A stretch of 64,000 nt of DNA from the NCBI GenBank assembly GCA_037783545.1, contig JBBELK010000028.1:1-64000 (forward strand), written 5' to 3'. This DNA is from Henricia sp. BOLD:AAB3569 (lineage: Eukaryota > Echinodermata > Asteroidea > Spinulosida > Echinasteridae). This document shows positions 1-64,000 of this stretch, piece by piece (position 1 is the first letter of the stretch; each line of letters starts with the position of its first letter). The translations under genes were made by a program, and so were the position numbers. A model generated the notes under the pieces. The model was given only the letters and a program-made list of their open reading frames with translations. It was not told the origin of the DNA and ran no database searches.

Positions 1-1345
1 TCAAAGTGTGTCCCAAATACCGGCAAATTTGGAAATCAAGGAATTTTTCAACCAACTTCAAATTTTGCATGCTCCCAAACTGTATATATTCCGCACTTGT
101 CATGCAAAATTGACAGATTTTCGCTGGGAAATGACGGAGAAATTTCAGAGTTTAGGGAAAACGGAGCTCGGCTACGTGGTTACTCCCCTAACCGTGGCTG
201 TTGGGACACCCTGCGCTGCGCTGGTGTACATTTGTACGGCCGTTGACTCACCCCAGATTGTGACGGGAATTAGGTCAAAGTGTGTCCCAAATGCCGTCAA
301 ATTTGGAAATCAAGGAATTTTCCAACCAACTTCAAATTTTGCATGCTCCAAACTGTATATATTCCGCACTTGTCATGCAAAATTGACAGATTTTCGCTGG
401 GAAATGACGGAGAAATTTCAGAGTTTAGGGAAAACGGAGCTCGGCTACGAGGTTATTCCCCTAACCGTGGCTGTTGGGACACCCTGCGCTGCGCTAGTGT
501 ACATTTGTACGGCCGTTGACTCACCCCAGATTGTGACGGTAATTAGGTCAAAGTGTGTCCCAAATGCCGGAAAATTTGGAAATCAAGGAATTTTCCAACC
601 AACTTCAAATTTTGCATGCTCCAAACTGTATATATTCCGCACTTGTCATGCAAAATTGACAGATTTTCGCTGGGGAATGACTGAGAAATTTCAGAGTTTA
701 GGGAAAACGGAGCTCGGCTACGTGGTTATTCCCCTAACCGTGGCTGTTGGGACACCGTGCGCTGCGCTGGTGTACATTTGTACGGCCGTTGACTCACCCC
801 AGATTGTGACGGGAATTAGGTCAAAGTGTGTCCCAAATGCCGGCAATTTTGGAAATCAAGGAATTTTCCAACCAACTTCAAATTTTGCATGCTCCAAACT
901 GTATATATTCCGCACTTGTCATGCAAAATTGACAGATTTTCGCTGGGAAATGACGGAGAAATTTCAGAGTTTAGGGAAAACGGAGCTCGGCTACGTGGTT
1001 ATTCCCCTAACCGTGGCTGTTCGGAAACACTGCGCTGCGCTGGTGTACATTTGTACGGCCGTTGACTCACCCCAGATTGTGACGGGAATTAGGTCAAAGT
1101 GTGTCCCAAATGCCGGCAAATTTGGAAATCAAGGAATTTTCCAACCAACTTCAAATTTTGCATGCTCCAAACTGTATATATTCCGCACTTGTCATGCAAA
1201 ATTGACAGATTTTCGCAGGGAAATGACGGAGAAATTTCAGAGTTTAGGGAAAACGGAGCTCGGCTACGTGGTTATTCCCCTAACCGTGGCTGTTGGGGAC
1301 ACCCTGCGCTGCGCTGGTGTACATTTGTACGGCCGTTGACTCACC
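1..1345 (+). repeat. Higher-order block L1, copy 1 (five monomers)
   Basis: Five consecutive monomers carry an ordered set of private variants: CAAATACCGG, GCCGTCAAA, GGCTACGAGG, GCGCTAGTGT, GACGGTAATT, GCCGGAAAA, GGGGAATGACTGAG, GGCAATTTTGG, GTTCGGAAACAC and TTCGCAGGG. The same variants recur in the same order starting at 6819, offset 6818 bp and shrinking to 6816 through two 1-bp indels. The shared order shows a block duplication, not independent mutation. The left boundary is lost at the window edge. Confidence 0.85.
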
Positions 1346-1644
1346 CCAGATTGTGACGGGAATTAGGTCAAAGTGTGTCCCAAATGCCGGCAAATTTGGA
1401 AATCAAGGAATTTTCCAACCAACTTCAAATTTTGCATGCTCCAAACTGTATATATTCCGCACTTGTCATGCAAAATTGACAGATTTTCGCTGGGAAATGA
1501 CGGAGAAATTTCAGAGTTTAGGGAAAACGGAGCTCGGCTACGTGGTTATTCCCTAACCGTGGCTGTTGGGACACCCTGCGCTGCGCTGGTGTACATTTGT
1601 ACGGCCATTGACTCACCCCAGATTGTGACGGGAATTAGGTCAAA

Positions 1645-3030
1645 GTGTGTCCCCAATGGCGGCAAATTTGGAAATCAAGGAATTTTCCAACCAACTTCAA
1701 ATTTTGCATGCTCCAAACTGTATATATTCCGCACTTGTCATGCAAAATTGACAGATTTTCGCTGGGGAATGACGGAGAAATTTCAGAGTTTAGGGAAAAC
1801 GGAGCTCGGCTACGTGGTTATTCCCCTAACCGTGGCTGTTGGGACACCCTGCGCTGCGCTGGTGTACATTTGTACGGCCGTTGACTCACCCCAGATTGTG
1901 ACGGGAATTAGGTCAAAGTGTGTCCCAAATCCCGGCAAATTTGGAAATCAAGGAATTTTCCAACCAACTTCAAATTTTGCATGCTCCAAACTGTATATAT
2001 TCCGCACTTGTCATGCAAAATTGACAGATTTTCGCTGGGAAATGACGGAGAAATTTCAGAGTTTAGTGAAAACGGAGCTCGGCTACGTGGTTACTCCCCT
2101 AACCGTGGCTGTTGGGACACCCTGCGCTGCGCTGGTGTACATTTGTACGGCCGTTGACTCACCCCAGATTGTGACGGGAATTAGGTCAAAGTGTGTCCCA
2201 AATGCCGGCAAATTTGGAAATCAAGGAATTTTCCAACCAACTTCAAATTTTGCATGTTCCAAACTGTATATATTCCGCACTTGTCATGCAAAATTGACAG
2301 ATTTTCGCTGGGAAATGACGGAGAAATTTCAGAGTTTAGGGAAAACGGAGCTCGGCTACCTGGTTATTCCCCTAACCGTGGCTGTTGGGACACCCTGCGC
2401 TGCGCTGGTGTACATTTGTACGGCCGTTGACTCACCCCAGATTGTGACGGGAATTAGGTCAAAGTGTGTCCCAAATGCCGGCAAATTTGGAAATCAAGGA
2501 ATTTTCCAACCAACTTCAAATTTTGCATGCTCCAAACTGTATATATTCCGCACTTGTCATGCAAAATTGACAGATTTTCGCTGGGAAATGACGGAGAAAT
2601 TTCAGAGTTTAGGGAAAACGGAGCTCGGCTACGTGGTTATTCCCCTAACCGTGGCTGTTGGGACACCCTGCGCTGCGCTGGTGTACATTTGTACGGCCGT
2701 TGACTCACCCCAGATTGTGACGGGAATTAGGTCAAAGTGTGTCCCCAATGGCGGCAAATTTGGAAATCAAGGAATTTTCCAACCAACTTCAAATTTTGCA
2801 TGCTCCAAACTGTATATATTCCGCACTTGTCATGCAAAATTGACAGATTTTCGCTGGGGAATGACGGAGAAATTTCAGAGTTTAGGGAAAACGGAGCTCG
2901 GCTACGTGGTTATTCCCCTAACCGTGGCTGTTGGGGACACCCTGCGCTGCGCTGGTGTACATTTGTACGGCCGTTGACTCACCCCAGATTGTGACGGGAA
3001 TTAGGTCAAAGTGTGTCCCAAATCCCGGCA
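1645..3030 (+). repeat. Four-monomer higher-order repeat (period ~1092 bp)
   Basis: The unit at 1645 carries CCCCAATGGCGG plus a GGGGAATGACGG variant and is followed at 1918 by CAAATCCCGG. The same pair recurs at 2737 and 3011, 1092-1093 bp later, which equals four monomers. This indicates a local four-unit duplication by unequal exchange. The second copy also has one extra G in the GTTGGGGACACC word near 2935, which shifts the frame. Confidence 0.75.
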
Positions 3031-6000
3031 AATTTGGAAATCAAGGAATTTTCCAACCAACTTCAAATTTTGCATGCTCCAAACTGTATATATTCCGCAC
3101 TTGTCATGCAAAATTGACAGATTTTCGCTGGGAAATGACGGAGAAATTTCAGAGTTTAGGGAAAACGGAGCTCGGCTACGTGGTTATTCCCCTAACCGTG
3201 GCTGTTGGGACACCCTGCGTTGCGCTGGTGTACATTTGTACGGCCGTTGACTCATCCCAGATTGTGACGGAATTAGGTCAAAGTGTGTCCCAAATGCCGG
3301 CAAATTTGGAAATCAAGGAATTTTCCAACCCAACTTCAAATTTTGCATGCTCCAAACTGTATATATTCCGCACTTGTCATGCAAAATTGAAAGATTTTCG
3401 CTGGGAAATGACGGAGAAATTTCAGAGTTTAGGGAAAACGGAGCTCGGCTACGTGGTTATTTCCCTAACCGTGGCTGTTGGGACACCCTGCGCTGCGCTG
3501 GTGTACATTTGTACGGCCGTTGACTTACCCCAGATTGTGACGGGAATTAGGTCAAAGTGTGTCCCAAATGCCGGCAAATTTGGAAATCAAGGAATTTTCC
3601 AACCAACTTCAAATTTTGCATGCTCCAAACTGTATATATTCCGCACTTGTCATGCAAAATTGACAGATTTTCGCTGGGAAATGACGGAGAAATTAGAAAA
3701 CGGAGCTCGGCTACGTGGTTATTCCCCTAACCATGGCTGTTGGGACACCCTGCGCTGCCGCTGGTGTACATTTGTACGGCCGTTGACTCACCCCAGATTG
3801 TGACGGGAATTAGGTCAAAGTGTGTCCCAAATGCCGGCAAATTTGGAAATCAAGGAATTTTCCAACCAACTTCAAATTTTGCATGCTCCAAACTGTATAT
3901 ATTCCGCACTTGTCATGCAAAATTGAAAGATTTTCGCTGGGAAATGACGGAGAAATTTCAGAGTTTAGGGAAAACGGAGCTCGGCTACGTGGTTATTCCC
4001 CTAACCGTGGCTGTTGGGACACCCTGCGCTGCGCTGGTGTACATTTGTAAGGCCGTTGACTCACCCCAGATTGTGACGGGAATTAGGTCAAAGTGTGTCC
4101 CAAATGCCGGCAAATTTGGAAATCAAGGAATTTTCCAACCAACTTCAAATTTTGCATGCTCCAAACTGTATATATTCCGCACTTGTCATGCAAAATTGAC
4201 AGATTTTCGCTGGGAAATGACGGAGAAATTTCAGAGTTTAGGGAAAACGGAGCTTGGCTACGTGGTTACTCCCCTAACCGTGGCTGTTGGGACACCCTGC
4301 GCTGCGCTGGTGTACATTTGTACGGCCGTTGACTCACACCCAGATTGTGACGGGAATTAGGTCAAAGTGTGTCCCAAATGCCGGCAAATTTGGAAATCAA
4401 GGAATTTTCCAACGAACTTCAAATTTTGCATGCTCCAAACTGTATATATTCCGCACTTGTCATGCAAATTGACAGATTTTCGCTGGGAAATGACGGAGAA
4501 ATTTCAGAGTTTAGGGAAAACGGAGCTCGGCTACGTGGTTACTCCCCTAACCGTGGCTGTTGGGACACCCTGCGCTGCGCTGGTGTACATTTGTACGGCC
4601 GTTGACTCACCCCAGATTGTGACCGGAATTAGGTCAAAGTGTGTCCCAAATGCCGGCAAATTTGGAAATCAAGGAATTTTCCAACCAACTTCAAATTTTG
4701 CATGCTCCAAACTGTATATATTCCGCACTTGTCATGCAAAATTGACAGATTTTCGCTGGGAAATGACGGAGAAATTTCAGAGTTTAGGGAAAACGGAGCT
4801 CGGCTACGTGGTTATTCCCCTAACCGTGGCTGTTGGGACACCCTGCGCTGCGCTGGTGTACATTTGTACGGCCGTTGACTCACCCCAGATTGTGACGGGA
4901 ATTAGGTCAAAGTGTGTCCCAAATGCCGGCAAATTTGGAAATCAAGGAATTTTCCAACCAACTTCAAATTTTGCATGCTCCAATCTGTATATATTCCGCA
5001 CTTGTCATGCAAAATTGACAGATTTTCGCTGGGAAATGACGGAGAAATTTCAGAGTTTAGGGAAAACGGAGCTTGGCTACGTGGTTACTCCCCTAACCGT
5101 GGCTGTTGGGACACCCTGCGCTGCGCTGGTGTACATTTGTACGGCCGTTGACTCACCCCAGATTGTGACGGGAATTAGGTCAAAGTGTGTCCCAAATGCC
5201 GGCAAATTTGGAAATCAAGGAATTTTCCAACCAACTTCAAATTTTGCATGCTCCAATCTGTATATATTCCGCACTTGTCATGCAAAATTGACAGATTTTC
5301 GCTGGGAAATGACGGAGAAATTTCAGGGTTTAGGGAAAACGGAGCTCGGCTACGTGGTTATTCCCCTAACCATGGCTGTTGGGACACCCTGCGCTGCGCT
5401 GGTGTACATTTGTACGGCCGTTGACTCACCCCAGATTGTGACGGGAATTAGGTCAAAGTGTGTCCCAAATGCCGGCAAATTTGGAAATCAAGGAATTTTC
5501 CAACCAACTTCAAATTTTGCATGCTCCAAACTGTATATATTCCGCACTTGTCATTGCAAAATTGACAGATTTTCGCTGGGAAATGACGGAGAAATTTCAG
5601 AGTTTAGGGAAAACGGAGCTCGGCTACGTGGTTATTCCCCTAACCGTGGCTGTTGGGACACCCTGCGCTGCGCTGGTGTACATTTGTAAGGCCGTTGACT
5701 CACCCCAGATTGTGACGGGAATTAGGTCAAAGTGTGTCCCAAATGCCGGCAAATTTGGAAATCAAGGAATTTTCCAACCAACTTCAAATTTTGCATGCTC
5801 CAAACTGTATATATTCCGCACTTGTCATGCAAAATTGACAAATTTTCGCTGGGAAATGACGGAGAAATTTCAGAGTTTAGGGAAAACGGAGCTCGGCTAC
5901 GTGGTTACTCCCCTAACCGTGGCTGTTGGGACACCCTGCGCTGCGCTGGTGTACATTTGTACGGCCGTTGACTCACCCCAGATTGTGACGGGAATTAGGT

Positions 6001-6818
6001 CAAAGTGTGTCCCAAATGCCGGCAAATTTGGAAATCAAGGAATTTTCCAACCAACTTCAAATTTAGCATGCTCCGAACTGTATATATTCCGCACTTGTCA
6101 TGCAAAATTGACAGATTTTCGCTGGGAAATGACGGAGAAATTTCAGAGTTTAGGGAAAACGGAGCTCGGCTACGTTGTTATTCCCCTAACCGTGGCTGTT
6201 GGAACACCCTGCGCTGCGCTGGTGTACATTTGTACGGCCGTTGACTCACCCCAGATTGTGACGGGAATTAGGTCAAAGTGTGTCCCAAATGCCGGCAAAT
6301 TTGGAAATCAAGGAATTTTCCAACCAACTTCAAATTTTGCATGCTCCAAACTGTATATATTCCGCACTTGTCATGCAAAATTGACAGATTTTCGCTGGGA
6401 AATGACGGAGAAATTTCAGAGTTTAGTGAAAACGGAGCTCGGCTACGTGGTTACTCCCCTAACCGTGGCTGTTGGGACACCCTGCGCTGCGCTGGTGTAC
6501 ATTTGTACGGCCGTTGACTCACCCCAGATTGTGACGGGAATTAGGTCAAAGTGTGTCCCAAATGCCGGCAAATTTGGAAATCAAGGAATTTTCCAACCAA
6601 CTTCAAATTTTGCATGCTCCAAACTGTATATATTCCGCACTTGTCATGCAAAATTGACAGATTTTCGCTGGGAAATGACGGAGAAATTTCAGAGTTTAGG
6701 GAAAACGGAGCTCGGCTACGTGGTTATTCCCCTAACCGTGGCTGTTGGGACACCCTGCGCTGCGCTGGTGTACATTTGTACGGCCGTTGACTCACCCCAG
6801 ATTGTGACGGGAATTAGG

Positions 6819-8160
6819 TCAAAGTGTGTCCCAAATACCGGCAAATTTGGAAATCAAGGAATTTTTCAACCAACTTCAAATTTTGCATGCTCCAAACTGT
6901 ATATATTCCGCACTTGTCATGCAAAATTGACAGATTTTCGCTGGGAAATGACGGAGAAATTTCAGAGTTTAGGGAAAACGGAGCTCGGCTACGTGGTTAC
7001 TCCCCTAACCGTGGCTGTTGGGACACCCTGCGCTGCGCTGGTGTACATTTGTACGGCCGTTGACTCACCCCAGATTGTGACGGGAATTAGGTCAAAGTGT
7101 GTCCCAAATGCCGTCAAATTTGGAAATCAAGGAATTTTCCAACCAACTTCAAATTTTGCATGCTCCAAACTGTATATATTCCGCACTTGTCATGCAAAAT
7201 TGACAGATTTTCGCTGGGAAATGACGGAGAAATTTCAGAGTTTAGGGAAAACGGAGCTCGGCTACGAGGTTATTCCCCTAACCGTGGCTGTTGGGACACC
7301 CTGCGCTGCGCTAGTGTACATTTGTACGGCCGTTGACTCACCCCAGATTGTGACGGTAATTAGGTCAAAGTGTGTCCCAAATGCCGGAAAATTTGGAAAT
7401 CAAGGAATTTTCCAACCAACTTCAAATTTTGCATGCTCCAAACTGTATATATTCCGCACTTGTCATGCAAAATTGACAGATTTTCGCTGGGGAATGACTG
7501 AGAAATTTCAGAGTTTAGGGAAAACGGAGCTCGGCTACGTGGTTATTCCCCTAACCGTGGCTGTTGGGACACCGTGCGCTGCGCTGGTGTACATTTGTAC
7601 GGCCGTTGACTCACCCCAGATTGTGACGGGAATTAGGTCAAAGTGTGTCCCAAATGCCGGCAATTTTGGAAATCAAGGAATTTTCCAACCAACTTCAAAT
7701 TTTGCATGCTCCAAACTGTATATATTCCGCACTTGTCATGCAAAATTGACAGATTTTCGCTGGGAAATGACGGAGAAATTTCAGAGTTTAGGAAAACGGA
7801 GCTCGGCTACGTGGTTATTCCCCTAACCGTGGCTGTTCGGAAACACTGCGCTGCGCTGGTGTACATTTGTACGGCCGTTGACTCACCCCAGATTGTGACG
7901 GGAATTAGGTCAAAGTGTGTCCCAAATGCCGGCAAATTTGGAAATCAAGGAATTTTCCAACCAACTTCAAATTTTGCATGCTCCAAACTGTATATATTCC
8001 GCACTTGTCATGCAAAATTGACAGATTTTCGCAGGGAAATGACGGAGAAATTTCAGAGTTTAGGGAAAACGGAGCTCGGCTACGTGGTTATTCCCCTAAC
8101 CGTGGCTGTTGGGACACCCTGCGCTGCGCTGGTGTACATTTGTACGGCCGTTGACTCACC
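6819..8160 (+). repeat. Higher-order block L1, copy 2
   Basis: Five monomers repeat the private variants of 1-1345 in the same order. Small differences remain: the extra C near 75 in copy 1 is absent here, and copy 2 lost one G near 7791 in the word TTTAGGAAAACGG. The private signature ends near 8160; the following monomers have the common type. Confidence 0.85.
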
Positions 8161-8734
8161 CCAGATTGTGACGGGAATTAGGTCAAAGTGTGTCCCAAAT
8201 GCCGGCAAATTTGGAAATCAAGGAATTTTCCAACCAACTTCAAATTTTTGCATGCTCCAAACTGTATATATTCCGCACTTGTCATGCAAAATTGACAGAT
8301 TTTCGCTGGGAAATGACGGAGAAATTTCAGAGTTTAGGGAAAACGGAGCTCGGCTACGTGGTTATTCCCCTAACCGTGGCTGTTGGGACACCCTGCGCTG
8401 CGCTGGTGTACATTTGTACGGCCGTTGACTCACCCCAGATTGTGACGGGAATTAGGTCAAAGTGTGTCCCAAATGCCGGCAAATTTGGAAATCAAGGAAT
8501 TTTCCAACCAACTCCAAATTTTGCATGCTCCAAACTGTATATATTCCGCACTTGTCATGCAAAATTGACAGATTTTCGCTGGGAAATGACGGAGAAATTT
8601 CAGAGTTTAGGGAAAACGGAGCTCGGCTACGTGGTTATTCCCCTAACCGTGGCTGTTGGGACACCCTGCGCTGCGCTGGTGTACATTTGTACGGCCGTTG
8701 ACTCACCCCAGATTGTGACGGGAATTAGGTCAAA

Positions 8735-9190
8735 GTGTGTCCCAAATGCCGGCAATTTTGGAAATCAAGGAATTTTCCAACCAACTTCAATTTTGCATGC
8801 TCCAAACTGTATATATTCCGCACTTGTCATGCAAAATTGACAGATTTTCGCTGGGAAATGACGGAGAAATTTCCGAGTTTAGGGAAAACGGAGCTCGGCT
8901 ACGTGGTTATTCCCCTAACCGTGGCTGTTCGGAAACACTGCGCTGCGCTGGTGTACATTTGTACGGCCGTTGACTCACCCCAGATTGTGACGGAATTAGG
9001 TCAAAGTGTGTCCCAAATGCCGGCAAATTTGGAAATCAAGGAATTTTCCAACCAACTTCAAATTTTGCATGCTCCAAACTGTATATATTCCGCACTTGTC
9101 ATGCAAAATTGACAGATTTTCGCAGGGAATGACGGAGAAATTTCAGAGTTTAGGGAAAACGGAGCTCGGCTACGTGGTTATTCCCCTAAC
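8735..9190 (+). repeat. Higher-order block L1, partial third copy
   Basis: Monomers at 8735 and 9006 reproduce the last two units of block L1: GGCAATTTTGG, GTTCGGAAACAC and then TTCGCAGGG. They lie exactly 1092 bp (four monomers) after the equivalent unit at 7643. Added single-base losses (GACGGAATTAGG near 8992 and CGCAGGGAATGACGG near 9123) post-date the copying. Confidence 0.7.
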
Positions 9191-10399
9191 CGTGGCTGTT
9201 GGGACACCCTGCGCTGCGCTGGTGTACATTTGTACGGCCGTTGACCTCACCCCAGATTGTGACGGGAATTAGGTCAAAGTGTGTCCCAAATGCCGGCAAA
9301 TTTGGAAATCAAGGAATTTTCCAACCAACTTCAAATTTTGCATGCTCCAAACTGTATATATTCCGCACTTGTCATGCAAAATTGACAGATTTTCGCTGGG
9401 AAATGACAATTTCAGAGTTTAGGGAAAACGGAGCTCGGCTACGTGGTTATTCCCCTAATCGTGGCTGTTGGGACACCCTGCGCTGCGCTGGTGTACATTT
9501 GTACGGCCGTTGACTCACCCCAGATTGTGACGGGAATTAGGTCAAAGTGTGTCCCAAATGCCGGCAAATTTGGAAATCAAGGAATTTTCCAACCAACTTC
9601 AAATTTTGCATGCTCCAAACTGTATATATTCCGCACTTGTCATGCAAAATTGACAGATTTTCGCTGGGAAATGACGGAGAAATTTCAGAGTTTAGGGAAA
9701 ACGGAGCTCGGCTACGTGGTTATTCCCCTAACCGTGGCTGTTGGGACACCCTGCGCTGCGCTGGTGTACATTTGTACGGCCGTTGACTCACCCCAGATTG
9801 TGACGGGAATTAGGTCAAAGTGTGTCCCAAATGCCGGCAAATTTGGAAATCAAGGAATTTTCCAACCAACTTCAAATTGTGCATGCTCCAAACTGTATAT
9901 ATTCCGCACTTGTCATGCAAAATTGACAGATTTTCGCTGGGAAATGACGGAGAAATTTCAGAGTTTAGGGAAAACGGAGCTCGGCTACGTGGTTATTCCC
10001 CTAACCGTGGCTGTTGGGACACCCTGCGCTGCGCTGGTGTACATTTGTACGGCCGTTGACTCACCCCAGATTGTGACGGGAATTAGGTCAAAGTGTGTCC
10101 CAAATGCCGGCAAATTTGGAAATCAAGGAATTTTCCAACCAACTTCAAATTTTGCATGCTCCAAACTGTATATATTCCGCACTTGTCATGCAAAATTGAC
10201 AGATTTTCGCTGGGAAATGACGGAGACATTTCAGAGTTTAGGGAAAACGGAGCTCGGCTACGTGGTTATTCCCCTAACCGTGGCTGTTGGGACACCCTGC
10301 GCTGCGCTGGTGTACATTTGTACGGCCGTTGACTCACCCCAGATTGTGACGGGAATTAGGTCAAAGTGTGTCCCAAATGCAGGCAAATTTGGAAATCAA

Positions 10400-13300
10400 G
10401 TGAATTTTCCAACCAACTTCAAATTTTGCATGCTCCAAACTGTATATATTCCGCACTTGTCATGCAAAATTGACAGATTTTCGCTGGGAAATGACGGAGA
10501 AATTTCAGAGTTTAGGGAAAAACGGAGCTCGGCTACGTGGTTATTCCCCTAACCGTGGCTGTTGGGACACCCTGCGCTGCGCTGGTGTACATTTGTACGG
10601 CCGTTGACTCACCCCAGATTGTGACGGGAATTAGGTCAAAGTGTGTCCCAAATGCCGGCAAATTTGGAAATCAAGGAATTTTCCAACCAACTTCAAATTT
10701 TGCATGCTCCAAACTGTATATATTCCGCACTTGTCATGCAAAATTGACAGATTTTCGCTGGGAAATGACGGAGAAATTTCAGAGTTTAGGGAAAACGGAG
10801 CTCGGCTACGTGGTTATTCCCCTAACCGTGGCTGTTGGGACACCCTGCGCTGCGCTGGTGTACATTTGTACGGCCGTTGACTCACCCCAGATTGTGACGG
10901 GAATTAGGTCAAAGTGTGTCCCAAATGCCGGCAAATTTGGAAATCAAGGAATTTTCCAACCAACTTCAAATTTTGCATGCTCCACAAACTGTATATATTC
11001 CGCACTTGTCATGCAAAATTGACAGATTTTCGCTGGGAAATGACTGAGAAATTTCAGAGTTTAGGGAAAACGGAGCTCGGCTACGTGGTTATTCCCCTAA
11101 CCGTGGCTGTTGGGACACCCTGCGCTGCGCTGGTGTACATTTGTACGGCCGTTGACTCACACCCAGATTGTGACGGGAATTAGGTCAAAGTGTGTCCCAA
11201 ATGCCGGCAAATTTGGAAATCAAGGAATTTTCCAACCAACTTCAAATTTTGCATGCTCCAAACTGTATATATTCCGCACTTGTCATGCAAAATTGACAGA
11301 TTTTCGCTGGGAAATGACGGAGAAATTTCAGAGTTTAGGGAAAACGGAGCTCGGCTACGTGGTTATTCCCCTAACCGTGGCTGTTGGGACACCCTGCGCT
11401 GCGCTGGTGTACATTTGTACGGCCGTTGACTCACCCCAGATTGTGACGGGAATTAGGTCAAAGTGTGTCCCAAATGCCGGCAAATTTGGAAATCAAGGAA
11501 TTTTCCAACCAACTTCAAATTTTGCATGCTCCAAACTGTATATATTCCGCACTTGTCATGCAAAATTGACAGATTTTCGATGGAAATGACGGAGACATTT
11601 CAGAGTTTAGGGAAAACGGAGCTCGGCTACGTGGTTATTCCCCTAACCGTGGCTGTTGGGACACCCTGCGCTGCGCTGGTGTACATTTGTACGGCCGTTG
11701 ACTCACCCCAGATTGTGACGGGAATTAGGTCAAAGTGTGTCCCAAATGCCGGCAAATTTGGAAATCAAGGAATTTTCCAACCAACTTCAAATTTTGCATG
11801 CTCCACAAACTGTATATATTCCGCACTTGTCATGCAAAATTGACAGATTTTCGCTGGGAAATGACGGAGAATTTCAGAGTTTAGGGAAAACGGAGCTCGG
11901 CTACGTGGTTATTTCCCTAACCGTGGCTGTTGGGACACCCTGCGCTGCGCTGGTGTACATTTGTACGGCCGTTGACTCACCCCAGATTGTGACGGGAATT
12001 AGGTCAAAGTGTGTCCCAAATGCCGGCAAATTTGGAAATCAAGGAATTTTCCAACCAACTTCAAATTTTGCATGCTCCAAACTGTATATATTCCGCACTT
12101 GTCATGCAAAATTGACAGATTTTCGCTGGGAAATGACGAGAAATTTCAGAGTTTAGGGAAAACGGAGCTCGGCTACGTGGTTATTCCCCTAATCGTGGCT
12201 GTTGGGACACCCTGCGCTGCGCTGGTGTACATTTGTACGGCCGTTGACTCACCCCAGATTGTGACGGGAATTAGGTCAAAGTGTGTCCCAAATGCCGGCA
12301 AATTTGGAAATCAAGGAATTTTCCAACCAACTTCAAATTTTGCATGCTCCAAACTGTATATATTCCGCACTTGTCATGCAAAATTGACAGATTTTCGCTG
12401 GGAAATGACGGAGAAATTTCAGAGTTTAGGGAAAACGGAGCTCGGCTACGTGGTTATTCCCCTAACCGTGGCTGTTGGGACACCCTGCGCTGCGCTGGTG
12501 TACATTTGTACGGCCGTTGACTCACCCCAGATTGTGACGGGAATTAGGTCAAAGTGTGTCCCAAATGCCGGCAAATTTGGAAATCAAGGAATTTTCCAAC
12601 CAACTTCAAATTTTGCATGCTCCAAACTGTATATATTCCGCACTTGTCATGCAAAATTGACAGATTTTCGCTGGGAAATGACGGAGAAATTTCAGAGTTT
12701 AGGGAAAAACGGAGCTCGGCTACGTGGTTATTCCCCCTAAACGTGGCTGTTGGGACACCCTGCGCTGCGCTGGTGTACATTTGTACGGCCGTTGACCTCA
12801 CCCCAGATTGTGACGGGAATTAGGTCAAAGTGTGTCCCAAATGCCGGCAAATTAGGAAATCAAGGGAATTTTTCAACCAACTTCAATTTTGCATGCTCCA
12901 CAAACTGTATATATTCCGCACTTGTCATGCAAAATTGACAGATTTTCGATGGATAATGACGGAGACATTTCAGAGTTTAGGGAAAACGGAGCTCGGCTAC
13001 GTGGTTATTCCCCTAACCGTGGCTGTTGGGACACCCTGCGCTGCGCTGGTGTACATTTGTACGGCCGTTGACTCACCCCCAGATTGTGGACGGGAATTAG
13101 GTCAAAGTGTGTCCCAAATGCCGGCAAATTTGGAAATCAAGGAATTTTTCCAACCAACTTCAAATTTTGCATGCTCCACAAACTGTATATATTCCGCACT
13201 TGTCATGCAAAATTGACAGATTTTCGCTGGGAAATGACGGAGAAATTTCAGAGTTTAGGGAAAACGGAGCTCGGCTACGTGGTTATTCCCCTAACCGTGG

Positions 13301-16300
13301 CTGTTGGGACACCCCTGCGCTGCGCTGGTGTACATTTGTACGGCCGTTGACTCACCCCAGATTGTGACGGAATTAGGTCAAAGTGTGTCCCAAATGCCGG
13401 CAAATTTGGGAAATCAAGGAATTTTCCAACCAACTTCAAATTTTGCATGCTCCAAAACTGTATATATTCCGCACTTGTCATGCAAAATTGACAGATTTTC
13501 GCTGGGAAATGACGGAGAAATTTCAGAGTTTAGGGAAAACGGAGCTCGGCTACGTGGTTATTCCCCTACCCGTGGCTGTTGGGACACCCTGCGCTGCGCT
13601 GGTGTACATTTGTACGGGTGTACATTTGTACGGCCGTTGACTCACCCCAGATTGTGACGGGAATTAGGTCAAAGTGTGTTCCCAAATGCCGGCAAATTTG
13701 GAAATCAAGGAATTTTCCAACCAACTTCAAATTTTGCATGCTCCAAACTGTATATATTCCGCACTTGTCATGCAAAATTGACAGATTTTCGATGGGAAAT
13801 GACGGAGACATTTCAGAGTTTAGGGAAAACGGAGCTCGGCTACGGGTTATTCCCCTAACCGTGGCTGTTGGGACACCCTGCGCTGCGCTGGTGTACATTT
13901 GTACGGCCGTTTGACTCACCCCAGATTGTGACGGGAATTAGGTCAAAGTGTGTCCCAAATGCCGGCAAATTTGGAAATCAAGGAATTTTCCAACCAACTT
14001 CAAATTTTGCATGCTCCACAATCTGTATATATTCCGCACTTGTCATGCAAAATTGACAGATTTTCGCTGGGAAATGACGGAGAAATTTCAGAGTTTAGGG
14101 AAAACGGAGCTCGGCTACGTGGTTATTTCCCTAACCGTGGCTGTTGGGACACCCTGCGCTGCGCTGGTGTACATTTGTACGGCCGTTGACTCACCCCAGA
14201 TTGTGACGGGAATTAGGTCAAAGTGTGTCCCAAATGCCGGCAAATTTGGAAATCAAGGAATTTTCCAACCAACTTCAAATTTTGCATGCTCCAAACTGTA
14301 TATATTCCGCACTTGTCATGCAAAATTGACAGATTTTCGCTGGGAAATGACGAGAAATTTCAGAGTTTAGGGAAAACGGAGCTCGGCTACGTGGTTATTC
14401 CCCTAATCGTGGCTGTTGGGACACCCTGCGCTGCGCTGGTGTACATTTGTACGGCCGTTGACTCACCCCAGATTGTGACGGGAATTAGGTCAAAGTGTGT
14501 CCCAAATGCCGGCAAATTTGGAAATCAAGGAATTTTTCCAACCAACTTCAAATTTTGCATGCTCCAAACTGTATATATTCCGCACTTGTCATGCAAAATT
14601 GACAGATTTTCGCTGGGAAAATGACGGAGAAATTTCAGAGTTTTAGGGAAAACGGAGCTCGGCTACATGGTTATTCCCCGAACCGTGGCTGTTGGGACAC
14701 CCTGCGCTGCGCTGGTGTACATTTGTACGGCCGTTGACTCACCCCAGATTGTGACGGGAATTAGGTCAAAGTGTGTCCCAAATGCCGGCAAATTTGGAAA
14801 TCAAGGAATTTTCCAACCAACTTCAAATTGTGCATGCTCCAAACTGTATATATTCCGCACTTGTCATGCAAAATTGACAGATTTTCGCTGGGAAATGACG
14901 GAGAAATTTCAGAGTTTAGGGGAAAACAGAGCTCGGCTACGTGGTTATTCCACCTAATCGTGGCTGTTGGGACACCCTGCGCTGCGCTGGTGTACATTTG
15001 TACGGCCGTTGACTCACCCCAGATTGTGACGGGAATTAGGTCAAAGTGTGTCCCAAATGCCGGCAAATTTAGAAATCAAGGAATTTTTCAACCAACTTCA
15101 TAATTTTGCATGCTCCAAACTGTATATATCCGCACTTGTCATGCAAAATTGACAGATTTTCGATGGGAAAATGACGGAGACATTTCAGAGTTTAGGGAAA
15201 ACGGAGCTCGGCTACGTGGTTATTCCCCTAACCGTGGCTGTTGGGACACCCCTGCGCTGCGCTGGTGTACATTTGTACGGCCGTTGACTCACCCCAGATT
15301 GTGACGGGAATTAGGTCAAAGTGTGTCCCAAATGCCGGCAAATTTGGAAATCAAGGAATTTTCCAACCAACTTCAAATTTTGCATGCTCCACAAACTGTA
15401 TATATTCCGCACTTGTCATGCAAAATTGACAGATTTTCGCTGGGAAATGACGGAGAAATTTCAGAGTTTAGGGAAAACGGAGCTCGGCTACGTGGTTATT
15501 TCCCTAACCGTGGCTGTTGGGGACACCCTGCGCTGCGCTGGTGTACATTTGTACGGCCGTTGACTCACCCCAGATTGTGACGGGAATTAGGTCAAAGTGT
15601 CCCAAATGCCGGCAAATTTGGAAATCAAGGAATTTTCCAACCAACTTCAAATTTTGCATGCTCCAAACTGTATATATTCCGCACTTGTCATGCAAAATTG
15701 ACAGATTTTCGCTGGGAAATGACGGAGAAATTTCAGAGTTTAGGGAAAACGGAGCTCGGCTACGTGGTTATTCCCCTACCCGTGGCTGTTGGGACACCCT
15801 GCGCTGCGCTGGTGTACATTTGTACGGCCGTTGACTCACCCCAGATTGTGACGGGAATTAGGTCAAAGTGTGTCCCAAATGCCGGCAAATTTGGAAATCA
15901 AGGAATTTTCCAACCAAACTTCAAATTTTGCATGCTCCAAACTGTATATATTCCGCACTTGTCATGCAAAATTGACAGATTTTCGCTGGGAAATGACGAG
16001 AGAAATTTCAGAGTTTAGGGAAAACGGAGCTCGGCTACGTGGTTATTCCCTAACCGTGGCTGTTGGGACACCCTGCGCTGCGCTGGTGTACATTTGTACG
16101 GCCGTTGACTCACCCCAGATTGTGACGGAATTAGGTCAAAGTGTGTCCCAAATGCCGGCAAAATTTGGAATTTCAAGGAATTTCCAACCAACTTCAAATT
16201 TTGCATGCTCCAAACTGTATATATTCCGCACTTGTCATGCAAAATTGACAGATTTTCGCTGGGAAATGACGGAGAAATTTCAGAGTTTAGGGAAAACGGA

Positions 16301-17160
16301 GCTCGGCTACGTGGTTATTCCCCTAACCGTGGCTGTTGGGACACCCTGCGCTGCGCTGGTGTACATTTGTACGGCCGTTGACTCACCCCAGATTTGTGAC
16401 GGGAATTAGGTCAAAGTGTGTCCCAAATGCCGGCAAATTTGGAAATCAAGGAATTTTCCAACCAACTTCAAATTTTGCATGCTCCAAACTGTATATATTC
16501 CGCACTTGTCATGCAAAATTGACAGATTTTCGCTGGGAAATGACGGAGAAATTTCAGAGTTTAGGGAAAACGGAGCATCGGCTACGTGGTTATTCCCCTA
16601 ACCGTGGCTGTTGGGACACCCTGCGCTGCGCTGGTGTACATTTGTACGGCCGTTGACTCACCCCAGATTGTGACGGGAATTAGGTCAAAGTGTGTCCCAA
16701 CATGCCGGCAAATTTGGAAATCAAGGAATTTCCAACCAACTTCAAATTTTGCATGCTCCAAAACTGTATATATTCCGCACTTGTCATGCAAAATTGACAG
16801 ATTTTCGCTGGGAAATGACGGAGAAATTTCAGAGTTTAGGGAAAACGGAGCTCGGCTACGTGGTTATTCCCCTAACCGTGGCTGTTGGGACACCCTGCGC
16901 TGCTGCGCTGGTGTACATTTGTACGGCCGTTTGACTCACCCCAGATTGTGACGGGAATTAGGTCAAAGTGTGTCCCAAATGCCGGGCAAATTTGGAAATC
17001 AAGGAATTTTCCAACCAACTTCAAATTTTGCATGCTCCAAACTGTATATATTCCGCACTTGTCATGCAAAATTGACAGATTTTCGCTGGGAAATGACGGA
17101 GAAATTTCAGAGTTTAGGGAAAACGGAGCTCGGCTACGTGGTTTATTCCCCTAACCGTGG
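10400..17160 (+). repeat. Indel-dense zone of the left array
   Basis: The monomer is the same, but almost every unit contains one or more 1-bp gains or losses, often in homopolymers. Examples are extra A near 10519 and 12708, extra bases near 12735 and 12864, extra C near 13077 and 13313, extra A near 13456, extra T near 13909, a lost T near 15128, extra A near 16577, a 3-bp CTG gain near 16904 and an extra T near 17142. A 20-bp duplication sits at 13614-13640. Some indels recur in several units, such as CTCCACAAACTG at 10981, 11801, 12896, 13171 and 15388, and ATGACGAGAAAT at 12133 and 14348. Those are therefore genuine inherited variants. Others look like consensus error. Confidence 0.8.
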
Positions 17161-17164
17161 CTGT

Positions 17165-20100
17165 TGGGACACCCTGCGCTGCGCTGGTGTACATTTGTAC
17201 GGCCGTTGACTCACCCCAGATTGTGACGGGAATTAGGTCAAAGTGTGTCCCAAATGCCGGCAAATTTGGAAATCAAGGAATTTTCCAACCAACTTCAAAT
17301 TTTGCATGCTCCAAACTGTATATATTCCGCACTTGTCATGCAAAATTGACAGATTTTCGCTGGGAAATGACGGAGAAATTTCAGAGTTTAGGGAAAACGG
17401 AGCTCGGCTACGTGGTTATTCCCCTAACCGTGGCTGTTGGGACACCCTGCGCTGCGCTGGTGTACATTTGTACGGCCGTTGACTCACCCCAGATTGTGAC
17501 GGGAATTAGGTCAAAGTGTGCCCCAAATGCCGGCAAATTTGGAAATCAAGGAATTTTCCAACCAACTTCAAATTTTGCATGCTCCAAACTGTATATATTC
17601 CGCACTTGTCATGCAAAATTGACAGATTTTCGCTGGGAAATGACGGAGAAATTTCAGAGTTTAGGGAAAACGGAGCTCGGCTACGTGGTTATTCCCCTAA
17701 CCGTGGCTGTTGGGACACCCTGCGCTGCGCTGGTGTACATTTGTACGGCCATTGACTCACCCCAGATTGTGACGGGAATTAGGTCAAAGTGTGTCCCAAA
17801 TGCCGGCAAATTTGGAAATCAAGGAATTTTCCAACCAACTTCAAATTTTGCATGCTCCAAACTGTATATATTCCGCACTTGTCATGCAAAATTGACAGAT
17901 TTTCGCTGGGAAATGACGGAGAAATTTCAGAGTTTAGGGAAAACGGAGCTCGGCTACGTGGTTATTCCCCTAACCGTGGCTGTTGGGACACCCTGCGCTG
18001 CGCTGGTGTACATTTGTACGGCCGTTGACTCACCCCAGATTGTGACGGGAATTAGGTCAAAGTGTGTCCCAAATGCCGGCAAATTTGGAAATCAAGGAAT
18101 TTTCCAACCAACTTCAAATTTTGCATGCTCCAAACTGTATATATTCCGCACTTGTCATGCAAAATTGACAGATTTTCGCTGGGAAATGACGGAGAAATTT
18201 CAGAGTTTAGGGAAAACGGAGCTCGGCTACGTGGTTATTCCCCTAACCGTGGCTGTTGGGACACCCTGCGCTGCGCTGGTGTACATTTGTACGGCCGTTG
18301 ACTCACCCCAGATTGTGACGGGAAATAGGTCAAAGTGTGTCCCAAATGCCGGCAAATTTGGAAATCAAGGAATTTTCCAACCAACTTCAAATTTTGCATG
18401 CTCCAAACTGTATATATTCCGCACTTGTCATGCAAAAATGACAGATTTTCGCTGGGAAATGACGGAGAAATTTCAGAGTTTAGGGAAAACGGAGCTCGGC
18501 TACGTGGTTATTCCCCTAACCGTGGCTGTTGGGACACCCTGCGCTGCGCTGGTGTACATTTGTACGGCCGTTGACTCACCCCAGATTGTGACGGGAATTA
18601 GGTCAAAGTGTGTCCCAAATGCCGGCAAATTTGGAATTCAAGGAATTTTCCAACCAACTTCAAATTTTGCATGCTCCAAACTGTATATATTCCGCACTTG
18701 TCATGCAAAATTGACATATTTTCGCTGGGAAATGACGGAGAAATTTCAGAGTTTAGGGAAAACGGAGCTCGGCTACGTGGTTATTCCCCTAACCGTGGCT
18801 GTTGGGACACCCTGCGCTGCGCTGGTGTACATTTGTACGGCCGTTGACTCACCCCAGATTGTGACGGGAATTAGGTCAAAGTGTGTCCCAAATGCCGGCA
18901 AATTTGGAAATCAAGGAATTTTCCAACCAACTTCAAATTTTGCATGCTCCAAACTGTATATATTCCGCACTTGTCATGCAAAATTGACAGATTTTCGCTG
19001 GGAAATGACGGAGAAATTTCAGAGTTTAGGGAAAACGGAGCTCGGCTACGTGGTTATTCCCCTAACCGTGGCTGTTGGGACACCCTGCGCTGCGCTGGTG
19101 TACATTTGTACGGCCGTTGACTCACCCCAGATTGTGACGGGAATTAGGTCAAAGTGTGTCCCAAATGCCGGCAAATTTGGAAATCAAGGAATTTTCCAAC
19201 CAACTTCAAATTTTGCATGCTCCAAACTGTATATATTCCGCACTTGTCATGCAAAATTGACAGATTTTCGCTGGGAAATGACGGAGAAATTTCAGAGTTT
19301 AGGGAAAACGGAGCTCGGCTACGTGGTTATTCCCCTAACCGTGGCTGTTGGGACACCCTGCGCTGCGCTGGTGTACATTTGTACGGCCGTTGACTCACCC
19401 CAGATTGTGACGGGAATTAGGTCAAAGTGTGTCCCAAATGCCGGCAAATTTGGAAATCAAGGAATTTTCCAACCAACTTCAAATTTTGCATGCTCCAAAC
19501 TGTATATATTCCGCACTTGTCATGCAAAATTGACAGATTTTCGCTGGGAAATGACGGAGAAATTTCAGAGTTTAGGGAAAACGGAGCTCGGCTACGTGGT
19601 TATTCCCATAACCGTGGCTGTTGGGACACCCTGCGCTGCGCTGGTGTACATTTGTACGGCCGTTGACTCACCCCAGATTGTGACGGGAATTAGGTCAAAG
19701 TGTGTCCCAAATGCCGGCAAATTTGGAAATCAAGGAATTTTCCAACCAACTTCAAATTTTGCATGCTCCAAACTGTATATATTCCGCACTTGTCATGCAA
19801 AATTGACAGATTTTCGCTGGGAAATGACGGAGAAATTTCAGAGTTTAGGGAAAACGGAGCTCGGCTACGTGGTTATTCCCCTAACCGTGGCTGTTGGGAC
19901 ACCCTGCGCTGCGCTGGTGTACATTTGTACGGCCGTTGACTCACCCCAGATTGTGACGGGAATTAGGTCAAAGTGTGCCCCAAATGCCGGCAAATTTGGA
20001 AATCAAGGAATTTTCCAACCAACTTCAAATTTTGCATGCTCCAAACTGTATATATTCCGCACTTGTCATGCAAAATTGACAGATTTTGGCTGGGAAATGA

Positions 20101-20580
20101 CGGAGAAATTTCAGAGTTTAGGGAAAACGGAGCTCGGCTACGTGGTTATTCCCCTAACCGTGGCTGTTGGGACACCCTGCGCTGCGCTGGTGTACATTTG
20201 TACGGCCGTTGACTCACCCCAGATTGTGACGGGAATTAGGTCAAAGTGTGTCCCAAATGCCGGCAAATTTGGAAATCAAGGAATTTTCCAACCAACTTCA
20301 AATTTTGCATGCTCCAAACTGTATATATTCCGCACTTGTCATGCAAAATTGACAGATTTTCGCTGGGAAATGACGGAGAAATTTCAGAGTTTAGGGAAAA
20401 CGGAGCTCGGCTACGTGGTTATTCCCCTAACCGTGGCTGTTGGGACACCCTGCGCTGCGCTGGTGTACATTTGTACGGCCGTTGACTCATCCCAGATTGT
20501 GATGGGAATTAGGTCAAAGTGTGTCCCAAATGCCGGCAAATTTGGAAATCAAGGAATTTTCCAACCAACTTCAAATTTTG
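17165..20580 (+). repeat. Homogeneous block of the left array
   Basis: Twelve consecutive exact-length 273-bp monomers show only scattered substitutions, such as GGAAATAGG near 18323, ATTCAAGG near 18638, TTCCCATAACC near 19611 and TTTTGGCTGG near 20086. There are no indels, so one forward frame stays open for more than a thousand codons. The contrast with the indel-dense zone immediately upstream is abrupt. Confidence 0.85.
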
Positions 20581-20584
20581 CATG

Positions 20585-21610
20585 CTCCAAACTGTATATA
20601 TTCCGCACTTGTCACTGCAAAATTGACCGATTTTCGCTGGGAAATGGCAGAGAAATTTAAGGATGTAGGGAAAACGGAGCTCGGCTACGTGGCTACTCCC
20701 CTAACCGTGGCTGTTGGGACACCCTGCGCCGCGCTGGTGTACCTTTGGACGGCCGTTGACTCACCCCAGATTGTGACGGGAATTTAACAAAAGTGTGTCC
20801 CAAATGCCGGCAAATTTGGAAATCAAGGAATTTTCCAACGAACTTCAAATTTTGCATGCTCCAAACTGTATAAATTCCGCACTTGTCACTGCAAAATTGA
20901 CCGATTTTCGCTGGGAAATGGCAGAGAAATTTAAGGATGTAGGGAAAACGGAGCTCGGCTACGTGGCTACTCCCCTAACCGTGGCTGTTGGGACACCCTG
21001 AGCCGCGCTGGTGTACCTTTGGACGGCCGTTGACTCACCCCAGATTGTGACGTGAATTTAGCAAAAGTGTGTCCCAAATGCCGGCAAATTTGGAAATCAA
21101 GGCATTTTCCAACGAACTTCAAATTTTGCATGCTCCAAACTGTATAAATTCCGCACTTGTCACTGCAAAATTGACCGATTTACGCTGAGAAATGGCAGAG
21201 AAATGTAAGGATGTAGGGAAAACGGAGCTCGGCTACCTAGCTACTCCCCTAACCGTGGCTGTTGGGACACCCTGCGCCGCGCTGGTGTACCTTTGGACGG
21301 CCGTTGACTCACCCCAGATTGTGACGGGAATTTAGCAAAAGTGTGTCCCAAATGCCGGCAAATTTGGAAATCAAGGAATTTTTCAACGAACTACAAATTT
21401 TGCATGCTCCAAACTGTATATATTCCGCACTTGTCACTGCAAAATTGACCGACATTCGCTGGGAAATGGCAGAGAAATTTAAGGATGTAGGGAAAACGGA
21501 GCTCGGCTACGTGGCTACTCCCCTAACCGTGGCTGTTGGGACACCCTGCGCCGCGCTGGTGTACCTTTGGACGGCCGTTGACTCACCCCAGATTGTGACG
21601 GGAATTAGGT
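20585..21610 (+). repeat. Divergent 274-bp satellite subfamily (four monomers)
   Basis: Four monomers with units near 20521, 20795, 21069 and 21343 share fixed differences from the rest of the array. These are CACTGCAAAATTGACCG, AATGGCAGAGAAAT, TTAAGGATGTAGGG, GGCTACTCCCC, CTGCGCCGCG, GTACCTTTGGACGG and GGGAATTTARCAAAAG. Their period is 274 bp because of the extra base in CACTGC. They also differ from each other more than neighbouring units do, for example TGAGCCGCG at 20999 and TTACGCTGAG at 21180. They look like an older or differently sourced sublineage. A single unit at 5460 carries the related CATTGCAAAATTG insertion. Confidence 0.85.
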
Positions 21611-24342
21611 CAAAGTGTGTCCCAAATGCCGGCAAATTTGGAAATCAAGGAATTTTCCAACCAACTTCAAATTTTGCATGCTCCAAACTGTATATATTCC
21701 GCACTTGTCATGCAAAATTGACAGATTTTCGCTGGGAAATGACGGAGAAATTTCAGAGTTTAGGGAAAACGGAGCTCGGCTACGTGGTTATTACCCTAAC
21801 CGTGGCTGTTGGGACACCCTGCGCTGCGCTGGTGTACATTTGTACGGCCGTTGACTCACCCCAGATTGTGACGGGAATTAGGTCAAAGTGTGTCCCAAAT
21901 GCCGGCAAATTTGGAAATCAAGGAATTTTCCAACCAACTTCAAATTTTGCATGCTCCAAACTGTATATATTCCGCACTTGTCATGCAAAATTGACAGATT
22001 TTCGCTGGGAAATGACGGAGAAATTTCATAGTTTAGGGAAAACGGAGCTCGGCTACGTGGTTATTCCCCTAACCGTGGCTGTTGGGACACCCTGCGCTGC
22101 GCTGGTGTACATTTGTACGGCCGTTGACTCACCCCATATTGTGACGGGAATTAGGTCAAAGTGTGTCCCAAATGCCGGCAAATTTGGAAATCAAGGAATT
22201 TTCCAACCAACTTCAAATTTTGCATGCTCCAAACTGTATATATTCCGCACTTGTCATGCAAAATTGACAGATTTTCGCTGGGAAATGACGGAGAAATTTC
22301 AGAGTTTAGGGAAAACGGAGCTCGGCTACGTGGTTATTCCCCTATCCGTGGCTGTTGGGACACCCTGCGCTGCGCGGGTGTACATTTGTACGGCCGTTGA
22401 CTCATCCCAGATTGTGACGGGAATTAGGTCAAAGTGTGTCCCAAATGCCGGCAAATTTGGAAATCAAGGAATTTTCCACCAACTTCAAATTTTGCATGCT
22501 CCAAACTGTATATATTCCGCACTTGTCATGCAAAATTGACAGATTTTCGCTGGGAAATGACGGAGAAATTTCAGAGTTTAGGGAAAACGGAGCTCGGCTA
22601 CGTGGTTATTCCCCTATCCGTGGCTGTTGGGACACCCTGCGCTGCGCGGGTGTACATTTGTACGGCCGTTGACTCATCCCAGATTGTGACGGGAATTAGG
22701 TCAAAGTGTGTCCCAAATGCCGGCAAATTTGGAAATCAAGGAATTTTCCAACCAACTTCAAATTTTGCATGCTCCAAACTGTATATATTCCGCACTTGTC
22801 ATGCAAAATTGACAGATTTTCGCTGGGAAATGACGGAGAAATTTCAGAGTTTAGGGAAAACGGAGCTCGGCTACGTCGTTATTCCCCTAACCGTGGCTGT
22901 TGGGACACCCTGCGCTGCGCTGGTGTACATTTGTACGGCCGTTGACTCACCCCAGATTGTGACGGGAATTAGGTCAAAGTGTGTCCCAAATGCCGGCAAA
23001 TTTGGAAATCAAGGAATTTTCCAACCAACTTCAAATTTTGCATGCTCCAAACTGTATATATTCCGCACTTGTCATGCAAAATTGACAGATTTTCGCTGGG
23101 AAATGACGGAGAAATTTCAGAGTTTAGGGAAAACGGAGCTCGGCTACGTGGTTATTCCCCTAACCGTGGCTGTTGGGACACCCTGCGCTGCGCTGGTGTA
23201 CATTTGTACGGCCGTTGACTCACCCCAGATTGTGACGGGAATTAGGTCAAAGTGTGTCCCAAATGCCGGCAAATTTGGAAATCAAGGAATTTTTCAACCA
23301 ATTCAAATTTTGCATGCTCCAAACTGTATATATTCCGCACTTGTCATGCAAAATTGACAGATTTTCGCTGGGAAATGACGGAGAAATTTCAGAGTTTAGG
23401 GAAAACGGAGCTCGGCTACGTGGTTATTCCCCTAACCGTGGCTGTTGGGACACCCTGCGCTGCGCTGGTGTACATTTGTACGGCCGTTGACTCACCCCAG
23501 ATTGTGACGGGAATTAGGTCAAAGTGTGTCCCAAATGCCGGCAAATTTGGAAATCAAGGAATTTTCCAACCAACTTCAAATTTTGCATGCTCCAAACTGT
23601 ATATATTCCGCACTTGTCATGCAAAATTGACAGATTTTCGCTGGGAAATGACGGAGAAATTTCAGAGTTTAGGGAAAACGGAGCTCGGCTACGTGGTTAT
23701 TCCCCTAACCGTGGCTGTTGGGACACCCTGCGCTGCGCTGGTGTACATTTGTACGGCCGTTGACTCACCCCAGATTGTGACGGGAATTAGGTCAAAGTGT
23801 GTCCCAAATGCCGGCAAATTTGGAAATCAAGGAATTTTCCAACCAACTTCAAATTTTGCATGCTCCAAACTGTATATATTCCGCACTTGTCATGCAAAAT
23901 TGACAGATTTTCGCTGGGAAATGACGGAGAAATTTCAGAGTTTAGGGAAAACGGAGCTCGGCTACGTGGTTATTCCCCTAACCGTGGCTGTTGGGACACC
24001 CTGCGCTGCGCTGGTGTACATTTGTACGGCCGTTGACTCACCCCAGATTGTGACGGGAATTAGGTCAAAGTGTGTCCCAAATGCCGGCAAATTTGGAAAT
24101 CAAGGAATTTTCCAACCAACTTCAAATTTTGCATGCTCCAAACTGTATATATTCCGCACTTGTCATGCAAAATTGACAGATTTTCGCTGGGAAATGACGG
24201 AGAAATTTCAGAGTTTAGGGAAAACGGAGCTCGGCTACGTGGTTATTCCCCTAACCGTGGCTGTTGGGACACCCTGCGCTGCGCTGGTGTACATTTGTAC
24301 GGCCGTTGACTCACCCCAGATTGTGACGGGAATTAGGTCAAA

Positions 24343-27300
24343 GTGTGTCCCAAATGCCGGCAAATTTGGAAATCAAGGAATTTTCCAACCAACTTCAAAT
24401 TTTGCATGCTCCAAACTGTATATATTCCGCACTTGTCATGCAAAATTGACAGATTTTCGCTGGGAAATGACGACGAAATTTCAGAGTTTAGGGAAAACGG
24501 AGCTCGGCTACGTGGTTATTCCCCTAACCGTGGCTGTTGGGACACCCTGCGCTGCGCTGGTGTACATTTGTACGGCCGTTGACTCACCCCAGATTGTGAC
24601 GGGAATTAGGTCAAAGTGTGTCCCAAATGCCGGCAAATTTGGAAATCAAGGAATTTTCCAACCAACTTCAAATTTTGCATGCTCCAAACTGTATATATTC
24701 CGCACTTGTCATGCAAAATTGACAGATTTTCGCTGGGAAATGACGGAGAAATTTCAGAGTTTAGGGAAAACGGAGCTCGGCTACGTGGTTATTCCCCTAA
24801 CCGTGGCTGTTGGGACACCCTGCGCTGCGCTGGTGTACATTTGTACGGCCGTTGACTCACCCCAGATTGTGATGGGAATTAGGTCAAAGTGTGTCCCAAA
24901 TGCCGGCAAATTTGGAAATCAAGGAATTTTCCAACCAACTTCAAATTTTGCATGCTCCAAACTGTATATATTCCGCACTTGTCATGCAAAATTGACAGAT
25001 TTTCGCTGGGAAATGACGGAGAAATTTCAGAGTTTAGGGAAAACGGAGCTCGGCTACGTGGTTATTCCCCTAACCGTGGCTGTTGGGACACCCTGCGCTG
25101 CGCTGGTGTACATTTGTACGGCCGTTGACTCACCCCAGATTGTGACGGGAATTAGGTCAAAGTGTGTCCCAAATGGCGGCAAATTTGGAAATCAAGGAAT
25201 TTTCCAACCAACTTCAAATTTTGCATGCTCCAAACTGTATATATTCCGCACTTGTCATGCAAAATTGACAGATTTTCGCTGGGAAATGACGGAGAAATTT
25301 CAGAGTTTAGGGAAAACGGAGCTCGGCTACGTGGTTATTCCCCTAACCGTGGCTGTTGGGACACCCTGCGCTGCGCTGGTGTACATTTGTATGGCCGTTG
25401 ACTCACCCCAGATTGTGACGGGAATTAGGTCAAAGTGTGTCCCAAATGCCGGCAAATTTGGAAATCAAGGAATTTTCCAACCAACTTCAAATTTTGCATG
25501 CTCCAAACTGTATATATTCCGCACTTGTCATGCAAAATTGACAGATTTTCGCTGGGAAATGACGGAGAAATTTCAGAGTTTAGGGAAAACGGAGCTCGGC
25601 TACGTGGTTATTCCCCTAACCGTGGCTGTTGGGACACCCTGCGCTGCGCTGGTGTACATTTGTACGGCCGTTGACTCACCCCAGATTGTGACGGGAATTA
25701 GGTCAAAGTGTGTCCCAAATGGCGGCAAATTTGGAAATCAAGGAATTTTCCAACCAACTTCAAATTTTGCATGCTCCAAACTGTATATATTCCGCACTTG
25801 TCATGCAAAATTGACAGATTTTCGCTGGGAAATGACGGAGAAATTTCAGAGTTTAGGGAAAACGGAGCTCGGCTACGTGGTTATTCCCCTAACCGTGGCT
25901 GTTGGGACACCCTGCGCTGCGCTGGTGTACATTTGTATGGCCGTTGACTCACCCCAGATTGTGACGGGAATTAGGTCAAAGTGTGTCCCAAATGCCGGCA
26001 AATTTGGAAATCAAGGAATTTTCCAACCAACTTCAAATTTTGCATGCTCCAAACTGTATATATTCCGCACTTGTCATGCAAAATTGACAGATTTTCGCTG
26101 GGAAATGACGGAGAAATTTCAGAGTTTAGGGAAAACGGAGCTCGGCTACGTGGTTATTCCCCTAACCGTGGCTGTTGGGACACCCTGCGCTGCGCTGGTG
26201 TACATTTGTACGGCCGTTGACTCACCCCATATTGTGACGGGAATTAGGTCAAAGTGTGTCCCAAATGCCGGCAAATTTGGAAATCAAGGAATTTTCCAAC
26301 CAACTTCAAATTTTCCATGCTCCAAACTGTATATATTCCGCACTTGTCATGCAAAATTGACAGATTTTCGCTGGGAAATGACGGAGAAATTTCAGAGTTT
26401 AGGGAAAACGGAGCTCGGCTACGTGGTTATTCCCCTAACCGTGGCTGTTGGGACACCCTGCGCTGCGCTGGTGTACATTTGTACGGCCGTTGACTCACCC
26501 CAGATTGTGACGGGAATTAGGTCAAAGTGTGTCCCAAATGCCGGCAAATTTGGAAATCAAGGAATTTTCCAACCAACTTCAAATTTTGCATGCTCCAAAC
26601 TGTATATATTCCGCACTTGTCATGCAAAATTGACAGATTTTCGCTGGGAAATGACGGAGAAATTTCAGAGTTTAGGGAAAACGGAGCTCGGCTACGTGGT
26701 TATTCCCCTAACCGTGGCTGTTGGGACACCCTGCGCTGCGCTGGTGTACATTTGTACGGCCGTTGACTCACCCCAGATTGTGACGGGAATTAGGTCAAAG
26801 TGTGTCCCAAATGCCGGCAAATTTGGAAATCAAGGAATTTTCCAACCAACTTCAAATTTTGCATGCTCCAAACTGTATATATTCCGCACTTGTCATGCAA
26901 AATTGACAGATTTTCGCTGGGAAATGACGACGAAATTTCAGAGTTTAGGGAAAACGGAGCTCGGCTACGTGGTTATTCCCCTAACCGTGGCTGTTGGGAC
27001 ACCCTGCGCTGCGCTGGTGTACATTTGTACGGCCGTTGACTCACCCCAGATTGTGACGGGAATTAGGTCAAAGTGTGTCCCAAATGCCGGCAAATTTGGA
27101 AATCAAGGAATTTTCCAACCAACTTCAAATTTTGCATGCTCCAAACTGTATATATTCCGCACTTGTCATGCAAAATTGACAGATTTTCGCTGGGAAATGA
27201 CGGAGAAATTTCAGAGTTTAGGGAAAACGGAGCTCGGCTACGTGGTTATTCCCCTAACCGTGGCTGTTGGGACACCCTGCGCTGCGCTGGTGTACATTTG

Positions 27301-29240
27301 TACGGCCGTTGACTCACCCCAGATTGTGATGGGAATTAGGTCAAAGTGTGTCCCAAATGCCGGCAAATTTGGAAATCAAGGAATTTTCCAACCAACTTCA
27401 AATTTTGCATGCTCCAAACTGTATATATTCCGCACTTGTCATGCAAAATTGACAGATTTTCGCTGGGAAATGACGGAGAAATTTCAGAGTTTAGGGAAAA
27501 CGGAGCTCGGCTACGTGGTTATTCCCCTAACCGTGGCTGTTGGGACACCCTGCGCTGCGCTGGTGTACATTTGTACGGCCGTTGACTCACCCCAGATTGT
27601 GACGGGAATTAGGTCAAAGTGTGTCCCAAATGGCGGCAAATTTGGAAATCAAGGAATTTTCCAACCAACTTCAAATTTTGCATGCTCCAAACTGTATATA
27701 TTCCGCACTTGTCATGCAAAATTGACAGATTTTCGCTGGGAAATGACGGAGAAATTTCAGAGTTTAGGGAAAACGGAGCTCGGCTACGTGGTTATTCCCC
27801 TAACCGTGGCTGTTGGGACACCCTGCGCTGCGCTGGTGTACATTTGTATGGCCGTTGACTCACCCCAGATTGTGACGGGAATTAGGTCAAAGTGTGTCCC
27901 AAATGCCGGTAAATTTGGAAATCAAGGAATTTTCCAACCAACTTCAAATTTTGCATGCTCCAAACTGTATATATTCCGCACTTGTCATGCAAAATTGACA
28001 GATTTTCGCTGGGAAATGACGGAGAAATTTCAGAGTTTAGGGAAAACGGAGCTCGGCTACGTGGTTATTCCCCTAACCGTGGCTGTTGGGACACCCTGCG
28101 CTGCGCTGGTGTACATTTGTACGGCCGTTGACTCACCCCAGATTGTGACGGGAATTAGGTCAAAGTGTGTCCCAAATGCCGGCAAATTTGGAAATCAAGG
28201 AATTTTCCAACCAACTTCAAATTTTGCATGCTCCAAACTGTATATATTCCGCACTTGTCATGCAAAATTGACAGATTTTCGCTGGGAAATGACGGAGAAA
28301 TTTCAGAGTTTAGGGAAAACGGAGCTGGGCTACCTTGTTATTCCCCTAACCGTGGCTGTTGGGACACCCTGCGCTGCGCTGGTGTACATTTGTACGGCCG
28401 TTGACTCACCCCATATTGTGACGGGAATTAGGTCAAAGTGTGTCCCAAATGCCGGCAAATTTGGAAATCAAGGAATTTTCCAACCAACTTCAAATTTTCC
28501 ATGCTCCAAACTGTATATATTCCGCACTTGTCATGCAAAATTGACAGATTTTCGCTGGGAAATGACTGAGAAATTTCAGAGTTTAGGGAAAACGGAGCTC
28601 GGCTACGTGGTTATTCCCCTAACCGTGGCTGTTGGGACACCCTGCGCTGCGCTGGTGTACATTTGTACGGCCGTTGACTCACCCCAGATTGTGACGGGAA
28701 TTAGGTCAAAGTGTGTCCCAAATGCCGGCAAATTTGGAAATCAAGGAATTTTCCAACCAACTTCAAATTTTGCATGCTCCAAACTGTATATATTCCGCAC
28801 TTGTCATGCAAAATTGACAGATTTTCGCTGGGAAATGACGGAGAAATTTCAGAGTTTAGGGAAAACGGAGCTCGGCTACGTGGTTATTCCCCTAACCGTG
28901 GCTGTTGGGACACCCTGCGCTGCGCTGGTGTACATTTGTACGGCCGTTGACTCACCCCAGATTGTGACGGGAATTAGGTCAAAGTGTGTCCCAAATGCCG
29001 GCAAATTTGGAAATCAAGGAATTTTCCAACCAACTTCAAATTTTGCATGCTCCAAACTGTATATATTCCGCACTTGTCATGCAAAATTGACAGATTTTCG
29101 CTGGGAAATGACGACGAAATTTCAGAGTTTAGGGAAAACGGAGCTCGGCTACGTGGTTATTCCCCTAACCGTGGCTGTTGGGACACCCTGCGCTGCGCTG
29201 GTGTACATTTGTACGGCCGTTGACTCACCCCAGATTGTGA
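24343..29240 (+). repeat. Nine- and eight-monomer higher-order repeats
   Basis: Ordered private variants repeat along this stretch. ATGACGACGAAATT occurs at ~24468, ~26925 and ~29109, GTGATGGG at ~24869 and ~27326, AATGGCGGCAAA at ~25174, ~25720 and ~27631, TGTATGGCC at ~25388, ~25934 and ~27845, CCCCATATTG at ~26226 and ~28410, and TTTTCCATGCTCC at ~26312 and ~28496. The first block spans nine monomers (2457 bp) and the second eight (2184 bp). One extra GGCGG/TATGG step in the first block accounts for the difference. The array ends shortly after the third ATGACGACG unit. Confidence 0.85.
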
Positions 29241-29422
29241 CGGGAATTAGGTCAAAGTGTGTCCCAAATGCCGGCAAATTTGGAAATCAAGGAATTTTCC
29301 AACCAACTTCAAATTTTGCATGCTCCAAACTGTATATATTCCGCACTTGTCATGCAAAATTGACAGATTTTCGCTGGGAAATGACGGAGAAATTTCAGAG
29401 TTTAGGGAAAACGGAGCTCGGC

Positions 29423-29565
29423 AGGTTAATATTGGCCCTGCCCCAAAAAAGAAGCCAGCTGCAAAGAAAAAATCACTTTCGAGACAACAACACCGTCTGA
29501 AAACACGCCGACAGAAACAACTAAAGGGACCAACATGGGCTGATGTGGTGGGCAAATTTGCTTAA
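29423..29565 (+). other. Lys/Arg-rich open tail at the satellite junction, possible terminal exon or gene remnant
   Basis: Immediately after the array breaks off, a forward frame continues from the satellite into 46 codons of unique sequence ending at TAA 29563-29565. The peptide is strongly basic, with runs such as PKKKPAAKKK followed by Gln/Arg/Lys-rich sequence and a final PTWADVVGKFA. That composition differs sharply from the satellite frames. The sequence at the junction reads CGGCAG-GTTAAT, so an acceptor-like AG is present but without a polypyrimidine tract. An AAG-GTATGT donor-like motif follows the stop at 29566-29574. It could be the 3' end of a gene truncated by the array, a retroelement ORF tail, or chance. 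I do not recognise the protein, and no upstream exon is in view. Confidence 0.3.
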
Positions 29566-29609
29566 AAGGTATGTGAAATGAATTCAAGGACTAATTTCAC
29601 CGGTATCAC

Positions 29610-30490
29610 CACAAATGCATAGTTCCGAGTTTGCCCAATTAACCCAGCCCCTTGGGCTTGGATATTGTTGCTATGCCTCACACGCTATCGTCAACATGTC
29701 CACACACACTGCACAAACTGATGGGACTTTCAACGGAAAGCACAGATTCATTGGAGAAAACTCAAAGGTATTCATATTTCAGGGTCTACAGTTACCGTAG
29801 CACGCACTTAGTAAAAGGCCAGTGATACAGAGATGTCGTATATTCATAACAATTTGCTTTATTACCTTTGAACAGCGAATTGCCGGGCCTTGAAACCAAA
29901 AATTCAACCGAAACACCGCATACGGGCAGAAAATGGGCAGAAAATCGCGTGATGTTGGTTTGTGAGGCAATGCACTTTGACCCATGTGGGCACTGTCTAA
30001 TAGCTCTGTTTCGATTGGTCGGCGGGTTCGGTTGATTGACAGGTCAGAACTATGCATTCAACCGAACCCGCCGACCAATCACAACAGAGCTACCAGATAT
30101 CACTGACATAGGTCAAAGTGCACTGTCTCACAACAACATGATCACGCGATATGTTCTGCCGGCCCCATACAATTTGTACATGTATGCGATGATACGGGTG
30201 AATTATTTTGTTTCAAGGCCGGTCGTTTCGTTGTTCAAAAGGTACGAAAGCACGTATGTCATGATATGACATCCCTGTATTACTGGCCCTTTACTCTGTG
30301 TGTTCCAAGATAACTGTCGACCCTGAAACATGAATGCCTTTGAGTTTTCTCCAATGAATCTGTGCTTTCTGTTGAAAAGCCCATTGCTTTGTGCGTAGTG
30401 TGTCGCCATTTTGACGATAGCGTGTGAGTCATAGCAACAATATCCATGGGGGCGGAGTTAACTGGGCAAACTCGGAACTATGCATTGGCT
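29610..30490. repeat. ~880-bp fold-back palindromic element
   Basis: The sequence from ATGCATAGTTCCGAGTTTGC (29615) to 30035 reappears, inverted, from 30058 to GCAAACTCGGAACTATGCAT ending at 30484. The arms align almost throughout but are diverged (roughly four in five bases match). Well-conserved parts include CACACGCTATCGTCAA, AAGCACAGATTCATTGGAG and GTGCACTTTGACC-like words. The inner 34 bp on each side (30002-30035 and 30058-30091) are nearly perfect and include CCAAT-type words (GATTGGTCGGCGGG and its complement). The loop is 22 nt at 30036-30057. It contains GAACTATGCAT, the same word as the outer terminus at 30475-30485. No transposase-like frame is present. It is best called a fold-back or MITE-like element, or an old inverted duplication. 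Confidence 0.85.
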
Positions 30491-30629
30491 GCAGTGATTT
30501 GTTATGTCAGGCGCACTTAATATGCTGAAGTATGATGCAAATCTTGCACACTTACACCTCATGAGTGGCATTCATGCAATTTGCACACGAAAAAAAAACA
30601 GTTTGTGAATCTCATGTACATTTACATGC
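30491..30629. other. Unassigned AT-rich linker
   Basis: No ORF of note, repeat or RNA signature was seen between the fold-back element and the first MITE, apart from a short A-run near 30591. Confidence 0.5.
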
Positions 30630-30852
30630 GAGTCTTTCCACGGTAAAGGGGGCATTTTGGCAATACAGACCAAAATGTAACACCGGCTTTTTAGAAAGGC
30701 ATGTTGTCACACTATTTGTAACCCTATTTGGGCCTAAGTTATCTCTTCAGAACAACTTAAACTTATTTATTTTATTTTGAGACCAGACAAAGGTATCTCC
30801 TTGAAAATATGGTCTGTGTTGCCAAAATGCCCCCTTTACTGTGGAAAGACCC
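30630..30852. mobile_element. MITE A1, 223 bp, ~43-bp terminal inverted repeats
   Basis: The left end from 30630 (GAGTCTTTCCACGGTAAAGG, continuing GGGCATTTTGGCAATACAGACCA) is matched in inverse by TGGTCTGTGTTGCCAAAATG followed by CCCCCTTTACTGTGGAAAGACCC, ending at 30852. Only about three of the first 43 positions differ. The interior is AT-rich and has no credible transposase frame. The ends match the GGGTCTTTC/GAAAGACCC termini of the element at 32341-32585, so both probably belong to one superfamily. No clean target-site duplication is visible (ATGC on the left, ACGT on the right), so it is an older insertion or the exact ends are a few bases off. Confidence 0.85.
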
Positions 30853-30887
30853 ACGTATCAGTTTTGTAGATGTGGTGTATCATGCAT

Positions 30888-30896
30888 GTATTACAC
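30888..30896 (+). repeat. Target-site duplication, left copy (GTATTACAC)
   Basis: A 9-bp direct repeat, GTATTACAC, abuts the left TIR of the 857-bp element and is repeated without mismatch at 31754-31762. Confidence 0.85.
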
Positions 30897-31753
30897 TAGC
30901 CTTGTCCAAGGCCGTCTGCAGGTTTTTTTGCTGTACGAGGGAATATCTAGTCTAGCGCATGCAAACTGCACACGGCATCAAAACGAGCCACTTTGAGACG
31001 ATTTCTGTAGTAAACCCGTACGGCAATACATACTGCGTACTAGCTGCGTACGGCCTGGTCTAGCTCGATAGACAGCCTTGTGGAGTCTGTAACTTCCGGT
31101 TTAATGTGTTTCTTTATATTTTCGGCCGGTTTTGGCCGAAAATGGGCAGGCTTTGGATATGCGGGTATGCAAGGTATGAATATTTAACATTTGTCTTCAG
31201 CCAATCAAGAGCTTCATGAGTAGCACGTAATGCCGCGAAGTATGCATTATGCACGTCATGGCGTCCTCATGTTACGAGAACCGTGGCATGATCGATGGAC
31301 GAAAACAACAAATATTCTCGGGTTCGTAGCATTTATTGTGCTTGTCTGTTTACGTATTTGATTACACTTCTGGGGGACAACGGTCGTAATATGACAGCTT
31401 TCCTGAATGATTTTGTGGGAGCTCTTAATACTGCCATGGATGAACAAACTGGGGATCGCAGATCATAGCGTTTTTCAAACATAGCCTGGCGTGCGTCGAC
31501 CAATGAAATCTCAGCTCACGCTGGGGTGGTTTCCCTATTACTGTTATGAGTTTCGCTGGCTGAATGCAGAACCATCAAGGCTTTGGGTTTAGGACCGTAC
31601 CGATACATGTACGTGCATGTGTGCATAGTCGTAGCGCGGCGCGTTGTGAGCCAATATACGTGCAACAGATTCCGTATAACTCGTAAGCGCTTTGTTCAGT
31701 TTTATCTTCAGCGGGCCGTCTAGAAGACAAGCCCAAAGCCTTGGTCAAGGCTA
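30897..31753. mobile_element. Non-autonomous DNA transposon, 857 bp, 9-bp TSD (Mutator-like candidate)
   Basis: The element begins TAGCCTTGTCCAAGGC and ends GCCTTGGTCAAGGCTA, a 16-bp TIR with one mismatch. It is flanked by a perfect GTATTACAC direct repeat. Each TIR is itself nearly palindromic (CCTTG-N-CCAAGG). An internal copy of the subterminal word lies at about 31574-31592 (CATCAAGGCTTTGGGTTTA), inverted relative to the right end (CAAGCCCAAAGCCTTGGTC). A strong hairpin TTTTCGGCC-GGTTTT-GGCCGAAAA lies near 31119-31142. No frame resembles a transposase. A 9-bp duplication is typical of Mutator-like elements, but short TIRs and the absence of coding sequence leave the superfamily open. Confidence 0.8.
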
Positions 31754-31762
31754 GTATTACAC
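31754..31762 (+). repeat. Target-site duplication, right copy (GTATTACAC)
   Basis: Exact repeat of 30888-30896, immediately after the right TIR. Confidence 0.85.
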
Positions 31763-32340
31763 CTTTTCTAATTTTGCATTGCCACGTGTGGCACACAGCT
31801 TACATAACCAGCTTTGTTATTGGCTTACAGGCTAAATCCCAGCAAATGATACTACAAGTTGGTTGACGTCTCCCGAGCAGCCCGCGATTTTGGACACTGA
31901 ACGAATGACTTCCGCTGTACTGTGTCTCCGGCCACAATGTCATCGGGCCACTGGCAAGTTGTTTTAGGCTTCTCAAAATAGTCTGGTAGCATTGAATGCT
32001 AAAGGCAAGGGTATACATGTACATGTATCAGACATTTACGACAAATTTCCTCCTTTTGCGATTGTTTATCACATTCAACTTTTTTTAAATTTTTTATTTT
32101 TGTATGGTACGCAAATTACAAATGTTTGCATAAATTATTAAAGCTTCCAAACTGCTATGCAAATGAATTTTTATTATGAACAGCAACTTCTGTGATGCGT
32201 TTTTGCTTCCTAAATTACTCCCTGGGATCTAATTGGGGAATAAAAAGGGATTTGGCAATTCTTAATGTTTTAAAACGGCTAAGGGCGTGGACGAGTGGTA
32301 CCGGTAATGGCCATTTAAATACCTTTTTGTGTATATATTA
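31763..32340. other. Non-coding spacer segment, no recognised feature
   Basis: About 580 bp without a convincing ORF or RNA gene. It contains a TATACATGTACATGTATC palindromic word near 32012-32029 and a T/A-rich stretch near 32074-32104. The four bases just before 32341 are ATTA, the left target-site copy of the next element. Confidence 0.5.
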
Positions 32341-32585
32341 GGGTCTTTCTAGAAAAATAGGGGTCCACAAGTGTGACATTTAGTGTCCCCCGTTACACCT
32401 GATGTGTTATTTTTCCAAAAAAAATCATTAAAATTCATTTTAAACCATTTTGTATGAATTGTACTTTATGTACTCACTCTTTGAGATGAAAGGTATTTAA
32501 AGAATGTGTCCTGAATTTACAAAAAACAAGATGTAAAATGTAACGGGGGACACCAACATTGGACCCCTAATTTATAGAAAGACCC
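32341..32585. mobile_element. MITE A2, 245 bp, GGGTCTTTC termini, ATTA target duplication
   Basis: The left end GGGTCTTTCTAGAAAAATAG, followed by GGGTCCA and, further in, GTGTCCCCCGTTACA, is mirrored by TGTAACGGGGGACAC, TGGACCCCTAATTTATAGAA and GACCC ending at 32585. ATTA lies directly on both sides (32337-32340 and 32586-32589), a 4-bp target-site duplication. The interior is AT-rich with no coding potential. The terminal ten bases match MITE A1 at 30630-30852, but the interiors differ, so they may be two subfamilies mobilised by the same transposase. No autonomous partner is in the window. Confidence 0.88.
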
Positions 32586-32638
32586 ATTAGTAAAACCAAA
32601 ATTAGCTTGCCATTTTGTCATGTTTTCCATTGTACTTT

Positions 32639-33184
32639 CCTACATGCATAGTGTTCATTTAAACTATACTGTGCATAAAGTTGTTTTTATTCAATCGTTC
32701 GCGTAATGCAGGCGTGTTGTATGCATACGACGGGGTACTTATTTTTGTCACAGTGCACGTTTTGCTTTCTAGCGTGTGCAATTTCTGTGTGCATGTTCCA
32801 TATGCGCTGACTAGGGTGTGAGCCAGGCAAGAGTGTTAATAAGACTGGCTCACTGGTATTTATTGTCCATTTATAAATATTATACATTTAACGCATCCCT
32901 GTTTGCTGAGAGCATGTCACGTGGGCAGTTTTAAAATAACGATAAAGGACCGGCCTGTCTTAAACATTTTGGACCCTGGCTCGCATATAGCGCCCGCGCA
33001 CTGGTCAGCACATGCACACAGAAACTGCACACTCCCAAAAGCATGGTGTGCACTGTGAAAAAGTCTTACCGGTCGTGTTCGTGCATGTACTATGTACACA
33101 ACACACTTGCATTATGCATAACGCGCACAATCGAACAACAACTCCTCGACGCACAGCTAGCCGTTCATACGAATGTTGTGTAGG
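32639..33184. repeat. 546-bp degenerate inverted repeat
   Basis: The outer ends are CCTACATG (32639) and TGTGTAGG (to 33184). Inside, words pair across the centre near 32911: CAATCGTTCGCGTAATGC with GCATAACGCGCACAATCG, TTTTTGTCACAGTGCAC with GTGCACTGTGAAAAAG, and GTGTGCAATTTCTGTGTGC with GCACACAGAAACTGCACAC. GTGAGCCAGG pairs with CCTGGCTCGC. Matching is imperfect with small gaps, so the element is old. There is no TSD that I can define and no coding potential. Its central part (roughly 32815-32948) is also present as a direct copy at 33282-33405. Confidence 0.75.
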
Positions 33185-33281
33185 GAATGGGTCACGTAAC
33201 GTAAGTGAATGCAGAACATGGCTGAAACGACAAGCTAATTTTTATGAGTTTTAATGATTTACACAAACGTGGGATTAAAAA

Positions 33282-33405
33282 TAGGCTCGAGCAAAATGTT
33301 GAAGACTGGCCAAAACTAAATACCATACATAAATACCAGAGACAGTCTACGCATCCTCATTGGCTGAGAGCACATGTGACCAGTTTTAAAATAATGATGA
33401 AGCCA
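33282..33405 (+). repeat. Direct copy of the core of the 32.6-33.2 kb inverted repeat
   Basis: ACGCATCCTCATTGGCTGAG, AGCACATGTGACC and CAGTTTTAAAATAATGATG at 33350-33402 match ACGCATCCCTGTTTGCTGAG, AGCATGTCACGTGG and CAGTTTTAAAATAACGATA at 32891-32944. The match extends upstream through an AAGACTGGC word near 33301, equivalent to 32839. Similarity is moderate with small indels. It suggests either a second truncated insertion of the same element family or an old local duplication. Confidence 0.65.
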
Positions 33406-34302
33406 GTGATTTACCGAAGGTGATCATAAGTGTGCTAACGATAAATGTCTGTAACTTAATTACGTGTTTATTACGAAGACGGATTTGTTGTCATGAGCGA
33501 ACTTGGGCATTAATAACATGTGGGTACTTGCACTCGGGTGTTTAACCTTTTGCCGTGAGTTAGACGTGTATAACTTAATCAGGTTTCGTAATTCGATGAC
33601 TTATTTATAGGTGCATGTCAATCGTCTTGTTTATTGTATTAAGTATGTGTAAATATGTGAACATTTCTGATTTTGAAGATACCAATCATGTGTTCTGCAT
33701 GTACCTTTAACCCTTTTAGTAAAATGCAAATGATGAACATATGTACTCTACCTTTTAAAAATTAATGAAGAGCAGAAGAATTACACAGTTGGCGTGGGTT
33801 TTCACAAAGTTACAAAGAGGATTCACCTTAAATTAGTGCTAATTACATGAAACATTATTCAAAATGATACAGGCATGCAACTTTTCAGCTGATCAGCTGA
33901 TTTCCTCTTTTTTTGTTTACTCATCTTTCCCATTGAAAATTGGAAAAACATTGTACAAACTTGGAGATTGTTTGCATTTTCTCCTTTTTTTTGTAATTGC
34001 TTGCTTGGTGATCATAAAAACCGCGGCATGTTAAATTATTCTGAACGAAATGCTTTTATTTAAAACAAAATAATTGAAGACGGTTTTAAAGAAAATGCAC
34101 AGTTGTTTGGATTATCACTGTTTTCTAGGGCAAAAAAAGAAGTATCTCTAGTGCATAAATACTCCATTTTTTCAAGTTAATATGGGAAATGCCATACGTG
34201 TATTTCAACTCCTGTGAAAATTGAAATGTACTGCACCAGTATTTATTTATTTATTTTTGACTGAGGTTAGAAATGTTTATTGTTGAAGGTTGGTGAGTCG
34301 AC
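33406..34302. other. AT-rich non-coding segment
   Basis: About 900 bp with no ORF above chance, no tRNA-like cloverleaf and no TIR element that I could pair. It includes the perfect 16-bp palindrome TCAGCTGATCAGCTGA at 33885-33900 and a short ATTTATTTATTTATTT run near 34241. Confidence 0.5.
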
Positions 34303-34653
34303 TTAAAGGCCCATTGTATTATTTGCAATAACCCAATTTTGTTTTTCATGAGTTGACAAGAAAAACCTTACTCAAAGTGTTGATAACAATGGTAACAAAC
34401 ACCACATGAGTTTATTTCCGTCAAAATGGTACATGTATTTCATGTTGGAAATTGACGGTTTCAAGTGGTGGTTTTCAAAAAAGTGTCATACACTGTACGC
34501 AAAATCCATACAGGTTTTCTGAAGCATTTATGCATCTCTGTAGCTAGAATTTCTTCAGGTCAGTTTATCAACATTCTTCCTTAGATATGTTACACCGATA
34601 TTCTACAAATCTGTAAAAAGTTTGATTTTGCAAATGATACATAGGGCCTTTAA
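34303..34653. mobile_element. piggyBac-type MITE, TTAA-flanked, 351 bp
   Basis: The element starts TTAAAGGCCCATTGTATTAT and continues TTGCAATAACCCAA. The reverse complement of its right end reads TTAAAGGCCCTATGTATCAT then TTGCAAAATCAAAC, giving TIRs of about 30 bp with a few mismatches. TTAA at 34303-34306 and 34650-34653 is the target duplication expected for piggyBac-like elements. The interior is AT-rich and carries a hairpin (CCGTCAA near 34419 with TTGACGG near 34452). No transposase frame is present, so it is non-autonomous. Confidence 0.8.
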
Positions 34654-34947
34654 CGATGCACTATGATTCATCATTGGGGCCATCCATGGAGAACTACTCC
34701 ATGGAGGTAGGGAGGTTCAGACCCAGTGCGTAGCCAATGTAGAATTAAGTGATTAGATTATGTCAAAAACATTTTGCCAAAAATGCTTAACAGGGTAGGG
34801 GAGGGTCTAAAAAGTTGGCATTTCCTCCATACCTACTTTATAGACAGCCCCTCTCTTGACTTGCGAGTTAGTAACCCGTCATGACGGGGATGCCCTGCCT
34901 TTTAACGATTTTATGATGAAGAATCCAGCACTGTTATGATGAGTCAA
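34654..34947. other. Unassigned segment with two compact palindromes
   Basis: No gene seen. It contains a perfect stem CCATGGAG-AACTA-CTCCATGG at 34684-34704 and the 14-bp palindrome CCCGTCATGACGGG at 34875-34888. Either could be the end of a degraded repeat, but I could not find a matching partner. Confidence 0.45.
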
Positions 34948-35112
34948 AAGACTGCCGAAGTTAATACGTCATATTTTGTTAGTTGCCTAGGCAATAGCTC
35001 TACACTAAAAATCACTGAACCGTGTCCCTGTGCTGTTGCAATCGTACTTTTTCCGACGGCCATGATGTTTAGAGCCAATTACCATGGAAAACACGTCACA
35101 CTTCGGCTGTCT
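34948..35112. mobile_element. MITE B, copy 1 (solo, diverged)
   Basis: About 165 bp bounded by AAGACTGCCGAAGT and ACTTCGGCTGTCT, inverted with one mismatch in the first 12 bases. It is the same element as the two copies at 35554-35720 and 36070-36236: shared words include TTGCCTAGGCA, CTAAAAATCACT, AACCGTGTCCC and GACGGCCATGAT. It differs at several tens of positions and sits outside the minisatellite, which indicates an independent insertion. No coding potential. Confidence 0.75.
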
Positions 35113-35385
35113 ATTGCGCATCGTAGCAAACATCTTGACTGATGGTGTTCATGTTTCTTGATATTTCGGGTAGAGAACAATTTGTGGTGTTTTTTATTTT
35201 AAATTTTTTTTATTTATTTTTGTATGTTTAACTACATGTATATTTATTTGTAAATATATACATTTTTATATTGATTTCGTCTCTTGAGTATCAAAATTAA
35301 TCTAGAGCAGTGAATGTACAGTAAACTCTTATTGTAACACCCCCGATATAAAGTTATGGCTGTTACTTTGTTCATTTTGTAATAT
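35113..35385. other. AT-rich non-coding segment
   Basis: No gene or paired repeat seen. It holds a T-rich stretch near 35188-35226 and TACATGTATATTTATTTG near 35233. Confidence 0.5.
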
Positions 35386-35553
35386 ATCATATGGGGACTG
35401 TCTAATTGCGCGTATGTGGTGAGCTGGCATTCTCACTTGGCATGCCTCACGATGGATAATAATTTTCCAAAAGTACAAAAGCAACAATCATATGGTGACT
35501 GTCTTGCGGTGAGCTGGATTTCTCTCTTGGCATACCTCACAAGGGATAATAAT

Positions 35554-35720
35554 AAGACTGCCGAAGTGAATACGTCACCTTTTGTTGGTTGCCTAGGCAG
35601 TTGGATCTAAACTAAAAATCACTCAACCGTGTCCCAGTGCTTTTCCAATGGTACTTTTCCCGACGGCCATGATAGTTTAAATTCAATTGCCATGGCAACC
35701 ACGTCACACTTCGGCTGTCT
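35554..35720. mobile_element. MITE B, copy 2, inserted in minisatellite
   Basis: A 167-bp element (AAGACTGCCGAAGTG to CACTTCGGCTGTCT) interrupts a minisatellite A unit between GGGATAATAAT and ATTGTCCAAAAG. Uninterrupted units such as the one at 35810 read GGGATAATAATTGTCCAAAA, which gives the empty site directly and implies a 2-bp AT overlap. Left and right inner sequences continue as imperfect inverted repeats. It is non-coding. Confidence 0.85.
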
Positions 35721-36069
35721 ATTGTCCAAAAGTACAACAGCAACAATCATATGGTGACTGTCTAAAGGTAAGCTGGCTTTCTCGCTTGGCATACCTCACG
35801 AGGGATAATAATTGTCCAAAAGCACAACAGCAACAATCATGTGGTGACTGTCTTGCGGTGAGCTGGCTTTCTCACTTTCAATACCTCACGCGAGATAAGC
35901 ACAACAGCAACAATCATATGGCGACTGTCTAAAGGTAAGCTGGCTTTCTCACTTGGCATACCTCACGAGGGATAATAATTGTCCAAAAGTACAACAGCAA
36001 CAATCATATGGTGACTGTCTTGCGGTGAGCTGGCTTTCTCACTTTCCATACCTCACGAGGGATAATAAT

Positions 36070-36236
36070 AAGACTGCCGAAGTGAATACGTCACCTTTTG
36101 TTGGTTGCCTAGGCAGTTGGATCTAAACTAAAAATCACTCAACCGTGTCCCAGTGCTTTTCCAATGGTACTTTTCCCGACGGCCATGATAGTTTAAATTC
36201 AATTGCCATGGCAACCACGTCACACTTCGGCTGTCT
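36070..36236. mobile_element. MITE B, copy 3, co-duplicated with minisatellite
   Basis: Essentially identical to 35554-35720, with the same insertion point in the A unit and the same flanking minisatellite variants, offset 516 bp. It therefore arose by duplication of the element together with its host units, not by a second transposition. Confidence 0.85.
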
Positions 36237-36950
36237 ATTGTCCAAAAGTACAACAGCAACAATCATATGGTGACTGTCTAAAGGTAAGCTGGCTTTCTCG
36301 CTTGGCATACCTCACGAGGGATAATAATTGTCCAAAAGCACAACAGCAACAATCATGTGGTGACTGTCTTGCGGTGAGCTGGCTTTCTCACTTTCAATAC
36401 CTCACGCGGGATAAGCACAACAGCAACAATCATATGGCGACTGTCTAAAGGTAAGCTGGCTTTCTCACTTGGCATACCTCACGAGGGATAATAATTGTCC
36501 AAAAGTACAACAGCAACAATCATATGGTGACTGTCTTGCGGTGAGCTGGCTTTCTCACTTTCCATACCTCACGCGGGATAAGCACAACAGCAACAATCAT
36601 ATGGTGACTGTCTAAAGGTAAGCTGGCTTTCTCTCTTGGCATACCTCACGAGGGATAATAATTGTCCAAAAGCACAACAGCAACAATCATATGGTGACTG
36701 TCTTGCGGTGAGCTGGCTTTCTCACTTTCCATACCTCACGCGGGATAAGCACAACAGCAACAATCATATGGTGACTGTAAAGGTAAGCTGGCTTTCTCTC
36801 TTAGCATACCTCACGAGGGATAATATCTTTCCCAAAGTACAACAGCAACAATCGTATGCATGGTGACTGCTTGCAGTGTGGGACAATTATTATCGCCACA
36901 TGGCGAGCTGGCTTTCTCTCTTGGCAGACCTCACGCGGGATAAAAATTAT

Positions 36951-37384
36951 CAAAAACTAGAAAAATCAATATACCTTGTCCGTCAGTGCGGGATAAATAA
37001 AGGCACAGGCTCATCAGCAATGCGCGCTCTCGAAATTCGTGCGACGAAATACGCAGCTCAATAGCAACACAAATTCAGACGCATGCAACTGCGTTAATTT
37101 TCTCCTCATAAGTTTCACCCTGTTTTATACTTATAAGTGACTGTGTGTTTATTTTTTGCATTTTTAACCAAACATAATGTTAGTAACCAAAGTCATTGAA
37201 CTTTGCTGATTAAAATCGACTATTTAAAACAAAAAAAATGAATCAACAATTTACGAAACATTCATCATAATAACATGCAGCCTTCTACCACTGAAAATTA
37301 GCCGTTGACATTGCCATTAAGAAATCTTTGAATTTAAGCAAAAAAGGTGAACAAAAATTGTTCACTTTGAGAATACATGCTGTT
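36951..37384. other. Non-coding segment before the right array
   Basis: About 430 bp with no recognised gene or element. It contains a perfect hairpin GTGAACAA-AAA-TTGTTCAC at 37347-37365, only 20 bp from the satellite junction. The array begins at 37385 inside a monomer. Confidence 0.55.
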
Positions 37385-37989
37385 ACAAGCGCAGCGCAGG
37401 GTGTCCCAACAGCCACGGTTAGGGGAATAACCACGTAGCCGAGCTCCGCTTTCCCTAAACTCTGAAATTTCTCCGTCATTTCCCAGCGAAAATCTGTCAA
37501 TTTTGCATGACAAGTGCGGAATATATACAGTTTGGAGCATGCAAAATTTGAAGTTGGTTGGAAAATTCCTTGATTTCCAAATTTGCCGGCATTTGGGACA
37601 CACTTTGACCTAATTCCCGTCACAATCTGGGGTGAGTCAACGGCCGTACAAATGTACACAAGCGCAGCGCAGGGTGTCCCAACAGCCACGGTTAGGGGAA
37701 TAACCACGTAGCCGAGCTCCGCTTTCCCTAAACTCTGAAATTTCTCCGTCATTTCCCAGCGAAAATCTGTCAATTTTGCATGACAAGTGCGGAATATATA
37801 CAGTTTGGAGCATGCAAAATGTGAAGTTGGTTGGAAAATTCCTTGATTTCCAAATTTGCCGTCATTTGGGACACACTTTGACCTAATTCCCGTCACAATC
37901 TGGGGTGAGTCAACGGCCGTACAAATGTACACCAGCGCAGCGCAGGGTGTCCCAACAGCCACGGTTAGGGGAATAACCACGTAGCCGAG

Positions 37990-39535
37990 CTCCGCTTTCC
38001 CTAAACTCTGAAATTTCTCCGTCATTTCCCAGCGAAAATCTGTCAATTATGCATGAAAATTGCGGAATATATACAGTTTGGAGCATGCAAAATTTGAAGT
38101 TGGTTGGAAAATTCCTTGATTTCCAAATTTGCCGGCATTTGGGACACACTTTGACCTAATTCCCGTCACAATCTGGGGTGAGTCAACGGCCGTACAAATG
38201 TACACAAGCGCAGCGCAGGGTGTCCCAACAGCCACGGTTAGGGGAATAACCACGTAGCCGAGCTCCGCTTTCCCTAAACTCTGACATTTCTCCGTCATTT
38301 CCCAGCGAAAATCTGTCAATTTTGCATGACAAGTGCGGAATATATACAGTTTGGAGCATGCAAAATTTGAAGTTGGTTGTAAAAAATTCCTTGATTTCCA
38401 AATTTGCCGGCATTTGGGACACACTTTGACCTAATTCCCGTCACAATCTGGGGTGAGTCAACGGCCGTACAAATGTACACCAGCGCATGCGCAGCGCAGG
38501 GTGTCCCAACAGCCACGGTTAGGGGAATAACCACGTAGCCGAGCTCCGCTTCCCCTAAACTCTGAAATTTCTCCGTCATTTCCCAGCGAAAATCTGTCAA
38601 TTTTGCATGACAAGTGCGGAATATATACAGTTTGGAGCATGCAAAATTTGAAGTTGGTTGAAAAATTCCTTGATTTCCAAATTTGCCGGCATTTGGGACA
38701 CACTTTGACCTAATTCCCATCACAATCTGGGGTGAGTCAACGGCCGTACAAATGTACACCAGCGCAGCGCAGGGTGTCCCAACAGCCACGGTTAGGGGAA
38801 TAACCACGTAGCCGAGCTCCGCTTTCCCTAAACTCTGAAATTTCTCCGTCATTTCCCTTCAAAAATCTGTCAATTTTGCATGACAAGTGCGGAATATATA
38901 CAGTTTGGAGCATGCAAAATTTGAAGTTGGTTGGAAAATTCCTTGATTTCCAAATTTGCCGGCATTTGGGACACACTTTGACCTAATTCCCGTCACAATC
39001 TGGGGTGAGTCAACGGCCGTACAAATGTACACAAGCGCAGCGCAGGGTGTCCCAACAGCCACGGTTAGGGGAATAACCACGTAGCCGAGCTCCGCTTTCC
39101 CTAAACTCTGAAATTTCTCCGTCATTTCCCAGCGAAAATCTGTCAATTTTGCATGACAAGTGCGGAATATATACAGTTTGGAGCATGCAAAATTTGAAGT
39201 TGGTTGTAAAAAATTCCTTGATTTCCAAATTTGCCGGCATTTGGGACACACTTTGACCTAATTCCCGTCACAATCTGGGGTGAGTCAACGGTCGTACAAA
39301 TGTACACCAGCGCATGCGCAGCGCAGGGTGTCCCAACAGCCACGGTTAGGGGAATAACCACGTAGCCGAGCTCCGCTTCCCCTAAACTCTGAAATTTCTC
39401 CGTCATTTCCCAGTGAAAATATGTCAATTTTGCATGACAAGTGCGGAATATATACAGTTTGGAGCATGCAAAATTTGAAGTTGGTTGAAAAATTCCTTGA
39501 TTTCCAAATTTGCCGGCATTTGGGACACACTTTGA
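37990..39535 (-). repeat. 827-bp three-monomer higher-order repeat (273+275+279)
   Basis: The 275-bp variant (GGTTGTAAAAAATTCC) near 38375 recurs near 39202, exactly 827 bp later, followed both times by a 279-bp unit with CAGCGCATGCGCAGCG. The sum 273+275+279 equals 827. The same spacing of the 275-bp variant recurs at 41675/42502, 45520/46347 and 61732/62559, so this trimer is a recurrent building block of the right arm. Confidence 0.8.
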
Positions 39536-39774
39536 CCTAATTCCCATCACAATCTGGGGTGAGTCAACGGCCGTACAAATGTACACCAGCGCAGCGCAGG
39601 CTGTCCCAACAGCCACGGTTAGGGGAATAACCACGTAGCCGAGCTCCGCTTTCCCTAAACTCTGAAATTTCTCCGTCATTTCCCTTCGAAAATCTGTCAA
39701 TTTTGCATGACAAGTGCGGAATATATACAGTTTGGAGCATGCAAAATTTGAAGTTGGTTGGAAAATTCCTTGAT

Positions 39775-42700
39775 TTCCAAATTTTCCGGCATTTGGGACA
39801 CACTTTGACCTAATTCCCGTCACAATCTGGGGTGAGTCAACGGCCGTACAAATGTACACAAGCGCAGCGCAGGGTGTCCCAACAGCCACGGTTAGGGGAA
39901 TAACCACGTAGCCGAGCTCCGCTTTCCCTAAACTCTGAAATTTCTCCGTCATTTCCCAGCGAAAATCTGTCAATTTTGCATGACAAGTGCGGAATATATA
40001 CAGTTTGGAGCATGCAAAATTTGAAGTTGGTTGGAAAATTCCTTGATTTCCAAATTTGCCGGCATTTGGGACACACTTTGACCTAATTCCCGTCACAATC
40101 TGGGGTGAGTCAACGGCCGTACAAATGTACACAAGCGCAGCGCAGGGTGTCCCAACAGCCACGGTTAGGGGAATAACCACGTAGCCGAGCTCCGCTTTCC
40201 CTAAACTCTGACATTTCTCCGTCATTTCCTAGCGAAAATCTGTCAATTTTGCATGACAAGTGCGGAATATATAGAGTTTGGAGCATGCAAAATTTGAAGT
40301 TGGTTGGAAAATTCCTTGATTTCCAAATTTGTCGGCATTTGGGACACACTTTGACCTAATTCCCGTCACAATCTGGGGTGAGTCAACGGCCGTACAAATG
40401 TACACCAGCGCATGCGCAGCGCAGGGTGTCCCAACAGCCACGGTTAGGGTAATAACCACGTAGCCGAGCTCCGCTTTCCCTAAACTCTGAAATTTCTCCG
40501 TCATTTCCCAGCGAAAATCTGTCAATTTTGCATGACAAGTGCGGAATATATACAGTTTGGAGCATGCAAAATTTGAAGTTGGTTGAAAAATTCCTTGATT
40601 TCCAAATTTGCCGGCATTTGGGACACACTTTGACCTAATTCCCGTCACAATCTGGGGTTGAGTCAACGGCCGAACAAATGTACACAAGCGCAGCGCAGGG
40701 TGTCCCAACAGCCACGGTTAGGGGAATAACCACGTAGCCGAGCTCCGCTTTCCCTAAACTCTGAAATTTCTCCGTCATTTCCCAGCGAAAATCTGTCAAT
40801 TTTGCATGACAAGTGCGGAATATATACAGTTTGGAGCATGCAAAATTTGAAGTTGATTGGAAAATTCCTTGATTTCCAAATTTGCCGGCATTTGGGACAC
40901 ACTTTGACCTAATTCCCGTCACAATCTGGGGTGAGTCAACGGCCGTACAAATGTACACAAGCGCAGCGCAGGGTGTCCCAACAGCCACGGTTAGGGGAAT
41001 AACCACGTAGCCGAGCTCCGCTTTCCCTAAACTCTGAAATTTCTCCGTCATTTCCCAGCGAAAATCTGTCAATTTTGCATGACAAGTGCGGAATATATAC
41101 AGTTTGGAGCATGCAAAATGTGAAGTTGGTTGGAAAATTCCTTGATTTCCAAATTTGCCGTCATTTGGGACACACTTTGACCTAATTCCCGTCACAATCT
41201 GGGGTGAGTCAACGGCCGTACAAATGTACACCAGCGCAGCGCAGGGTGTCCCAACAGCCACGGTTAGGGGAATAACCACGTAGCCGAGCTCCGCTTTCCC
41301 TAAACTCTGAAATTTCTCCGTCATTTCCCAGCGAAAATCTGTCAATTGTGCATGAAAATTGCGGAATATATACAGTTTGGAGCATGCAAAATTTGAAGTT
41401 GGTTGGAAAATTCCTTGATTTCCAAATTTGCCGGCATTTGGGACACACTTTGACCTAATTCCCGTCACAATCTGGGGTGAGTCAACGGCCGTACAAATGT
41501 ACACAAGCGCAGCGCAGGGTGTCCCAACAGCCACGGTTAGGGGAATAACCACGTAGCCGAGCTCCGCTTTCCCTAAACTCTGAAATTTCTCCGTCATTTC
41601 CCAGCGAAAATCTGTCAATTTTGCATGACAAGTGCGGAATATATACAGTTTGGAGCATGCAAAATTTGAAGTTGGTTGTAAAAAATTCCTTGATTTCCAA
41701 ATTTGCCGGCATTTGGGACACACTTTGACCTAATTCCCGTCACAATCTGGGGTGAGTCAACGGCCGTACAAATGTACACCAGCGCATGCGCAGCGCAGGG
41801 TGTCCCAACAGCCACGGTTAGGGGAATAACCACGTAGCCGAGCTCCGCTTCCCCTAAACTCTGAAATTTCTCCGTCATTTCCCAGCGAAAATCTGTCAAT
41901 TTTGCATGACAAGTGCGGAATATATACAGTTTGGAGCATGCAAAATTTGAAGTTGGTTGAAAAATTCCTTGATTTCCAAATTTGCCGGCATTTGGGACAC
42001 ACTTTGACCTAATTCCCATCACAATCTGGGGTGAGTCAACGGCCGTACAAATGTACACCAGCGCAGCGCAGGCTGTCCCAACAGCCACGGTTAGGGGAAT
42101 AACCACGTAGCCGAGCTCCGCTTTCCGTAAACTCTGAAATTTCTCCGTCATTTCCCAGCGAAAATCTGTCAATTTTGCATGACAAGTGCGGAATATATAC
42201 AGTTTGGAGCATGCAAAATTTGAAGTTGGTTGGAAAATTCCTTGATTTCCAAATTTGCCGGCATTTGGGACACACTTTTACCTAATTCCCGTCACAATCT
42301 GGGGTGAGTCAACGGCCGTACAAATGTACACAAGCGCAGCGCAGGGTGTCCCAACAGCCACGGTTAGGGGAATAACCACGTAGCCGAGCTCCGCTTTCCC
42401 TAAACTCTGAAATTTCTCCGTCATTTCCCAGCGAAAATCTGTCAATTTTGCATGACAAGTGCGGAATATATACAGTTTGGAGCATGCAAAATTTGAAGTT
42501 GGTTGTAAAAAATTCCTTGATTTCCAAATTTGCCGGCATTTGGGACACACTTTGACCTAATTCCCGTCACAATCTGGGGTGAGTCAACGGCCGTACAAAT
42601 GTACACCAGCGCATGCGCAGCGCAGGGTGTCCCAACAGCCACGGTTAGGGGAATAACCACGTAGCCGAGCTCCGCTTCCCCTAAACTCTGAAATTTCTCC

Positions 42701-43345
42701 GTCATTTCCCAGTGAAAATCTGTCAATTTTGCATGACAAGTGCGGAATATATACAGTTTGGAGCATGCAAAATTTGAAGTTGGTTGAAAAATTCCTTGAT
42801 TTCCAAATTTGCCGGCATTTGGGACACACTTTGACCTAATTCCCATCACAATCTGGGGTGAGTCAACGGCCGTACAAATGTACACCAGCGCAGCGCAGGC
42901 TGTCCCAACAGCCACGGTTAGGGGAATAACCACGTAGCCGAGCTCCGCTTTCCCTAAACTCTGAAATTTCTCCGTCATTTCCCTTCGAAAATCTGTCAAT
43001 TTTGCATGACAAGTGCGGAATATATACAGTTTGGAGCATGCAAAATTTGAAGTTGGTTGGAAAATTCCTTGATTTCCAAATTTGCCGGCATTTGGGACAC
43101 ACTTTGACCTAATTCCCGTCACAATCTGGGGTGAGTCAACGGCCGTACAAATGTACACAAGCGCAGCGCAGGGTGTCCCAACAGCCACGGTTAGGGGAAT
43201 AACCACGTAGCCGAGCTCCGCTTCCTCTAAACTCTGAAATTTCTCCGTCATTTCCCAGCGAAAATCTGTCAATTTTGCATGACAAGTGCGGAATATATAC
43301 AGTTTGGAGCATGCAAAATTTGAAGTTGGTTGGAAAATTCCTTGA
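39775..43345 (-). repeat. Higher-order block R1, copy 1 (offset 3845 bp)
   Basis: About 3.6 kb that is almost base-for-base repeated at 43620-47190. Shared private marks include AAATTTTCCGGC, ATATATAGAGTTTGG at 40267, a 1-bp gain in CTGGGGTTGAGTC at 40656, GCCGAACAAATG, AAGTTGATTGG, CAATTGTGCATGAAAATTGC and GACACACTTTTACC. The offset of 3845 bp equals 14 monomers including three 279-bp units, two 275-bp units and one +1 unit. Left of 39775 the marks no longer agree (CCCTTCGAAAATC versus CCCAGCGAAAATC). Confidence 0.85.
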
Positions 43346-43619
43346 TTTCCAAATTTGCCGGCATTTGGGACACACTTTGACCTAATTCCCGTCACAATCT
43401 GGGGTGAGTCAACGGCCGTACAAATGTACACAAGCGCAGCGCAGGGTGTCCCAACAGCCACGGTTAGGGGAATAACCACGTAGCCGAGCTCCTCTTTCCC
43501 TAAACTCTGACATTTCTCCGTCATTTCCCAGCGAAAATCTGTCAATTTTGCATGACAAGTGCGGAATATATACAGTTTGGAGCATGCAAAATTTGAAGTT
43601 GGTTGGAAAATTCCTTGAT

Positions 43620-46600
43620 TTCCAAATTTTCCGGCATTTGGGACACACTTTGACCTAATTCCCGTCACAATCTGGGGTGAGTCAACGGCCGTACAAATGT
43701 ACACAAGCGCAGCGCAGGGTGTCCCAACAGCCACGGTTAGGGGAATAACCACGTAGCCGAGCTCCGCTTTCCCTAAACTCTGAAATTTCTCCGTCATTTC
43801 CCAGCGAAAATCTGTCAATTTTGCATGACAAGTGCGGAATATATACAGTTTGGAGCATGCAAAATTTGAAGTTGGTTGGAAAATTCCTTGATTTCCAAAT
43901 TTGCCGGCATTTTGGACACACTTTGACCTAATTCCCGTCACAATCTGGGGTGAGTCAACGGCCGTACAAATGTACACAAGCGCAGCGCAGGGTGTCCCAA
44001 CAGCCACGGTTAGGGGAATAACCACGTAGCCGAGCTCCGCTTTCCCTAAACTCTGACATTTCTCCGTCATTTCCTAGCGAAAATCTGTCAATTTTGCATG
44101 ACAAGTGCGGAATATATAGAGTTTGGAGCATGCAAAATTTGAAGTTGGTTGGAAAATTCCTTGATTTCCAAATTTGTCGGCATTTGGGACACACTTTGAC
44201 CTAATTCCCGTCACAATCTGGGGTGAGTCAACGGCCGTACAAATGTACACCAGCGCATGCGCAGCGCAGGGTGTCCCAACAGCCACGGTTAGGGTAATAA
44301 CCACGTAGCCGAGCTCCGCTTTCCCTAAACTCTGAAATTTCTCCGTCATTTCCCAGCGAAAATCTGTCAATTTTGCATGACAAGTGCGGAATATATACAG
44401 TTTGGAGCATGCAAAATTTGAAGTTGGTTGAAAAATTCCTTGATTTCCAAATTTGCCGGCATTTGGGACACACTTTGACCTAATTCCCGTCACAATCTGG
44501 GGTTGAGTCAACGGCCGAACAAATGTACACAAGCGCAGCGCAGGGTGTCCCAACAGCCACGGTTAGGGGAATAACCACGTAGCCGAGCTCCGCTTTCCCT
44601 AAACTCTGAAATTTCTCCGTCATTTCCCAGCGAAAATCTGTCAATTTTGCATGACAAGTGCGGAATATATACAGTTTGGAGCATGCAAAATTTGAAGTTG
44701 ATTGGAAAATTCCTTGATTTCCAAATTTGCCGGCATTTGGGACACACTTTGACCTAATTCCCGTCACAATCTGGGGTGAGTCAACGGCCGTACAAATGTA
44801 CACAAGCGCAGCGCAGGGTGTCCCAACAGCCACGGTTAGGGGAATAACCACGTAGCCGAGCTCCGCTTTCCCTAAACTCTGAAATTTCTCCGTCATTTCC
44901 CAGCGAAAATCTGTCAATTTTGCATGACAAGTGCGGAATATATACAGTTTGGAGCATGCAAAATGTGAAGTTGGTTGGAAAATTCCTTGATTTCCAAATT
45001 TGCCGTCATTTGGGACACACTTTGACCTAATTCCCGTCACAATCTGGGGTGAGTCAACGGCCGTACAAATGTACACCAGCGCAGCGCAGGGTGTCCCAAC
45101 AGCCACGGTTAGGGGAATAACCACGTAGCCGAGCTCCGCTTTCCCTAAACTCTGAAATTTCTCCGTCATTTCCCAGCGAAAATCTGTCAATTGTGCATGA
45201 AAATTGCGGAATATATACAGTTTGGAGCATGCAAAATTTGAAGTTGGTTGGAAAATTCCTTGATTTCCAAATTTGCCGGCATTTGGGACACACTTTGACC
45301 TAATTCCCGTCACAATCTGGGGTGAGTCAACGGCCGTACAAATGTACACAAGCGCAGCGCAGGGTGTCCCAACAGCCACGGTTAGGGGAATAACCACGTA
45401 GCCGAGCTCCGCTTTCCCTAAACTCTGAAATTTCTCCGTCATTTCCCAGCGAAAATCTGTCAATTTTGCATGACAAGTGCGGAATATATACAGTTTGGAG
45501 CATGCAAAATTTGAAGTTGGTTGTAAAAAATTCCTTGATTTCCAAATTTGCCGGCATTTGGGACACACTTTGACCTAATTCCCGTCACAATCTGGGGTGA
45601 GTCAACGGCCGTACAAATGTACACCAGCGCATGCGCAGCGCAGGGTGTCCCAACAGCCACGGTTAGGGGAATAACCACGTAGCCGAGCTCCGCTTCCCCT
45701 AAACTCTGAAATTTCTCCGTCATTTCCCAGCGAAAATCTGTCAATTTTGCATGACAAGTGCGGAATATATACAGTTTGGAGCATGCAAAATTTGAAGTTG
45801 GTTGAAAAATTCCTTGATTTCCAAATTTGCCGGCATTTGGGACACACTTTGACCTAATTCCCATCACAATCTGGGGTGAGTCAACGGCCGTACAAATGTA
45901 CACCAGCGCAGCGCAGGCTGTCCCAACAGCCACGGTTAGGGGAATAACCACGTAGCCGAGCTCCGCTTTCCGTAAACTCTGAAATTTCTCCGTCATTTCC
46001 CAGCGAAAATCTGTCAATTTTGCATGACAAGTGCGGAATATATACAGTTTGGAGCATGCAAAATTTGAAGTTGGTTGGAAAATTCCTTGATTTCCAAATT
46101 TGCCGGCATTTGGGACACACTTTTACCTAATTCCCGTCACAATCTGGGGTGAGTCAACGGCCGTACAAATGTACACAAGCGCAGCGCAGGGTGTCCCAAC
46201 AGCCACGGTTAGGGGAATAACCACGTAGCCGAGCTCCGCTTTCCCTAAACTCTGAAATTTCTCCGTCATTTCCCAGCGAAAATCTGTCAATTTTGCATGA
46301 CAAGTGCGGAATATATACAGTTTGGAGCATGCAAAATTTGAAGTTGGTTGTAAAAAATTCCTTGATTTCCAAATTTGCCGGCATTTGGGACACACTTTGA
46401 CCTAATTCCCGTCACAATCTGGGGTGAGTCAACGGCCGTACAAATGTACACCAGCGCATGCGCAGCGCAGGGTGTCCCAACAGCCACGGTTAGGGGAATA
46501 ACCACGTAGCCGAGCTCCGCTTCCCCTAAACTCTGAAATTTCTCCGTCATTTCCCAGTGAAAATCTGTCAATTTTGCATGACAAGTGCGGAATATATACA

Positions 46601-47190
46601 GTTTGGAGCATGCAAAATTTGAAGTTGGTTGAAAAATTCCTTGATTTCCAAATTTGCCGGCATTTGGGACACACTTTGACCTAATTCCCATCACAATCTG
46701 GGGTGAGTCAACGGCCGTACAAATGTACACCAGCGCAGCGCAGGCTGTCCCAACAGCCACGGTTAGGGGAATAACCACGTAGCCGAGCTCCGCTTTCCCT
46801 AAACTCTGAAATTTCTCCGTCATTTCCCTTCGAAAATCTGTCAATTTTGCATGACAAGTGCGGAATATATACAGTTTGGAGCATGCAAAATTTGAAGTTG
46901 GTTGGAAAATTCCTTGATTTCCAAATTTGCCGGCATTTGGGACACACTTTGACCTAATTCCCGTCACAATCTGGGGTGAGTCAACGGCCGTACAAATGTA
47001 CACAAGCGCAGCGCAGGGTGTCCCAACAGCCACGGTTAGGGGAATAACCACGTAGCCGAGCTCCGCTTCCTCTAAACTCTGAAATTTCTCCGTCATTTCC
47101 CAGCGAAAATCTGTCAATTTTGCATGACGAGTGCGGAATATATACAGTTTGGAGCATGCAAAATTTGAAGTTGGTTGGAAAATTCCTTGA
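43620..47190 (-). repeat. Higher-order block R1, copy 2
   Basis: Repeats the ordered marks of 39775-43345 at +3845 bp, with the +1 base again at about 44501 and ATATATAGAGTTTGG at 44112. Few private differences are visible: CATTTTGGACAC at 43909, and near the end GACGAGTGCGG at 47126. The near-identity implies a recent duplication. After 47190 the next monomers follow a different 1652-bp (six-monomer) spacing. Confidence 0.85.
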
Positions 47191-50100
47191 TTTCCAAATT
47201 TGTCGGCATTTGGGACACACTTTGACCTAATTCCCGTCACAATCTGGGGTGAGTCAACGGCCGTACAAATGTACACCAGCGCATGCGCAGCGCAGGGTGT
47301 CCCAACAGCCACGGTTAGGGTAATAACCACGTAGCCGAGCTCCGCTTTCCCTAAACTCTGAAATTTCTCCGTCATTTCCCAGCGAAAATCTGTCAATTTT
47401 GCATGACAAGTGCGGAATATATACAGTTTGGAGCATGCAAAATTTGAAGTTGGTTGGAAAATTCCTTGATTTCCAAATTTGCCGGCATTTGGGACACACT
47501 TTGACCTAATTCCCATCACAATCTGGGGTGAGTCAACGGCCGTACAAATGTACACCAGCGCAGCGCAGGCTGTCCCAACAGCCACGGTTAGGGGAATAAC
47601 CACGTAGCCGAGCTCCGCTTTCCCTAAACTCTGAAATTTCTCCGTCATTTCCCAGCGAAAATCTGTCAATTTTGCATGACAAGTGCGGAATATATACAGT
47701 TTGGAGCATGCAAAATTTGAAGTTGGTTGGAAAATTCCTTGATTTCCAAATTTGCCGGCATTTGGGACACACTTTTACCTAATTCCCGTCACAATCTGGG
47801 GTGAGTCAACGGCCGTACAAATGTACACAAGCGCAGCGCAGGGTGTCCCAACAGCCACGGTTAGGGGAATAACCACGTAGCCGAGCTCCGCTTTCCCTAA
47901 ACTCTGAAATTTCTCCGTCATTTCCCAGCGAAAATCTGTCAATTTTGCATGACAAGTGCGGAATATATACAGTTTGGAGCATGCAAAATTTGAAGTTGGT
48001 TGTAAAAAATTCCTTGATTTCCAAATTTGCCGGCATTTGGGACACACTTTGACCTAATTCCCGTCACAATCTGGGGTGAGTCAACGGCCGTACAAATGTA
48101 CACCAGCGCATGCGCAGCGCAGGGTGTCCCAACAGCCACGGTTAGGGGAATAACCACGTAGCCGAGCTCCGCTTCCCCTAAACTCTGAAATTTCTCCGTC
48201 ATTTCCCAGTGAAAATCTGTCAATTTTGCATGACAAGTGCGGAATATATACAGTTTGGAGCATGCAAAATTTGAAGTTGGTTGAAAAATTCCTTGATTTC
48301 CAAATTTGCCGGCATTTGGGACACACTTTGACCTAATTCCCATCACAATCTGGGGTGAGTCAACGGCCGTACAAATGTACACCAGCGCAGCGCAGGCTGT
48401 CCCAACAGCCACGGTTAGGGGAATAACCACGTAGCCGAGCTCCGCTTTCCCTAAACTCTGAAATTTCTCCGTCATTTCCCTTCGAAAATCTGTCAATTTT
48501 GCATGACAAGTGCGGAATATATACAGTTTGGAGCATGCAAAATTTGAAGTTGGTTGGAAAATTCCTTGATTTCCAAATTTGCCGGCATTTGGGACACACT
48601 TTGACCTAATTCCCGTCACAATCTGGGGTGAGTCAACGGCCGTACAAATGTACACAAGCGCAGCGCAGGGTGTCCCAACAGCAACGGTTAGGGGAATAAC
48701 CACGTAGCCGAGCTCCGCTTTCCCTAAACTCTGAAATTTCTCCGTCATTTCCCAGCGAAAATCTGTCAATTTTGCATGACAAGTGCGGAATATATACAGT
48801 TTGGAGCATGCAAAATTTGAAGTTGGTTGGAAAATTCCTTGATTTCCAAATTTGCCGGCATTTGGGACACACTTTGACCTAATTCCCGTCACAATCTGGG
48901 GTGAGTCAACGGCCGTACAAATGTACACAAGCGCAGCGCAGGGTGTCCCAACAGCCACGGTTAGGGGAATAACCACGTAGCCGAGCTCCGCTTTCCCTAA
49001 ACTCTGACATTTCTCCGTCATTTCCCAGCGAAAATCTGTCAATTTTGCATGACAAGTGCGGAATATATACAGTTTGGAGCATGCAAAATTTGAAGTTGGT
49101 TGGAAAATTCCTTGATTTCCAAATTTGTCGGCATTTGGGACACACTTTGACCTAATTCCCGTCACAATCTGGGGTGAGTCAACGGCCGTACAAATGTACA
49201 CCAGCGCATGCGCAGCGCAGGGTGTCCCAACAGCCACGGTTAGGGTAATAACCACGTAGCCGAGCTCCGCTTTCCCTAAACTCTGAAATTTCTCCGTCAT
49301 TTCCCAGCGAAAATCTGTCAATTTTGCATGACAAGTGCGGAATATATACAGTTTGGAGCATGCAAAATTTGAAGTTGGTTGAAAAATTCCTTGATTTCCA
49401 AATTTGCCGGCATTTGGGACACACTTTGACCTAATTCCCGTCACAATCTGGGGTGAGTCAACGGCCGTACAAATGTACACCAGCGCAGCGCAGGGTGTCC
49501 CAACAGCCACGGTTAGGGGAATAACCACGTAGCCGAGCTCCGCTTTCCCTAAACTCTGAAATTTCTCCGTCATTTCCTAGCGAAAATCTGTCAATTTTGC
49601 ATGACAAGTGCGGAATATATACAGTTTGGAGCATGCACAATTTGAAGTTGGTTGGAAAATTCCTTGATTTCCAAATTTGCCGGCATTTGGGACACACTTT
49701 GACCTAATTCCCGTCACAATCTGGGGTGAGTCAACGGCCGTACAAATGTACACCAGCGCAGCGCAGGGTGTCCCAACAGCCACGGTTAGGGGAATAACCA
49801 CGTAGCCGAGCTCCGCTTTCCCTAAACTCTGAAATTTCTCCGTCATTTCCCAGAGAAAATCTGTCAACCTTGCATGACAAGTGCGGAATATATACAGTTT
49901 GGAGCATGCAAAATTTGAAGTTGGTTGGAAAATTCCTTGATTTCCAAATTTGCCGGCATTTGGGACACACTTTGACCTAATTCCCGTCACAATCTGGGGT
50001 GAGTCAACGGCCGAACAAATGTACACAAGCGCAGCGCAGGGTGTCCCAACAGCCACGGTTAGGGGAATAACCACGTAGCCGAGCTCCGCTTTCCCTAAAC

Positions 50101-50276
50101 TCTGACATTTCTCCGTCATTTCCCAGCGAAAATCTGTCAATTTTGCATGACAAGTGCGGAATATATACAGTTTGGAGCATGCACAATTTGAAGTTGGTTG
50201 GAAAATTCCTTGATTTCCAAATTTGTCGGCATTTGGGACACACTTTGACCTAATTCCCGTCACAATCTGGGGTGAG

Positions 50277-53200
50277 TCAACGGCCGTACAAATGTACACC
50301 AGCGCATGCGCAGCGCAGGGTGTCCCAACAGCCACGGTTAGGGTAATAACCACGTAGCCGAGCTCCGCTTTCCCTAAACTCTGAAATTTCTCCGTCATTT
50401 CCCAGCGAAAATCTGTCAATTTTGCATGACAAGTGCGGAATATATACAGTTTGGAGCATGCAAAATTTGAAGTTGGTTGAAAAATTCCTTGATTTCCAAA
50501 TTTGCCGGCATTTGGGACACACTTTGACCTAATTCCCGTCACAATCTGGGGTGAGTCAACGGCCGTACAAATGTACACCAGCGCAGCGCAGGGTGTCCCA
50601 ACAGCCACGGTTAGGGGAATAACCACGTAGCCGAGCTCCGCTTTCCCTAAACTCTGAAATTTCTCCGTCATTTCCTAGCAAAAATCTGTCAATTTTGCAT
50701 GACAAGTGCGGAATATATACAGTTTGGAGCATGCACAATTTGAAGTTGGTTGGAAAATTCCTTGATTTCCAAATTTGCCGGCATTTGGGACACACTTTGA
50801 CCTAATTCCCGTCACAATCTGGGGTGAGTCAACGGCCGTACAAATGTACACCAGCGCAGCGCAGGGTGTCCCAACAGCCACGGTTAGGGGAATAACCACG
50901 TAGCCGAGCTCCGCTTTCCCTAAACTCTGAAATTTCTCCGTCATTTCCCAGAGAAAGTCTGTCAACCTTGCATGACAAGTGCGGAATATATACAGTTTGG
51001 AGCATGCACAATTTGAAGTTGGTTGGAAAATTCCTTGATTTCCAAATTTGTCGGCATTTGGGACACACTTTGACCTAATTCCCGTCACAATCTGGGGTGA
51101 GTCAACGGCCGTACAAATGTACACCAGCGCATGCGCAGCGCAGGGTGTCCCAACAGCCACGGTTAGGGTAATAACCACGTAGCCGAGCTCCGCTTTCCCT
51201 AAACTCTGAAATTTCTCCGTCATTTCCCAGCGAAAATCTGTCAATTTTGCATGACAAGTGCGGAATATATACAGTTTGGAGCATGCAAAATTTGAAGTTG
51301 GTTGAAAAATTCCTTGATTTCCAAATTTGCCGGCATTTGGGACACACTTTGACCTAATTCCCGTCACAATCTGGGGTGAGTCAACGGCCGTACAAATGTA
51401 CACCAGCGCAGCGCAGGGTGTCCCAACAGCCACGGTTAGGGGAATAACCACGTAGCCGAGCTCCGCTTTCCCTAAACTCTGAAATTTCTCCGTCATTTCC
51501 TAGCAAAAATCTGTCAATTTTGCATGACAAGTGCGGAATATATACAGTTTGGAGCATGCACAATTTGAAGTTGGTTGGAAAATTCCTTGATTTCCAAATT
51601 TGCCGGCATTTGGGACACACTTTGACCTAATTCCCGTCACAATCTGGGGTGAGTCAACGGCCGTACAAATGTACACCAGCGCAGCGCAGGGTGTCCCAAC
51701 AGCCACGGTTAGGGGAATAACCACGTAGCCGAGCTCCGCTTTCCCTAAACTCTGAAATTTCTCCGTCATTTCCCAGAGAAAATCTGTCAACCTTGCATGA
51801 CAAGTGCGGAATATATACAGTTTGGAGCATGCAAAATTTGAAGTTGGTTGGAAAATTCCTTGATTTCCAAATTTGCCGGCATTTGGGACACACTTTGACC
51901 TAATTCCCGTCACAATCTGGGGTGAGTCAACGGCCGAACAAATGTACACAAGCGCAGCGCAGGGTGTCCCAACAGCCACGGTTAGGGGAATAACCACGTA
52001 GCCGAGCTCCGCTTTCCCTAAACTCTGAAATTTCTCCGTCATTTCCCAGCGAAAATCTGTCAATTTTGCATGACAAGTGCGGAATATATACAGTTTGGAG
52101 CATGCACAATTTGAAGTTGGTTCGAAAATTCCTTGATTTCCAAATTTGCCGGCATTTGGGACACACTTTGACCTAATTCCCGTCACAATCTGGGGTGAGT
52201 CAACGGCCGTACAAATGTACACAAGCGCAGCGCAGGGTGTCCCAACAGCCACGGTTAGGGGAATAACCACGTAGCCGAGCTCCGCTTTCCCTAAACTCTG
52301 AAATTTCTCCGTTATTTCCCAGCGAAAATCTGTCAATTTTGCATGACAAGTGCGGAATATATACAGTTTGGAGCATGCCAAATTTGAAGTTGGTTGGAAA
52401 ATTCCTTGATTTCCAAATTTGCCGGCATTTGGGACACACTTTGACCTAATTCCCGTCACAATCTAGGGTGAGTCAACGGCCGTACAAATGTACACAAGCG
52501 CAGCGCAGGGTGTCCCAACAGCCACGGTTATGGGAATAACCACGTAGCCGAGCTCCGCTTTCCCTAAACTCTGAAATTTCTCCGTCATTTCCCAGCGAAA
52601 ATCTGTCAATTTTGCATGACAAGTGCGGAATATATACAGTTTGGAGCATGCAAAATTTGAAGTTGGTTGTAAAAAATTCCTTGATTTCCAAATTTGCCGG
52701 CATTTGGGACACACTTTGACCTACTTCCCGTCACAATCTGGGGTGAGTCAACGGCCGTACAAATGTACACCAGCGCAGCGCAGGGTGTCCCAACAGCCAC
52801 GGTTAGGGGAATAACCACGTAGCCGAGCTCCGCTTTCCCTAAACTCTGAAATTTCTCCGTCATTTCCCAGCGAAAATCTGTCAATTTTGCATGACAAGTG
52901 CGGAATATATACAGTTTGGAGCATGCCAAATTTGAAGTTGGTTGGAAAATTCCTTGATTTCCAAATTTGCCGGCATTTGGGACACACTTTGACCTAATTC
53001 CCGTCACAATCTGGGGTGAGTCAACGGCCGTACAAATGTACACAAGCGCAGGGCAGGGTGTCCCAACAGCCACGGTTAGGGGAATAACCACGTAGCCGAG
53101 CTCCGCTTTCCCTAAACTCTGAAATTTCTCCGTCATTTCCCAGCGAAAATCTGTCAATTTTGCATGACAAGTGCGGAATATATACAGTTTGGAGCATGCA

Positions 53201-54640
53201 AAATTTGAAGTTGGTTGGAAAATTCCTTGATTTCCAAATTTGCCGGCATTTGGGACACACTTTGAACTAATTCCCGTCACAATCTGGGGTGAGTCAACGG
53301 CCGTACAAATGTACACCAGCGCATGCGCAGCGCAGGGTGTCCCAACAGCCACGGTTAGGGTAATAACCACGTAGCCGAGCTCCGCTTTCCCTAAACTCTG
53401 AAATTTCTCCGTCATTTCCCAGCGAAAATCTGTCAATTTTGCATGACAAGTGCGGAATATATACAGTTTGGAGCATGCAAAATTTGAAGTTGGTTGAAAA
53501 ATTCCTTGATTTCCAAATTTGCCGGCATTTGGGACACACTTTGACCTAATTCCCGTCACAATCTGGGGTGAGTCAACGGCCGTACAAATGTACACCAGCG
53601 CAGCGCAGGGTGTCCCAACAGCCACGGTTAGGGGAATAACCACGTAGCCGAGCTCCGCTTTCCCTAAACTCTGAAATTTCTCCGTCATTTCCTAGCGAAA
53701 ATCTGTCAATTTTGCATGACAAGTGCGGAATATATACAGTTTGGAGCATGCACAATTTGAAGTTGGTTGGAAAATTCCTTGATTTCCAAATTTGCCGGCA
53801 TTTGGGACACACTTTGACCTAATTCCCGTCACAATCTGGGGTGAGTCAACGGCCGTACAAATGTACACCAGCGCAGCGCAGGGTGTCCCAACAGCCACGG
53901 TTAGGGGAATAACCACGTAGCCGAGCTCCGCTTTCCCTAAACTCTGAAATTTCTCCGTCATTTCCCAGAGAAAATCTGTCAACCTTGCATGACAAGTGCG
54001 GAATATATACAGTTTGGAGCATGCAAAATTTGAAGTTGGTTGGAAAATTCCTTGATTTCCAAATTTGCCGGCATTTGGGACACACTTTGACCTAATTCCC
54101 GTCACAATCTGGGGTGAGTCAACGGCCGAACAAATGTACACAAGCGCAGCGCAGGGTGTCCCAACAGCCACGGTTAGGGGAATAACCACGTAGCCGAGCT
54201 CCGCTTTCCCTAAACTCTGAAATTTCTCCGTCATTTCCCAGCGAAAATCTGTCAATTTTGCATGACAAGTGCGGAATATATACAGTTTGGAGCATGCACA
54301 ATTTGAAGTTGGTTCGAAAATTCCTTGATTTCCAAATTTGCCGGCATTTGGGACACACTTTGACCTAATTCCCGTCACAATCTGGGGTGAGTCAACGGCC
54401 GTACAAATGTACACAAGCGCAGCGCAGGGTGTCCCAACAGCCACGGTTAGGGGAATAACAACGTAGCCGAGCTCCGCTTTCCCTAAACTCTGAAATTTCT
54501 CCGTCATTTCCCAGCGAAAATCTGTCAATTTTGCATGACAAGTGCGGAATATATACAGTTTGGAGCATGCAAAATTTGAAGTTGGTTGGAAAATTCCTTG
54601 ATTTCCAAATTTGCCGGCATTTGGGACACACTTTGACCTA
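50277..54640 (-). repeat. Mosaic higher-order repeats with CAACCTTGCATG variant
   Basis: Monomers carrying CCAGAGAAAATCTGTCAACC recur at about 49852, 50950, 51775 and 53968. Units with TCCTAGCAAAAATC recur 825 bp apart (50674 and 51499), and units with GGTTCGAAAATTCC recur 2192 bp apart (52119 and 54311). These are partial, overlapping duplications of three, four and eight monomers. They indicate repeated unequal exchange of different register sizes in one place. Confidence 0.7.
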
Positions 54641-57600
54641 ATTCCCGTCACAATCTGGGGTGAGTCAACGGCCGTACAAATGTACACAAGCGCAGCGCAG
54701 GGTGTCCCAACAGCCACGGTTAGGGGAATAACCACGTAGCCGAGCTCCGCTTTCCCTAAACTCTGAAATTTCTCCGTCATTTCCCAGCGAAAATCTGTCA
54801 ATTTTGCATGACAAGTGCGGAATATATACAGTTTGGAGCATGCAAAATTTGAAGTTGGTTGTAAAAAATTCCTTGATTTCCAAATTTGCCGGCATTTGGG
54901 ACACACTTTGACCTAATTCCCGTCACAATCTGGGGTGAGTCAACGGCCGTACAAATGTACACCAGCGCAGCGCAGGGTGTCCCAACAGCCACGGTTAGGG
55001 GAATAACCACGTAGCCGAGCTCCGCTTTCCCTAAACTCTGAAATTTCTCCGTCATTTCCCAGCGAAAATCTGTCAATTTTGCATGACAAGTGCGGAATAT
55101 ATACAGTTTGGAGCATGCCAAATTTGAAGTTGGTTGGAAAATTCCTTGATTTCCAAATTTGCCGGCATTTGGGACACACTTTGACCTAATTCCCGTCACA
55201 ATCTGGGGTGAGTCAACGGCCGTACAAATGTACACAAGCGCAGGGCAGGGTGTCCCAACAGCCACGGTTAGGGGAATAACCACGTAGCCGAGCTCCGCTT
55301 TCCCTAAACTCTGAAATTTCTCCGTCATTTCCCAGCGAAAATCTGTCAATTTTGCATGACAAGTGCGGAATATATACAGTTTGGAGCATGCAAAATTTGA
55401 AGTTGGTTGGAAAATTCCTTGATTTCCAAATTTGCCGGCATTTGGGACACACTTTGACCTAATTCCCGTCACAATCTGGGGTGAGTCAACGGCCGTACAA
55501 ATGTACACCAGCGCATGCGCAGCGCAGGGTGTCCCAACAGCCACGGTTAGGGGAATAACCACGTAGCCGAGCTCCGCTTTCCCTAAACTCTGAAATTTCT
55601 CCGTTATTTCCCAGCGAAAATCTGTCAATTTTGCATGACAAGTGCGGAATATATACAGTTTGGAGCATGCCAAATTTGAAGTTGGTTGGAAAATTCCTTG
55701 ATTTCCAAATTTGCCGGCATTTGGGACACACTTTGACATAATTCCCGTCACAATCTGGGGTGAGTCAACGGCCGTACAAATGTACACAAGCGCAGCGCAG
55801 GGTGTCCCAACAGCCACGGTTAGGGGAATAACCACGTAGCCGAGCTCCGCTTTCCCTAAACTCTGAAATTTCTCCGTCATTTCCCAGCGAAAATCTGTCA
55901 ATTTTGCATGACAAGTGCGGAATATATACAGTTTGGAGCATGCAAAATTTGAAGTTGGTTGTAAAAAATTCCTTGATTTCCAAATTTGCCGGCATTTGGG
56001 ACACACTTTGACCTAATTCCCGTCACAATCTGGGGTGAGTCAACGGCCGTACAAATGTACACCAGCGCAGCGCAGGGTGTCCCAACAGCCACGGTTAGGG
56101 GAATAACCACGTAGCCGAGCTCCGCTTTCCCTAAACTCTGAAATTTCTCCGTCATTTCCCAGCGAAAATCTGTCAATTTTGCATGACAAGTGCGGAATAT
56201 ATACAGTTTGGAGCATGCCAAATTTGAAGTTGGTCGGAAAATTCCTTGATTTCCAAATTTGCCGGCATTTGGGACACACTTTGACCTAATTCCCGTCACA
56301 ATCTGGGGTGAGTCAACGGCCGTACAAATGTACACAAGCGCAGGGCAGGGTGTCCCAACAGCCACGGTTAGGGGAATAACCACGTAGCCGAGCTCCGCTT
56401 TCCCTAAACTCTGAAATTTCTCCGTCATTTCCCAGCGAAAATCTGTCAATTTTGCATGACAAGTGCGGAATATATACAGTTTGGAGCATGCAAAATTTGA
56501 AGTTGGTTGGAAAATTCCTTGATTTCCAAATTTGCCGGCATTTAGGACACACTTTGACCTAATTCCCGTCACAATCTGGGGTGAGTCAACGGCCGTACAA
56601 ATGTACACCAGCGCATGCGCAGCGCAGGGTGTCCCAACAGCCACGGTTAGGGGAATAACCACGTAGCCGAGCTCCGCTATCCCTAAACTCTGAAATTTCT
56701 CCGTTATTTCCCAGCGAAAATCTGTCAATTTTGCATGACAAGTGCGGAATATATACAGTTTGGAGCATGCCAAATTTGAAGTTGGTTGGAAAATTCCTTG
56801 ATTTCCAAATTTGCCGGCATTTGGGACACACTTTGACATAATTCCCGTCACAATCTGGGGTGAGTCAACGGCCGTACAAATGTACACAAGCGCAGCGCAG
56901 GGTGTCCCAACAGCCACGGTTAGGGGAATAACCACGTAGCCGAGCTCCGCTTTCCCTAAACTCTGAAATTTCTCCGTCATTTCCCAGCGAAAATCTGTCA
57001 ATTTTGCATGACAAGTGCGGAATATATACAGTTTGGAGCATGCAAAATTTGAAGTTGGTTGGAAAATTCCTTGATTTCCAAATTTGCCGGTATTTGGGAC
57101 ACACTTTGACCTAATTCCCGTCACAATCTGGGGTGAGTCAACGGCCGTACAAATGTACACAAGCGCAGCGCAGGGTGTCCCAACAGCCACGGTTAGGGGA
57201 ATAACCACGTAGCCGAGCTCCGCTTTCACTAAACTCTGAAATTTCTCAGTCATTTCCCAGCGAAAATCTGTCAATTTTGCATGACAAGTGCGGAATATAT
57301 ACAGTTTGGAGCATGCAAAATTTGAAGTTGGTTGGAAAATTCCTTGATTTCCAAATTTGCCGGCATTTGGGACACACTTTGACCTAATTCCCGTCACAAT
57401 CTGGGGTGAGTCAACGGCCGTACAAATGTACACAAGCGCAGCGCAGGGTGTCCCAACAGCCACGGTTAGGGGAATAACCACGTAGCCGAGCTCCGCTTTC
57501 CCTAAACTCTGACATTTCTCCGTCATTTCCCAGCGAAAATCTGTCAATTTTGCATGACAAGTGCGGAATATATACAGTTTGGAGCATGCAAAATTTGAAG

Positions 57601-58241
57601 TTGGTTGGAAAATTCCTTGATTTCCAAATTTGCCGGCATTTGGGACACACTTTGACCTAATTCCCGTCACAATCTGGGGTGAGTCAACGGCCGTACAAAT
57701 GTACACCAGCGCATGCGCAGCGCAGGGTGTCCCAACAGCCACGGTTAGGGGAATAACCACGTAGCCGAGCTCCGCTTTCCCTAAACTCTGAAATTTCTCC
57801 GTCATTTCCCAGCGAAAATCTGTCAATTTTGCATGACAAGTGCGGAATATATACAGTTTGGAGCATGCAACATTTGAAGTTGGTTGGAAAATTCCTTGAT
57901 TTCCAAATTTGCCGGCATTTGGGACACACTTTGACCTAATTCCCGTCACTATCTGGGGTGAGTCAACGGCCGTACAAATGTACACCAGCGCATGCGCAGC
58001 GCAGGGTGTCCCAACAGCCACGGTTAGGGGAATAACCACGTAGCCGAGCTCCGCTTTCCCTAAACTCTGACATTTCTCCGTCATTTCCCAGCGAAAATCT
58101 GTCAATTTTGAATGACAAGTGCGGAATATATACAGTTTGGAGCATGCAAAATTTGAAGTTGGTTGGAAAATTCCTTGATTTCCAAATTTGCCGGCATTTG
58201 GGACACACTTTGACCTAATTCCCGTCACAATCTGGGGTGAG

Positions 58242-59610
58242 TCAACGGCCGTACAAATGTACACAAGCGCAGCGCAGGGTGTCCCAACAGCCACGGTTAG
58301 GGGAATAACCACGTAGCCGAGCTCCGCTTTCCCTAAACTCTGACATTTCTCCGTCATTTCCCAGCGAAAATCTGTCAATTTTGCATGACAAGTGCGGAAT
58401 ATATACAGTTTGGAGCATGCAAAATTTGAAGTTGGTTGGAAAATTCCTTGATTTCCAAATTTGCCGGCATTTGGGACACACTTTGACCTAATTCCCGTCA
58501 CAATCTGGGGTGAGTCAACGGCCGTACAAATTTACACCAGCGTAGCGCAGGGTGTCCCAACAGCCACGGTTAGGGGAATAACCACGTAGCCGAGCTCCGC
58601 TTTCCCTAAACTCTGAAATTTCTCCGTCATTTCCCAGCGAAAATCTGTCAATTTTGCATGACAAGTGCGGAATATATACAGTTTGGAGCATGCAAAATTT
58701 GAAGTTGGTTGGAAAATTCCTTGATTTCCAAATTTGCCGGCATTTGGGACACACTTTGACCTAATTCCCGTCACAATCTGGGGTGAGTCAACGGCCGTAC
58801 AAATGTACACCAGCGCATGCGCAGCGCAGGGTGTCCCAACAGCCACGGTTAGGGGAATAACCACGTAGCCGAGCTCCGCTTTCCCTAAACTCTGACATTT
58901 CTCCGTCATTTCCCAGCGAAAATCTGTCAATTTTGCATGACAAGTGCGGAATATATACAGTTTGGAGCATGCAAAATGTGAAGTTGGTTGGAAAATTCCT
59001 TGATTTCCAAATTTGCCGGCATTTGGGACACACTTTGACCTAATTCCCGTCACAATCTGGGGTGAGTCAACGGCCGTACAAATGTACACCAGCGCAGCGC
59101 AGGGTGTCCCAACAGCCACGGTTAGGGGAATAACCACGTAGCCGAGCTCCGCTTTCCCTAAACTCTGAAATTTCTCCGTCATTTCCCAGCGAAAATCTGT
59201 CAATTGGGCATGAAAATTGCGGAATATATACAGTTTGGAGCATGCAAAATTTGAAGTTGGTTGGAAAATTCCTTGATTTCCAAATTTGCCGGCATTTGGG
59301 ACACACTTTGACCTAATTCCCGTCACAATCTGGGGTGAGTCAACGGCCGTACAAATGTACACAAGCGCAGCGCAGGGTGTCCCAACAGCCACGGTTAGGG
59401 GAATAACCACGTAGCCGAGCTCCGCTTTCCCTAAACTCTGAAATTTCTCCGTCATTTCCCAGCGAAAATCTGTCAATTTTGCATGACAAGTGCGGAATAT
59501 ATACAGTTTGGAGCATGCAAAATTTGAAGTTGGTTGTAAAAAATTCCTTGATTTCCAAATTTGCCGGCATTTGGGACACACTTTGACCTAATTCCCGTCA
59601 CAATCTGGGG
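58242..59610 (-). repeat. Higher-order block R2, copy 1 (offset 2198 bp)
   Basis: About 1.37 kb repeated at 60440-61808. Shared marks include AAATTTACACCAGCGTAGCG, CAATTGGGCATGAAAATTGC and the 275-bp AAAAAATTCC unit. The offset equals eight monomers, two of them 279 bp and one 275 bp. Confidence 0.8.
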
Positions 59611-60439
59611 TGAGTCAACGGCCGTACAAATGTACACAAGCGCAGGGCAGGGTGTCCCAACAGCCACGGTTAGGGGAATAACCACGTAGCCGAGCTCCGC
59701 TTTCCCTAAACTCTGAAATTTCTCCGTCATTTCCCAGCGAAAATCTGTCAATTTTGCATGACAAGTGCGGAATATATACAGTTTGGAGCATGCACAATTT
59801 GAAGTTGGTTGGAAAATTCCTTGATTTCCAAATTTGCCGGCATTTGGGACACACTTTGACCTAATTCCCGTCACAATCTGGGGTGAGTCAACGGCCGTAC
59901 AAATGTACACCAGCGCATGCGCAGCGCAGGGTGTCCCAACAGCCACGGTTAGGGGAATAACCACGTAGCCGAGCTCCGCTATCCCTAAACTCTGAAATTT
60001 CTCCGTTATTTCCCAGCGAAAATCTGTCAATTTTGCATGACAAGTGCGGAATATATACAGTTTGGAGCATGCCAAATTTGAAGTTGGTTGGAAAATTCCT
60101 TGATTTCCAAATTTGCCGGCATTTGGGACACACTTTGACATAATTCCCGTCACAATCTGGGGTGAGTCAACGGCCGTACAAATGTACACAAGCGCAGCGC
60201 AGGGTGTCCCAACAGCCACGGTTAGGGGAATAACCACGTAGCCGAGCTCCGCTTTCCCTAAACTCTGAAATTTCTCCGTCATTTCTCAGCGAAAATCTGT
60301 CAATTTTGCATGACAAGTGCGGAATATATACAGTTTGGAGCATGCAAAATTTGAAGTTGGTTGGAAAATTCCTTGATTTCCAAATTTGCCGGTATTTGGG
60401 ACACACTTTGACCTAATTCCCGTCACAATCTGGGGTGAG

Positions 60440-61808
60440 TCAACGGCCGTACAAATGTACACAAGCGCAGCGCAGGGTGTCCCAACAGCCACGGTTAGGG
60501 GAATAACCACGTAGCCGAGCTCCGCTTTCCCTAAACTCTGACATTTCTCCGTCATTTCCCAGCGAAAATCTGTCAATTTTGCATGACAAGTGCGGAATAT
60601 ATACAGTTTGGAGCATGCAAAATTTGAAGTTGGTTGGAAAATTCCTTGATTTCCAAATTTGCCGGCATTTGGGACACACTTTGACCTAATTCCCGTCACA
60701 ATCTGGGGTGAGTCAACGGCCGTACAAATTTACACCAGCGTAGCGCAGGGTGTCCCAACAGCCACGGTTAGGGGAATAACCACGTAGCCGAGCTCCGCTT
60801 TCCCTAAACTCTGAAATTTCTCCGTCATTTCCCAGCGAAAATCTGTCAATTTTGCATGACAAGTGCGGAATATATACAGTTTGGAGCATGCAAAATTTGA
60901 AGTTGGTTGGAAAATTCCTTGATTTCCAAATTTGCCGGCATTTGGGACACACTTTGACCTAATTCCCGTCACAATCTGGGGTGAGTCAACGGCCGTACAA
61001 ATGTACACCAGCGCATGCGCAGCGCAGGGTGTCCCAACAGCCACGGTTAGGGGAATAACCACGTAGCCGAGCTCCGCTTTCCCTAAACTCTGACATTTCT
61101 CCGTCATTTCCCAGCGAAAATCTGTCAATTTTGCATGACAAGTGCGGAATATATACAGTTTGGAGCATGCAAAATGTGAAGTTGGTTGGAAAATTCCTTG
61201 ATTTCCAAATTTGCCGGCATTTGGGACACACTTTGACCTAATTCCCGTCACAATCTGGGGTGAGTCAACGGCCGTACAAATGTACACCAGCGCAGCGCAG
61301 GGTGTCCCAACAGCCACGGTTAGGGGAATAACCACGTAGCCGAGCTCCGCTTTCCCTAAACTCTGAAATTTCTCCGTCATTTCCCAGCGAAAATCTGTCA
61401 ATTGGGCATGAAAATTGCGGAATATATACAGTTTGGAGCATGCAAAATTTGAAGTTGGTTGGAAAATTCCTTGATTTCCAAATTTGCCGGCATTTGGGAC
61501 ACACTTTGACCTAATTCCCGTCACAATCTGGGGTGAGTCAACGGCCGTACAAATGTACACAAGCGCAGCGCAGGGTGTCCCAACAGCCACGGTTAGGGGA
61601 ATAACCACGTAGCCGAGCTCCGCTTTCCCTAAACTCTGAAATTTCTCCGTCATTTCCCAGCGAAAATCTGTCAATTTTGCATGACAAGTGCGGAATATAT
61701 ACAGTTTGGAGCATGCAAAATTTGAAGTTGGTTGTAAAAAATTCCTTGATTTCCAAATTTGCCGGCATTTGGGACACACTTTGACCTAATTCCCGTCACA
61801 ATCTGGGG
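60440..61808 (-). repeat. Higher-order block R2, copy 2
   Basis: Repeats 58242-59610 with the same private marks. Its last three monomers (60986-61812) are repeated again at 61813-62639, an exact 827-bp step that includes a third CAATTGGGCATGAAAATTGC near 62226. Confidence 0.8.
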
Positions 61809-64000
61809 TGAGTCAACGGCCGTACAAATGTACACCAGCGCATGCGCAGCGCAGGGTGTCCCAACAGCCACGGTTAGGGGAATAACCACGTAGCCGAGCT
61901 CCGCTTTCCCTAAACTCTGACATTTCTCCGTCATTTCCCAGCGAAAATCTGTCAATTTTGCATGACAAGTGCGGAATATATACAGTTTGGAGCATGCAAA
62001 ATGTGAAGTTGGTTGGAAAATTCCTTGATTTCCAAATTTGCCGGCATTTGGGACACACTTTGACCTAATTCCCGTCACAATCTGGGGTGAGTCAACGGCC
62101 GTACAAATGTACACCAGCGCAGCGCAGGGTGTCCCAACAGCCACGGTTAGGGGAATAACCACGTAGCCGAGCTCCGCTTTCCCTAAACTCTGAAATTTCT
62201 CCGTCATTTCCCAGCGAAAATCTGTCAATTGGGCATGAAAATTGCGGAATATATACAGTTTGGAGCATGCAAAATTTGAAGTTGGTTGGAAAATTCCTTG
62301 ATTTCCAAATTTGCCGGCATTTGGGACACACTTTGACCTAATTCCCGTCACAATCTGGGGTGAGTCAACGGCCGTACAAATGTACACAAGCGCAGCGCAG
62401 GGTGTCCCAACAGCCACGGTTAGGGGAATAACCACGTAGCCGAGCTCCGCTTTCCCTAAACTCTGAAATTTCTCCGTCATTTCCCAGCGAAAATCTGTCA
62501 ATTTTGCATGACAAGTGCGGAATATATACAGTTTGGAGCATGCAAAATTTGAAGTTGGTTGTAAAAAATTCCTTGATTTCCAAATTTGCCGGCATTTGGG
62601 ACACACTTTGACCTAATTCCCGTCACAATCTGGGGTGAGTCAACGGCCGTACAAATGTACACAAGCGCAGGGCAGGGTGTCCCAACAGCCACGGTTAGGG
62701 GAATAACCACGTAGCCGAGCTCCGCTTTCCCTAAACTCTGAAATTTATCCGTCATTTCCCAGCGAAAATCTGTCAATGTTGCATGACAAGTGCGGAATAT
62801 ATACAGTTTGGAGCATGCAAAATTTGAAGTTGGTTGGAAAATTCCTTGATTTCCAAATTTGCCGGCATTTGGGACACACTTTGACCTAATTCCCGTCACA
62901 ATCTGGGGTGAGTCAACGGCCGTACAAATGTACACCAGCGCATGCGCAGCGCAGGGTGTCCCAACAGCCACGGTTAGGGGAATAACCACGTAGCCGAGCT
63001 CCGCTATCCCTAAACTCTGAAATTTCTCCGTTATTTCCCAGCGAAAATCTGTCAATTTTGCATGACAAGTGCGGAATATATACAGTTTGGAGCATGCCAA
63101 ATTTGAAGTTGGTTGGAAAATTCCTTGATTTCCAAATTTGCCGGCATTTGGGACACACGTTGACATAATTCCCGTCACAATCTGGGGTGAGTCAACGGCC
63201 GTACAAATGTACACAAGCGCAGCGCAGGGTGTCCCAACAGCCACGGTTAGGGGAATAACCACGTAGCCGAGCTCCGCTTTCACTAAACTCTGAAATTTCT
63301 CAGTCATTTCCCAACGAAAATCTGTCAATTTTGCATGACAAGTGCGGAATATATACAGTTTGGAGCATGCAAAATTTGAAGTTGGTTGGAAAATTCCTTG
63401 ATTTCCAAATTTGCCGGCATTTGGGACACACTTTGACCTAATTCCCGTCACAATCTGGGGTGAGTCAACGGCCGTACAAATGTACACCAGCGCATGCGCA
63501 GCGCAGGGTGTCCCAACAGCCACGGTTAGGGGAATAACCACGTAGCCGAGCTCCGCTTTCCCTAAACTCTGAAATTTCTCCGTCATTTCCCAGCGAAAAT
63601 CTGTCAATTTTGCATGACAAGTGCGGAATATATACAGTTTGGAGCATGCAAAATTTGAAGTTGGTTGGAAAATTCCTTGATTTCCAAATTTGCCGGCATT
63701 TGGGACACACTTTGACCTAATTCCCGTCACAATCTGGGGTGAGTCAACGGCCGTACAAATGTACACAAGCGCAGCGCAGGGTGTCGCAACAGCCACGGTT
63801 AGGGGAATAACCACGTAGCCGAGCTCCGCTTTCCCTAAACTCTGACATTTCTCCGTCATTTCCCAGCGAAAATCTGTCAATTTTGCATGACAAGTGCGGA
63901 ATATATACAGTTTGGAGCATGCAAAATGTGAAGTTGGTTGGAAAATTCCTTGATTTCCAAATTTGCCGGCATTTGGGACACACTTTGACCTAATTCCCGT

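What the first reader, a model, noticed from the sequence alone, without database searches (positions are those of the whole stretch)
1..64000. Two satellite arrays of the same family converge on an 8-kb spacer as a giant inverted repeat
Seen directly: ~29.4 kb of + strand monomers, ~8 kb of unrelated DNA, then at least 26.6 kb of - strand monomers. Neither array ends inside the window. A non-repetitive core between inverted repeat arms is reminiscent of fission-yeast-type centromere layout, and such inverted arms can drive fold-back, isochromosome or hairpin formation. Any centromere or origin role is inference only. Assembly joining of two arrays in opposite orientation is an alternative.
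Basis: partly seen in the sequence, partly recalled or inferred. Interest (0 to 1): 0.7.

Follow-up and report, generated by a model that had tools for sequence, protein, structure and literature searches.

The report
Satellite strand switch with embedded duplicon
Two long satellite-DNA arrays of the same family meet head-on across an 8-kb fragment of a multi-copy genomic repeat; this looks like a rearrangement scar of a kind known from other satellite arrays, not a dedicated centromere core.

Summary
Window 1-29,422 is a 273-bp satellite on +, 37,385-64,000 the same satellite on - (continuing to at least C28:112,000), and the 7,962 bp between hold no satellite. The centromere-like reading is not supported. 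The spacer is a fragment of a dispersed unit of at least 13.9 kb with an upstream DUF7869 gene exon; a probe across the left break finds 14 places, 13 of which continue as unit while only C28 breaks off into satellite. The arms are distinct subfamilies, separated by a fixed base (A in 108 of 108 left monomers, G in 264 of 265 right ones to C28:110,000), so a folded-read artefact is unlikely. Each junction probe finds one full-length match (1 of 40 scored; 1 of 18). Strand switches turned up in 5 of 13 satellite contigs with two or more sampled points (in two, one side is only a 72-84% relative). Best reading: an array-to-array rearrangement junction with an 8-kb repeat fragment caught in it. 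Satellite strand switches are known from primates and Tribolium. Raw reads, needed to exclude a misjoin, were not available.

The parts
1..29422 (+). Left satellite array, 273-bp monomers, subfamily 'A' (A at 0-based monomer position 159); ends after monomer position 170
   Evidence: TRF; wrap-around alignment, 108 of 108 monomers A; phase
29421..29423 (.). Left junction: satellite joined to the dispersed unit next to what looks like an intron/exon boundary (CTCTGC|AGG in two of three copies compared, CTCTAC|AGG in the third), about 2 bp of microhomology (GC); one full-length match in the assembly
   Evidence: (1 of 40 scored matches, 280 candidates)
29423..37384 (+). Spacer: 3' ~8 kb of a dispersed unit of at least 13.9 kb; other copies continue upstream, where one exon matches PF25273 (DUF7869)
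   Evidence: 98.55% over 6,138 bp and 97.7% over 1,489 bp to C129:46680-54562
29423..29565 (+). Reading frame that looks like the C-terminal exon of the unit's gene (lysine-rich tail); no Pfam match
29614..30486 (.). Fold-back element with long inverted arms inside the spacer
   Evidence: I1, I2, I5, I6
30632..30850 (.). Short inverted-repeat (MITE-like) element, arms 41 nt, 95% complementary
   Evidence: I4
30897..31753 (.). Dispersed insertion nested in the spacer, with inverted ends; 9-bp overlap at the empty site in C206 suggests a 9-bp target duplication; present also in the C129:47-kb copy, absent from C206 (two copies), C307, C842, C556, C1464, C153, C163, C1081 and the C129:1,700-kb copy
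35386..36960 (+). Minisatellite region (77/90/167-bp periods) inside the spacer
   Evidence: TRF arrays 35,721-36,878; flanking repeated copies from 35,386
37384..37385 (.). Right junction: spacer leaves the 14 listed unit copies at or near here; about 1 bp of microhomology; one full-length match in the assembly; same base at which the C129 copy leaves the unit
37385..64000 (-). Right satellite array, subfamily 'G' (98 of 98 window monomers, partial ones included), continuing beyond the window to at least C28:112,000

Best explanation
This is a strand switch in a large satellite domain, formed when two satellite arrays of opposite orientation and different subfamily became joined with an 8-kb fragment of a dispersed genomic repeat between them. 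Shown: orientations, subfamily difference, spacer identity, truncation at 29,422 relative to 13 other places, junction sequences with one full-length match each, and other strand switches in the assembly. Inferred: a double-strand-break or replication-template-switch event (1-2 bp microhomology at both joins) made an inversion or array-array fusion in which the fragment was caught, or the unit first inserted at the right border and was then cut at the left by the rearrangement. After that the arms evolved separately. No function of its own is needed; the satellite may be centromeric or heterochromatic, but nothing here tests that.
For: Arms differ at one site (108/108 A; 264/265 G) and cluster by arm. 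Both types exist elsewhere: A in sampled pieces of C1820, C1582 and C277, G in C345. Spacer 98.55% identical to C129. A probe across the left break finds 14 places, of which 13 continue and C28 alone has the 3' side only; no half-copy with the 5' side only was found (14 of 14 candidates scored). One full-length match for each junction: 1 of 40 scored and 1 of 18. Microhomology 2 and 1 bp, read by eye; arm phases 170 and 223. Strand switches in C1582, C592, C345 and C649 too. Another mobile element sits in the same contig's satellite at C28:130 kb.
Against: The right junction falls at the same base where the C129 copy leaves the unit, which hints at a natural end of the unit and so an insertion rather than random filler. 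No reciprocal breakpoint was found, as a simple inversion inside the unit should leave. Raw reads were not seen, so the join itself is unproven.
Confidence: 0.62

Rival explanations
1. Macro-dyad organisation: strand switches are a regular feature of this satellite domain, kept because inverted subarrays fold or organise (peri)centromeric chromatin, as proposed for Tribolium beetles.
For: 5 of 13 satellite contigs sampled at two or more points contain a switch; 4 of the 5 (C28, C1582, C345, C649) have the same convergent polarity. Tribolium precedent (PMC13081366, passages, first part of the Discussion).
Against: Eight of 13 contigs showed no switch at the points sampled, one of them (C1411) on + at all sampled points over its 194 kb. 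The C28 junctions have no second full-length match and C592 has room for at most 0.9 kb between strands. In C345 and C649 one side is a relative only 72-84% alike, so those may be joins of different satellites. The switch points of the other four contigs were not read.
Confidence: 0.17
2. Assembly misjoin of two arrays through a multi-copy repeat.
For: The spacer is a multi-copy repeat, the classic place for a wrong join; both ends of the contig are satellite.
Against: A misjoin inside the spacer still needs unit copies that abut satellite at these two sites, and no other listed match does so. The spacer copy differs by at least about 1% from each copy listed. Another contig, C592, changes strand within 0.9 kb, though that could be a misjoin too.
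Confidence: 0.16
3. Fission-yeast-like centromere: unique central core flanked by inverted outer repeats.
For: Overall geometry only.
Against: The core is a fragment of a dispersed repeat, not among the listed hits on other satellite contigs. The arms are satellites with a fixed subfamily difference. No CENP-B-like box in the monomer: best 6 of 9 core positions (motif recalled, and its absence is weak evidence).
Confidence: 0.04

Closest known systems
Inversions within primate alpha-satellite arrays (PMC11062924, passages read)
   Same: One satellite family changes strand within an array; [quoted passage not shown]
   Different: Here the arms are different subfamilies and an 8-kb non-satellite fragment lies at the switch; 273-bp monomer; not read-validated.
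Macro-dyad symmetries of Tribolium satellites (PMC13081366, passages and first part of the Discussion)
   Same: Inverted subarrays of one satellite, up to tens of kb, at several places in a genome.
   Different: Tribolium madens inversion sites are conserved sequences (thousands of copies at 98-99% similarity in the passages read); here both junctions have a single full-length match and an 8-kb spacer intervenes.
Fission-yeast-type regional centromere (recalled)
   Same: Inverted repeats around a central segment.
   Different: Central segment is a dispersed repeat fragment, arms are long homogeneous satellites; no centromere evidence.
[quoted passage not shown]
   Same: Repeat-derived DNA inside a satellite array; a non-LTR element lies in the same contig at C28:130 kb.
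   Different: A simple insertion leaves flanks in the same orientation and one subfamily; here they are opposite and different.

Membership tests
Fission-yeast-type regional centromere | Central core unique or specific to centromeres | tested here: not met
   Spacer sequence in a dispersed unit at 13 other places; no satellite around the copies whose surroundings were read
Fission-yeast-type regional centromere | Flanking repeats in inverted orientation | tested here: met
   + on the left, - on the right
Fission-yeast-type regional centromere | Same kind of core layout at several chromosomes | tested here: inconclusive
   This spacer and its junctions were not found on other satellite contigs among the scored hits; other switch points were not read and contigs are not assigned to chromosomes
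Fission-yeast-type regional centromere | Centromeric histone over the core | not testable with these tools
   No chromatin data
Satellite array inversion (primate alpha-satellite type) | Monomers of one family change strand within one contig | tested here: met
Satellite array inversion (primate alpha-satellite type) | Breakpoint confirmed by long reads | not testable with these tools
   No reads available
Tribolium-type macro-dyad symmetry | Strand switches recur through the satellite domain | tested here: inconclusive
   5 of 13 contigs sampled at sparse points; at least 39 contigs show a match to the family
Tribolium-type macro-dyad symmetry | Conserved sequence at switch sites | tested here: not met
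   For C28: one full-length match per junction probe. The other four switch points were not read
Dispersed DUF7869-gene unit (spacer) | High identity to other copies | tested here: met
   97.7-98.6% to C129, 98.8% to C206, 95-97% to C307 for the main aligned blocks
Dispersed DUF7869-gene unit (spacer) | Carries the DUF7869 exon | tested here: not met
   The exon lies upstream, at C129:42066-42494; the C28 copy starts 3' of it, at the base matching C129:46680

The most novel reading that the evidence does not exclude
The satellite domain of this unnamed eukaryotic genome is built as many convergent inverted subarrays, a macro-dyad architecture outside Tribolium, and repeat fragments captured at switch points act as recombination insulators that let the two arms homogenise separately (fixed A versus fixed G).
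Probability: 0.13. Interest if true: 0.62.

Novelty: new member of a known kind. Interest (0 to 1): 0.3.

Why it matters
It gives a base-resolved satellite strand switch with a datable spacer: the nested insertion shared with one other copy orders events, and the fixed A/G difference shows that two inverted arms only 8 kb apart keep separate homogenisation histories. If switches prove frequent across the satellite contigs, macro-dyad organisation would not be confined to Tribolium, where PMC13081366 says it has so far been documented. As it stands it is a good example of a known phenomenon and a warning against reading every inverted satellite layout as a centromere.

Tried and rejected
Higher-order repeats: no strong period in either arm. 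Lag identities are flat (0.978-0.982 left, 0.970-0.974 right, on the monomers cut cleanly; medians 0.982 and 0.981 on the full ones). Autocorrelation of four variant sites in the right arm stayed below the shuffle 95% point except site 65 at lag 28, 0.22 against 0.21, so a weak local periodicity is not excluded.

Local inversion near 20-22 kb, suspected from an AT-skew change: rejected, the 108 left monomers align on one strand.

CENP-B-like box: best 6 of 9 core positions. Rfam at gathering thresholds: no match in 28,000-39,000. Spacer as satellite-derived: rejected, no match at E 1e-3. Pfam on the spacer's terminal frame: nothing; the spacer's other frames were not scanned.

Spacer as an intact transposon with ends at both junctions: rejected for the left side (13 of 14 places continue). 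Open for the right: C129 leaves the unit at the same base and no other copy follows it further among 40 scored of 642 candidates, but C129's flank is itself a dispersed repeat starting there, and the right flanks of the other copies were not read.

Literature: a four-term search for a 273-bp satellite gave 0 papers and one search gave 0; some searches gave listings, of which five papers were opened by passages or sections: PMC13081366, PMC13427858 (only cites the former), PMC12350169, PMC11062924 and PMC12222009 (nothing relevant in the passages shown). 10.1126/science.abl4178 is not held. The other listed papers were not opened.

Full report
What is there. The window is bases 1-64,000 of contig C28 (153,433 bp) in a 740.7-Mb, 2,104-contig assembly held without a name. 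Bases 1-29,422 are 273-bp satellite monomers on the + strand, 97% matches by TRF; bases 37,385-64,000 are the same satellite on the - strand. The right array runs on through C28:110,000 (265 monomers counted from 37,385, partial ones included) and 112,000. At 130,001-132,000 there is a non-LTR retrotransposon (a zinc knuckle below the Pfam cut-off and an endonuclease domain, E 1.6e-7), and at 151,001-153,433 satellite on the - strand again. The stretches between were not read. The 7,962 bp between the arms have no satellite match at E 1e-3.

The arms are two subfamilies. A wrap-around alignment of the monomers shows one fixed difference: A in 108 of 108 left monomers, G in 264 of 265 right monomers; in the window alone the right arm is G in 98 of 98. 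Three other sites differ in frequency by 0.15 or more. In the window's 204 full monomers the nearest neighbour lies in the same arm in 99.5% of cases; without sites 159 and 221 it is 91.8%, against a mean of 50.6% in 20 label shuffles of that reduced set. Both types occur on other contigs: A in sampled pieces of C1820, C1582 and C277, G in C345. A left-arm monomer matched 13 contigs, a right-arm monomer 12 further ones (their type was not checked), and junction probes 14 more by 41-42 bp of satellite only: at least 39 of 2,104 contigs. The monomer searches and the left-junction search each scored only 40 candidates, so this is a lower bound. The arms are therefore not a recent mirror duplication, and a folded-back read would not give two subfamilies.

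The spacer is a piece of a dispersed repeat. It matches C129:46,680-54,562 at 98.55% over 6,138 bp and 97.7% over 1,489 bp, C206 at 98.8% and C307 at 95-97% in the main blocks. Those copies continue upstream for kilobases and match each other there at 90-96%; the shared stretch in C129 runs from about 40,611 to 54,562, and an exon in it, C129:42,066-42,494, matches PF25273 (DUF7869), E 1.5e-31. A 100-bp probe across the left break finds 14 places: 13 continue across it, and only C28 stops (14 of 14 candidates scored). No satellite lies in the 90 kb of C129, the 30 kb each of C206 and C307, or the seven 4-6 kb loci around copies that I read; the surroundings of the remaining copies were not read. 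The break lies beside what looks like an intron/exon boundary; I take that as coincidence. A nested insertion at 30,897-31,753 is present in C28 and the C129:47-kb copy and missing from C206, C307, C842, C556, C1464, C153, C163, C1081 and the second C129 copy, so these two copies probably share a recent ancestor. On the right, C28 leaves the 14 listed unit copies at or near 37,384 (probe positions 31 to 45; 8 of 14 at exactly 40). The C129 copy leaves the unit at the same base: its flank beyond is a different dispersed repeat, and none of the other copies follows it among the 40 scored of 642 candidates. That favours a natural 3' end of the unit there, without proving it, because C129's flank could be an insertion; C206 (first copy) and C307 stop earlier.

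The junctions. For the left one, 1 of 40 scored matches (280 candidates) spans it, 5 carry only the unit side and 34 only the satellite side; for the right, 1 of 18 spans it, 14 carry only the unit side and 3 only the satellite side. Microhomology is about 2 bp (GC) and 1 bp, read by eye. The left arm stops after monomer position 170 and the right after 223. A plain insertion would leave one orientation and one subfamily on both sides, so insertion alone does not explain the structure; a rearrangement is needed.

Other switches. Small probes and search hits gave strands at two or more points in 13 satellite contigs. Five contain a switch: C28; C1582 (+ at points to 122,100, - from 130,001); C592 (- to 68,100, + from 69,001); C345 (a relative of 72-81% identity on + to about 87 kb, then the family on - from 90,001); C649 (a relative of 73-84% on + at 1 and 400,001, - at 411,602). 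Eight showed none at the points sampled: C277, C612, C714, C1411, C1450, C1512, C1554, C1820; some of these were sampled at only two or three places. C612 also had points without a match, as had C345 at 84,001. C1582 carries A-type and then G-type on + before its switch, so subfamily change and strand change are separable. None of the other satellite contigs appears among the listed hits of the spacer (40 candidates scored each).

What it most likely is. A junction between two opposed satellite arrays with an 8-kb repeat fragment trapped in it, made by break repair or template switching (inferred), confidence 0.62. The rivals are regular macro-dyad organisation (0.17), an assembly misjoin through the repeat (0.16) and a centromere core (0.04).

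What is known. Inversions in alpha-satellite arrays are reported in orangutan and macaque, with ultra-long-read validation described in the methods (PMC11062924, passages). Tribolium madens has macro-dyads up to 75 kb with conserved inversion sites; its authors write that such macro-dyads were so far documented only in Tribolium (PMC13081366, passages, part of the Discussion). A two-term search for 'satellite' and 'macro-dyad' found 2 papers, the second only citing the first. I therefore file this as a new member of a known kind. The fission-yeast comparison fails on the uniqueness of the core.

Noticed in passing
window 30897-31753: An ~850-bp dispersed insertion with inverted ends; the empty site in C206 overlaps by 9 bp (248,259-248,267), suggesting a 9-bp target duplication. 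About two dozen further copies, most at 93-98%, among the listed hits.
   Followed up: partly
window 35386-36960: Minisatellite of 77/90-bp units inside the dispersed unit, arranged differently in other copies.
   Followed up: no
L018:2066-2494 (C129:42066-42494): DUF7869 exon (PF25273, E 1.5e-31) in a multi-copy, apparently intron-containing gene unit (13 other places at the left-break probe); several copies reach the same 3' end while the copies compared start at different places.
   Followed up: partly
L047-L050 (C345:1-80300): A related satellite 72-81% identical to the 273-bp family at the four points sampled in C345; weaker matches on + in C649, and similar-looking letters at the end of C612.
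   Followed up: partly
L038 (C28:130001-132000): Non-LTR retrotransposon inside the right satellite domain.
   Followed up: partly
L019:6929-8583: Reverse transcriptase frames (PF00078) downstream of the C129 copy of the unit.
   Followed up: no
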